In this document: positions 1 through 64,000 of the stretch, in pieces
Layout of the letters: each line of letters opens with the position of its first letter
Position numbering within the stretch: the first letter of the stretch is position 1
From: Kordia antarctica
GTDB taxonomy: Bacteria > Bacteroidota > Bacteroidia > Flavobacteriales > Flavobacteriaceae
NCBI RefSeq assembly: GCF_009901525.1
Contig: NZ_CP019288.1
Location: 744,001 to 808,000 of the forward strand
Length of the DNA stretch: 64,000 nucleotides
Direction: 5' to 3'
The notes under the pieces: generated by a model
What the model was told of the DNA's origin: nothing
What the model saw: only the letters and a program-made list of their open reading frames with translations
The model's database searches: none
Translations under genes and position numbers: made by a program

Positions 1-384
1 ATCAAAATCAATATTGTCTTGAAACTCTACAATGTAATTTGCTCTACTGATTCCTGCATACATCCATTGGAATACGTTACGCAACGCACCATTGTCTGCT
101 GTATGAATCATGTCGTCGATTTGTTGCCAATCTAATACATCTGTTGGACTTTCGCCACCACATAAACTGTTATCAGAGGCAATTTCGCCCAAAATATTGT
201 TTAAGTATGTTGTAGAAAGTAAATCATATACACCAATTAATGCAGCGTCATAATCTTCTGGTGTGTTGAAAAAGTTTTCTGAGTTTTCCTGACCTTCTGG
301 TAGGATGTCTAAGTAATCATCACAAGATTGTATGCTCATGATGACGATCAGCGTTAGTGCTATTTTTGTTATCTTATTATACAT
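1..384 (-). CDS. SusD/RagB-family outer-membrane lipoprotein, N-terminal part (runs off the window)
   Basis: The frame is open from the ATG at 384 to the window edge, giving the first 128 residues. It begins with a lipoprotein signal peptide (LTLIVIMSIQSC, lipobox Cys at about residue 21) followed by DDYLDILPEG, typical of the mature N-terminus of SusD proteins. The following segment (FFNTPEDYDAALIGVYDLL) matches the usual SusD start, where the first TPR-like helices begin. SusD proteins sit on the cell surface as the lid of a SusC TonB-dependent transporter and capture glycan oligomers. The start lies 10 bases after the SusC stop, so the two are co-transcribed. The substrate cannot be told from this fragment. 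Family assignment is firm; the gene is incomplete only because the window ends. Confidence 0.93.
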   Translation of the reverse strand, partial: MYNKITKIALTLIVIMSIQSCDDYLDILPEGQENSENFFNTPEDYDAALIGVYDLLSTTYLNNILGEIASDNSLCGGESPTDVLDWQQIDDMIHTADNGALRNVFQWMYAGISRANYIVEFQDNIDFD

Positions 385-394
385 AGTTATCTTT

Positions 395-3300
395 TTAGAA
401 TGATACATTGATTCCTGTTGTAAATGTTCTTGCTAATGGATATTGTCCTAAGTCAACACCAGCGCCCAACGGATTTGAATTTGATACATCAGGATTGTAT
501 CCTTGATATTTTGTGAATGTATGCAAGTTGTTTACCGCAAAGTAGAGTCTGAATTTATCTAAATGAATTTTTTCTAATACTGAAGTCGGTAATGAATATC
601 CTATTTGAACGTTTTGAATTCGTAAGTATGAACCATCTTCTACAAAGAAATCCGAGAATAAGTAGTTGTTTGAAGCATTTGTTGATGCTCTAGGAACTGT
701 GTTTGATGTTCCTTCGCCTGTCCAACGATCTAAGTATAAGTCTGGTTTGTTACTATACGTTAGAAAACGCTCGTAACTTCTTGCAATGTCGTTTCCGATA
801 GAAGCATATAGTGTTGTACTAAAGTCAAATTGTTTGTAATCTAGGTTTAAGTTGAATCCCATTGTTACTTCTGGAATTGGGCTTCCAATAACCGTTTGGT
901 CATCACTACTTCCAAATTCAATCGCGCCATCGCCATCTACATCTACATATCGAATATCTCCTGGTTGCGCATTTGGCTGAGCTGCATGTGCATCAATTTC
1001 TGCTTGGTTTTGGAAAACTCCATCCGTTTGCAATCCGTAGAATACACCTATTGGCAATCCTGTTTGGAAACGTGAAGTGGTTTGGTTTAACCCAAATAAT
1101 CCGCCAGGCAAGAAACCTGCTGCATTGTTAACTTCTATTGCTTTGTTGTCAATACTTGTTAAGTTATATCCAAGTCCAATGCTGAAATCTTCTGAGAAAT
1201 CGTGTGAAAAGCTGATACTTAAGTCAAGACCTTTGTTTTCAATGGTTCCTGCATTTACTACTGGTGGCGAACTTCCTCCAGCGGTAGAACCTAATAATCC
1301 TGATACTTCAGGTACTAATAATAAGTCTTCCGTACGTTTTCTGTAGTAATCAAATGTAACATCTAATTTATTATCTAATAAACTAATATCAAACCCTATG
1401 TTTGTTTGTTTTGTTGTTTCCCATTTTAAACTTGGGTTTGCTAACGAACCAATTGCGTTTCCAAATGCTAATACATCGTTAAACGGATAGGTTGCTTCTG
1501 CTCCTGCTCCTTGCAAGAATCCTAACCAACGGTAACTTCCAATTTTATCACTTCCTGTAATACCGTAACTTCCTCTAAGTTTTAATGAATTGATTGTTTC
1601 TGTTTTGAAAAAATCTTCTTTCGATACTACCCAACCTGCAGATGCAGATGGAAAGTATGCAGCACGTTCGTTAGGTCCAAAACGTGTAGATGCATCTCTT
1701 CGTACTAATGCAGAGAATAAGTATTTTCCGTTGTAATCATATTGAATTCTTCCAAAAAGTGAGTACGTACGATCTTCTCCTCTTCCTGTTGCTGCATTAA
1801 TTGTTTGCTGAATGTCTTGTGGTGCGCCGTTTGGCGTATCATCTTCATCAATTATGAATGACTGCGTGTTACTTAAGAAAGCGTTGTTCCAAGTATCTGG
1901 ACCACTTACTAAGAAACCTGATGCAAAAATTCCATCATATTGCTCGCTTCTCATAGAGAATCCTACCAATCCTGTAAAGTTATGATTGCCAAATGATTTG
2001 TTATAGTTTAAGAAACTTTCCCATGTGTAATCAAAAAAGTTTTGCGTGTTTTCGCTAACTACACTATATAAGTCTCTGTCGCCATCTTCATTTCTATCTA
2101 CATTAAATTGACCGTTTGTATCTAAGCCAACATTATTGACAACTTTTCCAAATCCGTAGTATTGTAATGGAAAGTATGCACGTGAAATTACATCTGCATA
2201 GTTGAAGTTGAAACGTGTAGTCAATTTCATATCCTTGATAATGTCGTATTCTAATTCGATTTTTCCTGTAAAACGATTTACTTTCGTGTCGTTATACGTA
2301 TTGTTGATTAACGCCAGTGGATTGATGATTTCATTTCCTTGTTCTGTTCCAATATAATTGAAACCTCTTGAAGGTCCAGTTCCGTCAGTTCCGTCATAAA
2401 CGGCTGTTAATGGCGAAGCATTTGCCGCATAGTATAGTGCAGAACCTCTTCCACTTTCAGGAATTGTTTTACGCTTAATGTTTGTGTAGAGTAAAAAAGT
2501 ATTTAATTGTAACTTTTCAGAAAGCTCAATGTTTAAGTTGTTTTTCAACGTCCAACGTGTAAAGTTTGATTTGTCGCTGGCAATAATACCATCTTGTCCA
2601 AAGTAACTTCCACTAAATCCGTATGATATTTTATCTGAACCTCCAGTTGCACTTAAACTGTGACTGAATGTTGGTGCTGTTCCAAATAATTCATCTTGCC
2701 AATCTGTTCCTACACCAAATCCTTGAAGGTTTGGATAAGGCAATGCGTTTCCATCAGCAACTTCTGTTTCATTTACATATACTGCATACTCCGAAGCATT
2801 CATTAAGTCTAATGTATTAGATGCTTCTTGAATGGAATAGAATGAGTTGTATGAGAATTTTGTTGCAGAATCTTTACGTCCTTTTTTTGTAGTAATTAAG
2901 ATGACACCATTGGAAGCTTGCACACCATATATTGCCGAACTTGCATCCTTTATAATGTCTAAAGTTTGAATATCATTTGGATCAATGATACTTAAATCCG
3001 TTCCGATGTTTACACCATCTACAATTACTAACGGACTGTTGTCTCCGTTTGTAGTAATACCACGAATACGAATGTTTAGTGAAGAACCTGGCGAACCAGA
3101 GTTTGCATTTACTTGAACACCTGCGGCACTTCCTTGTAATGCTTCTTCAATACGTGCAGGATTAGCTTCTAGAATTTTTTCCGAGTCTAAACTTGTGTAC
3201 GCACCTGATACTAATTCTTTTCGTTGCGAACCATATCCGATAACAATTACAGATTCTAACGATTCTGCATCTTCCTTCATGACAACGGATAAATCTTTGT

Positions 3301-3559
3301 TGGATGTGACTACAACTTCTTGTGTTGCATATCCAATAGAGGAGAATACTAATGTACTTCCATTTGGAACTCCTTTAATGGTAAAGTTACCATCAAAATC
3401 GGTTGCAGTTCCTTTTGTTGTATTTTTTACTAATACAGTAACGCCAGGTAGCGGCATATTAGTGCCATCTTCCATAACATTCCCTTTAATCTCAAAGTCT
3501 TGTCCGTAGCTCCATATTGAGCAGAGCATGAATACAAGGATGATTAAATAACGGTTCAT
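395..3559 (-). CDS. SusC/RagA-family TonB-linked outer-membrane transporter
   Basis: This 1054-residue protein has an N-terminal signal peptide (about residues 1-20, ending SYGQ). A carboxypeptidase-regulatory-like beta-sandwich follows (about 22-100, with GTATDFDGNFTI and FSSIGYATQEV). Next come the SusC plug (VIVIGYGSQRKE at about 105, then the plug core with VIVDGVNIG) and a long beta-barrel ending in the terminal Phe expected of outer-membrane proteins. It imports oligomers, probably glycans, through the outer membrane using TonB energy, with the SusD lipoprotein encoded 10 bases downstream. The large regulator upstream (3812-6634) is of the type that controls such loci. The length is normal and no frame break is seen. 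The substrate is unknown because any degradative enzymes lie outside the window. Confidence 0.96.
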   Translation of the reverse strand: MNRYLIILVFMLCSIWSYGQDFEIKGNVMEDGTNMPLPGVTVLVKNTTKGTATDFDGNFTIKGVPNGSTLVFSSIGYATQEVVVTSNKDLSVVMKEDAESLESVIVIGYGSQRKELVSGAYTSLDSEKILEANPARIEEALQGSAAGVQVNANSGSPGSSLNIRIRGITTNGDNSPLVIVDGVNIGTDLSIIDPNDIQTLDIIKDASSAIYGVQASNGVILITTKKGRKDSATKFSYNSFYSIQEASNTLDLMNASEYAVYVNETEVADGNALPYPNLQGFGVGTDWQDELFGTAPTFSHSLSATGGSDKISYGFSGSYFGQDGIIASDKSNFTRWTLKNNLNIELSEKLQLNTFLLYTNIKRKTIPESGRGSALYYAANASPLTAVYDGTDGTGPSRGFNYIGTEQGNEIINPLALINNTYNDTKVNRFTGKIELEYDIIKDMKLTTRFNFNYADVISRAYFPLQYYGFGKVVNNVGLDTNGQFNVDRNEDGDRDLYSVVSENTQNFFDYTWESFLNYNKSFGNHNFTGLVGFSMRSEQYDGIFASGFLVSGPDTWNNAFLSNTQSFIIDEDDTPNGAPQDIQQTINAATGRGEDRTYSLFGRIQYDYNGKYLFSALVRRDASTRFGPNERAAYFPSASAGWVVSKEDFFKTETINSLKLRGSYGITGSDKIGSYRWLGFLQGAGAEATYPFNDVLAFGNAIGSLANPSLKWETTKQTNIGFDISLLDNKLDVTFDYYRKRTEDLLLVPEVSGLLGSTAGGSSPPVVNAGTIENKGLDLSISFSHDFSEDFSIGLGYNLTSIDNKAIEVNNAAGFLPGGLFGLNQTTSRFQTGLPIGVFYGLQTDGVFQNQAEIDAHAAQPNAQPGDIRYVDVDGDGAIEFGSSDDQTVIGSPIPEVTMGFNLNLDYKQFDFSTTLYASIGNDIARSYERFLTYSNKPDLYLDRWTGEGTSNTVPRASTNASNNYLFSDFFVEDGSYLRIQNVQIGYSLPTSVLEKIHLDKFRLYFAVNNLHTFTKYQGYNPDVSNSNPLGAGVDLGQYPLARTFTTGINVSF

Positions 3560-3811
3560 ATAAATTGATTTTTTAATTGATCACAATATATATATGATTG
3601 TTAACGAATCCTTAAAAAACACCTATACAAAAAACATACATGATACTAATACTGTTATTTTATTACTGATTTTTCAATAAAAACCCTTTATTTAGTATGT
3701 GTTCGCAATTATACATTGTTATGAAAAAAAATGAGTACAACCTGTATTTTAGGCTACTACATCGATAATGTTGTGGTAATGTTGTAGTAAGTTTGAAGTA
3801 TGTTGTATTTA
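3560..3811. other. Intergenic region upstream of susC
   Basis: This 252-base A+T-rich gap lies between the regulator stop and the SusC start and must hold the SusC/SusD promoter on the minus strand. Near 3768-3805 there is a short imperfect direct repeat (AATGTTGTGGTAATGTTGTAGTA) that could be a regulator site. No small gene was found. Confidence 0.4.
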
Positions 3812-6634
3812 TTATAGGTTCAAAAAGTAGTCATTAAGGTTAATTTCTCTTGCTAAGCTAATTTTTTTGCGCAATCGGTATCGTTTTATCTCCACACTTC
3901 GTACTGAGATATTTAGCAAAGGTGCAATTTCTTTTGATGATAAGTTTAGTCGTAAATATGCACATAACCGAAGATCGTTTGCCGTCAGTTTTGGATGTAG
4001 TTCTTTTACTTTCTTGAAGAAATCTTTATCTGCATGATTAAACGCTTCTTCAAAGAATTTCCAATCATCTGCATTGTTTATATTTTTATCAATCATACGG
4101 ATCACAGGTGCTACACTCTGTTCTCCTTTTTGTTTTTGTAATTCCCGCTTAATGCTACTCAGTGTTTCATTCTTTTTAATCATGTTCATAGTCGAAATTG
4201 CCAATTCACGATTCTTTGATTCAATGTCACTATTTAGTTGTGAATTTTTTAGTTGAATGATTTCTTTTTGTGCTTCTAATTCTTTGAGTGCTAAATCGCG
4301 CGTAGTTTTTTCTAATACACGTTCTCGTTGTTTTCTGTAATAATTTTTATAGAAACTGTTCAATCCTGTAAAGAGTAAAATAGCTATAATTAAATACAAC
4401 AATAAAGCTAGGTTTGATATATACCAAGGTCTATGAATGATAAACGAATAGCTAGCCGTGTTTGCTGTTTCCTGATTGTTGATAAGTGCTTTTACTTTAA
4501 AAGTATAACTTCCAAATGGCAAATTTTCAAAGGACGCATTGGTGGATGTACTCCAATCACTCCATTCATCATAAAAACCTTCTAACTGATAGGAATAGGT
4601 TGCGACTTCATATTTGTTGTATGCAGGAATGTTATACATAAACGCTAAGAAGTTTTTATTTGCGCTGAATTCGCCTTTTTCCCCCAAAGCTATTTCATTA
4701 TTACCGCCCGAAAGTGTGTGATTGGTGACAGTATTAATTGTAATTTCATATGTTTTTGGATGCATTTCTGCCAAATCAATCGTTATATATCCATTAGAAG
4801 TTCCTAATAAATAATTTTTACCTGCTAAATGTGTAATGTTTTCATAGCCTTTCATTTCGTTTCGCAATGATTGTGGAATGGCAATACGGTGTACTTTAAA
4901 GTTTTTGTTTAATTTTTCTTTCGTAACATAGTTTAGATAATTATCCGTAAATGCCCATAAATAACCAACATTATCTACGATTAGTTTTCCAGTAGTATAT
5001 TCGTCTGCGTCAAAAATAGTACTGAGAATCGTTTCTTTTTGAAAAGCTTTTGTTGCTATATCATACCCGAAAATTCCGTTTTTATTGGCTTGATATATTA
5101 TATTATCAAACTGAATTAAACTCGAATTTGCACTTTTCTGTAACGTTTCATTCTTAGTAAATTCTGTAACTTCTTGATAATCAGAATCAATTGTAAGTTC
5201 ATATACACCTTTGTATTCATGATTCATTAGAATTTTTGTTGGCGTTGCCCATTCAAAGTGTTTGGATGAAATGTTGAATCCTTTGAGTTTGCGACTGTAT
5301 ATCCATGAATCTTCTTGCTTATTAAGCATATGCAATCCGTCGTAATTCCCTTGAATAATCATGTTTTCTTTCCCTGGAACAGTTTTGATGTCCCAAGTTC
5401 CTTCGATATCGGCTATTTTTTGCTGTTTGCCATCATTTATAATAAAAGTTCCCAAATCATGACCACAAAACAATTGATTGTCAATGACACGCAAACACCA
5501 AACTTGTCCATTTGTTCCTTCCATAAAGTTAAAATCTGAAGGTTCATTTTCTGCTTTGTAAAATAATCCTTGATTCGTTCCTAAATACAGATATCCATTA
5601 TGAGTTACGGACGCATAAATAGTTCCCAAGCGTCCTTTTTGATCGGCGTAGTATTTAAAAGGTTCTTTTGTATTAAGACAATCAATTCCATTGTCGAGTC
5701 CAATCCATACATTGCCATCCATATCTTCAAATAAAGAAAGTGCAGTATTATCGCCTAAACCATTGGCTTGATCTATGTGATACAACAACTCGCCAGCTGC
5801 TGAGATATGAAAAATTCCATTCGAAATAGTTCCTAATACAAAACTTCCATCACCGAGTTGGATACTTGTGTACACACTTTCTTGCTTATATTGCTCTTGA
5901 TATGGCAATTGAAAAGCTGTCAATCCAGTTTCATCAAAAGTATACCAACTTCCATTTCGTGTGATAATTATTTTTTGATTTCCTTTAGGGAACAATCCGA
6001 CAATTCTATTGTTTTTTAAAATTGCATTGTCACTCACCAACGTTTTTTCTCCATTTTCAATACTAAACAAACCTTCATTTAGTACTTGAAAGAATAATTC
6101 GCCATCAATTTTGTATAATTTCGTGATTGTTTGTGAAGCTTCTATTATTTTTAAAGACTTGGTTTCTGTGTGATAACTGTAAATTCGATCTAACGATTGA
6201 AAGAGAACCCATTTATCCAGTTGACTGATTTCCCAAATCTGTTCATCTTCCATCATTTCAAGATTCAGTTCGTCACTTAATGATGTGTATTCTAGATTTC
6301 CCGTAGCATTGCGTTCCCAATAACCAAAATTCCTGTAACAACCAATATACACTCGGTTTCCAATAACTTTTACCGAACGCATAATAGTTTCATTGGGCGA
6401 TTTGTACAGTTTCCATTGCGCACCATTGTATTCCAATAATCCTTTGTTGTTGGCTATATATATGTAGGCGTCATCCGACTGAGAAATCATCCAGTTTTGA
6501 TTGTCTGCCTTGTATATTTTGGGCGTATAATTTATGATAGGCGGTAATTCCTGAGAGAAACACAGGCACGCACACAAGAGTGTATATATGTATAAAAAGT
6601 ATCGCAAGGAATAGTTGAGTTTGGGTTTGACCAT
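3812..6634 (-). CDS. Triple-tyrosine (Y_Y_Y) propeller regulator with membrane segment and LuxR-type HTH
   Basis: The 940-residue protein starts with a signal peptide (to about residue 28, CLCFSQ). It continues with two-component-regulator-type propeller repeats (for example DMDGNVWIGLDNGI), a Y_Y_Y domain (YSYQLEGFYDEWSDWS then LPFGSYTFKVKA), one membrane helix (ALLLYLIIAILLFTGL), a basic coiled coil, and a C-terminal LuxR/GerE-like helix-turn-helix (LTANDLRLCAYLRLNLSSKE ... ISVRSVEIKRYRLRKK). The sensor part would be periplasmic and the HTH cytoplasmic. Unlike hybrid two-component systems it has no kinase or receiver domain, so signalling is probably direct through the membrane, as in SusR-type regulators. 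It lies immediately upstream of SusC on the same strand and probably regulates that locus (inference). Confidence 0.88.
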   Translation of the reverse strand: MVKPKLNYSLRYFLYIYTLLCACLCFSQELPPIINYTPKIYKADNQNWMISQSDDAYIYIANNKGLLEYNGAQWKLYKSPNETIMRSVKVIGNRVYIGCYRNFGYWERNATGNLEYTSLSDELNLEMMEDEQIWEISQLDKWVLFQSLDRIYSYHTETKSLKIIEASQTITKLYKIDGELFFQVLNEGLFSIENGEKTLVSDNAILKNNRIVGLFPKGNQKIIITRNGSWYTFDETGLTAFQLPYQEQYKQESVYTSIQLGDGSFVLGTISNGIFHISAAGELLYHIDQANGLGDNTALSLFEDMDGNVWIGLDNGIDCLNTKEPFKYYADQKGRLGTIYASVTHNGYLYLGTNQGLFYKAENEPSDFNFMEGTNGQVWCLRVIDNQLFCGHDLGTFIINDGKQQKIADIEGTWDIKTVPGKENMIIQGNYDGLHMLNKQEDSWIYSRKLKGFNISSKHFEWATPTKILMNHEYKGVYELTIDSDYQEVTEFTKNETLQKSANSSLIQFDNIIYQANKNGIFGYDIATKAFQKETILSTIFDADEYTTGKLIVDNVGYLWAFTDNYLNYVTKEKLNKNFKVHRIAIPQSLRNEMKGYENITHLAGKNYLLGTSNGYITIDLAEMHPKTYEITINTVTNHTLSGGNNEIALGEKGEFSANKNFLAFMYNIPAYNKYEVATYSYQLEGFYDEWSDWSTSTNASFENLPFGSYTFKVKALINNQETANTASYSFIIHRPWYISNLALLLYLIIAILLFTGLNSFYKNYYRKQRERVLEKTTRDLALKELEAQKEIIQLKNSQLNSDIESKNRELAISTMNMIKKNETLSSIKRELQKQKGEQSVAPVIRMIDKNINNADDWKFFEEAFNHADKDFFKKVKELHPKLTANDLRLCAYLRLNLSSKEIAPLLNISVRSVEIKRYRLRKKISLAREINLNDYFLNL

Positions 6635-6773
6635 AAATTTACTGTTATTTTTTTAATTTTATATAACATCTATTGTCTCTATTATATGAAAGTACTTTTA
6701 ATTCTAGGAAAGCACTAGATTCTTCGATGATTTTACGTGGAAGCTTTATCTTCGCACAAAATTTACCATTTTC

Positions 6774-8012
6774 ATGGAAGAACAAAAACTATTTACGTTT
6801 GTATATAGATACTTAAAAGAACGCAACTACACCGAAGAAACGGCTATGTACGCCAATTTAGCGGCTGGTATTTTGGGTGTCCTTATCGTAGCTTTTATTA
6901 TAGATTTAATTGTGAGGCGTATTTTGATTGCGTTGGCGAGAAGAATTTCGATAAAGACAAAGAATAAGTTTGATGATTTTTTGATTGCGAATCATACGCC
7001 TCAAAATACAGCACATTTAGTTCCTGCTTTTTTAATTGCGCAAACAACGCCGTATTTGTTCACCAATTTCCCCGAATTTCAAGTTGGCTTTTTGAAAGCT
7101 ATTGATGTTTTATTGGTCATTTTGATTATCAAAGTGATTCGTAGCATATTGCTTTCCATTCGAGATTACTTAAAAACCTTGCCTGCTTTTTGGGATAAAC
7201 CTATTGATAGTTACATTCAAGTATTCATGATTTTTATATGGATTATTGGAATTGTGTCTGCTTTTTCAATTCTTACGGAGAAATCTGTGTTGACTTTTGT
7301 GACAACGCTTGGCGCCATGTCTGCAATAATCTTATTGATTTTTAAAGATACAATTCTTGGTTTTGTTGCCAGTATTCAGGTTTCTGTGAACGATATGGTT
7401 CGCATTGGCGATTGGATTACGATGGAAAAATACGGCGCAGACGGAGATGTTGTTGAGATTAATTTGGCAACGGTAAAAGTCCAGAATTTTGATAAAACCA
7501 TTACTACGATTCCAACATACGCCTTGATTTCAGATTCGTTTAAGAATTGGCGCGGCATGAGTGAATCCGATGGACGCCGCATAAAACGTGCTATTATTAT
7601 TAAAACACATAGTATTCATTACCTCAGCGATGAAGAAATTGAGGAATTACAAAAGATACAGCTCGTTTCCGAGTATGTTTCACAGCGACAAAAAGACATT
7701 GAAAAGTTTAACGGAGAACATTCCGCAGACAAGTCAATACTAATCAACGGACGCAATATGACCAACATTGGAGTTTTCCGTAAGTATGTAGAATCGTATT
7801 TGGAAAAACATCCTGCTATTAATGAAGAAATGATGGTGATGAGTCGTCAATTACCGCAAACACCACAAGGAGTTCCGTTGGAGATTTACGCGTTTAGCAA
7901 AGACAAAGAATGGAAAAACTACGAACATATTATGGGCGATATCTTTGACCATTTGTTTGCCGCAGTTCCGTATTTTAATTTGGAGACGTATGAGTTGAAT
8001 GTTGTTTCTTAG
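6774..8012 (+). CDS. MscS-family mechanosensitive ion channel, YbdG/MscM-like
   Basis: The protein has 412 residues, close to YbdG-type channels (about 415). It has hydrophobic helices at about 27-50, 100-130, 155-175 and 180-200, followed by the MscS beta domain (VSVNDMVRIGDWITMEKYGA, then VVEINLATVKVQNFDKTITT and IPTYALISDSFKNW). The C-terminal part carries the longer YbdG-type cytoplasmic extension. Channels of this family open under membrane tension and protect against osmotic down-shock. The gene stands alone, divergent from the triple-tyrosine regulator, with its ATG about 140 bases from that gene's start. Family call is firm; the YbdG subgroup is inferred from length and architecture. 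Confidence 0.93.
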   Translation: MEEQKLFTFVYRYLKERNYTEETAMYANLAAGILGVLIVAFIIDLIVRRILIALARRISIKTKNKFDDFLIANHTPQNTAHLVPAFLIAQTTPYLFTNFPEFQVGFLKAIDVLLVILIIKVIRSILLSIRDYLKTLPAFWDKPIDSYIQVFMIFIWIIGIVSAFSILTEKSVLTFVTTLGAMSAIILLIFKDTILGFVASIQVSVNDMVRIGDWITMEKYGADGDVVEINLATVKVQNFDKTITTIPTYALISDSFKNWRGMSESDGRRIKRAIIIKTHSIHYLSDEEIEELQKIQLVSEYVSQRQKDIEKFNGEHSADKSILINGRNMTNIGVFRKYVESYLEKHPAINEEMMVMSRQLPQTPQGVPLEIYAFSKDKEWKNYEHIMGDIFDHLFAAVPYFNLETYELNVVS

Positions 8013-8070
8013 ACTCGCTGTCGCTCTTGGAATGTTGGTATCGCTGCGCTCTTAGACTCGCTTTGCTTTT

Positions 8071-8110
8071 GGTATGTTGGTATGTTGGTATGTTGGTATG
8101 TTGGTATGTT
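8071..8110. repeat. Tandem array, 5 x 8 bp (GGTATGTT)
   Basis: Five perfect head-to-tail copies of GGTATGTT lie 58 bases after the stop of the MscS gene. Similar 7-8 bp arrays occur at 18560, 22447, 38487 and 62000. The unit is short and there are no spacers, so this is a microsatellite-like array and not CRISPR. Confidence 0.95.
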
Positions 8111-8126
8111 GAAATTAATTCCTAAA

Positions 8127-8169
8127 CGTCATTTCGAGTAATTTTCGACAGAAAATTGTATCGAGAAAC
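8127..8169. repeat. Half copy of the CGTCA-TTCGAG palindromic element
   Basis: The segment begins CGTCATTTCGAG and ends with TTGTATCGAGAAAC. Both parts match the arms of the larger palindromic element at 22521-22648. It is noncoding and looks like one arm of a REP-like dispersed repeat. Confidence 0.7.
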
Positions 8170-8192
8170 TTTTCACTTTCAACTTTTTACTT

Positions 8193-8375
8193 TCAACTTT
8201 TCACTTTTAGTTTTTCACTTTTAGTTTTTTCACTTTCCTGCGCTTTCTTCACAATAGCCTTCAGCTTCGCCTTCGTCGCTTCCTTCTCCGCGCGCTCTTT
8301 GTTGAGTTTGCGTTGCATGAGTTTGGTGTGCTTTGCTTTGTTTTTGGTGTTTTTTTGTTTGTTTGATTTTGGCAT
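8193..8375 (-). CDS. Small basic hypothetical protein, 60 residues
   Basis: This is a Lys/Arg-rich, probably helical protein (KHTKLMQRKLNKERAEKE, then ATKAKLKAIVKKAQESEK). I do not recognise a named family. The start is 2 bases after the stop of the GIY-YIG gene, which argues for translation as the last gene of that operon. Oddly, the C-terminus (SEKTKSEKLKVKS) is encoded by the low-complexity tract of CTTTTCACTTTTAG-like repeats that fills this end of the intergenic region, so the reading frame appears to have run into a repeat. It could be a real small nucleic-acid-binding protein or a fortuitous frame. Confidence 0.5.
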   Translation of the reverse strand: MPKSNKQKNTKNKAKHTKLMQRKLNKERAEKEATKAKLKAIVKKAQESEKTKSEKLKVKS

Positions 8376-8377
8376 TA

Positions 8378-9226
8378 CTAATTCTGTCTTTTAAGTTCGT
8401 CTAATGTTATACCGTTTTTATCTTTCCATGATCTCCAACCGTTAGAAGAACGACCTAATATTGTTGCAGCAGCAGCACTTGGAGAGTTAAATATATAGTC
8501 TTGTTGAAATACATATACATCATTTTCCTGTTTTAGTATTTCTTCTTTTATTAATCGCTTGCGCAACACACCAATCCACTTATTCATTCCTTTGGTTTCT
8601 TCAATACTAGATTTTCCATCTTTGTATACTAAGAAACCGTCATCCGTTAGTTCGCCAATTGCTGAAGCATTGTTTCTGCCATTGCAATAAAATAATTCTT
8701 TAATACTTTTTGCTTTCCGTTTTTCTTCAAATATAGGATAACCCAATGTTGCTAAGAGTATTTTGGCTGTATCAAAATTATCTAATAAATCATATTCTCT
8801 ACTTTCTGATATGGATGGTTTTTTTGAGCCTGTATCATTGTCAATTGCATATCTGCCAATCTCCATAGCTTGATGCAAACAATGATGCTCTAAGTATTTA
8901 CCATCGGTTTTGGTATACTCATCTGTTTTAGTTGTGATGATAACACAATGTGTCCAAAAGTCTTTTTTTCTGTTGTGCGATTGTATTCGTGTAAAACAAT
9001 CTTCGCCTTCTCCTATATATACTATTGGTTTTGCACCATCTTCGGTATTGCCAAACAAAAAATATACACCTGTAAAGTGTACCATGTCACGTTTTGCAAC
9101 TTCTTGCATTTTATTTCTTGGAAATAGAATCGCTTTTACTAACCTATTGGTGATTTCTGCTTCTCTAATACTTGTTGGTGAACCGTCTGGTAAGAATATT
9201 TGTATGGTTTGTGGTTTGTTTTGCAT
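8378..9226 (-). CDS. GIY-YIG nuclease-family protein with C-terminal DUF4357
   Basis: The 282-residue protein has a GIY-YIG-like core at about residues 50-125 (VYFLFGNTEDGAKPIVYIGE, then the Arg of CFTRIQSHNRKKDFW, and a Glu in KYLEHHCLHQA). A C-terminal DUF4357 module follows at about 250-280 (SPSAAAATILGRSSNGW, then RSWKDKNGITLDEL). Family members cleave DNA and are often found beside type I restriction systems. Its ATG is 9 bases after the stop of the KAP NTPase gene, so the two form an operon with the small basic protein. Exact active-site geometry cannot be verified by eye. A role as a DNA-cleaving effector of the KAP ATPase is an inference from context. Confidence 0.85.
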   Translation of the reverse strand: MQNKPQTIQIFLPDGSPTSIREAEITNRLVKAILFPRNKMQEVAKRDMVHFTGVYFLFGNTEDGAKPIVYIGEGEDCFTRIQSHNRKKDFWTHCVIITTKTDEYTKTDGKYLEHHCLHQAMEIGRYAIDNDTGSKKPSISESREYDLLDNFDTAKILLATLGYPIFEEKRKAKSIKELFYCNGRNNASAIGELTDDGFLVYKDGKSSIEETKGMNKWIGVLRKRLIKEEILKQENDVYVFQQDYIFNSPSAAAATILGRSSNGWRSWKDKNGITLDELKRQN

Positions 9227-9235
9227 AAATAAGCA

Positions 9236-11536
9236 TTAATAAGGTGCTACAATTTCTATAATTTTATTGGTTGAATACTTTAATTTATCAGAAATGTTTA
9301 AACTTTCGAGTATTGATTCTTCTGCTTTATTTAATTTTTCAACAGCTTCATTAGGTATTAATACTTTTACATTTCGTTTTTCAACAATCTTATCCATCAT
9401 AAAATTACACCATTCAATATTCAGTACATCATCATTAAATGCTTGTCCTATATTCCTAGATAATAAGTATCGGTACATAAAGATTCGTAATTGCCTTGGC
9501 GTTATATTCCCATTAATATTTTTAGCAGCTACCTTTAATTTTTCTAATTCTTCTCGTTTAAGTACATAACTAATTTCTTTTGGATTAATTTCTTCTGCTT
9601 CCTCGGTTCCAGTAGTATCATTGCTTTTTGAAGGTGATTCTGCATCGGGTTGGTTAGGATTATTTGAATTAAGGTTGTTATCTACAATTATTTCATCATT
9701 ATTACTTTTTTCTTCAACGCCTATTTTTTCTGCATAGTTATCAATTATTTGATTTTTTTCTTTTTCATACAGAGGAGGAAGTTTTAAACATGCAATGAAA
9801 AGCTTATCCATATATTCTTTTACTAAAGCATCTTTTCTTGCATCATTCTTATCTTGTTTAATAAAGTTTCTATATTTCCATTGTATAGCACGTTCTAAAA
9901 TATCTTCATCAATAGCAGAAATTATAATTACTCGTTTTGAGATTTCATCATCTTCAAGCATCACTCGTAGTGCATCTATTACTTGTATTAAACGTTCTTC
10001 GTGACAACGATCAATATCATCAACAAATAAAAGAAGTCGTTTTTGGTCATTTTTTAAGTGCTCAGCATTATTGTCTTCTTTTTTAAATTCAGTTTTCATC
10101 CAAGCACGTAGAATATATTTTAATTCTTCTTGTATTTCTGCTTGTACACCAAGTAGTTTATTGAAATTAGGTTTGTGTGTATAGGTTTTTATGAGTCGTT
10201 TACCTTTATCTCCTAATTTCCATATTTTATTAAAAAATGATAGCAATGGGACTACTGTTCCAGTTAATAAAAACATTTTCCAATACTTAAAATCTTCTAG
10301 AAAGTTAGGGTTATATATAGCTAAACAGATTACAAGAAGTGCAAGAACTGTGAATAGACATATATCAAAAATCCCGTTACGGATTCTATTTAAACGAAAT
10401 AATAATCGGGTCTCATTCCATTTTGCTGCGATAGGGTAAAATATTCTCTTTTGAAAGAAGTTACCATGTTTGCGCAATTCATTATTTTTATGAGTGAGGT
10501 ATAACTCCATTATTTTTTGATACAAATATGCCCAAACGCCTTCTGTATCTTGGTATTTCCATGCATGAAACTTTAGATAATAAAACTGATTTTTCTTATT
10601 TTCATTATCTGCTTTTTCATGGTGAGTCAAATTAAGTTCGTTTTCTACTTGACTCATGAAATAGGTTTTTCCTCTTCCCCATTGCCCAAAAACACCAAGC
10701 ATTTGCCCAGGACTATTTTTCAAATTACGAATCAATTCAGCAAATGTTTTACTCAATACGGTCACATCTAACTTTGGCATTACCTCATTATCATACGTAT
10801 TATATGGGTTTGCATATACATTGGTTGATTTTTTAGTATCGCTACTTCTTTTTGCTCGTATATACTCTTTTTGAAACCATAGTTCTGTTACTCGTTTTTT
10901 AACTTCTTCTTGTCGTATTTGTCGTATACCTGCTTCAAGTTTATATTCAAATTGTTCTTCTGTTGCTAAATCATATATAGTTGCCTTAGCAACTAATATC
11001 CAATCTCCCCAATCGACTTTTAATTCTCTAAATTCTTTTTCTAAGTGTGCATAAGGAGAATCAGGAAAGGTTTGCATATTATCGTTTACTCTGGCAACAC
11101 TATGTACCGTATGACCGTCCGTAATAGCAACTAAATCTCCCAAGTTAAAGGTATGCTTCTCAAATGTGATAACTATTTTTTCTCTTTTGAGTAATTCATT
11201 AAAATTAGGGTTGCCTCTTCCCCAACGTGTTCCTAGTTTCCAAACAACACCAGTATCGCCACCGCCTAAATGATTTCCTTCTTTATCAAAAATTGGAAAC
11301 CCCATTTTTATCAAGTAATCATTCGTTGGTGCGCCACCATTTAAAGCGTATTTACTTGGATCTAAACCTTTGTATCTTGCTGCCAAACGAATAACTTCTT
11401 TAGGAGGATATAGTTTTCCTAAAATTAATACATCATATTTTGTAGATGCTATTAAAGTAGTTGGGGCTACATTTCCATGTTCAATTCCATTTAATACATC
11501 TTCCCTAGTAACAAGTTTTGCTAAACTTTCTGCCAT
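9236..11536 (-). CDS. KAP-family P-loop NTPase with N-terminal McrA-like head domain
   Basis: The 766-residue protein has an N-terminal region (about 5-60) with LVTREDVLNGIEHG and STKYDVLILGKLYPPKEVI, resembling the N-terminal head of ScoMcrA-type enzymes. The KAP NTPase follows: Walker A GQWGRGKT at 284-291, two hydrophobic hairpin segments inserted in the domain (about 395-420 and 430-450), and Walker B RLLLFVDDIDRC near 520. A low-complexity acidic and Asn-rich linker comes before a helical C-terminus. KAP NTPases are membrane-associated, and several act in phage exclusion. It sits downstream of the type I restriction genes and 9 bases ahead of the GIY-YIG nuclease gene. A defence role is inferred from context. 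Confidence 0.87.
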   Translation of the reverse strand: MAESLAKLVTREDVLNGIEHGNVAPTTLIASTKYDVLILGKLYPPKEVIRLAARYKGLDPSKYALNGGAPTNDYLIKMGFPIFDKEGNHLGGGDTGVVWKLGTRWGRGNPNFNELLKREKIVITFEKHTFNLGDLVAITDGHTVHSVARVNDNMQTFPDSPYAHLEKEFRELKVDWGDWILVAKATIYDLATEEQFEYKLEAGIRQIRQEEVKKRVTELWFQKEYIRAKRSSDTKKSTNVYANPYNTYDNEVMPKLDVTVLSKTFAELIRNLKNSPGQMLGVFGQWGRGKTYFMSQVENELNLTHHEKADNENKKNQFYYLKFHAWKYQDTEGVWAYLYQKIMELYLTHKNNELRKHGNFFQKRIFYPIAAKWNETRLLFRLNRIRNGIFDICLFTVLALLVICLAIYNPNFLEDFKYWKMFLLTGTVVPLLSFFNKIWKLGDKGKRLIKTYTHKPNFNKLLGVQAEIQEELKYILRAWMKTEFKKEDNNAEHLKNDQKRLLLFVDDIDRCHEERLIQVIDALRVMLEDDEISKRVIIISAIDEDILERAIQWKYRNFIKQDKNDARKDALVKEYMDKLFIACLKLPPLYEKEKNQIIDNYAEKIGVEEKSNNDEIIVDNNLNSNNPNQPDAESPSKSNDTTGTEEAEEINPKEISYVLKREELEKLKVAAKNINGNITPRQLRIFMYRYLLSRNIGQAFNDDVLNIEWCNFMMDKIVEKRNVKVLIPNEAVEKLNKAEESILESLNISDKLKYSTNKIIEIVAPY

Positions 11537-11813
11537 TTTTTAAGTCTATAATTATACTTATTCGAATCTAATGAAACCAATTGGATGATTTTTACGGGTT
11601 TCCACAATTTTGTCAGTTATGTATTCGTTGTCAAAATGTAAGAAAAAAACAAATTATTGTTTGTTGCAAAATGATTCTACTTTGCTCTAGTTGCCCTTTA
11701 GTATGTTTATAACACTATCATGTATGAACATCGGACAGACCAAATCGCTAAAAATACACATCCTAAATGCAGCGTAATGATTTACACAAGGGAGCATGCT
11801 CCCTTGTGTATTT
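11537..11813. other. Intergenic region between hsdS and the KAP NTPase gene
   Basis: This 277-base gap contains the 26 bp palindrome at 11784-11809 right after the hsdS stop and probably a separate promoter for the KAP operon on the minus strand. No convincing ORF was seen. Confidence 0.5.
11784..11809. terminator. Perfect 26 bp palindrome after hsdS (possible terminator or dispersed palindrome)
   Basis: The sequence reads ACACAAGGGAGCA followed by its exact reverse complement. It starts 5 bases beyond the hsdS stop on the minus strand. The same core (CAAGGGAGCATGCTCCCTTG) recurs at 20758-20777. There is no loop beyond the centre and no strong T tract, so it may be a cruciform-type dispersed repeat and not a classical terminator. 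Confidence 0.6.
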
Positions 11814-13034
11814 CTATTTCCCAACAGTAACTTGCCCATTCATCAACATCGGTAACAACCAATCACGAAGTTCTGCTAGTTTTTGGTTTTGTTTAGAGTT
11901 CACTATTATCTTATCATGAATTGGATCTGCAATTATTTTAAATGCCTTCACAACCTCTTTATTAGGAATACAAAGTTTTAAACTAAATAGATCATTTTTT
12001 GTGATTGATCCGAATGTAGTTCCTGAAGAATTTCTTCTATCAAAGATTTGTTTAAAATATTCCATTTGACTCCACAAAAAAGATATTGAACCTTCTTTTT
12101 CACTCAAAGCTGCCAAACCTCGACCAATACAACAACTCTCCATAGCTTGATTTAATGTTCCTACTGGAGCTCTAACAGATAATAGAATATCTCCTTTTTC
12201 TGCCATTCTTGAAGGTTCTGTTGTATATTTTCTAACTGTTGGAAACCTTGATCCAAAATCTGTAGAACCTTGATAAAAAACTGTTCCTATTCCTTCTTCA
12301 TTATAGGAACTACCTGATGGAGATTGTCCCATTGTAATATCTGCAATATCTGATAAAACACCATCTTCCCAACCTTCAGGAATCTCACGTTTTAAGGTTT
12401 TATTGAACACCATTTTTCCGCCAGAAGCCTTGTATGGCTTTCCATTGACATCGGGGAACTCAAACTGAACAAACCAATAATCATACAACGTTTTTGCCAT
12501 GGCTTCCAACTGCGCATTGATCTTGTTGTTGAGTTCTATTTTGGCATCTAAATCAGAAAGGACTTTTGCGATTTGCTTTTGTATTGAAAACTTTGGAAGC
12601 ACTATTTCAAAATTTTTAATATCATTTGAATTAAGGTTTTTACGTACTCCAGAAGAAAGATTTCTTAAATTATCATATTGAGTTTTTAAATAATAATAAA
12701 CATATTCATAGTAAGCTTTATTTTCATCAATTACTATATTACAACAAGCCTGATTTGTTGTCGTTTCATTCTTTAAAATAGAAACACTTCCTCTTGTTTT
12801 ACCTTCTCCATACATAGCCACACTTAGTGTATTTCTTGGATTGAGTTTAATAGATGTATTCTCTAAAGCAAACTTTGTTATTTTTTCATTAGAATCGTAT
12901 ATATACTTTTTTCCTAATTGCTCTGTTTTAACCCAAGGAATATTTCCATTTAGCCAAAATTGATCATTTGACCTAAGTGGAGTTAAACCACTATTTATAA
13001 TTTTTGAAATATCTTTAAGTGAAACTCTATTCAT
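11814..13034 (-). CDS. hsdS: Type I restriction-modification specificity subunit HsdS
   Basis: The 406-residue protein has the two-target-recognition-domain layout. TRD1 covers about residues 1-140, then comes a central conserved helix (QKQIAKVLSDLDAKIELNNK ... YDYWFVQFEFPD, about 145-195), TRD2 about 200-350, and a C-terminal helix (NQKLAELRDWLLPMLMNGQV). The subunit reads the DNA target for both methylation and restriction and bridges two HsdM and two HsdR. The start overlaps the hsdM stop by 8 bases, so translation is coupled. The two TRDs differ, as expected for a bipartite asymmetric site; the site itself cannot be predicted. No inverted partial hsdS copy is seen nearby, so phase variation is not indicated. 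Confidence 0.95.
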   Translation of the reverse strand: MNRVSLKDISKIINSGLTPLRSNDQFWLNGNIPWVKTEQLGKKYIYDSNEKITKFALENTSIKLNPRNTLSVAMYGEGKTRGSVSILKNETTTNQACCNIVIDENKAYYEYVYYYLKTQYDNLRNLSSGVRKNLNSNDIKNFEIVLPKFSIQKQIAKVLSDLDAKIELNNKINAQLEAMAKTLYDYWFVQFEFPDVNGKPYKASGGKMVFNKTLKREIPEGWEDGVLSDIADITMGQSPSGSSYNEEGIGTVFYQGSTDFGSRFPTVRKYTTEPSRMAEKGDILLSVRAPVGTLNQAMESCCIGRGLAALSEKEGSISFLWSQMEYFKQIFDRRNSSGTTFGSITKNDLFSLKLCIPNKEVVKAFKIIADPIHDKIIVNSKQNQKLAELRDWLLPMLMNGQVTVGK

Positions 13035-14655
13035 ACCTCAACCCTTTCAAATTATCTTGAATCTCCTTTTCTAATTGTTTCGATTCCGCAAATAAATCGT
13101 GTAAATTGGTTTCAAAACCTTGCATTTTTTCTGTAAATTCTTTAGGCGTAATATCTACATATTCAATTTTTACTTCAAAGTATTGCCCTGCACTTAAGCT
13201 GTAGTTTTTGGCGGCAATGTCTTCATAAGAAACCACTACCGAGAAATCATCTTTGGCTTCTTTGCTTGCAAACACATCTATAATTTGTTGTTCTTCCGCT
13301 TCGGTCAATACTGTTTTTTGGTTTTTGCCTTCTTTTACTTTTTCGCCTAAGTTAGACGCATCTATCAACACTACATTTTCGGTATTGGTTTTGTCTAAGA
13401 ACAAGATACTTACATTCGTGCCCGTCGTCGCAAATATATTGCTCGGCATGCTTACCACACCTGCCAACATTTTACTTTCTACCAGCTTTTGCCGAATCTT
13501 TTTATCAATACCACTTTGTGCGGTTATGAAACCTGTTGGTACTACAATAGCTGCTTTTCCTTTCGCACTAAGCGTATGCATAATGTGTTGTATAAATAGC
13601 AAGTATATTGCCATGGAATCTTTTTTGCTTTTAGGAATGTTAGGAATACCTGCAAAAAAGCGTTCTTTATTGGCTTTGCTGTCCAAATCGGCGCTGTAAT
13701 CAGAAAAGTCTAACTTAAATGGCGGATTCGAAACGATAAAGTCAAACTGTTCCAACTGCCCGTCGTCTTGTTTGTGATACGGACTTAGGATGGTGTTTCC
13801 TTGTATAATGTTTTGTATGGAATGTACGAGGTTGTTCAGAATCAAATTTAAACGCAGTAAGGCAGACGACTTTTGCGAAATATCCTGTGAGTATATGGTA
13901 CATTTATCTTCGCCAATGGCATGCGCCAAGTTCATTAACAACGTCCCCGAACCTGCACTTGGATCGTAACACGTAGCATTGCTTACTTCCGTACCACTTG
14001 GTACCAAACAAGCTGCCATAATTTTGGAAACTGCATGCGGTGTAAAGTATTCTGCATATTTACCGCCACTGTTGGTGTTGTAATCTTTTATTAAGTATTC
14101 AAATATGGTGGCAAAGAAGTCAAACTTCTGTGTAAAGATGTGCTCAAAACTAAAACCAACCAATTTGTTTACAATGGCTTTGCAAAACGCATCTTTGTTA
14201 TCCGTAACATACTTGCTAAGATTTTCAAACAATACTACTTTTTCGCCACCTTGTGTCAACACCGAAAAGATATCGGTGTTATCCTTGGCAACGTTGAGCA
14301 AGGTTTGGTCAAAAATCTCCGAAAAGTTAGGTTCGTTTTGTTCTTGAAATAAGCGCGACAAGAAGTTTTTGGGCGCAATGTATGCTGTGTTTGCGCTTAT
14401 TTGCATGGTTAGCATTTCCAAATCTTCTTCACTGTATTTATCTAAAGCTTTGTCAAAATCTTCTGCTTTGGCTAACGCAGGTTCTTTTTGTTTGAGTTCG
14501 TATACATACTTATCGTTTAAGAACTTATATAGAAAAACCTGTGTTATTATTTTAAATTCGTTTCCATCATTTCCCAAACCGTAGTTAGCACAGACACTTT
14601 TAAGATCGTCAATGAGTGCTTTGGTTTTGGTTTCAAATTGTATGGTTGCTGTCAT
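13027..14655 (-). CDS. hsdM: Type I DNA adenine methyltransferase subunit HsdM
   Basis: The 542-residue protein has an N-terminal helical HsdM domain (about 1-140) and an N6-adenine methylase domain. AdoMet motif I is YDPSAGSGTLLMNL at about residue 230 and catalytic motif IV is DFIVSNPPFKLDF at about 305, both intact. It modifies adenine in the sequence read by HsdS and forms the core of the M2S1 methylase. The 3' end overlaps hsdS by 8 bases. The gap to hsdR is unusually large and repeat-filled (411 bases), so hsdM-hsdS may have their own promoter. Length is normal for the family. Confidence 0.96.
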   Translation of the reverse strand: MTATIQFETKTKALIDDLKSVCANYGLGNDGNEFKIITQVFLYKFLNDKYVYELKQKEPALAKAEDFDKALDKYSEEDLEMLTMQISANTAYIAPKNFLSRLFQEQNEPNFSEIFDQTLLNVAKDNTDIFSVLTQGGEKVVLFENLSKYVTDNKDAFCKAIVNKLVGFSFEHIFTQKFDFFATIFEYLIKDYNTNSGGKYAEYFTPHAVSKIMAACLVPSGTEVSNATCYDPSAGSGTLLMNLAHAIGEDKCTIYSQDISQKSSALLRLNLILNNLVHSIQNIIQGNTILSPYHKQDDGQLEQFDFIVSNPPFKLDFSDYSADLDSKANKERFFAGIPNIPKSKKDSMAIYLLFIQHIMHTLSAKGKAAIVVPTGFITAQSGIDKKIRQKLVESKMLAGVVSMPSNIFATTGTNVSILFLDKTNTENVVLIDASNLGEKVKEGKNQKTVLTEAEEQQIIDVFASKEAKDDFSVVVSYEDIAAKNYSLSAGQYFEVKIEYVDITPKEFTEKMQGFETNLHDLFAESKQLEKEIQDNLKGLRYE

Positions 14656-15066
14656 TTTTAGGGATTAGGTGTTGGTTGTCAGTTCTCGGTTGTCAGTTAT
14701 CGGTTTTCAGAAAAGACTTTTATATTTTACATTTTGACTTTATCATTTAGCATTCAATTACTTCGTTATTCGTTATTCGTTATTCATTGTTCGATATTCG
14801 ATATTGATTAAACTTAAAACTTTTACATTTTACATTTTTAATTTGGTTGTTGGTTGTTGGTTTTTAGTTATCAAATAGAACTTTTACATTTTACATTTAG
14901 CATTTTACATTTTTAATTTCCTTGTCGGCTGTTGCATTTCGACGCAGCTCAGCAGAAGTAATTTGACACTTTTGTTGTATTAGAAGCAGACTGCCACGTC
15001 GCATACTCCTCGCAGTGACGGTATCGGAACTTGCTTTTTCATTAAACATTTAAAATTCATAATTCC
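14656..15066. repeat. Repeat-filled gap between hsdR and hsdM
   Basis: The 411 bases hold only simple and dispersed repeats: degenerate GGTTGTCAGTT-like and TTGGTTGTTGG units, three tandem CGTTATT copies at 14764-14784, repeated TTTACATTTTACATTT runs, and a right-half REP copy at 14987-15020 (ACTGCCACGTCGCATACTCC then TCGCAGTGACG). No ORF of interest was found. Such insertion-like filler inside a type I operon is unusual and may hold the hsdM promoter. Confidence 0.7.
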
Positions 15067-18000
15067 TTAAGCTACGTTTCCGTTGTATTCATTCATATAT
15101 TCGTTTACAATAATACGATTGATTCGTTTAACATCCGAAGTATTGATGTCTATTTTTTGTACGGTTTTAAACTGATTTATTACCAAACGCATCACCATGC
15201 GTTCTACATAGCTTTCGTTTTCCATGATTTTGGTATTCTGCCCAAGTTCTTTGTCAATAGCGTTTCGCAATCCGTTGAGTGCTTCAAACAGTTTGCGTTC
15301 GTTGTCCGTTAACGGATCTTTTTCTAGTAAGCGTTTGTGGATGCGTGCATATTTTTTATCGTGATCGTATTTGGCTTTTAGCAATTCGTTTTCACGCTCT
15401 AGTTTTTTAGCTTTGTCATAAATGGCATTCAACGCTTTGATGTTGGCTTCCATTTCTTCTTTAGTAACTTCGCTTAGGTTTTTCTTTTTAAATAAACGTT
15501 CCAATTCTTCTTTTAGCGTAACAAACTGAGGATCTTTTTGGTCAAAGTTGCCACCAAGCATTTCGCGGGTACGTTGCAGGGTATTCTTTAATAAATCTGC
15601 CAATACCAATTCTTCTTCTTTTACTTTGGTAAAGGCAAAAATTACATCTTCCAAGGCTATGTTTAGGATGTTTGCGTTGTCCATATTGTTTTCCAACGCA
15701 ATTTTGGTATTAATCAGTCCTAATCGATCATTTGCTAAGCGTGATAGTATGGAAAGCTTTCTAAAATCGAGCTTGTCTAGCAATTCAAAATTACCTGACA
15801 GACGAATTAAGTTATACAATTCTTTCGCATTTCGTAACGCTTTGGCTAGTTGGTGTATTTCTGCACGTTCGGTAATTTCAGATATTTGATTACCAAAAAC
15901 CGTAGCATTGTTCGTATCAAACTTGAAAAGAACGTCTTTAATTTCTTCTATTTCTTCTTCTATTTCTTTGGCAGATTTAAAAAGGTTGGAGTAATGCTCC
16001 ATTTCGTCGCCCAACTCTGACTGCAACTCGTTAAAGTAGTCTTGGTTGGTTTTGTCAAATTCTTTTTGAATGTCTGCAAAGTCTACCACATATCCGTATC
16101 GATGTTCTTTGTAGGTTCGGTTTACACGCGTTAATGCTTGCAGTAAGTTATGCGATTTTATTTTACGTCCTATGTATAGTTTCTTTAAACGCTTTGCGTC
16201 AAACCCTGTGAGTAACATTTGGTATACAAATAGAAAATCTAGTTTGCCCGCTTTAAAGTCGGAAACCCAATTTCTTCGATCTTGTTTGCTTCCTATATCG
16301 TGTAATATTACTTGTGCGGTGATTACTTTACTTTCTTCTTTTTTGTTGTTGCCATAACTGAGAGGTTCTTCTGCGGCGGCTGACAACAATGTATCTGAGT
16401 TTACAGCGTATTTATTTTGAAATATCTCATACATCATTTTGGCTTGTTCGGAAGAATCGCAAACCACCATACCGCCAATACTGTTATCATCGTTAGAAAT
16501 TCGGGCTTGCTCCATATCTTTTACAATATAATCAAGCATTGGTTCTACAAACTTATGATGCGCATACACGGTGTTTTTTTCTGTTTTCCCTAGTAACACT
16601 TTGATATTCTCTAAAGCTTCTTGCAATACAAGCTTATACCCTGTTTCTATTTCTTCACGAATGAGTCGCAATGTATACCCATCTTTTATGGAAAGGTTGT
16701 AATAGTATTTGTGAATGTAATTCCCAAACAAGCTTCTAGAGTTGTATTCTGATCCTAATAATGGTGTTCCAGTCAATCCTATTTTTACAGAATGTTTGTC
16801 TGCTAATTCCAAGTTGGCGAGAAAACTTCCTTTAGGGTTGTAACTACGATGTACTTCATCTAAGAAGAAGATACGTTGTATGTTTAAATTATAATCATTG
16901 TTTTTAATAACATTGGGATCGTCTCTAAACTTCTGAATGTTAACGACTGTAATTTCTGCTTTCCCTACATTATTATGAATCGCTTTGGTAGATTTTATGT
17001 CTTTGCTAAACGCTTCTCTACTGTCTATTTTATACACAATAAGTCCACGTGCAGTAAACTCTTTGGCTGCTTGTGTGAGTAAGTCTAACCGATCTACAAT
17101 AAAGTAAAACTTAGGGATGATACTTTTCTTTTGATAGTAATCCGTTAAGTGTTTTACATTAAAGTACGCTAATGCCGTTTTTCCAGAGCCTTGTGTATGC
17201 CATATAATTCCTTTTTTAATTCCATTTTCTAGTTTATTCTCTATGGCTTTGGTAGCAAACAATTGCGGATAGCGCATGATGTGTTTTTCCAAACCGTTTT
17301 CTTCCTCAACATAAGCAAAGGCATATTGTAATATGAATTGCAAACGTGTTCGTTGAAACAAAGAGGTAGCAATGGAATTGGTAGGCGTGTTGGGGTTTTT
17401 ATTAGATTGAAATTCTTTTGATTGCTGAATGCTTAAGAGGTTGTTATCTTTAAGCACAAAGGTTTCTTCTTCGGCTGTAATTGGTTTTAGAATCGTTTGC
17501 AAATCAAACGTTTCTTCTTCTCTAAAGTAATTGAATATAGGTTTCTTATAGTTTGTAGTGCTGTAAAATGCACCTTCTAACATTAGTATATCGTCATCAC
17601 TATACTTCATGTTGTTAGAAAACACCATTAATTGCGTAAGGTTGATAAACTTGCGGAATTTCTTGTTTTGAAAACGGCGTTGCATGCGTTTGTGTTCCGC
17701 TGATATTCCATCGCGATTGTTTGGCTTTTTTACTTCTATAAACACTAATGGTATTCCGTTGATTAGTAGAATAATATCGGGTCTAAAACTATCATCATCT
17801 TTTTTATACGGAAGCTCCGTAACTACATGAAAAGAATTGGTGTTAAAGTTTTCAAAATCTATAAGTTTCACTCCTGACTGATCTATTAACTTATTATAAA
17901 AAGCACGTCCTAAGTCTTCATTTTCCAGCGACAACGATACTTCATCATAAATTCTGTTGACATCAGCATCAGCAATCCCTGGATTGATCTGTTTTATTTG

Positions 18001-18135
18001 CGCTTTAAATATGGAGGTAAATATATTGGTGCGTTCATCCCATACATTAGTTTTCAAAGAAAGGTATTGATAACCCAATTGAATTAAATGTAATATGGAA
18101 GGTATTTTTACTCTGGAATCTTCGTTAAATATCAT
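15067..18135 (-). CDS. hsdR: Type I restriction endonuclease subunit HsdR
   Basis: The 1022-residue protein has an N-terminal PD-(D/E)xK nuclease core (FRPDIILLINGIPLVFIEVK, catalytic Asp and ExK intact, about residues 118-137). The superfamily 2 helicase motor has motif I WHTQGSGKTALAYF, motif II FFLDEVHRSYN, motif III GLTGTPLLG, and a late motif with QALTRVNRTYKEHRYGYVVD. The C-terminus is helical and binds the methylase core. HsdR translocates DNA and cuts unmodified DNA far from the site. All key motifs are present, so the system looks active. The promoter region upstream (18136-18683) contains a perfect TACGGTAAACCGTA inverted repeat. Confidence 0.96.
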   Translation of the reverse strand: MIFNEDSRVKIPSILHLIQLGYQYLSLKTNVWDERTNIFTSIFKAQIKQINPGIADADVNRIYDEVSLSLENEDLGRAFYNKLIDQSGVKLIDFENFNTNSFHVVTELPYKKDDDSFRPDIILLINGIPLVFIEVKKPNNRDGISAEHKRMQRRFQNKKFRKFINLTQLMVFSNNMKYSDDDILMLEGAFYSTTNYKKPIFNYFREEETFDLQTILKPITAEEETFVLKDNNLLSIQQSKEFQSNKNPNTPTNSIATSLFQRTRLQFILQYAFAYVEEENGLEKHIMRYPQLFATKAIENKLENGIKKGIIWHTQGSGKTALAYFNVKHLTDYYQKKSIIPKFYFIVDRLDLLTQAAKEFTARGLIVYKIDSREAFSKDIKSTKAIHNNVGKAEITVVNIQKFRDDPNVIKNNDYNLNIQRIFFLDEVHRSYNPKGSFLANLELADKHSVKIGLTGTPLLGSEYNSRSLFGNYIHKYYYNLSIKDGYTLRLIREEIETGYKLVLQEALENIKVLLGKTEKNTVYAHHKFVEPMLDYIVKDMEQARISNDDNSIGGMVVCDSSEQAKMMYEIFQNKYAVNSDTLLSAAAEEPLSYGNNKKEESKVITAQVILHDIGSKQDRRNWVSDFKAGKLDFLFVYQMLLTGFDAKRLKKLYIGRKIKSHNLLQALTRVNRTYKEHRYGYVVDFADIQKEFDKTNQDYFNELQSELGDEMEHYSNLFKSAKEIEEEIEEIKDVLFKFDTNNATVFGNQISEITERAEIHQLAKALRNAKELYNLIRLSGNFELLDKLDFRKLSILSRLANDRLGLINTKIALENNMDNANILNIALEDVIFAFTKVKEEELVLADLLKNTLQRTREMLGGNFDQKDPQFVTLKEELERLFKKKNLSEVTKEEMEANIKALNAIYDKAKKLERENELLKAKYDHDKKYARIHKRLLEKDPLTDNERKLFEALNGLRNAIDKELGQNTKIMENESYVERMVMRLVINQFKTVQKIDINTSDVKRINRIIVNEYMNEYNGNVA

Positions 18136-18310
18136 AGTATTGGTAGCAAGTTCTACATGTAATCCTTTCAGCTTTTGTGCAGCATTAAAATCTACATTTC
18201 ATAAAACAAATTCTTACATTCTCAAATATAAAAAACAATTGTTGGTTTTCACAACAAAGTCCTATAAAAAGCTTCGTATACAATACTACATTTTATTAAC
18301 GAAGTAGGAT

Positions 18311-18324
18311 TACGGTAAACCGTA
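18311..18324 (-). promoter_or_regulatory. Perfect inverted repeat TACGGT-AA-ACCGTA upstream of hsdR
   Basis: The two 6 bp arms are exact reverse complements. Read on the minus strand it resembles the box found at the peptide-precursor promoters (ends ACCGTA). A TAGTATTG, one base from the TAnnTTTG -7 consensus, follows at exactly 22 bases. The hsdR ATG is about 175 bases away. A regulatory role is inferred. Confidence 0.4.
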
Positions 18325-18476
18325 CGCTTCTATAGTTATGCTAGACATTATGAGTTATATGATTTTTCGGGTAGCTTCATGCAAATTTCCGTTCTGTTTC
18401 CATGCTCTGTATACTTACCTAGAAGAGTATGTAAAAAAGCTAATGTTTTCAGCTACTCAGCAGCTCCTGTTTTTTA

Positions 18477-18548
18477 CTCTTGAGTAGAATTATTTTTACT
18501 CAAGAGCGGAGAATCTGTGCTCTTGAGTAGAATGTTTTTTGCTCAAGT
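18477..18548. repeat. Two related stem-loops built on CTCTTGAGTAGAAT
   Basis: The first hairpin pairs CTCTTGAGT (18477-18485) with ACTCAAGAG (18498-18506). The second starts GCTCTTGAGTAGAAT (about 18519-18533) and pairs with CTCAAG (about 18542-18547). They are direct repeats of the same hairpin with a T-rich loop. The function is unknown; they could be terminators or protein-binding sites. Confidence 0.55.
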
Positions 18549-18559
18549 ACTTATTTTGG

Positions 18560-18604
18560 TTGATTGTTGATTGTTGATTGTTGATTGTTGATTGTTGATT
18601 GTTG
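18560..18604. repeat. Tandem array, about six copies of a 7 bp unit (TTGATTG)
   Basis: Perfect head-to-tail TTGATTG units lie just beyond the terminator that follows the DUF6161-like gene. The array is noncoding and belongs to the same class as those at 8071, 22447, 38487 and 62000. Confidence 0.93.
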
Positions 18605-18610
18605 AAATTA

Positions 18611-18653
18611 AAAAAAACACCATCGTATTCATATTATACGATGGTGCTTTTTT
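18611..18653 (-). terminator. Rho-independent terminator after the DUF6161-like gene
   Basis: On the minus strand, GCACCATCGTAT pairs with ATACGATGGTG around a short A+T loop and is followed by a run of T. It starts about 30 bases beyond the stop at 18684. The A tract on the other side would let it work in both directions. Confidence 0.85.
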
Positions 18654-18683
18654 AACTCAATACTGATTTCTCAGTACTCAGTA

Positions 18684-20003
18684 CTATTTGGACAGTTTAT
18701 CTAATATATTACCTGGCATTGTTGGTGCGGCATCCGCTTTGAGTAATCCAGAATCTGCTCTACTAAATATAGACTGCATAACGAGGTGTCGCTCTGTATC
18801 GTCAATACCTTGTTCTTTTTTTAATGCTAGGTATACATACGCCAATTGTTCCCGCTCTTCGGCATCACGTACCAAGTGATACGCACTAAACATAAGTTTT
18901 GCAAACGTACGAATGGCAAATGCTAAGAAAGATACAAATGTAATAAACACCACAGACCAACGAATGGCACTACCATTTGCGGCAAAGAGTTCTTTGAGTG
19001 TTCCGTCTGAAATAAAATGTAATACAAACCCAAGCATCACCACCGCAATTACCGTAACAGCAATGAGGAAATACATCCATCGGTTGCCTTCTTTTCGGAG
19101 TTTTAATGCGCGCTCTCGCCAATAGGTTGCTGGTGCTTCTAGTTTTAGTTTTTCAGTGTAGAGTTCTTCTTTTTCTTTGATGTTTTGTTTGCTTTCTTCG
19201 TCAAAGGTTTGGAAGGATTGTTTTGTTTGGGTGAGCCAGTCGGTGTAATTTAAATCATTTTTTGAATGCCAATCAGTGTACAGTTTTTCCTTTTCGTTAA
19301 TGAGGCTTTCTATATGTTCTGTTTTTTCTTGAAGCATTTTGGTATTTTCTTGAACGTGTTTATTTAGAGTATCTTGCGCTTCAATAATGTACTTATTAAA
19401 TTCATCACGAAGTGCTTCTAAGCTTTTCTTTTCAAGTTCGCTTCTTCGTACGCGCTCATTGTCTTGTAAACGGAATTCATACGCTTGTTGCATTCCTATG
19501 AAATCATAAGATGTTAGTAATCCTTCATTACTATAATCAGTTGATATTTCAATACCATCACCTGCAAGAAATATAGCTGCAGCACTAACGCTTTTTGGAT
19601 AAGTATTGTGTAAGGATTTCAAGAATTCTGTTTCTGGAATCTTACTAGTAAATACATATCTTGACTTATATTTATCAAACTTTAATAACTTTATAGAATT
19701 TGTGATATACTTTTTATCTTTATGATAGCGATCTTCCTCAAAATTATTTTCTATGTATTTCTCTAAATTCTCTAAAATATGTTTAAAAAAAGCTTTTGAA
19801 GTCTCTAAATATTCAGGTACAACTTCCTCTTTTGCCCAATCTGTGTGTTGGTTCTTCAAAAAGCGATAAATGTCAACAAACCCTGTTAACGTTTGTTCTA
19901 CATTAATATAAGAGTAGCTGATTACAACTTTCAAATTATTGAGTCCTTCTTGCTTTTTAGCTGGTAGTGCTTTGATTCTATCTTTAAGTTCGCTTAGTGT
20001 CAT
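18684..20003 (-). CDS. Membrane protein with long coiled coil, DUF6161-like
   Basis: The 439-residue protein has a soluble N-terminal half, a long coiled coil at about residues 180-290 (LEKKSLEALRDEFNKYIIEA and LNEKEKLYTDW-like heptads), the segment YWRERALKLRKEGNRW, and two membrane helices (YFLIAVTVIAVVMLGFVLHF and VVFITFVSFLAFAIRTF). A conserved-looking C-terminus follows (YHLVRDAEEREQLAYVYLAL). This layout fits my recollection of DUF6161 proteins, whose function is unknown. It lies upstream of hsdR on the same strand but is separated by a strong terminator, so it is its own transcript. A place in the defence island is inferred from position only. Confidence 0.75.
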   Translation of the reverse strand: MTLSELKDRIKALPAKKQEGLNNLKVVISYSYINVEQTLTGFVDIYRFLKNQHTDWAKEEVVPEYLETSKAFFKHILENLEKYIENNFEEDRYHKDKKYITNSIKLLKFDKYKSRYVFTSKIPETEFLKSLHNTYPKSVSAAAIFLAGDGIEISTDYSNEGLLTSYDFIGMQQAYEFRLQDNERVRRSELEKKSLEALRDEFNKYIIEAQDTLNKHVQENTKMLQEKTEHIESLINEKEKLYTDWHSKNDLNYTDWLTQTKQSFQTFDEESKQNIKEKEELYTEKLKLEAPATYWRERALKLRKEGNRWMYFLIAVTVIAVVMLGFVLHFISDGTLKELFAANGSAIRWSVVFITFVSFLAFAIRTFAKLMFSAYHLVRDAEEREQLAYVYLALKKEQGIDDTERHLVMQSIFSRADSGLLKADAAPTMPGNILDKLSK

Positions 20004-20124
20004 TTAGTGAGTGCATTATAAATTACATCGTATGTGTAGGATAAAAGTACGCAATGTTACAAACACTATTGCTTTGCTTACTATAATTTTGGTAAAAACC
20101 TTTCAACTACTATATACTAGTCAA

Positions 20125-20162
20125 TAAAAAAACACCATTACAAAACTAATTGCAATGATGCT
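20125..20162 (-). terminator. Rho-independent terminator after the HU-like gene
   Basis: On the minus strand CATCATTGCAA can pair, with G-U wobbles, with TTGTAATGGTG and is followed by a run of seven T. It lies about 40 bases beyond the stop at 20200 and before the DUF6161-like start. Confidence 0.7.
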
Positions 20163-20199
20163 TTCTCAATACTCAATACTAACTACTCAATACTGATTT

Positions 20200-20586
20200 C
20201 TAACTACTAATCTTACTATACTCCAATGTTTTAAGCATATTCTTGAGTTCCTTCCCAGGACGGTACCGCACTTTAGCACTTTTTATATTGTTTGCATTTA
20301 CTTCTTCGGGCGTATCGGAACCTTCACTACTTACCGAAATGGAAAATATTCCTAGTTTGCCCAAGCTTACACTACGCCCTTCTTTGAGTTCACCTTGAAT
20401 GGTGTTGACTAAACCAATGATAACGGCATAGATATCATTTTGACGTACTGTGGAACCGTCTCCCACTAATTCTGCGAGTCTGTCTATATCTACAGTTCCG
20501 CTATTGATTGCAATGGCATAGCTTTTTGGTGCTGCTGCCAAGTCACGTGGATTTTTACGTTGAATTACTTTAAAGTTTACTGACAT
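20200..20586 (-). CDS. HU-family DNA-binding protein, Bacteroidota HU-like type
   Basis: The 128-residue protein starts MSVNFKVIQRKNPRDL, and the core has IDRLAELVGDGSTVRQNDIY and EGRSVSLGKLGIFSISVSS. The GKLG(I)F element is the conserved beta-strand of DNABII proteins, and the body ends with VRYRPGKELKNMLKTL. It is longer than canonical HU (about 90 residues), with an N-terminal strand typical of the HU-like proteins that are multiplied in Bacteroidota genomes. It binds DNA as a dimer and bends it. The gene is monocistronic, bounded by its own terminator downstream. Confidence 0.9.
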   Translation of the reverse strand: MSVNFKVIQRKNPRDLAAAPKSYAIAINSGTVDIDRLAELVGDGSTVRQNDIYAVIIGLVNTIQGELKEGRSVSLGKLGIFSISVSSEGSDTPEEVNANNIKSAKVRYRPGKELKNMLKTLEYSKISS

Positions 20587-20757
20587 ATTCTTTTCTTTTT
20601 TTAATTAATATGAGTAGAAAAGTAAAAAAACATATTGGCTTATGCACTATGAATTTTGTAAGCGTAGCGTTTTGTTTATAAGCGTTGCTATTTAACATTT
20701 TTTTAAAGGAGTTTTACTTACTTTCTTATGAAATAGCTCGTAATGAAGCGTTATATA

Positions 20758-20777
20758 CAAGGGAGCATGCTCCCTTG
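20758..20777. repeat. 20 bp perfect palindrome CAAGGGAGCATGCTCCCTTG
   Basis: This is the second copy of the palindrome at 11784-11809. Flanks are also loosely alike (both preceded by GTAATGA and a short T/A stretch), which indicates a dispersed element and not chance. It lies in the gap between the BI-1 and HU-like genes. Confidence 0.8.
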
Positions 20778-20785
20778 CAAAAGTC

Positions 20786-20825
20786 ACAAAAAAACCGTTT
20801 CACATTGCTGCAAAACGGTTTTTAA
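20786..20825 (-). terminator. Rho-independent terminator of the BI-1 gene
   Basis: AAAACCGTTT and AAACGGTTTT form a stem around CACATTGCTGC, with T runs on both strands. It lies about 20 bases beyond the stop at 20844. Confidence 0.85.
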
Positions 20826-20843
20826 ATATATTATAATCTGAAA

Positions 20844-21563
20844 TTAGTCTCTCATGAAGATGCTTAAAATGTACCAAAAAAGTAACATTAAAGAAGCAAA
20901 CAATCCTAAAGAAGCCGCTACATACTGATCTTCTTCATAATTGTGTACCATATTTGACGTTTGGTATAAAATAGAACCTGCCGCCAAAATAACCATTCCG
21001 ACACTAAACCATAAGCCTAAGTTGAATCCGAATAATACTCCTGCTAATATAAGTCCCAAAGCAATAAAGAAACCAACCGTTAGGATAGAACGTAAGAATG
21101 AAAAATCTTTCTTAGTCAACAATACAATAGCAGATAATCCTGTGAATAACGCCAGCGTCATAATTCCTGCTTGTGTTAATAATCCTGAACTGTCTCCCGA
21201 TTGTGATTCAGAAATCGACATTGCTATTCCGATTAATGGAATAAAAATGAAAGCTTCTGCTACGACATACAGTAATAATCCTAAGTAATGTTTGTTTTTA
21301 TCTTTCGTTTTCATTGCCATACGCTCTGCATAATTGGTCGCAAACATAAATCCGCCTAGCATTACAAGCCAAAGCCAACCTTCAGTTAATGAGAATGCAA
21401 AGTTTACCACTGCGGGAATTTGAAAGAATATCCACTCTACCACTACAAAAAGCAATACTGCCATTGCTAAGTGTGTATATGTTTTTTTGTAAAAAGCCAC
21501 TTTTGCATCTTCTTTCAAAGCGCTTACAGGCATTAGTTGTTTTAATTCGTTCATATGTTTCAT
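20844..21563 (-). CDS. Bax inhibitor-1 / YccA-family membrane protein
   Basis: From the chosen ATG (MKHMNELKQL) the protein has about 239 residues with seven hydrophobic helices, including VAMAVLLFVVVEWIFF-like and LWLVMLGGFMFATNYAERMA segments. The C-terminus (WYILSIFMRD) carries an acidic residue next to the last helix, as in BI-1 proteins. The family forms pH-sensitive calcium-leak channels in the cytoplasmic membrane. The frame stays open upstream to an ATG at 21608. I prefer 21563 because the extra 15 residues (MHDRKLCSKFDIIKK) are charged and unlike the usual N-terminus; 21554 is also possible. The gene stands alone with its own terminator. Confidence 0.9.
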   Translation of the reverse strand: MKHMNELKQLMPVSALKEDAKVAFYKKTYTHLAMAVLLFVVVEWIFFQIPAVVNFAFSLTEGWLWLVMLGGFMFATNYAERMAMKTKDKNKHYLGLLLYVVAEAFIFIPLIGIAMSISESQSGDSSGLLTQAGIMTLALFTGLSAIVLLTKKDFSFLRSILTVGFFIALGLILAGVLFGFNLGLWFSVGMVILAAGSILYQTSNMVHNYEEDQYVAASLGLFASLMLLFWYILSIFMRD

Positions 21564-21697
21564 TTTTTTAATAATATCAAATTTACTACATAGTTTTCTA
21601 TCGTGCAATATGTATAGTATTAATGGGTGTTAATTATTTGTGAATATTTCGGGCTTCGAGAACCTCAGCCCTCGGTACGTTATTACAATCTCGATTA

Positions 21698-21871
21698 CGT
21701 CATTGCGACCGAAGTGAAGCAATCTGCCTCTCGTTTTCCAACACACAGACTGCCACGTCGCATACTTCTCGCAGTGACGAAAGCAAACGTCATTGCGAAC
21801 GGAGTGAAGCAATCTGCCTCTTGAAATCCACAACTAACAGACTGCCACGTCGCTCACTCCTCGCAGTGACG
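21698..21871. repeat. Two tandem REP-like palindromic units
   Basis: Units at 21698-21779 and 21788-21871 each start CGTCATTGCGA(A/C)CG and then GTGAAGCAATCTGCCTC. Each ends with GACTGCCACGTCGC and CTCGCAGTGACG. The ends are inverted repeats of each other, so each unit can fold into a long imperfect hairpin. Right-hand halves also occur at 14987-15020. The apparent ORFs across this region on both strands are artefacts of the palindromes. Confidence 0.88.
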
Positions 21872-21985
21872 TATTAAAATAATTTCGTGTAACCTTGAAG
21901 TCTAACACATCTAAAAGGTCTAACAATCCAAGCAAGTCCAAAATCCCAACAATCTCCGTATCTTTACACCACAAAAAAAAGAACT

Positions 21986-22429
21986 ATGCTTACTTGGAAA
22001 GATATCATCCGCTATGCCACACATGGCAACAATAAACCAGACACACGCGTTGAGAAAACTGAAGCTGAATGGATTGCACAATTAACACCTGAGCAATACC
22101 GCATTACACGCCAAAAAGGTACAGAACGCGCATTTTCTGGAGAACATTGCAGTCGCTATGATCCTGGTGTGTATGAATGCACATGTTGTAATACACCTTT
22201 GTTTGATTCGAATTTGAAGTTTGATTCTAGCAGCGGTTGGCCAAGTTTTACAGAGCCTGTAACAGCTAATGTGATTGATTATATTAAAGATAGTACACAC
22301 GGCATGATTCGCGTAGAAGTGACTTGCAGTACTTGCGACGCACATTTAGGACACGTATTTCCTGATGGTCCAGAACCAAGTGGATTGCGTTTTTGTATCA
22401 ATTCGGAATCGTTGGTGTTGGGGGAATGA
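21986..22429 (+). CDS. msrB: Peptide-methionine (R)-S-oxide reductase MsrB
   Basis: The 147-residue protein has the full MsrB fold. There are two zinc CxxC pairs ([13 protein letters not shown] and [12 protein letters not shown]), the GWPSFTEPV segment, and the catalytic Cys in [11 protein letters not shown] near residue 138. It reduces R-methionine sulfoxide in proteins using thioredoxin. The N-terminus has no signal peptide, so it acts in the cytoplasm. The first zinc motif lies within [20 protein letters not shown], in line with the family. The gene is alone, with REP units upstream and a tandem array right after its stop. Confidence 0.95.
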
Positions 22430-22446
22430 GTTTTTGAGTTATGGCT

Positions 22447-22481
22447 GTTAGGTGTTAGGTGTTAGGTGTTAGGTGTTAGGT
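22447..22481. repeat. Tandem array, 5 x 7 bp (GTTAGGT)
   Basis: Five perfect copies of GTTAGGT lie 17 bases after the msrB stop. It is the same class of short 3'-flanking array as elsewhere in the window. Confidence 0.95.
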
Positions 22482-22520
22482 GAAATTATATGTATTATGA
22501 ACAATTAAAATAGCATTCAA

Positions 22521-22648
22521 CGTCACTTCGAGTGAATTTTTATTTATCGAGCGAAGCTAGCATATATAAAAATTAGTATCGAGAAGCGATTCCAAAGCTG
22601 TTCTCGATACAATTTTTCCGTTTCACTTCAAAATCACTCGAACTGACG
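22521..22648. repeat. Long imperfect palindromic element (CGTCA-TTCGAGTGA arms)
   Basis: The left arm CGTCACTTCGAGTGA matches the reverse complement of the right arm TCACTCGAACTGACG with one mismatch. Inside, TAGTATCGAGAA and TTCTCGATACAA form a second pair of arms. A half copy is at 8127-8169. It is noncoding and REP-like. Confidence 0.85.
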
Positions 22649-23023
22649 AAATAGTAACTAACAACCAAAGCCAAACGAATTATAGTTTAAAAGTTTATAG
22701 GTTTATGAGTTTATCCATTTTGTGAGCAATTCACATACCAAAATACCAAGAGCAAAGCGATCCACACTTCGACTCCGCTCAGTGTCCGCAACCGAACTAA
22801 TCCAAGAGCAAAGCGAATTATAGTTTATAGGTTTATGAGTTTATCTAATGTGTGAATAATTCAAATATCAGCATTTAGACTTACTCAGTATCAGCAACCA
22901 AACTAATCTAACAGCGACAGCGAGTCTAAGAGATTCCCGCCTGCGCGGGAACAAGTCTAAGAGCAATCCAGCTAACCTTGAATCTTTGAATGCTTAAATC
23001 TTTGAATTGAGCAAAGCGAAAAG
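22649..23023. other. Repeat-rich gap between msrB and bshA
   Basis: This stretch holds an imperfect direct duplication. GAATTATAGTTT then GGTTTATGAGTTTATC occurs at about 22678 and again at about 22816. Both copies are linked to AAGAGCAAAGCGA motifs. A G+C-rich hairpin (TTCCCGC / GCGGGAA) lies at 22934-22951. No gene was found. Confidence 0.6.
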
Positions 23024-24154
23024 TCACGCCATTTCAAACGCCTTTTGATAAATAGCTTCATAAATTGGTACAATCTTATTGATATCAAATGCTAAGGCTT
23101 GTTCTTTAGCACCTTTTTTGAATTTTTGAAGTTCAGCATCATCTTTTAGTATTTTAAGTGCATTGCGCGACATGTCTTTTACATCACCAACTGTACTTAA
23201 ATATCCTGAAACTCCATGAACATTTACTTCTGGAATTCCTCCTGTATTGCTTGATATCACCGGAACGGAAGAAATCATCGCTTCCAAAGCTGCCAATCCG
23301 AAACTTTCCGTTTCTGACGGTAATAAGAACAAATCAGAGAAACACAGTATTTTATCAATCTCATTACTATTTCCTAAAAAGATCACTTTATTCAAAATAC
23401 CGAGTTCTTCACATAACAATTCCGCTGGTTCGCGCTCTGGTCCTTCGCCAACCATCATGAGTTTTGCGGGAATTTCTTTTTGAATTTCATTAAAAATACG
23501 AACTACATCACCAATACGCTTTACAGGTCTGAAGTTACTAATATGCGTGATTATTTTTTCATCATCCGTTGCCATCAAACTACGTTGACAATCTGTGAAC
23601 TCATTATCAATATGTTTGCTAACATCTATAAAATTGGGAATGACGTCTATTTCTTTTTTTATATCGAACAAACGCAATGTATCTCGCTTTAAGCTTTCTG
23701 AAACCGACGTTACAACATCCGATTTGTTAATACTAAACGTAACTGCCGATTTGTAAAACGGATGACTTCCTACCAACGTAATGTCTGTTCCGTGCAACGT
23801 TGTCACCATCGGAATAGAAATTCCTTCTTCTGCCAACATCTTTTTTGCCATATAACCTGCATATGCATGCGGAATAGCGTAATGTACATGTAACAAATCT
23901 ATTTTATGAAGTTTGACCATATCTACCAATTTGCTCGACAATGCCAATTCATATGGTTGGTAATGGAATAATGGATATTCGGGTACGTTTACTTCGTGAA
24001 AGTGAATGTTTTCGCCTAATAATGCCAAGCGAACTGGCTGTTTGTACGTAATGAAATGTATTTCGTGTCCTCTATTGGCTAAGGCAATTCCTAGTTCGGT
24101 AGCAACAACGCCACTACCGCCAAATGTTGGGTAACATACTATGGCTATTTTCAT
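23024..24154 (-). CDS. bshA: N-acetyl-alpha-D-glucosaminyl L-malate synthase BshA (bacillithiol pathway)
   Basis: The 376-residue GT4 glycosyltransferase has the BshA N-terminus (KIAIVCYPTFGGSGVVATEL), the acceptor-domain HVHYAIPHAYAGYMAK, the nucleotide-sugar site MMVGEGPEREPAELL, and the retaining GT4 ExxxxxxxE motif in SETESFGLAALEAMI. It joins GlcNAc from UDP-GlcNAc to L-malate, the first step of bacillithiol synthesis in the cytoplasm. Length is normal (about 380). Its start is 9 bases after the stop of the GH3-serine hydrolase gene on the same strand, so both may share a transcript. That pairing is common in Flavobacteriaceae as far as I recall. Confidence in the name is high. Confidence 0.94.
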   Translation of the reverse strand: MKIAIVCYPTFGGSGVVATELGIALANRGHEIHFITYKQPVRLALLGENIHFHEVNVPEYPLFHYQPYELALSSKLVDMVKLHKIDLLHVHYAIPHAYAGYMAKKMLAEEGISIPMVTTLHGTDITLVGSHPFYKSAVTFSINKSDVVTSVSESLKRDTLRLFDIKKEIDVIPNFIDVSKHIDNEFTDCQRSLMATDDEKIITHISNFRPVKRIGDVVRIFNEIQKEIPAKLMMVGEGPEREPAELLCEELGILNKVIFLGNSNEIDKILCFSDLFLLPSETESFGLAALEAMISSVPVISSNTGGIPEVNVHGVSGYLSTVGDVKDMSRNALKILKDDAELQKFKKGAKEQALAFDINKIVPIYEAIYQKAFEMA

Positions 24155-24163
24155 TGGTTTATT

Positions 24164-27079
24164 TTACTTTTCAATAGCTTCATAAATGAGCTTTTGAATT
24201 TTGGTTCGTATATCAGTTTTAATTAGTTTTCTATTCGACATGGTCGGATAGGTTCTGTTGGATAGGAATACATACACAATTTCTTCATCAGGATCTGCCC
24301 ACGTATACGTGCCTGTAAATCCAGAATGTCCAAAACTTGTCATGGAAACACAACCGCACGTTGGTCCAGCATCGCCCAATTGTGGTTTGTCAAATCCTAC
24401 GCCGCGTCTGTTGTCATCTTGACAGTAATAACAGGTATTGAATTTGGCAATCGTTGCCGCATCAAAGTACTTTTTATCTCCGTATGTTCCGCCTTGCATA
24501 TACATTTGCATCATTTTAGCAACATCATTGGCATTACTAAACAAGCCTGCGTGTCCTCCTATTCCACCTTGCATTGCTGCGCCCATATCGTGAACATATC
24601 CTTGCAAGGTTTGATTTCGGTAGTAGTCGTCTTCTTCCGAAGGAACTATCATATTTTTTGAAAATTTTTCTAACGGATTGTACGTCATGCTGTGCGCGCC
24701 CAATGATTGGTAAAAGAAACGCTGCGTTAATATGTTGAGGTCTCCATTATATTGGGTTTCTACGTACTCTTTTAAAATGTAAAAAGGCAAATCGCTGTAT
24801 TTGTAGCGTTTTCTTTTAAGCAAGTCACTATCTATAATCCGCTGCATCATGGAATCTTTATATTCCACATTCATGTAGAGTTTGTCAGCGACTTTGATGT
24901 TGAATGTTTTCGATTTTTTAGTGCTATACCATTTGCTATCGGGTTTCTTAGTAACACTATCCAACGTGTTGATGTAGAACGGAATCCAAGGTTTTAATTG
25001 CGCGTAATGCGACATTATTTCTACAATTGTCAACTTCTCTTTGTTCGATCCTTTAAATGTTGGCAACAGATCGCCAAGCTTTGAAGTCAATGCAAGTTTT
25101 TTGTTTTCTTCTAAATGCATGACTAAAGGCAACGTTGCCAATATTTTTGTCATGGAAGCGATATCATAAATATCTCTGTCGGTAACTTTTCGCTTTTTCT
25201 CATACGTATGATAACCGAAGTTTTTATGATAGATAATTTTCCCTTTTCGGGCGATGAGCAATTGCACACCTGGCGCCATTTTTTCAGAAACAACTAATGC
25301 TGCCAAAGAATCTATTCGGTGTAGTTTGATACTGTTTACACCTACCGATTCTGGCAAATCGTATCCTAAACGTGGCAACGTTGTCGTTTCTATTCCTGTG
25401 AATATTGGAAATTCATCTTTGATAGCAACTGGCAATTTTCCTTGTGCTTTTAATGCTCCAAAGATGATTTGTGCCGAGATTTCTTGTGAAACGTCACTGT
25501 TTTGATACGATACTAGAATGTTATCTATGTTGGTAAAGCTTTTTATTTTTAATAGACTATACGGACTTGCAAAGACATCCAAGATTACCGTATTGGTACG
25601 CGCAATTTCTTGCAACCACACAATTTCTCTGTTTGTAAATTTGTAGCTTTCCGTTGGAGTTGCGTCCGATTTGTGAAAACCAATGATTACAATTGTATAC
25701 GGTTTTAGTTTTTCAACGACATCGGCTAAGTTTTTTTCTTTGATGATTTTGACAGCAGCATATTTCCGTAAGGTATTTACAAAAGTGGTTCCGTCAGCAT
25801 CGCCCATAGCAACATATGCAATTTTTTGTAAGTCTAAGCTTTTAATTGGCAACAAATTGTCTGATACTTTTACAGCCGTAATAGCATGTTTTACCGCTTT
25901 TCGGTGCAAAAGATCGTCTTTTATACTGTGTACAGCTTCAGGAATAGAATCTATCTGTATCGCTTCAAACGTTTTGAGACCGTGCTTGTGCTTTGCTCTC
26001 AGTATGTTTTTTACAGAAAATGCCAAGCGCTCTTCTTTGATAGTTCCTAGCATCATAGCTTGTTCAAATTTTTCAATGATAGCAGGTACATTTTCTGGCA
26101 ACAGTAACACATCATTTCCAGCTAAAAAAGCCGCTAATTCTACTTCGCCAACTTCTTTGTCTTTAGTTAGATTTTTCTCATTTAGCGCATCCGAAAAGAT
26201 GAGTCCGTTGAAACCCATTTCGTTTCTGAGCTTTTTTGTTACAATGTTGAACGATAACGAAGCTGGTAAATTCTCAATAGGTTCTAAACTTGGCACGTAT
26301 GAATTTCCTACCATGATTCCGCCAATATTGTCGCTAATGAGGCGTTTGTAAGGTGCAATTTGTATGCTATCAAGGTATGTTTCTGAGAGTACAGAAGTTG
26401 GAAATTCATTGCTAGTATTTCGATTTTTATTTCCTAAGCTTGGAAAATATTTTGCCACAGCAATCGTTCCTGTACGTTGCAATCCTTTGGCGAATGCCGC
26501 CGCTTTGTTTGAAACCGAATTTATGTCTTCTCCGTAAGAACGATTTCCAATAATCATGTTGTCTGGTTCTATTTGTACAGCAGTTATTGGTGCAAAATTA
26601 ACGTGTACGCCGATTCGTTTACTGTGTTCGCCAATGCGTTGTCCAATTTGTTCAATAATGGTATCGTTTTCAATCGCGCCAAGCATCATATTGTACGGAA
26701 AACGATGTGCTGAGTTAAGTTGTTTTCCCAAATCCCATTCGGCATCCATAGAAATTAGCAATGGAATTTTAGAGAGTTTTTGAAACTGATTTGTCAATTC
26801 TGCTTGTCGTGTTGGATTTCCTTGAAAAAACGTAATTCCGCCCACATGATATTTCATAATATGTTGTTTCACGCGGTTTTCATGCGCCAATCCTTTGTTA
26901 GAATACGCCGCAATCGTTAGCAATTGTCCAATGCGTTCTTTTGGCGTCATGTTGTTGTAGACGCTATCTATCCACTGATCTTGAGCGGTGTAGTTTTGTG
27001 TGTAAAAAGGATGCGGTTGTTGTGCGCTTATTATAAAAAGGGAAACGATCACAAGGAGTACGATACTATATTTCTTCAT
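24164..27079 (-). CDS. Glycoside hydrolase family 3 domain fused to a beta-lactamase-like serine hydrolase
   Basis: The 971-residue exported protein has an N-terminal signal segment (IVLLVIVSLFIISAQ). A GH3 NagZ-like domain covers about 30-370, with MTPKERIGQLL, the substrate-binding ISMDAEWDLGKQL, and the nucleophile region GLIFSDALNEKN. A linking alpha/beta domain extends to about 570. The class-C beta-lactamase-like domain is about 590-960, with catalytic SMTK in YDIASMTKILATL and a late HSGFTG. The fusion is known from Bacteroidota and is thought to act on cell-wall muropeptides. The NagZ acid/base loop (normally KHFPGHGDT...DSH) reads KYFPSLGNKNRNTSNEF here, so the usual His is missing and the GH3 part may be weak or altered. 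Confidence 0.9.
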   Translation of the reverse strand: MKKYSIVLLVIVSLFIISAQQPHPFYTQNYTAQDQWIDSVYNNMTPKERIGQLLTIAAYSNKGLAHENRVKQHIMKYHVGGITFFQGNPTRQAELTNQFQKLSKIPLLISMDAEWDLGKQLNSAHRFPYNMMLGAIENDTIIEQIGQRIGEHSKRIGVHVNFAPITAVQIEPDNMIIGNRSYGEDINSVSNKAAAFAKGLQRTGTIAVAKYFPSLGNKNRNTSNEFPTSVLSETYLDSIQIAPYKRLISDNIGGIMVGNSYVPSLEPIENLPASLSFNIVTKKLRNEMGFNGLIFSDALNEKNLTKDKEVGEVELAAFLAGNDVLLLPENVPAIIEKFEQAMMLGTIKEERLAFSVKNILRAKHKHGLKTFEAIQIDSIPEAVHSIKDDLLHRKAVKHAITAVKVSDNLLPIKSLDLQKIAYVAMGDADGTTFVNTLRKYAAVKIIKEKNLADVVEKLKPYTIVIIGFHKSDATPTESYKFTNREIVWLQEIARTNTVILDVFASPYSLLKIKSFTNIDNILVSYQNSDVSQEISAQIIFGALKAQGKLPVAIKDEFPIFTGIETTTLPRLGYDLPESVGVNSIKLHRIDSLAALVVSEKMAPGVQLLIARKGKIIYHKNFGYHTYEKKRKVTDRDIYDIASMTKILATLPLVMHLEENKKLALTSKLGDLLPTFKGSNKEKLTIVEIMSHYAQLKPWIPFYINTLDSVTKKPDSKWYSTKKSKTFNIKVADKLYMNVEYKDSMMQRIIDSDLLKRKRYKYSDLPFYILKEYVETQYNGDLNILTQRFFYQSLGAHSMTYNPLEKFSKNMIVPSEEDDYYRNQTLQGYVHDMGAAMQGGIGGHAGLFSNANDVAKMMQMYMQGGTYGDKKYFDAATIAKFNTCYYCQDDNRRGVGFDKPQLGDAGPTCGCVSMTSFGHSGFTGTYTWADPDEEIVYVFLSNRTYPTMSNRKLIKTDIRTKIQKLIYEAIEK

Positions 27080-27523
27080 AGGGAAAATTCTCTTTCATTA
27101 TTATGGAGTTCCCACCGTAAAAACGGAGGTCAGGCTATACACTGTATCTTTTTAAAGCAATAGTCATTCCAAAAAATGGTAGAAGTTTCAAGGTAATTTG
27201 TGCTCTTAATGGGCAGATTACTTCGTCGTTCCTCCTCGTAATGACGTAAAATAGCTTTAAAAAGGATGCCGTTTCTATCCTTAACTCAAATACAGATTAA
27301 ATGTACAGACTTTCTCGCATACAAAAAAGAATTGAAAAGGATTTAAAGATTGAAAAATTTAATAATTGAAAGATTTAACAATTGAGGTATATATCACATT
27401 TATAAAATTGCCAACTTCTCAACTGAAAATCAACGGTATGGAATTTTGGATTGTGTGACGGTTACATCATTGTTTCCATGACGCGCGAGTTTAGTTTTGT
27501 ACCATGCAATCCAAGAATTTGCT
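27080..27523. other. Intergenic region between histidine kinase and GH3 genes
   Basis: The 444 bases contain a REP half-unit near 27210-27245 (GCAGATTACTTCG ... CTCGTAATGACG) and short direct repeats (AAAGATTGAAAAATTTAA / GAAAGATTTAACAATTGA) near 27340-27385. No credible ORF was found. The GH3 promoter on the minus strand should lie near the lower end. Confidence 0.5.
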
Positions 27524-29125
27524 TTAAACAGTAAAGCTTGATACAATGGGTTTGAAATATATTTCATAAGCCTTTTCAGGAACTCTTGTATACTTAAATT
27601 TACCACTTAGTTGCTCAATAAGTATTTGTATTAATTGCATTCCTAAGGAAGTAGTTGATTCAAAGTCAAAATCATCCGGCAAACCATCTCCACTATCTTT
27701 ATAGATGAGTTTGTAATAATCACCTGTTTTAGTAATTGAAATTGAAATACTATTTTTTCTATCTTTTTTAAAGCCGTGTTTAAACGAGTTCGTGGTCAAT
27801 TCATTAATCATCAATCCAAGATTCGCCGTTGTATCGCCATCGAAGCTTAGTTTTTCGTCAATCTCAATCTCTGTCGCTAACTCTAAATCCTTGTTACCCA
27901 ACGTATTTTCTATAGATAGAATGAGTTGTGCAACATATTCATTAATATGTACATCTTTTAAAGTATCGGTACCATATAATTTTTCATGCACTAATGACAT
28001 CGACTGGATTCTGTTTTGACTATCCCGAAGCGCACTTTTTACATTTTCATCCTCATATTCATCTTCTTGCATTGTTAGAATCCCAGAAATCATTTGCATG
28101 TTATTTTTTACTCTGTGATGTATTTCCTTGATTAACGTTTGGATGTTGGTAATACTATTTTCTAATTCATCATTTTTAGAAACAACAATGCCATTGGCTT
28201 CGCGTAGATTTCTGTTTAGTACTTTATTCTTTAAAAATTGTATGAGTACTAATATTAATAATAAGGCAGCTATTCCGTACCATATATATGAATATTTACG
28301 AATGTTTTTATTGATTATTGGCGATTTTTTATAAGCGCTTCCAACTTTTAGTTTTAATCCAAATAACTGAATTGTTGAGTAGATAAAGTCTTCTTCTTTG
28401 ACATTGAAATTTTCAAAGTATTCAGCGTCTCTGGATGTGTTGAAAATTTCAGATCCGTCATAAACCGCTTCACGAGTTAAACTTATAGAGTCGTTTATTA
28501 AAAACTTACGCACATAAATATCTTGATTATTACTTTCGTAAAAGTAATCTAATAAATACTTTACATTGAGTACTGGCGCCATATACCCTAAAATTTCACC
28601 TTCGCTATTTTTTACGGAGAAGTTAAAAGGAAAACCTGCCCAACCTTCTCTGAGATTGATTGGCGTAAATAGTTTTATGGTATTGTTTTGCATTAATACA
28701 TCCAACTCATCAACTCTTTCTTGAGACAGAAACGATTTCACAGAAATTCCTTTTAACGCATTCGGATCTATTTTTTGAGGTGTGATTACATATTGAAACA
28801 CATGGTTTGTATCAATGTAGTTCACTAAGATAGAATCGTTGAATTTTATTTCTTTCAGAAAGTCATTTAGATACGTTTGTAACTGAATCTCCGTAGGGAA
28901 TTGTTTACTATTTTTTGTGTAGCTTTTTAATGACGACACTAAGGTTGCATATACCTCTATACCGGCTTTTGCGTTTATCATAGCGTCGGTATGCGCTTTG
29001 CTTAGTTGTGCATCAATTTTTTGTTGCTCTAGGGCTTCATAATTGTTTATGATGCTGTGCAACAAAAACCAAGTAATTGCTAATACAACAAATACGCCAA
29101 TGTAATATTTGAGACTTTTAAACAC
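27524..29125 (-). CDS. Membrane sensor histidine kinase, HisKA_2/HWE-like (PdtaS type)
   Basis: The 533-residue protein starts with a membrane helix (about 5-22). An extracytoplasmic sensor region reaches about 275, then a second helix (YIWYGIAALLLILVLIQFL) and a short coiled coil. The phosphoacceptor domain has EIHHRVKNNMQMISGILTMQ, the HisKA_2 signature with the histidine pair. The ATPase domain follows, with N box LMINELTTNSFKHGF, G1 DSGDGLPDDFD and G2 SLGMQLIQIL. It would phosphorylate a response regulator encoded elsewhere, since none is adjacent. Two terminators lie just upstream of its start, separating it from the small peptide gene at 29487. Confidence 0.92.
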   Translation of the reverse strand: MFKSLKYYIGVFVVLAITWFLLHSIINNYEALEQQKIDAQLSKAHTDAMINAKAGIEVYATLVSSLKSYTKNSKQFPTEIQLQTYLNDFLKEIKFNDSILVNYIDTNHVFQYVITPQKIDPNALKGISVKSFLSQERVDELDVLMQNNTIKLFTPINLREGWAGFPFNFSVKNSEGEILGYMAPVLNVKYLLDYFYESNNQDIYVRKFLINDSISLTREAVYDGSEIFNTSRDAEYFENFNVKEEDFIYSTIQLFGLKLKVGSAYKKSPIINKNIRKYSYIWYGIAALLLILVLIQFLKNKVLNRNLREANGIVVSKNDELENSITNIQTLIKEIHHRVKNNMQMISGILTMQEDEYEDENVKSALRDSQNRIQSMSLVHEKLYGTDTLKDVHINEYVAQLILSIENTLGNKDLELATEIEIDEKLSFDGDTTANLGLMINELTTNSFKHGFKKDRKNSISISITKTGDYYKLIYKDSGDGLPDDFDFESTTSLGMQLIQILIEQLSGKFKYTRVPEKAYEIYFKPIVSSFTV

Positions 29126-29172
29126 GTAGGGCTATTATTAACTAGGGGTTAAGAATGTAAATATACACAATT

Positions 29173-29208
29173 CAAAAAAGTCCTGTTAAAAATTAACAAG
29201 ACTTTTTG
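29173..29208 (-). terminator. Stem-loop upstream of the histidine kinase gene
   Basis: AAAAAGTCCTGTTAA and TTAACAAGACTTTTT pair around an A-rich loop, with one bulged C. It is T-rich on both strands. It probably ends transcription that comes from the peptide gene at 29487-29645 or protects the kinase gene from it. Confidence 0.75.
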
Positions 29209-29380
29209 CAAATTAGATATTTTTACACCAAATGAACTCTAAGATGTTTGGCTATTTTATTCATCGCTGGTATTCAATGTATTTTCTTAATAAGCTAACC
29301 TATCCAAACAATAATACCATTTACCATATTAAAACGCCCTTTTCTTTTACAAGAAATTCAACCTATAAATGGTATAACAC

Positions 29381-29411
29381 AAAAAAGCCCCGCTCTTTCG
29401 AACAGGACTTT
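29381..29411 (-). terminator. Terminator after the small peptide gene
   Basis: On the minus strand AGTCCTGTTC pairs with GAGCGGGGCT (G-U wobbles) around GAAA and is followed by T6. It lies about 75 bases beyond the stop of the precursor at 29487. Confidence 0.7.
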
Positions 29412-29486
29412 CTACTTTTATCCAACTTATAAATTTACATTTTATTAAAAATGTTTCCTTATAAACATATTGAAGTTAGATATAAT

Positions 29487-29645
29487 TTATTGTTCGTGAC
29501 AAACCATACAACGATCTCCCCAAGTTCCATTGGCTTCACAAGTTTGGTTTACTGTACCTCTACCTTTTACTTTTTCGTAAGTATCTCCAAATGAAGAAAT
29601 GGCTTTTTTGTTTAATTTCAGATTTTTTAAACTTCTTTTTTTCAT
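29487..29645 (-). CDS. Small Cys-containing ribosomal-peptide precursor (class I lanthipeptide-like leader)
   Basis: The 52-residue ORF begins MKKRSLKNLKLNKKAISSFG, the LxLxK-type leader of Bacteroidota natural-product precursors. It is nearly the same as the leaders at 39578 and 60897. The core region (VNQTCEANGTWGDRCMVCHE) has three Cys. A true Gly-Gly is absent; KVKGRG stands at the expected cleavage position. A shared promoter box lies 52 bases upstream. No modifying enzymes are adjacent. It may be matured by enzymes elsewhere in the genome or simply oxidised. Confidence 0.75.
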   Translation of the reverse strand: MKKRSLKNLKLNKKAISSFGDTYEKVKGRGTVNQTCEANGTWGDRCMVCHEQ

Positions 29646-29666
29646 GGTGTGGTTTTTTAGTTTTTC

Positions 29667-29711
29667 TAAAGATAGTGCATTTGAAAATCAACCATTTACG
29701 GTTTTACCGTA
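29667..29711 (-). promoter_or_regulatory. Promoter module: TACGGT-ACCGTA box plus TAnnTTTA -7 element
   Basis: Read on the minus strand, the box TACGGTAAAACCGTA (29697-29711) is followed after 22 bases by TATCTTTA (29667-29674), which lies 21 bases before the peptide ATG. The box here is a near-perfect inverted repeat. The same arrangement occurs at 38979, 39770, 44183 and 45089. Confidence 0.7.
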
Positions 29712-29864
29712 GGAATGTTAGGATAAAAGTAGTATTCTCAAGAAGTTGTAGAGAATTGTCTGAAGAAATAATTTTACAAAACTAAAAAAAGGCTATAAGA
29801 TAAGACTTGAAAACGTCACTCTAAACCATATACTGAACTTTATTCAGTACCAAATCGAAATCTG

Positions 29865-30238
29865 ATTAACGTGAGTTCGATATAAAATTTCAGAGTGTTT
29901 TTTTGTCTTTTCCGAAGTATAGCAGGGATTTTTCGTTAAGAATTTTCGAATCCTTGGAAATCGAAGATTCATGAACTCCTTAATTTAAAATAGAAAACCG
30001 TGAACTAAAAAATTTAGAAAAATTCATGCGGTTTTAGTTTTTCCAAAAAAGAAAAACTAAAAATGCCTCTGGAAAAGCGCACTTTCTTTTGTTGACGTCT
30101 GTGCTGAACTTGATTCAGTATTCTTTGTGCGAGCAAAGAAAACGAAAATAACAAAATGAAAAATCAAATATTTAGCACTTATTTTAGAAATATGTTCAAA
30201 ATTTTATTTGAGTAAACTTATATCGAACTCAGGTTAAT
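29865..30238. mobile_element. MITE-like noncoding element with 21 bp terminal inverted repeats
   Basis: The left end 29865-29885 (starts ATTAACGTGAGTTCG) and right end 30218-30238 (reverse complement starts ATTAACCTGAGTTCG) match at 20 of 21 bases. The 374-base interior has no ORF but is rich in stem-loops (for example TAGTTTTTCC/AGAAAAACTA near 30045) and carries a CTGAACTTGATTCAG unit at 30104-30118. No target-site duplication could be confirmed by eye. It could be a non-autonomous transposon remnant or a structured repeat. Confidence 0.6.
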
Positions 30239-30391
30239 AACATAAATTTTCAAAGATTATGTGAAACTGAATCAAGTTCAGTTTGACGGAAATTGAAGGT
30301 ATGAATGCACAGATTACTTCGAGATTATAAATTTCTCGTAATGACGTTCTGAGAGACCTTTTGAATTAGTCTCTTGTATGTATAATGATAA

Positions 30392-30877
30392 TTAATTCAG
30401 AAAACGTCCATGCCAGCTTTCACTTGCAGGAACTTCCCAGTTTTCTAAAAAATCTGCTTTTGTAGTTACCAAATTGTTGAATACAATGGTTTTTCCTGTC
30501 ACAGCATTGTCTTTTGCCATTTTACGGAAGTCTTTTAAGTCTTTGTATGCAATGTATTCACCTTGCTTGTAGGAAACGTTCATTTTGTCCATTAAATCAA
30601 CATTGTAGTCTTTTTCTAATTGTTGAATAAAACGAACCGAAGCATCAATAGAACAACCTGTTGCCGCTTGTGTATCTTGATCTACAGCAATGATTATGAA
30701 ACGCTTGTATTTGATTTCAAAGGAAGCTTGTAAGTCGCTTCCGTGTGCTGTCCATTGTGTGATGAAGTCAGCAAGTTTTGCCTTTATTTCTTCTAATTCA
30801 GTTTCGCTAAATGATCTGTTTGCTTGGTAAATCCAAACTTTGGCTTCTTCTGAAATTGTATTAAATTCTACGAGCAT
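30392..30877 (-). CDS. Conserved hypothetical protein, 161 residues
   Basis: I recognise this as a protein conserved in Flavobacteriia and sometimes labelled ABC transporter ATPase, but it has no Walker motifs, so that label is not supported. It starts MLVEFNTISEEAKVWIYQAN and has regions FIIIAVDQDTQAATGCSIDA and GKTIVFNNLVTTKADFLENW. It has no signal peptide or membrane segment. It follows the Fe-S oxidoreductase gene by 29 bases on the same strand and is likely co-transcribed with it. The single Cys in TGCSID sits in a conserved-looking stretch. Function is unknown. Confidence 0.85.
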   Translation of the reverse strand: MLVEFNTISEEAKVWIYQANRSFSETELEEIKAKLADFITQWTAHGSDLQASFEIKYKRFIIIAVDQDTQAATGCSIDASVRFIQQLEKDYNVDLMDKMNVSYKQGEYIAYKDLKDFRKMAKDNAVTGKTIVFNNLVTTKADFLENWEVPASESWHGRFLN

Positions 30878-30906
30878 GTGTTTTTAGTTTACGACTTCTA
30901 GTTTTA

Positions 30907-31686
30907 TTATAAGTCTTGTGCGTTTGCAATGAGTTCTGCGATGTCTTGCACTATTACGCTGTCTTCTTTTTCTTTATTTTTAATTCCGTCCGTCATCATC
31001 GTATTACAGAATGGACAACCAGTCGCAATGATATCTGGTTGTACTTCTAATGCTTGTTCCGTACGTTCAATATTTACTTCTTTGTCTCCAGGTTCAGCAT
31101 CTTTAAACATTTGCGCGCCTCCGGCACCACAACAAAGTCCTTTTTTTCGGCAGTTTTTCATTTCTACCAACTCAACATCTAACTTGCGAATTAGTTCACG
31201 TGGAGCTTCATACACTTCATTGCCACGACCTAAGTAACACGGATCATGAAACGTGATCTTTTTTCCTTTAAAACTTCCGCCTTCAATCTTCAATCTTCCA
31301 TCATCAAGTAATGATTTTAGAAATTGCGTATGATGCATTACTTCGTACGTTCCACCCAATCCTGGGTATTCGTTTTTAAGCGTATTAAAACAATGTGGAC
31401 ACGCTGTCACTACTTTTTTGATATCGTACGCATTCATGACTTCAATGTTAGTCACGGCTTGCATTTGAAATAGAAATTCGTTTCCAGCACGTTTTGCAGG
31501 ATCGCCAGTACAACTTTCTTCTGCACCTAATACTGCAAACTCAACATTTGCGTTGTTTAGTATTTTTACGAAAGCTTTCGTTATTTTTTTGGCTCTGTCG
31601 TCAAAACTTCCTGCACAACCAACCCAAAATAGTACTTCAGGTTGTTTTCCTTCCGCCATGTATTCTGCCATTGTAGGTACTTTCAT
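30907..31686 (-). CDS. Fe-S oxidoreductase subunit with two CCG (cysteine-rich) domains
   Basis: The 259-residue protein has two cysteine-rich CCG-type repeats as in HdrB, GlpC and LutA. The first has WVGCAGSFDDRAKK and ACPHCFNTLKNEYPG. The second has DPCYLGRGNEVYEAPR, CRKKGLCCGAGGAQMF and ATGCPFCNTMMTDG. Such domains bind a noncubane 4Fe-4S cluster and handle thiol/disulfide or two-electron redox chemistry. The gene lies 40 bases downstream of the membrane-bound ferredoxin-like partner (31727-33040), so the two probably form one complex with a membrane anchor, an HdrDE-like arrangement. Physiological donor and acceptor are unknown. Confidence 0.9.
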   Translation of the reverse strand: MKVPTMAEYMAEGKQPEVLFWVGCAGSFDDRAKKITKAFVKILNNANVEFAVLGAEESCTGDPAKRAGNEFLFQMQAVTNIEVMNAYDIKKVVTACPHCFNTLKNEYPGLGGTYEVMHHTQFLKSLLDDGRLKIEGGSFKGKKITFHDPCYLGRGNEVYEAPRELIRKLDVELVEMKNCRKKGLCCGAGGAQMFKDAEPGDKEVNIERTEQALEVQPDIIATGCPFCNTMMTDGIKNKEKEDSVIVQDIAELIANAQDL

Positions 31687-31726
31687 TGTCGTATATTTTT
31701 AAGTTGTCACTTTATTTTTTAACTGC

Positions 31727-33040
31727 TTAGTTTTCATCTTTCCAATTGAGTCTGTCCATTTGATTATATGGCCAAGGTGCTCCATTGTTTTCAATATTCC
31801 CCATCATAACGTTTAGTTCTGTTGGTGCCGCTGATTGCTCCATAACTAAGTATTTACGCATTTCCATGATAATGGATAACGGATCAATACTCACAGGACA
31901 CGCTTCTACACAAGCATTACAAGATGTACACGCCCATAATTCTTCTGGTGTGATATAATCATTTAATAACGATTTTCCATCATCGATAAATGTGCCTTTG
32001 TTTGCATCAATGTTTTTTCCGACTTCTTCTAGACGATCTCTAGTGTCCATCATTATTTTACGTGGCGATAGTTTTTTCCCTGTCTGGTTTGCAGGACATT
32101 CACTTGTGCAACGTCCACATTCCGTACACGTATACGAGTTTAGTAATTGAACCCAATTTAAATCTTGCACATCTGAAGCTCCAAATTTTTCTGGTTCGCC
32201 TTCATCTTCTCCTTCTGCTGGAGCGGCAAACGGATCAGCATTCGGATCCATCATTAACATGACTTCTTTTGTCACATTTGCATCGTTTACAAATTCGCCC
32301 TTAGGCTTTAAATTCGCATAAAACGTATTTGGAAATGCTAATAGAATGTGTAAGTGTTTTGAGAAGTATAAGTAGTTTAGAAACACTAAAATTCCCGCAA
32401 TGTGCAACCACCAAGCTACTTTTTCAATAATATGTGCAGTTTCAACATTTCCTTCGAATAAAGGATATAGATATTGACTGATTACATTTCCGTTTCCAGC
32501 TTGTTGAAAAGATATATCGGCAGCATTCATCACAATAAATAACGTCATTAAAACTATTTCAAAGTATAGAATGATGTTTCCGTCACTTTTTGGCCAACCT
32601 TTCATTTCGGCACTTAGAAAACGTTTTAACTTGATTATATTTCTACGAATCCAAAATATGATTACAGAGATTAATACACCAATTGCTAGTATTTCAAATG
32701 TTCCAATTAGGAAACCATAAATGCTGTCTGGTAAAACTTTAGTGAAAACGCGGTGTGTTCCGAAAAGTCCGTCAATGATAATTTCTAAGACTTCAATGTT
32801 TATGATTACAAATCCGACATATACAATGATATGAAAGAAACCTGCAATTGGTCTGCGCACCATTTTTGATTGTCCCAACGCAATCATTCCCATGTTTTTC
32901 CAGCGTTGTGATTTGTTGTCAGAACGATCTACATCTTTTCCTAGATTGATGTTTCGGGATAGTTTTTTAACATTTTTTCCGAAGTAACCTATGCCGAAAA
33001 TTAAGAGTATGGCAAATAGAATGTTTGGAATGTACTCCAT
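31727..33040 (-). CDS. Membrane-bound 4Fe-4S dicluster protein (HdrE/NarI-like plus ferredoxin domain)
   Basis: The 437-residue protein has an N-terminal membrane region with about five helices (for example ILFAILLIFGIGYFGKNVK and FEILAIGVLISVIIFWI) and scattered His that could bind haem. A C-terminal 4Fe-4S dicluster domain follows: CTECGRCTSECPANQTGKKL and CTSCNACVEACPVSIDPLSI. It probably moves electrons between the quinone pool and the CCG-domain protein encoded just downstream. Both ferredoxin motifs are complete (CxxCxxCxxxCP). It follows the MlaD-like gene by 27 bases in the same direction. The specific role is not known. Confidence 0.9.
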   Translation of the reverse strand: MEYIPNILFAILLIFGIGYFGKNVKKLSRNINLGKDVDRSDNKSQRWKNMGMIALGQSKMVRRPIAGFFHIIVYVGFVIINIEVLEIIIDGLFGTHRVFTKVLPDSIYGFLIGTFEILAIGVLISVIIFWIRRNIIKLKRFLSAEMKGWPKSDGNIILYFEIVLMTLFIVMNAADISFQQAGNGNVISQYLYPLFEGNVETAHIIEKVAWWLHIAGILVFLNYLYFSKHLHILLAFPNTFYANLKPKGEFVNDANVTKEVMLMMDPNADPFAAPAEGEDEGEPEKFGASDVQDLNWVQLLNSYTCTECGRCTSECPANQTGKKLSPRKIMMDTRDRLEEVGKNIDANKGTFIDDGKSLLNDYITPEELWACTSCNACVEACPVSIDPLSIIMEMRKYLVMEQSAAPTELNVMMGNIENNGAPWPYNQMDRLNWKDEN

Positions 33041-33067
33041 GAGTAGTATATGTTTAGGTGGTTAAGC

Positions 33068-34066
33068 TTAGTTTTTCTTTTCTTCGGTTTCTTCTTTTTC
33101 GTCTTCTTTTGGTTCCTCGTATTGTTTTGGACGTTTTCCAAATAATGAGAAGTGTACGTATCGTTTCGGATTCAACTTCATGTCTTCTAACAGTTGTTCC
33201 ATTTGTAAAGATGCTCCTGTAAGATTGTCGTAGAGTTTATCATCTTTCAATAGCTTTCCAACAGAACCTTTTCCATTTTCAATTCCTGCAATGATGTTAT
33301 CAAATCGTTTGAGAGTTCCTTGCATTTGCTTCATGGTTTCGTTGAGTTCTAATGCAGCCAACGAATCAGAAATTGTAGCCATATTGGACGCCATTTTGTC
33401 AAGATTTGTAAACGTATTGTCTAACTTATCTTTGTTTCCGTCTAAAAGCGAATTGAGTGTTCCTGAAGCTTTTTTGAAGTTTGAAACCGTCGTTGTCAAA
33501 TCTTGAAGGCTGTTTTTGATGTTATTTCTTGATTCTTCGTTCAGAATTTGATTCACAGAAGTTAACAAAGAATCTGCACTTACCAACATTAATTCTACTT
33601 TGCTTTGTAATGGTGAGAGTTGATTGGTAAAAGCATCAATCATTCCTAATTCTATGACAGTTTTAAGCGTATCACCCGAAACTGCTATTGCAGCGCCATC
33701 GTGCTTTAGCTTGATTGATAACGTTTTTCCGCCAATGAAACCGCTTTCTTGCAATTGCACTAAGCTATTTTTAGAAAATTTAAAATCGTTGTCTAAGGAA
33801 AGTGTAACTAATGATTTTCCAGATGGTTGTAATTTAATGCTTTGTACTTTTCCTACTTGATAGCCATTGATTAAAACTTTGGTAGAAGAAACCAAACCGC
33901 CAACATTATCATATTCTGCATAAAACACTCTGTCGTTAGATAGTACAGACCTTGACATTAAGTAACTAATTCCGAAGTATAAGAGCACTAGCGCAGTAAT
34001 TACCAGTAATGCTGTTTTGATTTCTCTAGATCTTTTCAATTTTTTGGAAATTTGTGAACTTCGCAA
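33068..34066 (-). CDS. MlaD/MCE-domain protein
   Basis: The 332-residue protein has a basic N-terminus, one membrane anchor (LLVITALVLLYFGISYLMS, about 20-38), then an MCE domain (VFYAEYDNVGGLVSSTKVLI ... GYQVGKVQSI, about 45-120). A long helical region and a charged, Glu/Lys-rich tail follow. MCE proteins form hexameric rings in the periplasm that carry phospholipids between membranes. No MlaE or MlaF gene is adjacent here. It follows the amidase gene by 37 bases, an order common in Flavobacteriia as far as I recall. Confidence 0.92.
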   Translation of the reverse strand: MRSSQISKKLKRSREIKTALLVITALVLLYFGISYLMSRSVLSNDRVFYAEYDNVGGLVSSTKVLINGYQVGKVQSIKLQPSGKSLVTLSLDNDFKFSKNSLVQLQESGFIGGKTLSIKLKHDGAAIAVSGDTLKTVIELGMIDAFTNQLSPLQSKVELMLVSADSLLTSVNQILNEESRNNIKNSLQDLTTTVSNFKKASGTLNSLLDGNKDKLDNTFTNLDKMASNMATISDSLAALELNETMKQMQGTLKRFDNIIAGIENGKGSVGKLLKDDKLYDNLTGASLQMEQLLEDMKLNPKRYVHFSLFGKRPKQYEEPKEDEKEETEEKKN

Positions 34067-34103
34067 AATTAGCCATTTTTTTACAAAGAATCTGTCTAAT
34101 TTA

Positions 34104-35234
34104 TTATTGTTTTAGCACTTCTGTTAAGGATATCTTTTTTCCGTTTTTGTAAGCTACAATGTAACATGTTGCATACCCTTTGCGAATAGCTGCTTCTTTT
34201 TTACGCTTTATTTCTTCATAATCAGAAGTTTCTCCGTAGAAATAACGAAATATTTTTCCCGCTTTTTCTCTTGATATTTCTTTTAATCCTTTAAAATTAT
34301 ATGCTTTTGTAGAAATCTTTTTAGAACTCGCCGCCAATTGTACTTTAAACGTAACATCTTTATATACTCTTGAAACCGCTTTTTCTTCACTTTCGTGATG
34401 ATCTACAACGGTATTTTTAGCATCTGAAGAAATATCCACATGCAATGAAATATATTTTTTGATCGCATTATATAAAGAATTTGTCATGACTTTTTTACCC
34501 TTTTTAGAGTTTAGATAGTCTTCTTCTTTTTTATGCGTTAAAAAACCCAATTCTACCAAAACACTTGGCATATACGTTTTTGATAATACCCAAAAACCTG
34601 CTTGCTTTACGCCTCTATCTTTACGTTTTGCAGTAGTTTTAAATTCTTTTTGAATGTACGATGCAATTTCAATACTTTGATCTAAGTATTCTTCTTGCAT
34701 GATAATTAAGCTTATTAATGATTCTGGCGAGTTTGGATCGAATCCGCCATAAGTTTCTTCATAATTGTCTTCCAATAAAATCACCGAGTTTTCGCGCTTG
34801 GCAACTTCTAAATTTGATTTATTTTTACTCAACCCTAATACAAATGTTTCCGAACCGTATGCTGTTCCTTTTTTTCCAGGTTGCGCATTGCAGTGAATAG
34901 AAATGAATAAATCTGCTTTTTTCTTATTCGTTTTTATAGCACGTTGCTGTAATGTTGGATACGTATCTTTGGTGCGTGTGTAAATAACTTTTACATTAGG
35001 AAGTTTTTCTAACATCTTTCCCAACGCCAATGAAACATCTAAAGCAATGTCCTTTTCCGTGGTTTTATAACGTCCAGTTCCTGGTGTTCCTGTGTCTCTT
35101 CCGCCATGTCCAGCATCAAGCATTACAACAAATTGCTTTTTCTTTTTTGGAGGATTCTTTTCTGTGGTTCCGTTCGCCGCAACTAAAAAACTAGTCGTGC
35201 AGAGCATCATTAAAAGTAAAAAATATTTTTGCAT
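34104..35234 (-). CDS. N-acetylmuramoyl-L-alanine amidase (Amidase_3) with C-terminal SPOR-like domain
   Basis: The 376-residue exported protein has a signal peptide (LLLMMLCTTSFLVAANG). The Amidase_3 domain covers about 33-265 with zinc ligands in VVMLDAGHGGRDTG, a Glu in KRENSVILLEDN, the His of LFISIHCNAQPG, and the catalytic Glu in PSVLVELGFLTHK. The last 80 residues (VTFKVQLAASSKKIST ... GYATCYIVAYKNGK) look like a SPOR domain, which binds denuded septal glycan. The enzyme cleaves the amide between MurNAc and the stem peptide during cell separation. It is divergent from the LptD-like gene across a 320-base gap. Confidence 0.93.
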   Translation of the reverse strand: MQKYFLLLMMLCTTSFLVAANGTTEKNPPKKKKQFVVMLDAGHGGRDTGTPGTGRYKTTEKDIALDVSLALGKMLEKLPNVKVIYTRTKDTYPTLQQRAIKTNKKKADLFISIHCNAQPGKKGTAYGSETFVLGLSKNKSNLEVAKRENSVILLEDNYEETYGGFDPNSPESLISLIIMQEEYLDQSIEIASYIQKEFKTTAKRKDRGVKQAGFWVLSKTYMPSVLVELGFLTHKKEEDYLNSKKGKKVMTNSLYNAIKKYISLHVDISSDAKNTVVDHHESEEKAVSRVYKDVTFKVQLAASSKKISTKAYNFKGLKEISREKAGKIFRYFYGETSDYEEIKRKKEAAIRKGYATCYIVAYKNGKKISLTEVLKQ

Positions 35235-35554
35235 AAATTCGATTTTTAGCTGTTCGTTTATATCTTTAGTAGGTCAAATACAATTCGCCAACACCTATAT
35301 ATGTTAACATAAACTTAATTATGTCGGCTCTTTTTATTTGATTATAGTATAATAATGTTAATCTACGTTCCTTATTGTGTTAATTATGATTAATTTTTCA
35401 TAAATCTATGATAAAAATACACTAACAGGTTTGGCACTTCAATTATTGAGCCATACTTTTACGACCTATATTTGAAACGAAAATATAAAAGTTACTTGAC
35501 TATTCATAAAAGAAATCTTTCTTTTGTGAATTATAACGAATTTGGACTAGAGCA
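35235..35554. other. Divergent promoter region between amidase and LptD-like genes
   Basis: This 320-base A+T-rich region must hold both promoters. I saw no repeat, hairpin with T tract or small ORF worth reporting. Confidence 0.5.
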
Positions 35555-38284
35555 TTGCGGACAAAAAGATTTTACATAGGTATACAACTAATCCTACTAT
35601 TGATTAGTTCGTTTGCTATTTCACAAGAACTTCCCGAGCGGAAAAAGCTTCCATTAAAGCCTTTTATTGAGCCAACGGATACTTTGAAGGTAAACCTGAA
35701 AGATTCTATTAAAATAGGAACACGCAAAGTGAATGATTCTGTGAAGAACGATTCTATTCAAAAAGATTCTGTTCCTGAAAAAGCACCTGTATTATTAGAT
35801 TTGGTAAAGTATAAAGCGAAAGATTATGTAAAAATTAGTCAGCGCACAAAACAAATCTACTTATATAATGAAGCCGAATTGTATTATCAAGATACAGAGT
35901 TAAAGTCGGGAATTATTATATTAGATTATGAAAAGAATGAAGTGTACGCAGGTCGTTTAAAGGATTCCGCAGGCGTATATTCGCAATCACCCTATTTTAA
36001 ACAAGCAGAAAGTATTGTGGAACCTGATTCTATTCGATTCAATTTGGACACCGAAAAAGCATTGATTTGGAATTCCAGAACTGAGCAAAATGGTACTCAG
36101 ATTTATGGAGAGTTGACAAAAAAGGAAAATGATTCCGTAGTTTTTATTAAAAATGCAAAATTTACCACTTCTAAAGATCTTGACAATCCTGAATATTACT
36201 TTCTAGCGCGAAAAATTAAATTAGTTCCCGGTAAAAAAATTGTTTCAGGAGTAACCAATATGTATATCGCAGATGTGCCAACGCCAATTGGTTTTCCGTT
36301 TGCGTATTTTCCTTTGACAGATGATAGAACTTCTGGATTTATTTTTCCAACTTTTGGTGAAAATAGCAGTCGCGGATATTTCTTCCAAAATGGTGGTTAT
36401 TATTTTGCTGTGAGCGATTATTTTGATTTGGCACTTTTGGGCGATTATTATACAAATGGAAGTTATGCCTTTAGAGGCGAAAGCAATTATGCGTTGCGAT
36501 ATCGTTTTAGAGGAAATGTAAGTGTACGGTTTGAAGCTTTAATTAATAGTCAACGAGGTTTTCCTGATTATAGTAAATCTAATATTTATAACATTCGTTG
36601 GTCGCACAATCAAGATCAGAAAGCAAATCCAAACTCTCGCTTTTCTGCTTCGGTAAACTTAGGAAGTAGTACATATTACCAATCATCTATAAATCAACTG
36701 AATACGGCTAATTTTTTAAATAATACCTTAAATTCATCCGTTTCATATTCAAAGACATTTCCGTCGTATCCTTCGGTAAATATTTCGTTAACAGCGACGC
36801 ATTCGCAGAATACAAACACGCAAAGTATCAATCTTACCTTGCCAACTTTACAAGCTAGTTTAGAGCGTATTTATCCGTTTGCACCAAAAGATGGAACGAA
36901 AAAAGGAATCATTCAAAATATAAACTTTCAATATAATTTACGCGGAGAAAATAGAATTAATACCACAGATTCATTATTCTTCAAAAAAGAAATGTTTGAA
37001 GGTGCAAAAACTGGTGTAAGACATAGTATTCCTGTAAATACGAACTTTAAACTGTTTAACTATTTAAGTGTAAGCTTAGGTGGAAATTACGATGAAGTTT
37101 GGTCATTTAAAACGACAGATCGTTCAGATGCTGTTGTTGATCCAACCGATCCGACAGGTACATTGCAAATAGATTCTGTAAAAGATACACTTAGCGGATT
37201 TGATTCGTATAGAACGTATAATTTTAGCACAAGTATAGGAACAACTTTATATGGTACGTTTGATCGTGGTGAAGATAAAAAAATTCAAGCCATTCGACAT
37301 ACCATGCGTCCGTCAATAAGTTATAGTTACAATCCAGCTTTTGATCAGTATTATGATTCCTACGTTATTGATGCGGACAATAATACATTACAAGATTATA
37401 CACGTTTTGAAGATGGACTTTTTGGAACGCCTAGCAGAACGTATGCGAGTTCTATTGGACTTAATTTAGCCAATACATTGGAAGCTAAAGTACGCTCTAA
37501 AGATTCTACTCAAACAGAACCCAAAAAGGTAATGTTACTTAATAGCTTTAATTTTTCTACGAGTTACAATATTGCCGCAGATTCATTGGCTTGGTCGCCA
37601 GTGCGTGTTTCGGGAAGTACGCAACTTTTTAACAGTAAAATGAATGTGAATTTTGGCGCAAATTTAGATCCGTATGCAATTGATAATCAAGGAGCACGTA
37701 TCAATAAGTTTAATGTTGATAATGGTGGAAGTTTATTCCGTTTGACAAGTGCCAATTTAACGCTGAATTATTCATTCTCAAGTAAAAGTTTTGATGGAAA
37801 AGAGAAGAAAGGTTCTGATAATACAGCAAGTGGCGGACGCGATGATGATTTGTTTGGAAAAGCACAAGATTTTAGTGATAACGGTTCATTTCAGAATTAT
37901 GATGATGAAGAAGACGATGAAGAAAAAGAAGATGTAGAAGCGTATCGTGCTAAAATTCCGTGGGATTTACGTCTTGCCTACTCAATGACGTATTTGAATA
38001 GCAACCGACAAGAAGAAATTTCTAATAATTCACTTATGTTTTCTGGAAATATTGAATTGACTCCGCAATGGAAAATTGGAGCTTCTTCGGGTTATGACTT
38101 TAAAAACAAAGGATTTACATATACACAATTACGTTTTGAGCGCGATTTGAAGAGTTGGCGAGTCAATTTTAATTGGGTTCCATTCAGTTCGCGTGCATCG
38201 TGGTATTTCTTCATTGGAATTAAAGCATCTGTTTTACGTGATGTGAAGTGGGAAAAACGTAGTGAACCGGATAGGAGGCTTTGA
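35555..38284 (+). CDS. LptD-like outer-membrane LPS-assembly barrel protein
   Basis: The 909-residue protein begins with a signal peptide (IGIQLILLLISSFAISQ). An N-terminal OstA-like region follows (YLYNEAELYYQDTELKSGII) and then a large beta-barrel with the LptD-type GFPFAYFPLTDDRTSGFIFP and YTNGSYAFRGESNYALRYRF. It would insert LPS at the outer leaflet. There is an acidic low-complexity insert (DDEEDDEEKEDVEAY) near residue 790. The start is TTG: an in-frame TAA lies 21 bases upstream and no ATG gives a complete signal peptide. The family is the Bacteroidota version, much divergent from proteobacterial LptD. Confidence 0.9.
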   Translation: MRTKRFYIGIQLILLLISSFAISQELPERKKLPLKPFIEPTDTLKVNLKDSIKIGTRKVNDSVKNDSIQKDSVPEKAPVLLDLVKYKAKDYVKISQRTKQIYLYNEAELYYQDTELKSGIIILDYEKNEVYAGRLKDSAGVYSQSPYFKQAESIVEPDSIRFNLDTEKALIWNSRTEQNGTQIYGELTKKENDSVVFIKNAKFTTSKDLDNPEYYFLARKIKLVPGKKIVSGVTNMYIADVPTPIGFPFAYFPLTDDRTSGFIFPTFGENSSRGYFFQNGGYYFAVSDYFDLALLGDYYTNGSYAFRGESNYALRYRFRGNVSVRFEALINSQRGFPDYSKSNIYNIRWSHNQDQKANPNSRFSASVNLGSSTYYQSSINQLNTANFLNNTLNSSVSYSKTFPSYPSVNISLTATHSQNTNTQSINLTLPTLQASLERIYPFAPKDGTKKGIIQNINFQYNLRGENRINTTDSLFFKKEMFEGAKTGVRHSIPVNTNFKLFNYLSVSLGGNYDEVWSFKTTDRSDAVVDPTDPTGTLQIDSVKDTLSGFDSYRTYNFSTSIGTTLYGTFDRGEDKKIQAIRHTMRPSISYSYNPAFDQYYDSYVIDADNNTLQDYTRFEDGLFGTPSRTYASSIGLNLANTLEAKVRSKDSTQTEPKKVMLLNSFNFSTSYNIAADSLAWSPVRVSGSTQLFNSKMNVNFGANLDPYAIDNQGARINKFNVDNGGSLFRLTSANLTLNYSFSSKSFDGKEKKGSDNTASGGRDDDLFGKAQDFSDNGSFQNYDDEEDDEEKEDVEAYRAKIPWDLRLAYSMTYLNSNRQEEISNNSLMFSGNIELTPQWKIGASSGYDFKNKGFTYTQLRFERDLKSWRVNFNWVPFSSRASWYFFIGIKASVLRDVKWEKRSEPDRRL

Positions 38285-38565
38285 TAGACTTCTTAGACTT
38301 GCTCAGATTTTTAGACTTCTTGGACTTGATTAGACTACTTAGACATTTTAGACTTACTTAGATTATTAGAATTAAATCTTGATTTTAAAAGCGCAGCGAT
38401 CTTAACTCTATTCTTTCGGTTAATATATCTCAAAGTTATTTTGAAAATACCTCTTGAAGTTTTACATTTACTCAACATAAAAAACGAATCCAACAATCCA
38501 ACAATCCAACAATCTAACAATCTAACAATCTAAGTAAGTCTAACTAATCTAACCAAGTCTAAATA
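38285..38565. repeat. Simple-repeat gap with 6 x 8 bp array at 38487-38534
   Basis: The first part is built of degenerate TTAGACTT units. The second part holds six head-to-tail 8-mers (AATCCAAC three times, then AATCTAAC twice and AATCTAAG) at 38487-38534, ending 32 bases before the RidA start. No gene was found. Confidence 0.85.
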
Positions 38566-38955
38566 ATGTCAAAAAAAATCATAACTACACCAAACGCTCC
38601 TGCACCAATTGGTCCATACAATCAAGCAGTATTAATTAATGGAACGTTATATACTTCTGGTCAAATTCCTATTGATCCGAAAACGGGGAAACTTGTGCAA
38701 GATTCTATCGAAGCGGAAACCAAACAAGTCATGGAAAACATGAAAGCTGTTTTAGCTGCCGCTGATATGACATTTGAAAACGTAGTGAAAACATCTATTT
38801 TCATTAGCGATATGCACAATTTTAGCAAAATTAATGATGTTTATAGTGAATATTTTGATGATGCAACTGCGCCAGCGCGTGAAACTGTAGAAGTTGCCAA
38901 TTTGCCTAAATTTGTAAACGTAGAAATTTCTATGATTGCAATTGAAGGTGCGTAA
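38566..38955 (+). CDS. RidA-family (YjgF/YER057c/UK114) deaminase
   Basis: The 129-residue protein has the whole family pattern: NAPAPIGPYNQAVLINGTLY, SGQIPIDPKTGKLV, MENMKAVLAAADMTFENVVK, and the Arg-containing PARETVEVANLPK. RidA proteins hydrolyse reactive enamine/imine products of PLP enzymes and form a cytosolic trimer. Active-site Arg (in APARETVEV) and the closing Glu (IAIEGA) are present. It stands alone between the repeat gap and a peptide precursor gene. Confidence 0.95.
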   Translation: MSKKIITTPNAPAPIGPYNQAVLINGTLYTSGQIPIDPKTGKLVQDSIEAETKQVMENMKAVLAAADMTFENVVKTSIFISDMHNFSKINDVYSEYFDDATAPARETVEVANLPKFVNVEISMIAIEGA

Positions 38956-38978
38956 ATTCAATAAAAACATACTTAAAG

Positions 38979-39023
38979 TACGGAAAACACATAACTAACT
39001 GACTTGTAGATTTACTAACTTTA
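38979..39023 (+). promoter_or_regulatory. Promoter module upstream of the 39051 precursor
   Basis: TACGGAAAACACATA (38979-38993) resembles the box at the other precursor promoters, though less exact. It is followed after exactly 22 bases by TAACTTTA (39016-39023), 27 bases before the ATG. The fixed spacing is the main support. Confidence 0.55.
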
Positions 39024-39050
39024 ATGATTATTAACCATAAAATTATAATC

Positions 39051-39239
39051 ATGTTAAAAAACATTTCAAAAGTTGGAACCGTATTGAGCAAATCGGAACA
39101 ACAAAACATTAGCGGAGGAAGACCTGTTAGAGGTTGTTACCAACAATCAGGAAGTACTTGTTGTCAGCCATACAGCGGCGGATTTACATTCTGTGATGCT
39201 GGTAGATGTGGTGGAAACGGATATTGCTTCTGGTATTAA
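39051..39239 (+). CDS. Double-glycine leader peptide precursor with six-Cys core
   Basis: From the ATG at 39051 the product has 62 residues. The leader is MLKNISKVGTVLSKSEQQNI followed by SGG. The core (GCYQQSGSTCC ... FCDAGRCGGNGYCFWY) has six Cys in the order C-CC-C-C-C. The paralogue at 54286 has nearly the same leader and the same Cys order. An in-frame ATG at 39024 adds MIINHKIII but falls after the -7 element, so 39051 is preferred. The core may be a disulfide-rich bacteriocin or signalling peptide. The exporter is not in the window. Confidence 0.82.
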   Translation: MLKNISKVGTVLSKSEQQNISGGRPVRGCYQQSGSTCCQPYSGGFTFCDAGRCGGNGYCFWY

Positions 39240-39307
39240 GATATAGTTGAATTTCCCCTAAATCTCTTATACTTTCAAAATACTATTCTCAAAATTACAG
39301 CACAAAA

Positions 39308-39340
39308 AAACCTCAAAAAACTAGTGCCTTCTGAGGATTC
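39308..39340 (-). terminator. Stem-loop after the 39360/39578 precursor pair
   Basis: On the minus strand CCTCAGAA pairs with TTTTGAGG and is followed by T7. It lies about 20 bases beyond the stop at 39360. Confidence 0.65.
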
Positions 39341-39359
39341 TTCAAAATTATTATTTCTT

Positions 39360-39527
39360 TTAACAAGCCTGCCAGAAAAAATCTGTTTTACTTGTATAAC
39401 AACGACGTGCATTAAGAAAAGGATCGCAGAAATCTTCGCAAAGATATTGCATTCCTCCTAGAACTTCTGCTTGTGTTTTCTTATCTAATTTTTGTACGTT
39501 TTTAATATTTAAAATTGATTTCAACAT
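39360..39527 (-). CDS. Double-glycine leader peptide precursor, 55 residues
   Basis: The ORF reads MLKSILNIKNVQKLDKKTQA then EVLGG, a bacteriocin-type leader. The core (MQYLCEDFCDPFLNARRCYT then SKTDFFWQAC) has four Cys, the last being the terminal residue. It lies 50 bases downstream of the 39578 precursor, with no terminator between, so both are on one transcript. The start is the only ATG in frame. No modifying enzyme is adjacent. Confidence 0.78.
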   Translation of the reverse strand: MLKSILNIKNVQKLDKKTQAEVLGGMQYLCEDFCDPFLNARRCYTSKTDFFWQAC

Positions 39528-39577
39528 AATTTGATTTCTTTTAATGAATGAATAAATTAATCTGTGTTAAAGTTGTC

Positions 39578-39742
39578 TTAGCAACCGTCAGCAGGCGCAG
39601 TTGCACACTGAAAATGACATTGATAATTGTTACTTGATGTACACATTCCAGATCCCATAGTTCCGCCAGTAATTGCTTCTGTTGCTAATGATGAAACTGT
39701 TTCTTTTAATAATTTCAAGGTTTTAAGATTTCTTTTTTTCAT
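39578..39742 (-). CDS. Small peptide precursor with lanthipeptide-like leader, 54 residues
   Basis: The leader is MKKRNLKTLKLLKETVSSLA then TEAITGG. The core (TMGSGMCTSSNNYQCHFQCA then TAPADGC) is rich in Ser, Thr and Cys, as expected for thioether or disulfide chemistry, with Cys as the last residue. The promoter module lies at 39770-39813. It is followed by the second precursor at 39360. No lanthionine synthetase is encoded nearby, so the final structure cannot be stated. Confidence 0.78.
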   Translation of the reverse strand: MKKRNLKTLKLLKETVSSLATEAITGGTMGSGMCTSSNNYQCHFQCATAPADGC

Positions 39743-39769
39743 GATTTATAATTTTAAGGTTTGATTCCA

Positions 39770-39813
39770 TTAAATTATGAAAACCAAAAGATTAAATTCT
39801 ACGGTTTTGCCTT
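39770..39813 (-). promoter_or_regulatory. Promoter module for the 39578-39360 precursor pair
   Basis: On the minus strand the box TAAGGCAAAACCGTA (39799-39813) is followed after 21 bases by TAATTTAA (39770-39777), 27 bases before the ATG. Homology to the module at 44183-44227 extends beyond the box by about 17 bases (TTAAAATTKTGTTAARTAAGG). Confidence 0.7.
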
Positions 39814-39983
39814 ACTTAACAAAATTTTAAACACGTTTTAATGTGTAAATACTAAACAACTCCTAAAGTTATTTGTTCTTCAAATTGAATATATATGAGG
39901 AAAAAACATTTAAAATATTGATGTTTACGAACGAATTTCAAAAAAAAAGTAATCCGTTATTTATTAGGTGGAAAATGCTTCAA

Positions 39984-41639
39984 TTATTCTATATCTATTT
40001 GTTCAGAAATAATTAAATTATTATGAATATCTTTTACAATTAATTGATAGGATCCAACAGGTAAGTTAAACTTTCTATTCTTATTATTAATCGTGCTAAT
40101 TTTATTTAAAATAGGTATTGAGTTTGATTTATATTTTGAATATTCGTTCACAAAGTAAAATGAAAATAATAATTCTTCATTAATGTATTTACCTAATTTA
40201 TCATTTGTGTAATTTATACTTCTAATGTTTTCTTTTCCATAAACAGCTTCTAAAGATGGTGTTATGTTATTTATTAAGAAGAAATCGACATTTGTGTTTA
40301 CTCTTTTTACATTTTTAAACGCAGACGATTCTATTAAAATCAATCTGTTTGAAGAGCTATAAGGGATTTCAACTTGATCAATAGTTACAGGATTTATCGT
40401 TGTTAATTCCATAAAGTATTCAGCCATCCGCTTGTTTGTAGTGCTTTTTTCTAGAATATGATCAATTCCTGCATAGACAACTATTTTTGCATTTGAATCT
40501 TTATCCAGGATGTCTTTTATGTTTAGTGCTTGCGTTTTTTCTCTATTTTCTGTGGTGAAATCATCATAACCAACAATTTTGAAACCTTGTTTTAATGCTT
40601 CTCTGATAAAGAGTCCGAAATAAGGTTCTCTGGAGTAATAACCAGAAGATTTGAGAGGGAAATTACTGTTTTCAAAAAATGAATTTTTGCTTTTATCAAT
40701 CGCTTCTATTGCCAAATAATTAAATCCATTTTCTTTTAAAGTTGTTAACATTTTTAATGCAACTATTCTATGTTTTGGATGCCAATGCATTTCATTTAGC
40801 ATCAATACTTTTTTATTTTTTGAGATTTGTTTTATTTTTTCTAAAAAATCATCTTCAAAAGTTACGCTTGTGTTGCTTTTTATAATAGAATCAATATGTT
40901 TTTTTAAGTATTTTTCTTTTTTAAGTTCAAACTTATCTACCAAATCATTGTATTTTTTATACGTTGGATCTTTGGATAAAATGGTGGTAAGTAATTGAAA
41001 TTTTGTCCATTCATTGCTATTATTCTTAGCAATCGGAGCAGTTTCAAATTTACTATCTACATATAAAAAATTATCTTCTTCTTTATAAGTATTAAATATT
41101 TTCATGTACGTAAGTTCATCTTTCAACGAGTTATTAAACCGTAAAGAATTCACTATTGATTTCCCGTCTTGCAGTATGGATGTGTTAGATTTGTGCTTGC
41201 CAATTGCTTTTAAATATACGTAAGCTGTTTTAGTATTTTCTGCTTTTTTGTATAGAACAAACTTATTAATTGTATCATTTACAACTAAATCAACCGAATT
41301 GATTGTTGTATCATTTTTATGGGTTTTATTATTTTTATAGAAAAGATACATGTGATATTTGGGAGCAGAATATGCTTTTCCGGCGAGTATTAAATCTTTA
41401 TAATCAACATTTAAATTATCATAAACCATTATTTTTTTGTACTCGCTTTTAAGAGGAAATGAATAGTTAATATCCCCAAAAAGGCGCGCGCTAATTTGTA
41501 AAGAATCATTGTAGAATTCGCTTCCATTAAAATAATTGTATTTTCTATTCACGTCAATAGAAATGCAAGATGACAGCGCGATTAGTAAAATTAAATATAC
41601 AAATACGCTACTATTTCCATTCAGTAGTTTGCGGGTCAT
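39984..41639 (-). CDS. EreA/ChaN-like (TraB-type) lipoprotein in the grasp-with-spasm operon
   Basis: From the ATG at 41639 the protein has 551 residues with a lipoprotein signal (FVYLILLIALSSC). The C-terminal half looks like the erythromycin-esterase/ChaN superfamily: VLMLNEMHWHPKHRIVALKM (Glu, His, His, Arg), LAIEAIDKS, EALKQGFKIVGYDD and VVYAGIDHILE. It overlaps the end of the SPASM gene by 29 bases, so it belongs to the operon. Members of this fold are metal-dependent or haem-binding hydrolase-like proteins. A role in cleaving the peptide leader, or an ester in the product, is speculative. The open frame continues upstream to 41720, but only 41639 gives a proper signal peptide. Confidence 0.72.
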   Translation of the reverse strand: MTRKLLNGNSSVFVYLILLIALSSCISIDVNRKYNYFNGSEFYNDSLQISARLFGDINYSFPLKSEYKKIMVYDNLNVDYKDLILAGKAYSAPKYHMYLFYKNNKTHKNDTTINSVDLVVNDTINKFVLYKKAENTKTAYVYLKAIGKHKSNTSILQDGKSIVNSLRFNNSLKDELTYMKIFNTYKEEDNFLYVDSKFETAPIAKNNSNEWTKFQLLTTILSKDPTYKKYNDLVDKFELKKEKYLKKHIDSIIKSNTSVTFEDDFLEKIKQISKNKKVLMLNEMHWHPKHRIVALKMLTTLKENGFNYLAIEAIDKSKNSFFENSNFPLKSSGYYSREPYFGLFIREALKQGFKIVGYDDFTTENREKTQALNIKDILDKDSNAKIVVYAGIDHILEKSTTNKRMAEYFMELTTINPVTIDQVEIPYSSSNRLILIESSAFKNVKRVNTNVDFFLINNITPSLEAVYGKENIRSINYTNDKLGKYINEELLFSFYFVNEYSKYKSNSIPILNKISTINNKNRKFNLPVGSYQLIVKDIHNNLIISEQIDIE

Positions 41640-42615
41640 AATTACAAATGGAAGTATGTTCATATAATTCATTTTTAAGTTTACTTTTTGTTTCAGGAAT
41701 TCTATTATCTGGACAGACATATCTAAATTCGCACGATTGACAAATTTTAATTTTATCTTTCGTTACCTTCCATATTTTTCTAAATGATTTAGAAGAAATT
41801 ACTGATTTAATATCGTCCTTTTCAATGGTGCCAAACACATTTTTAGAATTGTAGTAATTCTTAATGTTTCCTTTATTATCCACATACGCTTTCCTGTTAA
41901 AAAAAAGATTACGCTTTAAAGATTCTCTGTATGCTTTTTGATTTAAAACAAAATCATGTACGCTAGAAATTCTTTTTGTTAAAATAGCATCTAAAGATCC
42001 TTCTTCAAATTTGAATTGAATTACTTCGCTTTGCTCCTTTTTAGAACTTTCAAAAAAGATTGTTTTTCTAAATCTTGGAAATTTATAATGAAGATTCAAA
42101 ATTGGTGCTATATTTTTCTCTTCATGCTTCGTTATTAGTGTAATATTTTGAATTTTTGATTGCTCTAAAAGGGTAACCACTTTTTCTAGTATACTTAAAT
42201 CAAGTATATTTTTTGTCAGAAAAACAATTTGGCTACAGCCTAAAGAGTTGATGTTTTGTAATAGTGTTATTTTACTGTTTTCTAAGGAGTCAATTTCCAA
42301 AAAAAGAATATCTAAGATAAAAGGAGATTCAAATTTTGTACTTGTAGTCGGAAACTTGTTTAGATCTTCAGTTAAATGTATTAATTCACTTTCTAACAGA
42401 TAGTTGAAATATTTGTCTAACAAGAGTGTTTGCGACTCATATGCTGCATAAATTGTTGCTAATTTGTTTGTTTCGTTTGAAGTAAGTAGCTCTATAATAG
42501 AGTTTGGCAAAAAGAAAAAACTACCTTTCTGTAAATCATAAATCACGCCTCTTTTTAAGCCTTTTACTGGAACGCAAGAATTATGAAGTTTAAAATATTT
42601 GTTTTTATCAATCAT
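41611..42615 (-). CDS. gwsS: Grasp-with-spasm system SPASM-domain peptide maturase
   Basis: The 334-residue protein has an N-terminal PqqD-like stretch (VPVKGLKRGVIYDLQKGSFF) and a C-terminal SPASM-type Cys cluster (KICQSCEFRYVCPDNR, and a last Cys in TSICNYDP). There is no CxxxCxxC motif, so it lacks a canonical radical-SAM core although the middle resembles a worn barrel (ILDILFLEIDSLENSKITLL). Its start overlaps the 61-residue ORF by 4 bases (ATGA). Together with the ATP-grasp protein it defines the grasp-with-spasm class. Its chemistry has not been established as far as I know. Confidence 0.87.
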   Translation of the reverse strand: MIDKNKYFKLHNSCVPVKGLKRGVIYDLQKGSFFFLPNSIIELLTSNETNKLATIYAAYESQTLLLDKYFNYLLESELIHLTEDLNKFPTTSTKFESPFILDILFLEIDSLENSKITLLQNINSLGCSQIVFLTKNILDLSILEKVVTLLEQSKIQNITLITKHEEKNIAPILNLHYKFPRFRKTIFFESSKKEQSEVIQFKFEEGSLDAILTKRISSVHDFVLNQKAYRESLKRNLFFNRKAYVDNKGNIKNYYNSKNVFGTIEKDDIKSVISSKSFRKIWKVTKDKIKICQSCEFRYVCPDNRIPETKSKLKNELYEHTSICNYDPQTTEWK

Positions 42616-42797
42616 AAAAAAGCTGGTTTATAAAAGTCGTAACACCTCATAGTATCGGTTGTATAAAAGTCAGAAGCTACAAATGTTAAATCTGATCTTT
42701 TAATAGGACCAACCTCTTTACCTTCTATAAAAAAAACATTGATAGGCAAACAGTCTTTAAATTCTAATGGAATTTTGTCAACTAAAACAGTTTTCAT
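42612..42797 (-). CDS. 61-residue protein coupled between the ATP-grasp and SPASM genes
   Basis: The product starts MKTVLVDKIPLEFKDCLPIN and contains VFFIEGKEVGPIKRSDLTFV and a Cys-containing RCYDFYKPAFL end. It has no Gly-Gly and no signal peptide. It overlaps the upstream ATP-grasp gene and the downstream SPASM gene by 4 bases each (ATGA), a strong sign of real, coupled translation. I do not recognise a family. It may be a chaperone or recognition element for the maturases, or a second substrate. Confidence 0.8.
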   Translation of the reverse strand: MKTVLVDKIPLEFKDCLPINVFFIEGKEVGPIKRSDLTFVASDFYTTDTMRCYDFYKPAFL

Positions 42798-43762
42798 ATG
42801 TAATCTAATTTTTTGATTAAGTAATTTGCTACTTTTTTATGTAAATTATAATTGCAAGGGAAACTAGTCATACCAAACTGCCCAGAAGGATTTACCTCTA
42901 AAAAGTAATAGTTTCCATCTACGCTTTTTATTATATCAATGGAGCCTGTATTTAAACCTATATGCTTCATTAAATTTGATAGCTTTTCCTCAACTGTACT
43001 TGGTAGTTTATATCGTGCAACTCTATTTGGGTTATCGAAATCGTAATTTCTAAAATCAATCTTAGTTTTTTCATTACTTTGAGAAAAAATTACCATGCTA
43101 TAAAACTTATCTTCAATAAAAAATATTCTCAATTCATATTCTTTTTTAATATAGCCTTGAAATAATGAAGGACTAAACTTCGCTGTTACTTTTGAAAGAT
43201 CTTCTATTTTTTGAGTATAAAAAGGATAATTTTTGCCTTCGTATTGTATATGTTTTCCTTCTCCTAACGATTTAGAAATAATTGAACCATTATTCTGTTT
43301 AAAAAAGATTTCAAGATCATCCTTTTTAGAAGTAACTGTTGTGTTGGGTATTTTCAATCCAAATTGATGCGCTAAATGTAGTATTTCAAGCTTAGTTTGC
43401 ATGTTTTTCCTTTTGAACAACCATTTTTTATCTTCCAATAAATTGAAAATCATTGTTCTTAATACAGAAAATTCTGAATTGATATAACGTACTAAATCAT
43501 TTTTACTCCCAAACTCGTCTTGATAACTTTTAAAAAAGCCAAACTTCCGATACCAAACAACGCTAAAATCTTTAAAATAATATTTAGTATTTTTTGAAAT
43601 TATATATGAATCTTTAATCTTTATTGGATCAAGGAAAAATGAAGCTTTTCCTGTCATGATATCTTCATCATTTAGCCTAAAAAAAGAAATATTTTTAAAA
43701 TGTAACCAATCTATTACAGCTTGTGTGTCGTAATCTCTTGGTGTGCTTAAAATTAATATCAT
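42794..43762 (-). CDS. gwsG: Grasp-with-spasm system ATP-grasp peptide ligase
   Basis: The 322-residue protein is an ATP-grasp ligase of the graspetide type. It starts MILILSTPRDYDTQAVIDWL, and the ATP-grasp core has ELRIFFIEDKFYSMVIFSQS, DFDNPNRVARYKLP and the metal/ATP-binding GSIDIIKSVDGNYYFLEVNP then SGQFGM. Such enzymes form ester or amide links between Ser/Thr/Lys side chains and Asp/Glu carboxylates of a precursor. The precursor with an acidic tail lies 83 bases upstream. The 3' end overlaps the 61-residue ORF. Functional residues appear intact. Confidence 0.92.
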   Translation of the reverse strand: MILILSTPRDYDTQAVIDWLHFKNISFFRLNDEDIMTGKASFFLDPIKIKDSYIISKNTKYYFKDFSVVWYRKFGFFKSYQDEFGSKNDLVRYINSEFSVLRTMIFNLLEDKKWLFKRKNMQTKLEILHLAHQFGLKIPNTTVTSKKDDLEIFFKQNNGSIISKSLGEGKHIQYEGKNYPFYTQKIEDLSKVTAKFSPSLFQGYIKKEYELRIFFIEDKFYSMVIFSQSNEKTKIDFRNYDFDNPNRVARYKLPSTVEEKLSNLMKHIGLNTGSIDIIKSVDGNYYFLEVNPSGQFGMTSFPCNYNLHKKVANYLIKKLDYI

Positions 43763-43779
43763 AAATTCAAAGGAATTAA

Positions 43780-43822
43780 AAAAAATAAAATGAGATTGTA
43801 CAAATAATCATACAATCTCATT
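43780..43822 (-). terminator. Attenuator-like hairpin between precursor and ATP-grasp genes
   Basis: AATGAGATTGTA (43789-43800) and TACAATCTCATT (43811-43822) form a perfect 12 bp stem with a 10-base loop. On the minus strand it is followed by a T-rich run (TTTTATTTTTTTT). It lies 24 bases after the precursor stop and 26 before the ligase ATG. Partial termination here would give more precursor than enzyme. Confidence 0.8.
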
Positions 43823-43845
43823 ATAATATTATAAACGGAATACTA

Positions 43846-44007
43846 CTATAAGTCATCCCAATCCTCATCAGAGCCATCGTCTCCATCTGCAGGAGCTCCA
43901 CTACCAACTGTTACGGTATTAGAACTAAACGTATTAGATGCCATTCTTCCACCAAAAATTGAATCTATTTCAACTTTTTCACAATTAAAGTCTTCTAATT
44001 TTTTCAT
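43846..44007 (-). CDS. gwsA: Grasp-with-spasm (graspetide-like) precursor peptide
   Basis: The 53-residue ORF has leader MKKLEDFNCEKVEIDSI then FGG. The core is split into a Ser/Thr-rich part (ASNTFSSNTVTVGSG) and an acidic tail (PADGDDGSDEDWDDL) with eight Asp/Glu. Hydroxyl donors followed by carboxylate acceptors are what an ATP-grasp ligase needs to form macrocyclic esters. It lies directly upstream of the ligase, separated by the hairpin at 43780-43822. The promoter module is 175 bases upstream, giving an unusually long leader RNA. Confidence 0.87.
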   Translation of the reverse strand: MKKLEDFNCEKVEIDSIFGGRMASNTFSSNTVTVGSGAPADGDDGSDEDWDDL

Positions 44008-44182
44008 AATAAAAAGGGTTATAAATTTTGCTTACTCTTTTAAAGGATTTTCAGCTTTCTCCTTATTTTATATGAATTGACTTTCGATTTACTAGTCAAT
44101 TTCCATTAGTAAAGTATGCTTTTTTTAATAGTAAATTTTCATCAGCATGCTTTAGAATGACGCAATCTTTTTTAACTTTTGA

Positions 44183-44227
44183 TTAAATTATATAAATCAT
44201 AAGTTTTATGCTTACGGTTTTACCTTA
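44183..44227 (-). promoter_or_regulatory. Promoter module for the grasp-with-spasm operon
   Basis: On the minus strand the box TAAGGTAAAACCGTA (44213-44227) is followed after 22 bases by TAATTTAA (44183-44190). The precursor ATG is 175 bases further on, far longer than the 21-27 bases at the other modules. The intervening stretch contains only a seven-codon ORF (MLMKIYY). Confidence 0.65.
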
Positions 44228-44330
44228 TTTAACACAATTTTAAAAATTTCTAGTTTGTAAATAATGAAAAACTCATGAAAATTGTATCTTTCAAAAGATG
44301 AATGTTATTTGTCCTTTAATTGAATTACAC

Positions 44331-44771
44331 ATGAAAAAAATTATCTTCTTACTACTTATTGCTTCGCTCCTATCGCTTAAATCTACTGCGCAAGAAATTT
44401 CATTGTTCGATAAAAACGGAGATCCAATTGCATACATCGCTACCAAAGAAGAAATGGCTATTTACTTGTGGGACGGAACGCCTGTTGCATATCTCGATGC
44501 TGAAAATGACGAAGAATTATACGATATATATGGTTTCAACGGAAATCATTTAGGTTGGTATGATGATGGTTTCGTGATAAACCATAAAGGATATATTGTG
44601 GGATTTGTAAAAAGTGCTACCAACATTTTTACACGATATGAACCTTTTAAGCCGTTCAAAAAATTTAAGCCTTTCAAGGGTTTTAAAAAGTTTCCGCCTT
44701 TCAAACCATTTTTCAGAGATCAATTTTCTACGGAATCGTTCGCGATTTTCTTATTGCGCGGGAAAAAGTGA
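44331..44771 (+). CDS. Secreted 4-fold beta-flower-like protein with FKPFK tail
   Basis: From the ATG at 44331 the product has 146 residues: a signal peptide (IIFLLLIASLLSLKSTAQ), then four similar strand-turn units (ISLFDKNGDPIAYI, IYLWDGTPVAYLD, IYGFNGNHLGWYDD, VINHKGYIVGFV). This fits the 4-fold beta-flower domain found in Bacteroidota. The C-terminal third is a basic aromatic repeat (KPFKKFKPFKGFKKFPPFKP). The function is unknown. It is divergent from the grasp-with-spasm precursor. An ATG 33 bases upstream (44298) is less likely since it would bury the signal peptide. Confidence 0.72.
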   Translation: MKKIIFLLLIASLLSLKSTAQEISLFDKNGDPIAYIATKEEMAIYLWDGTPVAYLDAENDEELYDIYGFNGNHLGWYDDGFVINHKGYIVGFVKSATNIFTRYEPFKPFKKFKPFKGFKKFPPFKPFFRDQFSTESFAIFLLRGKK

Positions 44772-44816
44772 ATTTCAAAATGTTGGTTCTGACGTAAAGT
44801 CATTTATAATTTAACT

Positions 44817-44850
44817 AAAAAAAACTCCAACAGTGCTGTTAGAGTTTTAA
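44817..44850. terminator. Bidirectional terminator between convergent genes
   Basis: AAAACTCCAACAG and CTGTTAGAGTTTT form a stem with one mismatch, A-rich on one side and T-rich on the other. It lies between the plus-strand gene ending at 44771 and the minus-strand precursor ending at 44877. Confidence 0.82.
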
Positions 44851-44876
44851 ATCTTTTACTAAAATTTCGTTTGGTA

Positions 44877-45062
44877 TTAATCCAAGCAGCAAACACAATG
44901 ACCTTGCCTGTGCATATGATATCCTGGATCGCAAGTATCTCCAGCTCGTATAAGGTAAGGATCTCTACATGTATATGGTTGTTGAGCTCCACCATTAATA
45001 ACTTGTTGTATTTCTTTTGAAAGATTTTGAACACCTTCCACATTCATAATTTTTTTTAACAT
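44877..45062 (-). CDS. Double-glycine leader peptide precursor, 61 residues
   Basis: The leader reads MLKKIMNVEGVQNLSKEIQQ then VINGG. The core (AQQPYTCRDPYLIRAGDTCD then PGYHMHRQGHCVCCLD) has five Cys and two His, ending in CVCCLD. The promoter module with the shared box lies at 45089-45134, 26 bases upstream of the ATG. A second frame on the same strand (44804-45043) overlaps but lacks these features. The peptide could be a metal-binding or disulfide-rich secreted product. Confidence 0.8.
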   Translation of the reverse strand: MLKKIMNVEGVQNLSKEIQQVINGGAQQPYTCRDPYLIRAGDTCDPGYHMHRQGHCVCCLD

Positions 45063-45088
45063 GATTATATTTTTAAGTTGATATAATC

Positions 45089-45134
45089 TAAATATAAAAA
45101 TTAATTTGAAGAAAAAGATTACGGTTTCGCCTTT
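45089..45134 (-). promoter_or_regulatory. Promoter module for the 44877 precursor
   Basis: On the minus strand the box AAAGGCGAAACCGTA (45120-45134) is followed after 23 bases by TATATTTA (45089-45096), 26 bases before the ATG. Confidence 0.65.
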
Positions 45135-45284
45135 AAAAGAAAGAAAAAACTATTTCCTAAAATAGCTTTTGCTTAGAAAATGATAAGTATTAAGAGAAGT
45201 CACTGTACTTTTCTTGTTAGGTGAGAAAAAATTAATTTGAATCATCCTAAAAAAACGTTAACCAGAAAATAAAAACATTTTGAA

Positions 45285-45320
45285 AACAAAAAAGTCCAAC
45301 ACTATTGTTGAACTTTTTAT
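45285..45320 (-). terminator. Terminator of the alginate operon
   Basis: AAAAAGTCCAACA and TGTTGAACTTTTT pair around CTAT with one bulge. It lies about 70 bases beyond the SDR stop at 45390. Confidence 0.8.
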
Positions 45321-45389
45321 AAAGCTAGTATTTTATATTTTCAAACTGCATATGATTTAGCATTCAATCACATACAATTTATCTAGAAA

Positions 45390-46157
45390 TTACATATTAT
45401 AGACACCGCCATTAATGTCGAGCGTAGCGCCAGTAATAAAACCGTCATATTCGGACGCCAGGTATAAAACTGCTCGCGCTACGTCAGCTGCATTTCCTGC
45501 GCGTTGGATTGGAATGCCAGCCGTTGTTTTATCTGCTGATTCTTTTGTCGTATGCGTATTGTGAAACGAAGTTCCAAGTATAAGACCCGGAGAAACAGCA
45601 TTCACTCGCGTACCTTGTGGACCTAATTCTGTAGAAAGCGCTCGTGTAAATGTTAGAATTGCGCCTTTGCTAGTAGCATATACCAATGATCCTGGATGAC
45701 CACCTTTACGCCCAGCGAGTGATGCCAAGTTAACAATACTACTGTTGTCATTTTTTGCTAGATAAGGAGCTGCAACTCGCGTTACAAACATCATAGATGT
45801 GAGATTGATGTCCATTACTTTGTGCCAGAACTCAGTCTCCATTTCGTTCAGCATTTTACGCGCAACTAGTGAACCTGCATTGTTGATTAGTATGTCCAAA
45901 CCACCAAGTGCTTCTACTGTTTTTTTGACCATTATATTCGCGTCGGTTTCTTTTGTTAAGTCGCCAGCAATAGCAATCGCTTTTTGTCCTTTACTTGTTG
46001 CGTATTCAACCAATTGGTTCGCAGTCTCCGCACTGGAAAAATAGTGAATAGCAACATTGGCTCCGCTGTCAATAAAATGTTTGGTAATTGATTCACCAAT
46101 TCCTTGTGCACCAGCGGTTGTGAGTACATTTTTGCCAGCTAATTTATTATTATTCAT
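45390..46157 (-). CDS. SDR-family oxidoreductase, candidate DEH (uronate) reductase
   Basis: The 255-residue classical SDR has the cofactor motif TTAGAQGIGESI (TGxxxGxG-like), the NNAG motif (ILINNAGSLVARK), catalytic Ser in VNLASLAGRKGG, the YxxxK site YATSKGAIL, and the C-terminal GFITGATLDINGG. It is the last gene of the alginate operon, 21 bases after a PL7 lyase. In alginate catabolism the monomer DEH is reduced to KDG by an SDR enzyme, so that is the likely job. Other sugar or acyl reductions are possible. Cofactor preference cannot be read with certainty. Confidence 0.85.
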   Translation of the reverse strand: MNNNKLAGKNVLTTAGAQGIGESITKHFIDSGANVAIHYFSSAETANQLVEYATSKGQKAIAIAGDLTKETDANIMVKKTVEALGGLDILINNAGSLVARKMLNEMETEFWHKVMDINLTSMMFVTRVAAPYLAKNDNSSIVNLASLAGRKGGHPGSLVYATSKGAILTFTRALSTELGPQGTRVNAVSPGLILGTSFHNTHTTKESADKTTAGIPIQRAGNAADVARAVLYLASEYDGFITGATLDINGGVYNM

Positions 46158-46178
46158 GTTGTTTCTAAATTAATTGAT

Positions 46179-47267
46179 TTAATCATTTTTAGTAAAATAG
46201 CCTTCGTTGGAAACTGCATTATCACTTACAGATATGCTTCCAGTTTTGAACCACACTTCTGCATAATTTCCGTCTGCATATTGTTTTTGAATATCGCCAC
46301 CATGCGTTTCAGCTCCAGAACACCAGTTCATATTTACTTCAGGAGATTTTCCATTGGTTTGATTATAAGCACCAAGTTTAAAAAAGCAACCTTCACCAGC
46401 GTATGCATTTTTACGTTCTACTCCATCTTGACCAATTGGTACAAATAATTTTTGTGTTTGCTCAGGGATATCTGCAGTCGTTGTGTATTCTGATACGATT
46501 AAGTTTTTTGTAAACGTTTTGGTTTCATGTCCTTCACTCGTAAATTTTAAGTTCATTATACCATCTTTCACTTCGATTTCATAACTAAATTCTTCACCCA
46601 AAGCAATTCCATCTTTAGGTTCTTCTGGATACGTGCTTGCATCTGTACCAACAACAGAAAAGTCATTTCCCCAAACTGCTGTTGAGTAATCCCATCTTCC
46701 CGAATTGTCATCACCTTTTGTATTGATTTCATAATGCCAAAAAACCGAACCTTTAGCATGACCAGAGAATTTTTTGTAAAATATTTTAAGTGGTTCGTTT
46801 TCATGTTTGTCAGCACTATGAATCTGACCGATTACCACAGAATACGAAGCCGCTACACGCGCATCACCAGTGGCAGATACATTCATTACTTTAAGTGTTG
46901 CTGTTAGTTTATCATTCGCCGTTTTTGGGTACCATTTTTTCGTTTGCGCCAATTCGGTTCTTGTATTGTTTGATGTTCCATGTGTATCTCCACCATTTGG
47001 CGCTTTAAAAACTACCCAATTTGTTTTATCATTCGTTGCAGTGTAAAAGAAGTCTTTGTTTTCAAAATTAGTTGCAATACCAGCATTTGAACCATCGCCT
47101 AAAATCAATTTCCAGTGATCAAAAAATGGAATGACGTCACTGGCGTAAACGGTTTTTGTTGCTTCATTTTTGTTTGGTTCTTTAGCTTCATTTTTACAGC
47201 TATTTAGTACTAGAAAAAGGCTAAGTACTGTGAACGTAGTTATAGATAATATATTTTTTTTATTCAT
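46179..47267 (-). CDS. Polysaccharide lyase family 7 alginate lyase (lipoprotein), copy 2
   Basis: The 362-residue protein has a lipoprotein signal (FTVLSLFLVLNSC) and the PL7 signatures: NNTRTELAQTKKWYP (R-TEL), VVIGQIHSADKHENEPLKIF (QIH) and FFKLGAYNQTNG (the YFKxGxYNQ family motif). It cleaves alginate by beta-elimination at the cell surface. The QIH type usually prefers polyguluronate. It is about two-thirds similar by eye to the PL7 at 50530 and so arose by duplication. It has an extra Cys-containing insert (VNMNWCSGAETHGGDI) after the catalytic motif. Confidence 0.93.
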   Translation of the reverse strand: MNKKNILSITTFTVLSLFLVLNSCKNEAKEPNKNEATKTVYASDVIPFFDHWKLILGDGSNAGIATNFENKDFFYTATNDKTNWVVFKAPNGGDTHGTSNNTRTELAQTKKWYPKTANDKLTATLKVMNVSATGDARVAASYSVVIGQIHSADKHENEPLKIFYKKFSGHAKGSVFWHYEINTKGDDNSGRWDYSTAVWGNDFSVVGTDASTYPEEPKDGIALGEEFSYEIEVKDGIMNLKFTSEGHETKTFTKNLIVSEYTTTADIPEQTQKLFVPIGQDGVERKNAYAGEGCFFKLGAYNQTNGKSPEVNMNWCSGAETHGGDIQKQYADGNYAEVWFKTGSISVSDNAVSNEGYFTKND

Positions 47268-47331
47268 TTTTTTATATTTAGGTTTCTTTTTTATTTAAAA
47301 ATCTATTTTCTTGTGTTTTTAATGTACGCTA

Positions 47332-48609
47332 TTAAAAGTATTTTTCTATAATACCAACAACTCCTGCATAGGACACAACACAAGAAAAGAACAATGCAGC
47401 ATACAATCCAATGTTTATTCCTAGGCTTGTTTTATATTCTTTCATCACTTTTTTACTGTTTACCATAATAATAATCCCGAGAATGACTAAAGGCAAAACA
47501 AACACATTAAATACTTGAGATAGAATTTGAATCTCAATAGGATTTGCGTTAAACGCAGGACCAATTAACGCGACTAAACAAGCAATACCTGTTATGATTC
47601 TAAACTGACGCGAACTGGTATCTAATTTTCCAGATTGGTAATCGGCAATCAATAATGGTGCGATTAGTAAACACGGGAAAATAGAGGATAATCCTGCACT
47701 TAATGCTCCAAAGAAGAAAATAGTAACTGCCCATTTACCAGCAACAGGTTCTAACGTATTTGCCATATCTAATACATGCGTAACTTCTTTCCCTTGATAA
47801 AATAAAGCACCAGCCGCTACTGCCATTATAACTCCACTAATAATAAATATTAAAACAGCGGCAGTAATAGCATCTTTCTTTTGTTGATCTAAGTTTTTTA
47901 ATGTCCATCCTTTTCCTTTTACAAATAAAGGGCGTGATAAAAAAGTTGCTGCTGCCATCGTAGTACCTACAAATGCTGCAACATATATTTTTGCTCCTGG
48001 AGCATCTGGTATTGTTGGCAGTAATCCTTTCATAACATCTATAGATAATGGCTGCACAAAACATAAGGAAAACACAAATGACACTCCCATTAAGGTTACA
48101 AATATGACTAGTATTTTTTCGAAAAAAGTATATTTTCCCACCAACATTAATAAGTAAAATATAACAATTATTACAATGGCAGTTATTAAAACAGCTTCAT
48201 ATTTATAGTTACTTAATCCATCAAAATTCAATACTAATATTTCATAAATAATGTTTGATGAAATTCCTAAAATACCCATTAATGAATTCCATTGTCCAAA
48301 CGTAACTCCTATAATAATTACTATGGCTAATATTTTACCGTATTTCAAGTGTTTTTTAAACCCAAAAAGTGCCGTTTCGCCTGTTATCAAGCCATAATTA
48401 CCATACACAAACATTAATATACCAGAGAAAAGACAGCTTAATAGCAGTACCCATAATAATTCCATGTTATATTTACTTCCCGCAACAATCATCGCGGTTA
48501 CACTTCCTGTACCAATAGTATATCCAATGGCAAATATTCCAGGTCCAAAACCCAATACAATGGCAATGATTTTTTTTAGTAAAGATTTTTTGTTTTCAGT
48601 TATTGGCAT
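47332..48609 (-). CDS. Nramp-like membrane transporter lacking the metal-binding motifs
   Basis: The 425-residue protein has about 11 membrane helices and the Nramp layout. The N-terminal GFGPGIFAIGYTIGTGS aligns with the first Nramp helix, but the metal-binding DPGN is replaced by TIGTGS (residues 31-36). The MPH motif of helix 6 is replaced in FVGTTMAAATFLSRPLF (about 213-229). It therefore may not carry Mn or Fe. It sits between the gluconokinase fusion and a PL7 lyase, within the alginate operon. Transport of a sugar acid, or of another ion, is an inference. Automated labels of divalent metal transporter should be treated with care. Confidence 0.82.
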   Translation of the reverse strand: MPITENKKSLLKKIIAIVLGFGPGIFAIGYTIGTGSVTAMIVAGSKYNMELLWVLLLSCLFSGILMFVYGNYGLITGETALFGFKKHLKYGKILAIVIIIGVTFGQWNSLMGILGISSNIIYEILVLNFDGLSNYKYEAVLITAIVIIVIFYLLMLVGKYTFFEKILVIFVTLMGVSFVFSLCFVQPLSIDVMKGLLPTIPDAPGAKIYVAAFVGTTMAAATFLSRPLFVKGKGWTLKNLDQQKKDAITAAVLIFIISGVIMAVAAGALFYQGKEVTHVLDMANTLEPVAGKWAVTIFFFGALSAGLSSIFPCLLIAPLLIADYQSGKLDTSSRQFRIITGIACLVALIGPAFNANPIEIQILSQVFNVFVLPLVILGIIIMVNSKKVMKEYKTSLGINIGLYAALFFSCVVSYAGVVGIIEKYF

Positions 48610-48634
48610 CGTTTGGTGGTTTTAGTTTTGGTTG

Positions 48635-50518
48635 TTAGTTCCAGTTGGTATGATAGAATTTTCCAGATGTATCATCTTTTCTTTGATAGGTGTGCGCTCC
48701 AAAATAATCACGTTGCGCTTGAATTATATTAGCTGATGAGTTTGCTATTGCAAAACTGTGTAAGAAGTTGATCGATTCACTTAAGTTCGGAATTGGCAAT
48801 TCATGTAAAATACATTCAGAAACCACCTTTTTTATCGCTGGTTTTAGTGTATTTAGCTCTTTTAGGATGTTCTCATTCGTTAAGATATTACTCGTTGTTT
48901 TGAAAATAGTGACCAATTCTATCATTAAATCAGATTTTATAATACAGCCATTTGTCCAAATTCGTGCTAATTCACTTAAGTTTAAATTCCATTTGTAGCT
49001 TTTTGAAGCTTCTTGTATGAGTGTAAATCCTTGATAATGATTTATGATTCTAGCAAATTGGTACGCTTTTAAAATTTCATCAGTTGACACATCAGGCTTG
49101 ACCTGATTACTCGACGGAAAGTTTTGACTCGCCAATATTCTATCTTCTTTATAGAAAGAAATATAACGTGCAAATAACGCAGAAGCAATCATCGTACTTG
49201 GAACGCCTAATTGCGCAGTAGTAATGGTTGTCCAGTTTCCTGTACCTTTATTTCCTGCTTTGTCCATTATTTTATTGACTAACCAATCATCGCCTTCTTT
49301 TTTTCTTAAAATAGCAATCGTAATTTCTAGTAAATAGCTATTTACGGTTGTTTTCCAAGATTCCAAAATAGTTGCAATTTCATCAGGATTGTTCCCTAAT
49401 TTCTTCAATACCATAAACACTTCTGCAAGCAATTGCATTTCGACGTACTCAATTCCGTTATGAACCATTTTCACAAAATGTCCGCTACCTTCATTTCCAA
49501 TATATGTACAACAAGGCAAGTTATTTTTGTCTTTTGCCGCAATTGCTTCCAAAAAAGGTTGTACTTCTTTGTACGTTTCCTTGTTTCCGCCTAGCATAAT
49601 GGAAGGTCCTTTTAGAGCGCCTTCTTCACCGCCAGAAACTCCAGCTCCAATGAAATGAATATTCTTGGTTTTTAAATAGGCAAACCGTTCTTTTGTTTTA
49701 TTGTAGTTTGAATTTCCGCCATCGATTAATATATCTCCTTTTGATAGGAATGGAAATAAATCTTCAATGACATGATCTATTGTTTTTCCTGCATTTACCA
49801 TGAGCATTATTTTCCGTGGCGTTTGCAAAGAGTTTATAAACGACGAAATATCATCAAAAGCTTCCGCTTGATCTAACTCTGAATGTTGAGCTTTAAAATT
49901 TTTAGCAATATCTTCTTCAACGCCTTCAACATGTCTGTTAAACATCGAAATTTTGAATCCGTTAGTTGCTAAGTTTCTACAGAGGCTTTTTCCCATCACA
50001 CCTAAACCAAATAATCCAAATTCTGAAGTAGTCATTAATTCGTTTTTTATAGTTTTTATAATATTTTCTGGAGATAAACTAATAGCTATTTGCAATGCAT
50101 TTTTTGGTGCTTCTAACGTGTCAAATTGCGATTTTAATAAGTCCGAACTCATAAAATGACCTTCCCGATTATTAATTCTTTCTTTAATCTGTTCAAATGA
50201 ACCTTGAAGAAAAACCCATTTTGAACTATGTTGAATATCTTTAGTTAAAGTTTCGCGATACTTTTGCTTTAAAGCAGAACAGACAATAACGCAACTGTTC
50301 TTAGCTAATTGTTGTTTCGCCAAATCGTTTAGAGTTTCTAACCAACTTTGTCTGTCATCATCATTTAAAGCGTGTCCACTAGACATTTTTTTAATGTTAG
50401 TTTCTGGATGAAAATTATCTCCATCAAAAAAAGGAAGCCCTAATTCTTGTGATAGTAATTTCCCGATAGTGCTTTTGCCACAACCAGAAACTCCCATAAT
50501 AAAGATGACTTTTTTCAA
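48635..50518 (-). CDS. Gluconokinase-6-phosphogluconate dehydrogenase fusion
   Basis: The 627-residue protein joins two enzymes. Residues about 1-160 are a GntK-type kinase (Walker A GVSGCGKST, then PFFDGDNFHPETN and VCSALKQKYRE). From about 165 on is a decarboxylating Gnd (NADP site FGLFGLGVMGKSLCRNL, GAGVSGGEEGALKGPSIM, catalytic Lys in SGHFVKMVHNGIEY, and the C-terminal QAQRDYFGAHTYQR). It would turn gluconate into ribulose 5-phosphate in one chain. The fused frame is intact, with no stop between. The link to alginate breakdown is odd, since DEH enters the KDG pathway. Confidence 0.93.
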   Translation of the reverse strand: MKKVIFIMGVSGCGKSTIGKLLSQELGLPFFDGDNFHPETNIKKMSSGHALNDDDRQSWLETLNDLAKQQLAKNSCVIVCSALKQKYRETLTKDIQHSSKWVFLQGSFEQIKERINNREGHFMSSDLLKSQFDTLEAPKNALQIAISLSPENIIKTIKNELMTTSEFGLFGLGVMGKSLCRNLATNGFKISMFNRHVEGVEEDIAKNFKAQHSELDQAEAFDDISSFINSLQTPRKIMLMVNAGKTIDHVIEDLFPFLSKGDILIDGGNSNYNKTKERFAYLKTKNIHFIGAGVSGGEEGALKGPSIMLGGNKETYKEVQPFLEAIAAKDKNNLPCCTYIGNEGSGHFVKMVHNGIEYVEMQLLAEVFMVLKKLGNNPDEIATILESWKTTVNSYLLEITIAILRKKEGDDWLVNKIMDKAGNKGTGNWTTITTAQLGVPSTMIASALFARYISFYKEDRILASQNFPSSNQVKPDVSTDEILKAYQFARIINHYQGFTLIQEASKSYKWNLNLSELARIWTNGCIIKSDLMIELVTIFKTTSNILTNENILKELNTLKPAIKKVVSECILHELPIPNLSESINFLHSFAIANSSANIIQAQRDYFGAHTYQRKDDTSGKFYHTNWN

Positions 50519-50529
50519 TATTTTTTGTT

Positions 50530-51561
50530 TTAATTTTTAGGAATTGTGCCTTCTCCTACGGTTGCTTCTTTAAACCAAACTTCTGCATAGCTTCCATTTG
50601 CATATTGCTTTGCTATATCGCCATCATACGTTTCTGATTTCGTAGTCTTCCCGTTAGCCTGATTATAAGCACCTTGTTTAAAATAATTTATTTCGCCAGC
50701 ATATGCAATTTCTCTTTCTACACCAACAGTTCGTCTAGATGCATACACGTCAATAATCTGCTGAGGAATTTGTGCTTTTGTAGCAAAGTCTGATTTCAAT
50801 AAGTTCTTTGTAAACCTTATAGTTTCGTGACTTTCACTTGTAAATGTGAGATACATGATCCCTTTGTAGACATTTACTTCGTAACTAAACTCTTCGCCTA
50901 ATTCAATACCGTTTTTAGGTTCTTCTGGATACGTATTTGCATCTGTCCCAACAACTGAAAAATCATGACCCCAAACTGCTGTTGAAAAATCCCATCTTCC
51001 GGAATTATCTCCTTCGGTATTAATTTCATAATTCCAAAAAACGGATCCTTTCGTGTGTCCAGGGAATTTTTTATAAAATATTTTTAAAGGTTCGTTTTCA
51101 TGTCCTTCATCACTATGAATTTGCCCAATGACAACCGAGTACGAAGAGGAAATAGTTGCATCGCCAGAAGTAGAAACGTGCTGTACTTTTAGTGTTCCTG
51201 TTAGTTTGCCTCCATCTTCTGGAATCCAATGTAATTTTTGTCCTAATTCTGTTCTCGTATTACTTGAAGTTTTTGAGGTAATACCAGAGTTTGGCGTTTT
51301 ATACACTACCCAATCCGTTTCATTCTCAGTTGAAACATAGAAAAAATCTTCTTTTTCATAACCGATTAATTCTTCAGAACGAGAACCATCTCCTAAAAGA
51401 ATTTTCCATTCATCCATAAAAGGAATTACATCGCTTGGATATTTTATAATATTTTCACTTTGAGTAGTTGAATCTACAGAAGTTTTACCATTATTTTTAC
51501 ACGCAACTATTACTAAAAGTATTGCTATTACGGATATTGCTTTTTTCATTGAAAATTTCAT
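50530..51561 (-). CDS. Polysaccharide lyase family 7 alginate lyase (lipoprotein), copy 1
   Basis: The 343-residue protein has a lipoprotein signal (SVIAILLVIVACKNNGK) and PL7 motifs NTRTELGQKLHWIPEDG, VIGQIHSDEGHENEPLKIF and YFKQGAYNQANG. It would cut alginate at the outer surface. It lies 19 bases after the PL6 gene and 11 before the gluconokinase fusion, so it is in the middle of the operon. The start at 51561 (MKFSMKK) could also be the ATG 12 bases further in (MKKAIS). Confidence 0.94.
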   Translation of the reverse strand: MKFSMKKAISVIAILLVIVACKNNGKTSVDSTTQSENIIKYPSDVIPFMDEWKILLGDGSRSEELIGYEKEDFFYVSTENETDWVVYKTPNSGITSKTSSNTRTELGQKLHWIPEDGGKLTGTLKVQHVSTSGDATISSSYSVVIGQIHSDEGHENEPLKIFYKKFPGHTKGSVFWNYEINTEGDNSGRWDFSTAVWGHDFSVVGTDANTYPEEPKNGIELGEEFSYEVNVYKGIMYLTFTSESHETIRFTKNLLKSDFATKAQIPQQIIDVYASRRTVGVEREIAYAGEINYFKQGAYNQANGKTTKSETYDGDIAKQYANGSYAEVWFKEATVGEGTIPKN

Positions 51562-51580
51562 TAATTGATTATTTGAAGTA

Positions 51581-53923
51581 TTAATACATCAATTTCATTT
51601 TGAGGTTTTCTTCCGTTTTTAGTTGCCCTGAATTCGTTATTTTATTTTCAGATGCTACATTATTTTTTGCTCCCCATAATATGGACACAAATTGAACTTT
51701 GTTATTTTTGAAAGTGTTTTTAGTGATATTTACATTTACAATTCCTGTATGATTTAATAGCGTTTTGTTTTTCTCTTTTGCGCCACAATTTGTGAATGTA
51801 CTATTCGTTATTAAAAGGTTTCCACCAATTGTAGATTCATCATAACCACCTCTATAATAATCAATTACATTAGCTTTCACATTATTGAAATTACAGGTAT
51901 TTATGGTTAAATATTCTGTGTTATAATCTCCTTTATCGTTTGTTTCTTCTGATAATTCTATTCCGTTTTCACAATTAGCGATTGAAGTATTTTCAAAAGT
52001 AATTCGCTCCGCAAACGATTCTTTATATGCTTTTAACACATACCCAAAGTCACTGATTTCAGTATTTGAAACTGTTAATCCAAAATGATTAGACATGTTT
52101 TCTTTTAAACTTGCAAATGCATAGTTTGAAGCATTTCCTTTTAAAACTAGATTATTTACGGTTAACTTTCCTTTCGATTCTAATGAAAATAACGGCATGT
52201 TAGCTTCTCCAGAAAAAACAAGTTGTGCTTTTGCGTTTCCGCTAGATTGAATCGTAAGCGTTTTAGTGATTACTAATGATTTGTTTACAGCATATATACC
52301 TTCCGCCAAAGCGATAATATCACCCGTAGTTGCTTCATTTATTTTAGTTTGTAAGTCTTCTGCTTTTGTTACCGTATGCGTAATTGGATCTTTCGCTTCA
52401 ACTTCGTTTGAAAACCAAGTTGTCCCATATTTAGATTTGTCCAGAATATTCGGATTGGAAACATCGACACCGATAACTGCGCCAATACTTTTAGTATCTT
52501 TTCTTGATGTACCAAATAAATCGTTTTCAATCGTATTAAAATCAAAACCATTATACGCTTCTACGTTGCTTGGAATTCCTGTTGGAAGCATAATATTGTC
52601 TGATACTTTTTTCAACGTTAAAGACGCTTCAGTAATTCCGCCATTAAAGTCGTTAAATTTTACACCTTGATTGTCTACAATATTGTTCTTAAACATCACG
52701 CCGTCAGCTTTATCGTTTTCAACAACAATAGATTCTAGTCCTTTTTCATTATAAATGATATTGTTAGCAACCGTTGTTCTAATTGCTCTTGCCGAGCGAA
52801 TTTCAGATTTTGGTAATACATCAGCTTGCGCAATATTTGTTCCAACGCCAAATTGCCAAGGCGAACTACAATTTACATAGGTGTTATACGCTACAACGAC
52901 ATCTGTTACTTGGTTATAACGATTTAATGGCGATTTCGGAATTCCGTTCATTACTGCCAACGGACTTCTGAAACTTTTTCCTTTTAAACCATAGAAATAG
53001 TTATTTACAACCCAATGTCCTGTGTTGATGATTCTAATTCCGCCATAATTTTCGTTTACGCCATCACCAATAAAATAATTTCCATCAATAGTCACATAAT
53101 TCCCGTGACGCGTTACTAACGAACCTTCACTTTTATAAAATACATTGTTTTTAAATTCGTTAAAATTTGTCTTACTTGAAATTATTTCAACTTCACCATT
53201 ACACTCTTCAAACAAGTTATTTGCAACCATAGTATGACTTGGCGACATAGATGTGTAACTATCACCCAATTGAATAGTTTCGCCACTCGGGCCACCTTTT
53301 ACAGGTCTTGGTCCAAAATGATTGTTTACAATTTGATGATAATTATTTATACTTTCTATTCCTGAAATATTAACTCTAACCGTTGGTCCGCGGTTTGTTT
53401 TCCCAGCAATATAGCAGTTGCTTAATTCGTTGTGTCTTCCCCAGAAATTTACCCATAAATCGCTGTTATCGCGTTTAGGTTTGTTAAAGTCTTCAATAAC
53501 ACAATTGGTCACTTTGCAATTGTTAGCTATTTCATCAGCTGCATCTTTATTGCTTATTTTAAAGTCTATGACTGCGTTAGATGGTGAAAACCCGTTTTTA
53601 AAATGTAAGCCTTCTACAATTAGAAATTCGCCTCCAAATTTTAGATCAGATTCACCTTCAATAGTGACTTTCCCAACGGTTTCTGGTTTTATGGTAATTG
53701 GACTTTCTTTCGTTCCTTTTCCTCTAAATTCTACTTGAATATCTTTCCAAACACCATTTTTAAGAACAATCGTAGTACCTGGTTTTGCTTCTTTAATAGC
53801 ATTCGTTAACTCTGTTATATTAGTAACCAATGAACTATTTGAATCACTTTGAGTATCTGAATCTCCTTGACAAGAGCATATTAAAAAAGATAGTGTTAGT
53901 ACATAAATGAAGCGTTTTATCAT
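51581..53923 (-). CDS. Polysaccharide lyase family 6 alginate lyase (lipoprotein)
   Basis: The 780-residue protein has a lipoprotein signal (YVLTLSFLICSC) and a long parallel beta-helix. PL6 signatures are NFWGRHNELSNCYIAGKTNR, ETIQLGDSYTSMSPSH, EVEIISSKTNFNEFKNN and SLVTRHGNYVTIDGNYF, with the calcium/catalytic Glu, Lys and Arg in place. The C-terminal 300 residues form a second beta-helix, as in two-domain PL6 enzymes. PL6 lyases are exo- or endo-lyases on alginate, many specific for MG blocks. It is the first gene of the operon, with palindromic operators about 100-150 bases upstream. Confidence 0.94.
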   Translation of the reverse strand: MIKRFIYVLTLSFLICSCQGDSDTQSDSNSSLVTNITELTNAIKEAKPGTTIVLKNGVWKDIQVEFRGKGTKESPITIKPETVGKVTIEGESDLKFGGEFLIVEGLHFKNGFSPSNAVIDFKISNKDAADEIANNCKVTNCVIEDFNKPKRDNSDLWVNFWGRHNELSNCYIAGKTNRGPTVRVNISGIESINNYHQIVNNHFGPRPVKGGPSGETIQLGDSYTSMSPSHTMVANNLFEECNGEVEIISSKTNFNEFKNNVFYKSEGSLVTRHGNYVTIDGNYFIGDGVNENYGGIRIINTGHWVVNNYFYGLKGKSFRSPLAVMNGIPKSPLNRYNQVTDVVVAYNTYVNCSSPWQFGVGTNIAQADVLPKSEIRSARAIRTTVANNIIYNEKGLESIVVENDKADGVMFKNNIVDNQGVKFNDFNGGITEASLTLKKVSDNIMLPTGIPSNVEAYNGFDFNTIENDLFGTSRKDTKSIGAVIGVDVSNPNILDKSKYGTTWFSNEVEAKDPITHTVTKAEDLQTKINEATTGDIIALAEGIYAVNKSLVITKTLTIQSSGNAKAQLVFSGEANMPLFSLESKGKLTVNNLVLKGNASNYAFASLKENMSNHFGLTVSNTEISDFGYVLKAYKESFAERITFENTSIANCENGIELSEETNDKGDYNTEYLTINTCNFNNVKANVIDYYRGGYDESTIGGNLLITNSTFTNCGAKEKNKTLLNHTGIVNVNITKNTFKNNKVQFVSILWGAKNNVASENKITNSGQLKTEENLKMKLMY

Positions 53924-54019
53924 AATTCTATGTTGTTAAATTGATTTATTATATAATGTGTCTGTATTATAATGTCCTATTAAGGAGTATAATTTACAAT
54001 TAATGAATTAAATACAAAT

Positions 54020-54072
54020 TGGTTAACCAGATTGGTTTACCAAATATATACATATATGTTTGTCTGACAAAC
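54020..54072. promoter_or_regulatory. Cluster of three palindromes upstream of the alginate operon (candidate operators)
   Basis: TGGTTAACCA (54020-54029) is perfect, TTGGTTTACCAA (54032-54043) has one central mismatch, and GTTTGTCTGACAAAC (54058-54072) is perfect around a central T. The last matches the GTC(N)GAC core of GntR/FadR-family operators, and the first two resemble uronate-regulator sites. They lie 97-149 bases upstream of the PL6 ATG. A regulator gene is not in the window. Confidence 0.6.
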
Positions 54073-54207
54073 TTTTAATGATTAAAATATGAGTATTCCT
54101 TAAATGATTGCTTGATTATCACAGCATATACTACCTAAAACGTGAAATAAAAAAAGGAGAATGTAATATATGTGGAATAAAAAAATAGAAACCAAACCCA
54201 GAAATTT

Positions 54208-54251
54208 AAAAAATATAGTATTCAAGTAAAGTTTTCTACACTATATTTTTT
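54208..54251. terminator. Stem-loop upstream of the 54286 precursor
   Basis: AAAAAATATAGT and ACTATATTTTTT form a perfect 12 bp stem around a 20-base loop. It overlaps the expected promoter of the next peptide gene, whose TAACTTTA element starts at 54251. It may end read-through from either side or act as a regulator site. Confidence 0.6.
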
Positions 54252-54285
54252 AACTTTATTGATTATAAATTATAAAAATAAAATT

Positions 54286-54456
54286 ATGTTAAAAAACATT
54301 TTAAAGTTAGGCGCTGCCTTAAGTAAATCAGAACAAAGAAACATTTTAGGAGGAAAACCGCCTGGTTGCGACCAAAATGGTTCTGAGTGTTGCGTATATA
54401 GTAATGGTAATTATGTTTGTGAAACTGCTACGTGTAGAGGCGGAAGTTGCCAATAA
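54286..54456 (+). CDS. Double-glycine leader peptide precursor with six-Cys core, paralogue of 39051
   Basis: From the ATG at 54286 the product has 56 residues. The leader MLKNILKLGAALSKSEQRNI then LGG is almost the same as at 39051. The core (GCDQNGSECCVYSNGNYVC then ETATCRGGSCQ) keeps the C-CC-C-C-C order with similar gaps. The 5' flank is also alike, with TAACTTTA 27 bases before the ATG, but the upstream box is poorly kept (TATAGTATTCAAGTA). An in-frame ATG at 54259 overlaps the end of the promoter and is not preferred. Confidence 0.82.
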   Translation: MLKNILKLGAALSKSEQRNILGGKPPGCDQNGSECCVYSNGNYVCETATCRGGSCQ

Positions 54457-54539
54457 TATTTAGTTACCTAGTGATTTTCCCTAATCTCTAAAATTGTATT
54501 TTAAATAAATTTTTGTAGTTTTAAAAAAAACACATATTT

Positions 54540-56873
54540 GTGAAGAAAGCTGCTAAAATTATTGGAATCCTAGTACTTATTATTGTCATTGTCGGATTCA
54601 TATTTTATAGAACACTATTACCAACCTACGACGGAACATTCGATATTGAAAATCTTCAAGAAGAAGTTTCTATTCATTACGATGACTACGGAATTCCACA
54701 CATATATGCCGAAAATGAAGCCGATGCATTTACTGCACTAGGTTTTGTACATGCGCAAGATCGTTTGTGGCAAATGGAACTCATTCGTAGAATTGCACCA
54801 GGAAGATTATCAGAAGTATTTGGCGAAAAAGTATTGGTAACAGATCGTCTTTTTGTCGCACTTGGCATAGATGAAGCTTCGGAACAAACCGTGCAGGAAC
54901 TCGATAAAAATTCACAAAGCTACAAACTCGCGCAAGCGTATATTGACGGAATCAATCAATTTATAGAACATGGCGCAACGCCAATTGAATTCTACCTAAC
55001 AGGAATTGACAAAACCGAATTTACCATCAAAGACATTCACAATATCTTTGGTTATATGGCTTTTAGCTTCGCGATGGCACACAAAACAGATCCACTTCTG
55101 ACAAGCATTCAACAGAAATTAGGCAATGAATATCTAAAAGATTTAGGCGTTCATGTAAATCCGAAAACTTCATTATTAAAAAATTATCCTGCAAAAGATA
55201 CTTTAAAAGTTAAAAATACACTTGTCACTGCAATTGATAATGCATTGCGTCCGTTGCCAATTCCGCAGTTTATTGGAAGTAATAGTTGGGTTTTGGCGCC
55301 ACAAAAAACGGCGACAGGAAAAGTGCTTTTTGCGAACGATCCGCATATTGGATTTTCGCAACCTTCGGTTTGGTATGAAGCGCATATACACACGCCAACC
55401 TATGAAATGTACGGCTATCACTTGGCTGGAACTCCTTTTCCGTTACTAGGTCACAACAGAAAAATTGCGTACGGAATGACGATGTTTGAGAATGATGATA
55501 TCGATTTTTATTGGGAACGAAACAATTCGACAGAAACAACCATCACAAAAACCATTAAAGTGAAAGATGGCGAAGATGTTACTATAACTGTAAAACGAAC
55601 AAATCACGGACCAATTTTGAACGATATTGCAGACGGAATCGATTTTGAACAACCAGTTGCAATGTCTTGGATTTATACACAACGAAAAAATAGATTATTA
55701 GAAGCTTGTTATGAAATGTCGCATGCGCGGAATCAGGCAGCATTTGAAAAAGCTGTACCAAAAATTCATGCGCCAGGTTTAAATATTATGTATGGCGATG
55801 CAGAAAATAATATTGGTTGGTATGCGGTTGGACAACTTATTGAACGTCCAAAACATGTCAATTCGAAATTAATTTTGGATGGAACTTCTGGTAAAGATGA
55901 ACCAATACGTTTTATGGAAGCTTCCGAGAATCCGAGCGCGGTAAATCCGCCGTGGAATTATGTGCATTCTGCCAATAATCAACCAGATAGTATTAATGGA
56001 AGTTTATATCCAGGCTATTATTTACCCGAAAATAGAGCAAAACGCATTGTGGAATTGATTGAATCAAATGACAAATGGACAAAAGAAGACATGATGAATA
56101 TGACGCTTGATGTAACTTCAAAAACGGATGTTCAGGCGATTCAAGAAGTACTAAATGTGATTGGAATGAATGATTTTTCTGCCAAAGAAAAAGAAGCTAT
56201 TTCTATTTTGAAAAACTGGAATGGTGATAATCAACTTACAGATATTGCACCAACCATTTACCATCGATTCATCTATCTATATTTAAAAAATACATTTACC
56301 GACGAATTAGGGAAAGAAACATTTGAACAATTACTTAATACACACATTTTAAAGCGATTTACTGCGCCACTACTCTACCAAGAATCAATTTGGTACGATA
56401 ATGTTTCCACAGAAAAAAAAGAAATGAGAAGTGATATTTTATTACAATCATTCAAAGAAGCTATTGCAAAGTTAGAAACGCAATTGGGCAACGATATCAA
56501 CGCTTGGACATGGAATAAAGTGCATACGTTAGAACATGAGCATCCAATGGGACAAGTAGAAACCTTGCGTCCGTATTTCAATGTTGGTCCGTACGAAGTG
56601 ACGGGAACGCGCGAGGTGATTAACAATTTAGGGTTTCATTATAATGATTCTGGCGAATATAAAGTGTACGCCGGACCTTCTACACGACGCATTGTTGATT
56701 TTTCAGATATTGAAAATAGCATGAGTATTTTACCAACAGGACAATCGGGAAATCCGTTTAGTGCTCATTATCAAGATCAAGCAGCTATGTATGTTCAAGG
56801 GAAATTTAGAAAAATGATGTTAAACACAGAAGAAATAAAACGAACTTCTAAAAATACGTTGATTTTGAAATAG
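54540..56873 (+). CDS. Penicillin acylase-family (Ntn) hydrolase
   Basis: The 777-residue protein has an N-terminal membrane/signal segment (IIGILVLIIVIVGFIF). The alpha chain has SIHYDDYGIPHIYAENEADA and FVHAQDRLWQMELIRR. The self-cleavage site is IGSNSWVLAPQKTATGKVLF, where the Ser near residue 246 becomes the N-terminal nucleophile of the beta chain; FANDPHIGFSQP follows. Such enzymes hydrolyse amides, including acyl-homoserine lactones and beta-lactam side chains. The substrate here is unknown. The start is GTG; there is no in-frame ATG near. Confidence 0.93.
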   Translation: MKKAAKIIGILVLIIVIVGFIFYRTLLPTYDGTFDIENLQEEVSIHYDDYGIPHIYAENEADAFTALGFVHAQDRLWQMELIRRIAPGRLSEVFGEKVLVTDRLFVALGIDEASEQTVQELDKNSQSYKLAQAYIDGINQFIEHGATPIEFYLTGIDKTEFTIKDIHNIFGYMAFSFAMAHKTDPLLTSIQQKLGNEYLKDLGVHVNPKTSLLKNYPAKDTLKVKNTLVTAIDNALRPLPIPQFIGSNSWVLAPQKTATGKVLFANDPHIGFSQPSVWYEAHIHTPTYEMYGYHLAGTPFPLLGHNRKIAYGMTMFENDDIDFYWERNNSTETTITKTIKVKDGEDVTITVKRTNHGPILNDIADGIDFEQPVAMSWIYTQRKNRLLEACYEMSHARNQAAFEKAVPKIHAPGLNIMYGDAENNIGWYAVGQLIERPKHVNSKLILDGTSGKDEPIRFMEASENPSAVNPPWNYVHSANNQPDSINGSLYPGYYLPENRAKRIVELIESNDKWTKEDMMNMTLDVTSKTDVQAIQEVLNVIGMNDFSAKEKEAISILKNWNGDNQLTDIAPTIYHRFIYLYLKNTFTDELGKETFEQLLNTHILKRFTAPLLYQESIWYDNVSTEKKEMRSDILLQSFKEAIAKLETQLGNDINAWTWNKVHTLEHEHPMGQVETLRPYFNVGPYEVTGTREVINNLGFHYNDSGEYKVYAGPSTRRIVDFSDIENSMSILPTGQSGNPFSAHYQDQAAMYVQGKFRKMMLNTEEIKRTSKNTLILK

Positions 56874-56948
56874 AAACTACTTATCGTTTTGACCCGAAAA
56901 AGATTCAAAAATTGATATTTTAGCACAATCGATTATACACCAACTCTC

Positions 56949-58328
56949 ATGGAATACAACTGCTCCGAAATTGTTCAAGCACAGAAAGAATTTTTCAACA
57001 CTAGACGAACACAAAATATTTATTATCGAAAAAATGTTTTAAAAAAGCTTTTGAAAGAAGTCAAAAAACGTGAAAATGATATTTGTGACGCATTGTATGC
57101 TGATTTTAAGAAACCAAAATTTGAAGCTGTTATTTCTGAGACAAGTATTGTGATCTCTGAATTGAAATTGACAATTAAAAACATGAAATCTTGGGCGCGT
57201 CCAAAACGTGTGTTACCTGCATTATTAAATTTTCCATCTAAAGATAGAATTCACTCAGAACCATACGGAACTACGCTGATTATTGCACCGTGGAATTATC
57301 CGTATCAATTGGCATTAGCTCCATTAATTGGCGCTGTTGCTGCAGGAAATACAGTGGTTTTAAAACCTTCTGAGTTGACTCCGAACACTTCAAAAATAGT
57401 AGAAGAAATTATTTCGGAAGTTTTTGATGAGAATCATGTAAAAGTGGTGCAAGGTGGCGTAGAAATTTCGCAAGAATTACTCGCCCAGCGTTGGGATTAT
57501 ATTTTCTTTACAGGAAGCGTGCATGTTGGAAAAATTATAGCAAAAGCGGCTGCGCCAAATTTAACGTCTGTAACGTTGGAACTTGGTGGAAAAAACCCGT
57601 GTATTGTCGATTTGCACTCAGATTTTAAGTTAACCGCAAAACGCATTGTTTGGGGAAAATTTTTGAATGCAGGACAAACTTGTATTGCGCCTGATTATTT
57701 GATTGTCCACGCGCAAGCGAAATTTGATTTTACAAAAGTGTTGATTGAAGAAATCAAAACTATGTATGGAGAAAACCCGGAAGTATCTGAAGATTATGCA
57801 CGAATCATTAATGAAAAGAATTTTGATCGTTTGACAACAATGTTGAAAGATGAAAATGTTTTACACGGCGGAACAACTACTAAAGACGATTTGTACATTG
57901 CTCCTACTATTTTAGATGAACCTGCGTTTGATAGCGAAGCGATGAAAGATGAAATTTTCGGACCAATTTTACCAATTCAAGTATATTCAACATTAGAAGA
58001 TATAAGTACTATTATTGCTAAATATGAAAAACCATTGGCGTTGTATGTGTTTTCGAAAGATAAAAAATTTGCCAATCGCATGATTGAAACTCATTCGTTC
58101 GGCGGCGGCGCAATCAATGATACAGTTACACATTTTCTGAACCATCGAATGCCTTTTGGCGGTGTTGGAAATAGCGGAATTGGTTCGTATCATGGAAAAG
58201 GAAGTTTTAATGCTTTTTCCCATCAAAAATCAATTACAAACAAAGCAACTTGGCTCGATATTCCAATTCGATATGCACCTTACAAGGGAAAATTGAAATT
58301 TTTAAAGTTTTTTCTTAAGTATTTTTAG
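56949..58328 (+). CDS. Aldehyde dehydrogenase family protein (class 3-like)
   Basis: The 459-residue protein has IAPWNYPYQLALAPLIGAVA with GNTVVLKPSE (NAD(P) site), FFTGSVHVGKIIAKAA, general base Glu in VTLELGGKNPCIVD, nucleophile Cys in NAGQTCIAPDYLIV, and DEIFGPILPI. The shorter length and the C-terminal membrane-proximal basic tail (APYKGKLKFLKFFLKYF) match class 3/fatty-aldehyde-type enzymes. It oxidises aldehydes to acids. It follows the acylase gene by 75 bases and could be co-transcribed with it. Confidence 0.94.
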   Translation: MEYNCSEIVQAQKEFFNTRRTQNIYYRKNVLKKLLKEVKKRENDICDALYADFKKPKFEAVISETSIVISELKLTIKNMKSWARPKRVLPALLNFPSKDRIHSEPYGTTLIIAPWNYPYQLALAPLIGAVAAGNTVVLKPSELTPNTSKIVEEIISEVFDENHVKVVQGGVEISQELLAQRWDYIFFTGSVHVGKIIAKAAAPNLTSVTLELGGKNPCIVDLHSDFKLTAKRIVWGKFLNAGQTCIAPDYLIVHAQAKFDFTKVLIEEIKTMYGENPEVSEDYARIINEKNFDRLTTMLKDENVLHGGTTTKDDLYIAPTILDEPAFDSEAMKDEIFGPILPIQVYSTLEDISTIIAKYEKPLALYVFSKDKKFANRMIETHSFGGGAINDTVTHFLNHRMPFGGVGNSGIGSYHGKGSFNAFSHQKSITNKATWLDIPIRYAPYKGKLKFLKFFLKYF

Positions 58329-58426
58329 TGTTTCTTAGACATTTTAAGAGAATATTAGTGTTTATACAGTATGCATTTTTATATATTGTCATCTTCTTTT
58401 GACATTGAAACCGCTATACCATATTC

Positions 58427-60253
58427 ATGAAAAAAATGTTTATTTTTCTCTTTCTCCTATTTATATCATGTACCAACACGAATACAAATACGGATACTAT
58501 TATTGTTGATCAAGAGGATTATTTTGAAATTCCTGATAGTTTAGCGACTATAAGTACTAAGGAATTAATTGATAGTATAAGAGAATATAGATACAACAAT
58601 CCTGAAAAAGCAAAATTATATACGAACGCATTATATACAAACGCAACACAACAAAAATCCACACCTGATCTTATAGAAAGTTACTTTTATTTTGGTTGCA
58701 TTGCCGATATACAAGGAGAATATACCAATGCTATTTCACATGTAAATAAAGCAATTGACTTAGTAGAAAAAGATCAAGACAGCGTTCTTCGAAAATTATA
58801 CAGTTTACGAGGAAAAGTGTACGAACAATATGGGGAAGATTCGAAAGCGCTCACTGATTTTAATAACTCATTAGCAATTTCTAAAAAGTATAATGATATT
58901 TCAGGAGAAGTAATTTCGGAAAGTAGTATTGCAAAAATTCACCGGAAATCAAAACAATACTATGAAGCATTAAAACTTCATAAAAAAGGATATAAAATTT
59001 CTACGGATTCTAGTGTTATTAGCGATTATACAAGGAATAGCATTATTATGGGACTTGCAGAAACGTTCTTAAAAATAGACCAATTAGATTCTGCTTTGGT
59101 GTATCTTGATAAAGGACTGAAAGAAAGTATTCTTACAAAAGATGGCGAAGCTGAAAGTTATTTTTATACGTATTATGCGGTTTTTCATTTCTTAAAGAAA
59201 GAGAAAGACATTCAAAATTCACTCGCATATTTAGAAAAAGCTGAAAAAGCTATTTCAAACTTACAACGGAAAGATCCAAAAAGAAATATTGAGGTATATT
59301 ATTATATGGCACAATGCTATTATGTGCTTAAAAACTATGAAGCTTCTATTGATGCTATAGAAAAAGCGTTTGCAATTATTTATAAAGAAAACACAAAAGA
59401 TATTAGTAATTCTATTGAAAATAACCACGTTGTTAATAATCAAAAAACTATAAAAATTGCTGAAACAGATGTATTTATTCCTTTTGAATATATTTATTTG
59501 GTAAAACAATTAGTGACTAATTATAAGAAGTTAGGAGATTCTATAAATCAAACTATTTATTTCAATATATACAAAGAATTAAAACTAAAAAATAACCAAA
59601 AACACCATCATTTGAGTGATATGATGTATCATTTGAATGAAGAAGAAGAACTAGAAACATTAAAAAAGTTAAGTCAAAAAGAACTCGCTGACGAAAAAAA
59701 GGTAGCATACTTGTATTATCTGTTAGCCATTTTATGTATTGCGATCATTCTTGGTTACATATTCTTTAAACAAAAAGAGCAAAAGAAAAAAATTGCGTAT
59801 GCTGCTCTCATTCAAAAAGTTTCTGCACTTGAAGCAAAAAGTAATACTTCAAAAGAAAAAAACAATACAACAACTAAAAAAGTAGTAAGTATTACAGATG
59901 AAAAAGCAGCGTCTATTTTAAAAGGTTTGGAAAAATTTGAAGCACAAGAACACTATTTAGACGAAAACTGCAATTTGCGATTTGTAGCAAAAAAAGTAAA
60001 AACAAATGCTACTTATTTATCAAAAATTATAAATACACATAAAGAAAGTAGCTTCAATGAATATATCAACAATCTTCGCATACAGTATACATTGAAACGT
60101 CTAAAATCTGACACACAATTCAGAGCATATTCTATAAAATCCATTGCGCAAGAAGTTGGTTATAAAAGTGCGGATTCGTTTACCAAACACTTTAAAAATC
60201 AAACTTCTTTGTATCCTTCCTATTATATAAAAAATTTAAATAAAGAAGTATAA
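58427..60253 (+). CDS. TPR sensor-AraC-type HTH regulator, membrane-anchored
   Basis: The 608-residue protein starts with a lipoprotein-like signal (MFIFLFLLFISCTNTNT). Periplasmic TPR repeats cover about 40-400 (for example YEQYGEDSKALTDFNNSLAI). A membrane helix (VAYLYYLLAILCIAIILGYI, about 425-445) and a coiled-coil stretch follow. The C-terminal AraC-type double HTH is FNEYINNLRIQYTLKRLKSD ... SIAQEVGYKSADSFTKHF. It is a one-component transmembrane regulator of a kind common in Flavobacteriia. Both a lipobox and a membrane helix are present, which is odd. Two peptide precursors lie directly downstream on the same strand and may be its targets (inference). Confidence 0.86.
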   Translation: MKKMFIFLFLLFISCTNTNTNTDTIIVDQEDYFEIPDSLATISTKELIDSIREYRYNNPEKAKLYTNALYTNATQQKSTPDLIESYFYFGCIADIQGEYTNAISHVNKAIDLVEKDQDSVLRKLYSLRGKVYEQYGEDSKALTDFNNSLAISKKYNDISGEVISESSIAKIHRKSKQYYEALKLHKKGYKISTDSSVISDYTRNSIIMGLAETFLKIDQLDSALVYLDKGLKESILTKDGEAESYFYTYYAVFHFLKKEKDIQNSLAYLEKAEKAISNLQRKDPKRNIEVYYYMAQCYYVLKNYEASIDAIEKAFAIIYKENTKDISNSIENNHVVNNQKTIKIAETDVFIPFEYIYLVKQLVTNYKKLGDSINQTIYFNIYKELKLKNNQKHHHLSDMMYHLNEEEELETLKKLSQKELADEKKVAYLYYLLAILCIAIILGYIFFKQKEQKKKIAYAALIQKVSALEAKSNTSKEKNNTTTKKVVSITDEKAASILKGLEKFEAQEHYLDENCNLRFVAKKVKTNATYLSKIINTHKESSFNEYINNLRIQYTLKRLKSDTQFRAYSIKSIAQEVGYKSADSFTKHFKNQTSLYPSYYIKNLNKEV

Positions 60254-60257
60254 ATAC

Positions 60258-60283
60258 TGCCCTAATTTGTTTAGAATAGGGCA
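60258..60283 (+). terminator. Stem-loop after the TPR-AraC gene
   Basis: TGCCCTA pairs with TAGGGCA around TTTGTTTAGA-like sequence. It begins 5 bases after the stop codon. A T tract is weak, so termination is probable but not certain. Confidence 0.65.
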
Positions 60284-60374
60284 TTCAATCTATGAAAATA
60301 GCGGAATCTACAGTATGTTTGAGTAGGAACAAATGCTTGATATAAAGCATATTCTATTAACTAAAAAATATACT

Positions 60375-60575
60375 ATGAAGAAAATTTCAACAGACAGGCA
60401 GTTAAGATTAAACAAAGAAAATGTGTCAAAATTAAATACATTAAAAATACATTCCATTTTAGGTGGAAACATTCCTGATCTTACCAAAGGGTTAACGTGT
60501 GATCTTGGTTCGTGTACAACATCAAGAACAACTGTAGATCTTAACGGAGGAAAAAGTTATGATACACTTTGCTAA
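60375..60575 (+). CDS. Double-glycine leader peptide precursor, 66 residues
   Basis: From the ATG at 60375 the leader reads MKKISTDRQLRLNKENVSKL then NTLKIHSILGG, of the LxLxK natural-product type. The core (NIPDLTKGLTCDLGSCTTSR then TTVDLNGGKSYDTLC) is rich in Thr and Ser with three Cys, the last terminal. This composition suits thioether or other modification, but no enzyme is adjacent. An in-frame ATG at 60333 adds 14 residues unlike a leader. A TATGTTTG -7-like element occurs at 60314-60321. Confidence 0.78.
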   Translation: MKKISTDRQLRLNKENVSKLNTLKIHSILGGNIPDLTKGLTCDLGSCTTSRTTVDLNGGKSYDTLC

Positions 60576-60896
60576 GTAAGTAATAATTGATAGCGTTATT
60601 AATTTCAAAACCAGAGAACTAACCTTTTTTTGTTTTTTATGTAAACCGCTAATATATAGCGTTTTAATTTAAATTTTCGCATTTAATAAGTTGCTTTAAT
60701 TAATGCGAATTTTAATTCTGAAAGAACTTAGCTATATATCTTTTCAGCACTACAATCTACAGTCCTATTTCGTTTAATTTAGGGTTGTCTTCCTTTTTTT
60801 CTATCAAAAAGCTGGTTAATATTGTTCTCAGATCGATCTAGAAATGGGAAAGCCGAATACCATAAAAGTAGGCATTACATTATCATTAATTTTATT
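60576..60896. other. Intergenic region between two precursors
   Basis: This 321-base A+T-rich region has no further small precursor on either strand. TGGGAAAGCCGAATA at 60845-60859 loosely resembles the shared promoter box, followed 21 bases later by TATCATTA, but the match is weak. Confidence 0.4.
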
Positions 60897-61109
60897 ATGA
60901 AAAAAAGAAATTTAAAATCACTAAACATCAACAAGGAAAAAGTGAGTTCTTTAGGTAAAGAAAATATTCTTGGTGGAGGATTTACAAGTTGGTCTTGTCA
61001 TTCAGACATATCTATATGCTTATGTTCTGGAGCATGTCCATTACCTTTGAGAACCAATGAAGGTCCATGTCCAGGAGGAACTGCTGGTTGTTGGTCTCAT
61101 ATACCATAG
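60897..61109 (+). CDS. Double-glycine leader peptide precursor, 70 residues
   Basis: From the ATG at 60897 the leader is MKKRNLKSLNINKEKVSSLG then KENILGGG, nearly the same as at 39578. The core (FTSWSCHSDISICLCSGACP then LPLRTNEGPCPGGTAGCWSH) has six Cys with paired CxCxxxC spacing and several Gly and Pro. After the TAG stop the same frame stays open for 24 codons (with another Cys and Thr residues) to a TAA at 61184. The longer ORF from 60822 adds an unlikely basic N-terminus. A terminator lies at 61211. Confidence 0.8.
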   Translation: MKKRNLKSLNINKEKVSSLGKENILGGGFTSWSCHSDISICLCSGACPLPLRTNEGPCPGGTAGCWSHIP

Positions 61110-61210
61110 GCATCACTTTTTGGTGAGTATTCTGTCGTTTGTGATACAGGCATGCCAAGTAGACCAACTACAGTTAAATTATAATTTATTATTATTTTAG
61201 GTTAAACATA

Positions 61211-61245
61211 AAAGAGAATGTAACTAACTGCATTCTCTTTTTTTA
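61211..61245 (+). terminator. Rho-independent terminator after the 60897 precursor
   Basis: AAAGAGAATG and CATTCTCTTT form a perfect 10 bp stem around TAACTAACTG, followed by a run of T. It lies 101 bases after the TAG and 27 after the in-frame TAA at 61184. Confidence 0.9.
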
Positions 61246-61273
61246 TTTACGTTAAGAGTGTTATGTTTGTAAC

Positions 61274-62008
61274 ATGATTCCAGAAAAAAAAGTGACCGAA
61301 GCCATTCAATACAGACGCTCAGTGCGCGTTTTTGATAAAGACGTTGATATTGACACGGAAAAAGTGAAACAATGTGTTCAAAATGCTGTGTTGGCTCCAA
61401 CCAGTAGTAATTTACAATTATGGGAATTCTATCATATAACTGACGAAAAAGTTTTGAAACAATTAACGGTAGCTTGTTTGGATCAAAATGCCGCAAAAAC
61501 CGCTAAACAATTGGTCGTGGTCGTTGCCAGAAAAGATTTATGGAAACAACGTGCGAAAGCAAATGTGAGTTTTCTTAAAAGTGTCTATGGCGATAAAGCA
61601 AAAGAAGAATATTCGCGAAGAGAAAAATTTGCATTGAATTATTACCAAAAGTTGATTCCGTCAATTTATACTGAATTTCTAGGCATTTTAGGACTTCTGA
61701 AATATGCCGTTTTTAATTGTATCGGATTATTTAGACCTGTATATCGACAAGTTCGCTTGAGCGATTTACGTATTGTAGCACACAAAAGTGCAGGTTTGGC
61801 AGCACAAAACTTCATGATTAGTATGGCAGCAATTGGGTATGATACGTGTCCGATGGAAGGCAGCGACACCTTGCGCGTAAAGAAGATTTTAAAACTTCCT
61901 CGCGGTGCCGAAATTAATATGATTATTGGTTGCGGCGTACGTTCTGAAAATGGCGTTTATGGACCTCAGTTTAGAGTTCCGTTTGAAACGACTTATTTTG
62001 AGTTATGA
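61274..62008 (+). CDS. Nitroreductase-family FMN enzyme
   Basis: The 244-residue protein has the family pattern: AIQYRRSVRVFDKDVD (FMN phosphate contacts), CVQNAVLAPTSSNLQLWEFY, KSAGLAAQNFMISMAAIGYD (the AxNLxLAAxxxG-type helix) and the late LPRGAEINMIIGCGVRS. It reduces nitro compounds, quinones or similar substrates with NAD(P)H. The middle has an insertion with a hydrophobic stretch (LIPSIYTEFLGILGLLKYAV) longer than in most members. The stop codon lies inside the first unit of a 7 bp tandem array. Confidence 0.9.
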   Translation: MIPEKKVTEAIQYRRSVRVFDKDVDIDTEKVKQCVQNAVLAPTSSNLQLWEFYHITDEKVLKQLTVACLDQNAAKTAKQLVVVVARKDLWKQRAKANVSFLKSVYGDKAKEEYSRREKFALNYYQKLIPSIYTEFLGILGLLKYAVFNCIGLFRPVYRQVRLSDLRIVAHKSAGLAAQNFMISMAAIGYDTCPMEGSDTLRVKKILKLPRGAEINMIIGCGVRSENGVYGPQFRVPFETTYFEL

Positions 62009-62034
62009 GTTATGAGTTATGAGTTATGAGTTAT
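62000..62034. repeat. Tandem array, 5 x 7 bp (GAGTTAT), starting inside the nitroreductase stop region
   Basis: Five perfect copies of GAGTTAT. The first copy includes the last sense codons and the TGA ends in the second copy, so the array grew from the 3' end of the gene. Each further unit contains TGA in one of the frames. Confidence 0.95.
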
Positions 62035-62078
62035 GAAAACTAAAAAGTTCTCAATTCTCAATACTAACTACTCAATTC

Positions 62079-62735
62079 TCATTTACTATTCACCATTTTA
62101 TTCCGAATAGCATATAATACCAAACCAATTCTACTTTTCACTTTGAAATGTTTGAATAATGATTCGCGATAACCGTCTATTGTTTTTGGACTCAGGCACA
62201 TTTGTTGTGCAATTTCTTTGTATGTCATTTCTGTACATGCCAATTTTAAGAACGCCAATTCGGTGTCTTTTAACTTTTTTCCGTTTTTGACTTCAGAATC
62301 ATTTCCGCCGTGAAGCGTATTTAATAATGTAGTTGCCACACGTTCTGAATAGTAAATTCCGTTAGAAATTACTTCGTTTAACGCTTTGTAAAATATTTCT
62401 GGATGAATGTCTTTCAGTAAATATCCTTTCGCGCCTAAGCGTAACATTCTTATAATAGTTTCTTCATGATCGTCCATAGAAAGTGCCAATACTTGAATAC
62501 TTGGACGGTTTTCTTTGATCCATTCCATCGTTTCAAAACCGTTCATTACAGGCATATTGATATCTAATAAGATAATATCTGGGACATTTTCAGACTCTAA
62601 TAATTTTTTAGTCAGTTCACTTCCATTCTTTACATGGTACAAAACCTCAAACTCATCAAATGCATTTACCAATCCTTGCAACGATTTTGCAAAGAGTAAA
62701 TGATCATCTACAATAACAACTGAATGTTTCTTCAT
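62079..62735 (-). CDS. NarL/FixJ-family response regulator
   Basis: The 218-residue protein has a receiver domain (VVIVDDHLLFAKSLQG with the acidic pair, phospho-Asp in IILLDINMPVMNGFET at about residue 56, and Lys in GAKGYLLKDIHPEIF). A LuxR-type HTH follows (TELAFLKLACTEMTYKEIAQ then MCLSPKTIDGYRESLFKHF). It is encoded one base after the histidine kinase stop and so forms a pair with it. Target genes are unknown. Confidence 0.95.
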   Translation of the reverse strand: MKKHSVVIVDDHLLFAKSLQGLVNAFDEFEVLYHVKNGSELTKKLLESENVPDIILLDINMPVMNGFETMEWIKENRPSIQVLALSMDDHEETIIRMLRLGAKGYLLKDIHPEIFYKALNEVISNGIYYSERVATTLLNTLHGGNDSEVKNGKKLKDTELAFLKLACTEMTYKEIAQQMCLSPKTIDGYRESLFKHFKVKSRIGLVLYAIRNKMVNSK

Positions 62736-62736
62736 A

Positions 62737-63519
62737 CTATTTTTTATAGGGATAGGATAAAGTTAAGGAAACTCCTTTATTTTTAGCCGATTTCATAGCA
62801 AATTCTGTATTTATGATTGCTGCGCGACTTTTCATATTAATTAATCCTGATCCTTTTTCTATTTCTCCTTCTTCAAAACCAACACCATCATCTTGTGCTA
62901 AAACAAGCAATCGGTCTGATTTAAAATTAAGGGTTACTTCTAATTTATTTGCTTTGGAATGTTTAATTGCATTTGAAAAGAACTCTTGCATGATACGGAA
63001 CAAAATGATCTCTTCCTTAATATCCAAAGTTCTTTTTTCTCCTAAAATATGCAACTTTGCTTCCAAAAAGTTCAACTTATTAAAACGATCTAGCTCTACT
63101 TCTACCGATTTCACTAATCCCATATTTTGAATAATCTCAGTATTCATGGTTTTAGATAGCAGTCTGATTTCTTGCAAACTCTTTCCTACTATTTCGCTAA
63201 TATCATCTAATTTTTCTTTGTTTTCATCTGTAAGCTGTGTTCCTAAAATATTGATATGCATCCGAGCTACAGACAATAATTGTCCAATATTGTCATGCAA
63301 TTCCCAACTCATATTTTGCAATGCTTGTTCTTGAATTTCGATTTGCGACTTCGCAATTTCTTCCATATATCGCTTTTCGGCTTCTTTCTGTTCTAGAATA
63401 AACTTTAGTTTACGCTTTTGGAAGAATACGAATAAGATGATAACCGTAATCAACAAAATAAGCAACACCAAAGATGATGTTGCAACAACTAATAATATTT
63501 GAGCATCTTCAGGTTGCAT
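62737..63519 (-). CDS. Sensor histidine kinase, HisKA_3 (NarX/LiaS-like)
   Basis: The 260-residue protein has one N-terminal membrane helix (LVLLILLITVIILFVFF), a short coiled coil, the HisKA_3 phosphoacceptor MSWELHDNIGQLLSVARMHI, and an ATPase domain (N box IMQEFFSNAIKHSKANKLEV, G boxes DDGVGFEEGEIEKGSGLINM). It has almost no extracellular part, so it probably senses through the two membrane proteins encoded just upstream. It pairs with the response regulator at 62079. Confidence 0.94.
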   Translation of the reverse strand: MQPEDAQILLVVATSSLVLLILLITVIILFVFFQKRKLKFILEQKEAEKRYMEEIAKSQIEIQEQALQNMSWELHDNIGQLLSVARMHINILGTQLTDENKEKLDDISEIVGKSLQEIRLLSKTMNTEIIQNMGLVKSVEVELDRFNKLNFLEAKLHILGEKRTLDIKEEIILFRIMQEFFSNAIKHSKANKLEVTLNFKSDRLLVLAQDDGVGFEEGEIEKGSGLINMKSRAAIINTEFAMKSAKNKGVSLTLSYPYKK

Positions 63520-63531
63520 GATTTTTTATTC

Positions 63532-63687
63532 TTATATATTAAACAGTTTTACATTTTTTCTGTAATCCAATAACTTTTGGGTTTTCTTTTTGTGCAATAT
63601 TAATATTAATATTGTAAATATAATTGAACTAAAAAATATAATAGCGGAAGACACAATTACAGTTAATTCTATACTTGAACTTTCCAT
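63532..63687 (-). CDS. Small single-pass membrane protein, 51 residues
   Basis: The ORF gives MESSSIELTVIVSSAIIFFS then SIIFTILILILHKKKTQKLL, a single membrane helix with a basic cytoplasmic tail. Its ATG overlaps the stop of the upstream membrane gene by one base (TAATG), so translation is coupled. The gene lies 12 bases before the histidine kinase start. It may be a small accessory of the kinase. No family is recognised. Confidence 0.68.
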   Translation of the reverse strand: MESSSIELTVIVSSAIIFFSSIIFTILILILHKKKTQKLLDYRKNVKLFNI

Positions 63688-64000
63688 TACATATCAGTTA
63701 TTTGATTGTTATAGTTCTTTTTCATGGTGTAAAATCCAATTATAAAACAAATACACATCACAAAATTCAAGAAAAACAATACTGTACTAAAAATCTTTTG
63801 ATCTCCCAAAAGGAAAAATTCAGATGCAACTTGAAACGGTAAAAATGTTCCATGAAACAATAAAATTCCTAAACTAAACCAAAAATGAGTCGATTTAGTG
63901 ATATTAAGTACCATATCGCTTTTAAATATTTCTATGAAATAAAAACATATTGATATTATTAAAAAGATTACTCCTAAAGCATATGTGAAATTTTGTATAC
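63687..64000 (-). CDS. Multi-helix membrane protein, C-terminal part (runs off the window)
   Basis: The frame is open past the ATG at 63914 to the window edge, so the gene begins outside. The visible 103 residues hold three or four hydrophobic segments (FTYALGVIFLIISICFYFI, FWFSLGILLFHGTFLPF, VLFFLNFVMCICFIIGFY) and end in YTMKKNYNNQITDM. It is in the same operon as the small membrane protein, the kinase and the response regulator, and may be the signal-sensing part. No family is recognised. Confidence 0.75.
   Translation of the reverse strand, partial: IQNFTYALGVIFLIISICFYFIEIFKSDMVLNITKSTHFWFSLGILLFHGTFLPFQVASEFFLLGDQKIFSTVLFFLNFVMCICFIIGFYTMKKNYNNQITDM

Follow-up and report, generated by a model that had tools for sequence, protein, structure and literature searches.

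A promoter box at fixed distance from the -7 element marks a genome-wide regulon of peptide precursor genes in Kordia antarctica

In the GacA-RsmY/Z system, small RNAs carrying G-rich loops are preceded by the dyad site of a NarL-type regulator, and secondary metabolites are under its control. Large numbers of dispersed precursor genes are known from the prochlorosins of picocyanobacteria, which have the maturase in common. ComE and BlpR are LytTR-type proteins, and regulons of the BlpRH/ComDE type have a peptide pheromone that is encoded together with its sensor kinase. According to a published account, ComE/BlpR of S. mutans serves both the lantibiotic SmbAB and the non-lantibiotic NlmAB bacteriocins (PMC12323615), so that a single activator for unrelated peptide types, regarded as new in the first-pass annotation of the DNA described here, is not new in itself. 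For RcsB, the half-sites TTAGGAA and TCTAAGA are given in another report (PMC5829831). Bacteroidota contain many scattered RiPP precursors; one readable switch would group precursors that belong together, allow transcript starts to be predicted to the base and point to a single kinase-regulator pair governing when the peptides are made.

We analyzed a stretch of 64,000 nt from Kordia antarctica (the window), for which five promoter modules of small peptide precursors had been proposed (Table 1). All five are present where proposed; four are of good quality and the fifth, at 38979, is degraded. The consensus of the box is a dyad, TAmGG-N5-CCkTA, with TAnnTT 22 bp behind it. Gaps between box and -7 element, claimed to be 21-23 bp, measured 22, 22, 22, 23 and, at the weak site, 22 bp. 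Correcting an earlier reading, we place the ATG 205 bp from the box at the graspetide locus and 51–57 bp from it at the other four window sites. In another Kordia genome (G002, L123), the orthologue of the gene behind the 38979 box has an intact box (TACGGTTACACCGTA), likewise at 57 bp.

The lanthipeptide-leader-like precursors in the window are termed lanthipeptide-like only, because the cut-off of the class I lanthipeptide leader family NCBIfam NF038153 was not reached: the precursor at 29487 scored 15.6 bits (cut-off 22) and none of the other six among the seven window precursors tested matched. At the graspetide locus, both maturases score above their cut-offs beside the predicted precursor, as expected for a predicted graspetide system of the grasp-with-spasm type; the precursor itself gave no match of its own in family searches.

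Table 1. Promoter elements, precursor and maturase genes of the window, and the candidate regulatory pair. Positions are those of the window unless marked as genome positions.
Feature	Position	Strand	Details
Box TACGGTAAAACCGTA	29697..29711	-	Perfect 6-3-6 inverted repeat; exact motif match
-7-like element TATCTTTA	29667..29674	-	Gap to box 22 bp
Lanthipeptide-leader-like precursor, 52 aa (MKKRSLKNLKLNKKAISSF...)	29487..29645	-	Leader model A2
Degraded box TACGGAAAACACATA	38979..38993	+	2 mismatches, right half-site gone
-7-like element TAACTTTA	39016..39023	+	Gap to degraded box 22 bp
Double-glycine leader, six-Cys precursor, 62 aa (MLKNISKVGTVLSKSEQQNISGG...)	39051..39239	+	Leader model
Box TAAGGCAAAACCGTA	39800..39814	-	Motif match
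-7-like element TAATTTAA	39770..39777	-	Gap to box 22 bp
Lanthipeptide-leader-like precursor, 54 aa (MKKRNLKTLKLLKETVSSL...GG)	39578..39742	-	Leader model
Graspetide-locus box TAAGGTAAAACCGTA	44213..44227	-	Module model match, E 1.1e-5
Graspetide-locus -7-like element TAATTTAA	44183..44190	-	Gap to box 22 bp
Graspetide-like precursor, 53 aa, acidic C-terminus	43846..44007	-	205 bp from box
ATP-grasp peptide maturase, grasp-with-spasm type	42794..43762	-	TIGR04192, 281.9 bits (cut-off 230)
SPASM-domain peptide maturase, grasp-with-spasm type	41611..42615	-	TIGR04193, 186.3 bits (cut-off 175)
Box AAAGGCGAAACCGTA	45120..45134	-	1 mismatch to TAmGGNNNNNCCkTA
-7-like element TATATTTA	45089..45096	-	Gap to box 23 bp
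Double-glycine leader, six-Cys precursor, 61 aa (MLKKIMNVEGVQNLSKEIQQVINGG...)	44877..45062	-	Leader model
NarL/RcsB-type response regulator	genome 610389-611060		Profile matches
TPR-HisKA_3 kinase adjoining the response regulator	genome 608828-610384		TPR, HisKA_3 and HATPase_c domains

The module is real and its interpretation as a genome-wide regulon holds. Among leader-type precursor ORFs of the whole genome, 42/155 carry a box with at most 1 mismatch upstream, against a mean of 0.71 (maximum 4) in shuffles and 0/155 in downstream control windows of the same precursors. The count was taken from boxes within 20–120 bp (43/155), one at 118 bp being excluded. TAnnTT follows at exactly 22 bp in 40 of the 42 and at 23 bp in the other two. 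To these 42 come the precursor of the graspetide locus and another that had been missed. For the search, the double-glycine model gave 36 matches, 3 of which were left out (E 0.07 and above), and the lanthipeptide-leader model gave 133, with 11 left out (ten with E of at least 0.10, one with 0.016); one left-out match at 4893780 (E 0.42) proved to bear an exact module. By itself, the box at up to 2 mismatches is hardly enriched in K. antarctica (121 vs 100 in the control), and the signal of weak sites therefore lies in position and spacing. The predicted concentration of boxes ahead of small Gly-Gly ORFs was borne out, as was the claim that the regulon crosses lanthipeptide-like, double-glycine and graspetide precursors, which share the module. 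A box is lacking in 113/155 precursors, leaving only about a quarter of those examined covered, and modules also occur at small-RNA candidates, before an M57 metalloprotease gene and, as box-like sites, at a regulator operon.

Conservation extends across the genus. Exact TACGGTNNNACCGTA occurs 87 times in 11 Kordia genomes, compared with 8 for the reversed control, and 18 of the 21 best module matches in K. algicida (E <= 1e-3) lie upstream of precursors; the module model was scored on 150 candidates per genome, with K. algicida matches listed to E about 0.07, so that the totals there are minimum values. In K. antarctica, a module also precedes an M57 peptidase gene. Among the secreted protease candidates of K. 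algicida, it is likewise an M57 gene that shows the strongest induction in the active phase (PMC10565126). The 41 K. algicida matches inspected included no module before an M57 gene, and we do not claim a link to algicidal activity. Boxes were excluded where TAnnTT at 22 bp toward the gene was absent. This concerned exact boxes of non-Kordia genomes that precede secreted proteins (L110, L113, L116) or a small peptide gene (L112, L114, L115), and those that precede an amylase gene in two genomes of Kordia (L011, L126). In G049, a box at a distance of 4 kb from the gene for the regulator had TAnnTT at 44 only and was likewise excluded. An exact box in G089 (L119) has TAnnTT at 22 bp and its nearest ATG 217 bp on. 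No report of the box, the regulon or the RNA was found by title or abstract, in a literature search that most subscription papers fall outside.

Two intergenic RNA candidates, RNA-A and RNA-B, start at a box, end at a terminator and are kept in 11/11 Kordia genomes. The core of the RNA-B box reads AAA in 9 and TTT in 2 of the 11 genomes, with intact half-sites. The (distal) box sits farther upstream, by about one 22-bp step (gap 43–45), both at the small-RNA candidates and at the operon of the regulator. None of the RNA loci searched gave an Rfam match above threshold. In a search for possible targets of the small RNAs, CCCCTAA-type complements of the shared RNA loop showed no enrichment in 155 precursor regions, and the 12-mer GATTTAGGGGAA at up to 1 mismatch was modestly enriched (42 vs 19 in the control). 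One good loop complement lies at about 39250 of the window, 3' of the 39051 gene, and is kept in the G002 orthologue; it is a single case.

Which protein might read the box is suggested by a response regulator whose gene adjoins that of a kinase. Its receiver domain is well supported (PF00072, 44.3 bits; cut-off 30.2), D64 is invariant in 13/13 aligned orthologues, and profile matches to RcsB (3–206) and VraR (5–211) span both domains. Pfam GerE gave no match to the C-terminus at E <= 0.01, and scores against named NCBIfam equivalogs all stayed below cut-off (MctR 69.4/300, NarL 35.3/250, GacA 30.3/280, RcsB 28.8/235). The neighboring kinase has HisKA_3 (25.6 vs 24) and HATPase_c (42 vs 26.4) domains as well as TPR, consistent with a pair. 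A small lipoprotein gene lies upstream of the kinase in Kordia. Box-like sites occur upstream of the regulator operon in 11 Kordia genomes; they are weak, with both sites at no more than 2 mismatches in 6/11. Outside Kordia, loci were picked by similarity of the regulator, not by the box, and adjacency was scored at this regulator gene. Tandem boxes with a -7 element at 22 bp lie directly behind it in 5/9 of these similarity-ranked loci (shuffles 0), mostly accompanied by a conserved short RNA candidate; 2/9 have nothing and one has a lone box without RNA. A partial module behind the regulator gene is also seen in G018, G024 and G069. The regulator family is present in 59/149 genomes, most of them without exact boxes. 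In G029, the gene of a paralogous response regulator has a module match 79 bp ahead of it; autoregulation was considered there and dropped because the palindrome, like two others there, resembles a terminator hairpin.

Upon the established module, with its precursor association, rigid spacing, conservation in the genus and occurrence beside regulator orthologues, we build the following explanation, to which we give a probability of roughly 0.78. The box is the predicted site of a dimeric activator that would stand in class II position, immediately before a TAnnTT(TG) -7 element and at a constant distance of 22 bp. In Kordia, this activator would jointly switch on more than 40 scattered RiPP/bacteriocin-like precursor genes belonging to several classes as well as two or three conserved, putatively transcribed small RNAs, and would probably drive the regulator's own operon. 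It is most likely the response regulator at 610389-611060, a likely master switch because the promoter signal is found beside its gene, which would bind the box and activate under phosphorylation control by the kinase at 608828-610384. With somewhat less confidence, we favor a longer history, in which the old output of this flavobacterial TPR-kinase/NarL-type pair was a small RNA from tandem, 22-bp-spaced boxes behind the regulator gene, and in which Kordia placed the box before two or three further small RNAs and more than 40 scattered RiPP precursors, turning the pair into a peptide master switch and a CsrA-free counterpart of Gac/Rsm in Bacteroidota. Flavobacteria would gain a two-component system with a small RNA as its candidate output and a sharply defined, predicted activator-dependent form of the TAnnTTTG promoter.

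Regulon and class II activator could both be real and a different protein, such as another NarL-type, XRE-like or TetR-like one, bind the box, the boxes beside the response regulator being ordinary regulon members. The genome encodes 11 or more other response regulators of similar type (12 matches) and box-less regulator loci exist; we nonetheless consider this unlikely, given that genomes of several genera, picked by regulator similarity, have the tandem module directly behind this gene and that box-like sites lie upstream of the Kordia operon.

A dyad placed immediately before a -7 element might also serve as the operator of a repressor that keeps the peptide genes off and then frees them together, a reading made quite improbable by the constant spacing (42/42 within 22–23 bp) and by TTTG, scored 17–27 bp upstream of the -7 element, occurring in 0/42 box promoters. 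Both features fit an activator in place of the -33 contact, lying as in class II promoters at a constant place directly upstream of the core. The proposal that the box replaces the -33 TTTG agrees in position, but the contrast is weak because TTTG stands in no more than 5 of the 38 comparable promoters that lack a box. There is, finally, a very slight chance that the boxes are hairpins or terminators belonging to upstream genes, or else mobile repeats travelling with precursor genes: the G029 palindromes (AAAAGTAAGGTAAAACCTTACTTTT) are similar and terminator-like, yet TTTT follows within 12 nt in only 4/42 Kordia boxes, two matching half-sites are present in only 16/42, and flanking sequences vary between sites while the -7 spacing does not.

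The proposed activator system resembles streptococcal BlpRH/ComDE in placing one two-component system over peptide genes of several kinds (PMC12323615). It differs in its likely NarL/RcsB-type regulator, in a box that is an inverted repeat with the -7 element at 22 bp, and in having more than 40 targets, among them RNA candidates and a gene of the graspetide class; for the Kordia system, no gene of a pheromone was identified. RcsB provides the closest solved structures for both domains, and its half-sites, TTAGGAA and TCTAAGA, resemble the Kordia TAmGG/TAAGG (PMC5829831). Unlike RcsB, the Kordia system belongs to another organism group with other targets, and its dyad is a 15-mer with GG/CC cores. 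Like GacA-RsmY/Z, it combines a NarL-type candidate, a dyad upstream of RNA candidates with G-rich loops, and secondary-metabolite-type targets; in contrast, CsrA was not found in K. antarctica and the regulator scores far under the GacA-family cut-off (30.3 vs 280). Finally, the Kordia precursor genes are numerous and dispersed like those of the prochlorosins, but where the latter have a maturase in common, the shared part as seen in Kordia is the promoter.

The promoter module, a 15-bp dyad box (TAmGG-N5-CCkTA) followed by a TAnnTT -7-like element, is real, and the case for it is strong. Two leader models, A1 (double-glycine) and A2 (lanthipeptide-like), both built from mostly box-bearing genes, gave 36 and 133 matches in K. 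antarctica; the analysis covered 33 and 122 of these. Allowing one mismatch, the box was found ahead of 19 A1 and 23 A2 precursors (42/155 in total, 28 of them exact), against a mean of 0.71 and a maximum of 4 of 155 in Markov shuffles of the upstream regions and 0/155 in control windows inside or behind the precursor genes. The geometry is narrow: the box lies 49-59 bp from the ATG in 39 of the 42 (70, 71 and 91 bp in the others), and TAnnTT starts exactly 22 nt behind it in 40 and 23 nt in the remaining 2. TGTTAA precedes 18 of the 42 boxes. The same module stands at the graspetide promoter and at one further precursor, missed by the leader models, which brings the number of module-bearing precursors to at least 44. 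The class names used here rest on resemblance, because no precursor tested reached the cut-off of the NCBIfam lanthipeptide leader model. Box-bearing precursors lie a median of 6.5 kb from the next precursor, box-less ones 0.45 kb (p = 0.002). K. antarctica encodes about 155 or more leader-type precursor ORFs; 113 of the 155 examined have no box, often in arrays, and other regulation must therefore exist.

The first-pass annotation had described five modules in the window (K. antarctica genome 744001-808000) and proposed a whole-genome search for the box. All five were in place, four with good boxes and one with a degraded box whose right half-site is lost and whose geometry is intact, with TAACTTTA as its -7 element; in comparison genome G002 the orthologue of this precursor is preceded by TACGGTTACACCGTA, again at 57 bp. 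Of 25 exact TAMGGYNNNRCCKTA matches in K. antarctica, 17 lie ahead of precursors, one of them the graspetide gene and the other 16 of leader type. Three others begin intergenic RNA candidates, two fall within long genes, two have no clear target and one stands 102 bp ahead of an amylase gene, without a -7 element at 22. For TAMGGYAAAACCGTA the K. antarctica genome has 13 exact matches; allowing as many as 2 mismatches gives 121 versus 100 for the control, so a weak box match on its own tells little. Across 11 Kordia genomes there are 87 copies of the strict palindrome TACGGTNNNACCGTA versus 8 of its reversed control, and 33 of 138 genomes outside Kordia contain one or more. Two Rfam motifs were also detected in the window (Table), of which DUF805b probably lies within the 5' leader of the graspetide precursor gene.

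Coordinates of the features discussed (W, window; K, K. antarctica genome; gap, box to TAnnTT)
Feature	Position	Strand	Gap (nt)	Remark
Degraded box	W 38979		22	57 bp from ATG at 39051
Graspetide promoter box	W 44213			precursor ATG at 44007
DUF805b motif (RF02914)	W 44029-44064	-		between graspetide box and ATG; 46.7 bits vs 35.6
Flavo-1 RNA (RF01705)	W 27124-27290	-		downstream of histidine-kinase-like gene 27524-28981; 48 bits vs 42
TTTCCCCTAAATCTCTT	W 39247-39266			just 3' of the 39051 precursor
Further precursor with module	K 4893709
Regulator gene	K 610389-611060			behind TPR-HisKA_3 kinase gene
Boxes of RNA-A and RNA-B	K 1483118 and 4232754		44 (RNA-A), 43 (RNA-B)
RNA candidate C	K 1269153		45	gap 44 in K. 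algicida
L343	K 2194916	-	22	1 mismatch; 69 bp ahead of M57 metalloprotease lipoprotein gene (PF12388)
L323	G024 854813		22	53 bp ahead of Rce1/CPBP-type membrane protease gene (PF02517)
Small acidic lipoprotein genes	K ~608120, 1356902, 4709725			box-like sites upstream

A sequence-only module model was run on 8 genomes with 150 candidates scored in each. At E <= 1 it returned at least 114 matches in K. antarctica, at least 92 in K. algicida, at least 31 in G024 (another genus) and at least 11-21 in five further genomes. All 21 K. algicida matches at E <= 1e-3 were inspected: 18 lie ahead of leader-type precursors with the -7 element at 22 (one at 23), and of the remaining three, one lies at a lipoprotein gene, one has no target and one marks the candidate C homologue. 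Across all inspected K. algicida matches the figure is 24/41. Separately, an exact box without TAnnTT at 22 stands 107-116 bp ahead of the ATG of a small peptide gene (48-55 aa, MKTKK..., C-terminus like KIKIPxxG) in G024, G069 and G018 (L112, L114, L115), flanked by what we take to be a tsaE-like gene near a PorX-like regulator on one side and a membrane protein gene on the other. Small acidic lipoprotein genes (~55-60 aa) with upstream box-like sites occur in K. antarctica (Table) and K. algicida (L380, L395), and one of these lies ahead of the genes for the TPR kinase and the regulator. Modules also precede two protease genes (L323, L343); an M57 gene is described as the most induced secreted protease candidate of the K. 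algicida algicidal phase (PMC10565126).

Two gene-less box sites begin intergenic stretches that close in intrinsic-terminator-like hairpins and, judged from sequence, are probably transcribed (RNA-A and RNA-B). Each is present at length once in all 11 Kordia genomes, 88-96% identical to the K. antarctica copy; 29 other genomes gave a single 31-nt match to RNA-A and a single 24-nt match to RNA-B, and an RNA-A 22-mer hit nine contigs of an 84,980-species collection, all Kordia. Alignments show the box kept in 11/11 genomes at both, with diverged upstream flanks; the RNA-B box core is AAA in nine genomes and TTT in two. In K. antarctica TAnnTT lies about twice 22 nt behind, with a weaker box, identified by reading, in between. 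The predicted hairpins differ in their stems and share UUUAGGGGAAU. K. algicida has a conserved copy of candidate C in which both sides of the terminator stem have changed. Rfam searches of the three candidates gave no match, and CsrA was not found in K. antarctica. In the window, TTTCCCCTAAATCTCTT is complementary to the loop shared by RNA-A and RNA-B and is conserved in the G002 orthologue.

A candidate regulator emerged from G024, where a NarL-type regulator gene is followed, 48 nt on, by a box that has TATATTTG at gap 22. The K. antarctica orthologue (Table) has counterparts 96-98% identical in the ten other Kordia genomes; its profile matches RcsB and VraR across both domains, and a Pfam search limited to E <= 0.01 gave no GerE domain. 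Nine non-Kordia regulator loci were chosen by similarity rank. In five of them the regulator gene is immediately followed by two boxes in tandem, 22 bp apart, with TAnnTT at 22. A sixth shares the downstream RNA described below, its boxes being degenerate; another shows a single box and no such RNA, and the remaining two show neither. The arrangement is present at least in part in three further genera (G018, G024 and G069), chosen because boxes were already known there; a second G069 paralogue is without it, and a third was left out of the survey. Shuffles of the nine loci gave no tandem boxes, and 210 kb of other non-Kordia DNA gave one, a terminator-like palindrome. The candidate RNA behind the regulator is conserved (TCAACA ... 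ATTAATTAATCCCTC ... TGTTGA ... TAGCAA, terminator), matched no Rfam family above threshold and is absent behind the regulator in the two Kordia genomes inspected. In Kordia, paired box-like sites 22 bp apart, with a -7 element at 22 or 44, instead align upstream of the lipoprotein-kinase-regulator operon: within 2 mismatches, both sites are found in 6/11 genomes, the proximal one in 9/11 and at least one in 11/11. It is pairing and conservation that carry weight here, since single sites of this quality arise about once per 19 kb of the background DNA (11 in 210 kb).

We propose that a phosphorylated NarL-type dimer would occupy the dyad, around positions -33 to -47, and contact RNA polymerase, taking the place of the -33 contact; the base-exact spacing argues for activation over repression. 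Promoters of the small RNAs and of the regulator's operon would add a second 22-bp step, by which dimers would share the same helix face.

In the titles and abstracts searched, we found no report of the box, of a Bacteroidota regulon of more than 40 scattered precursors of several classes, or of a small RNA tied to this particular regulator. The first-pass suggestion that a single activator for unrelated peptide types would be new was too broad, because a single two-component system is already described as driving lantibiotic and non-lantibiotic bacteriocins in S. mutans (PMC12323615). The TAmGG half of the Kordia box resembles the RcsB half-sites TTAGGAA and TCTAAGA given in PMC5829831.
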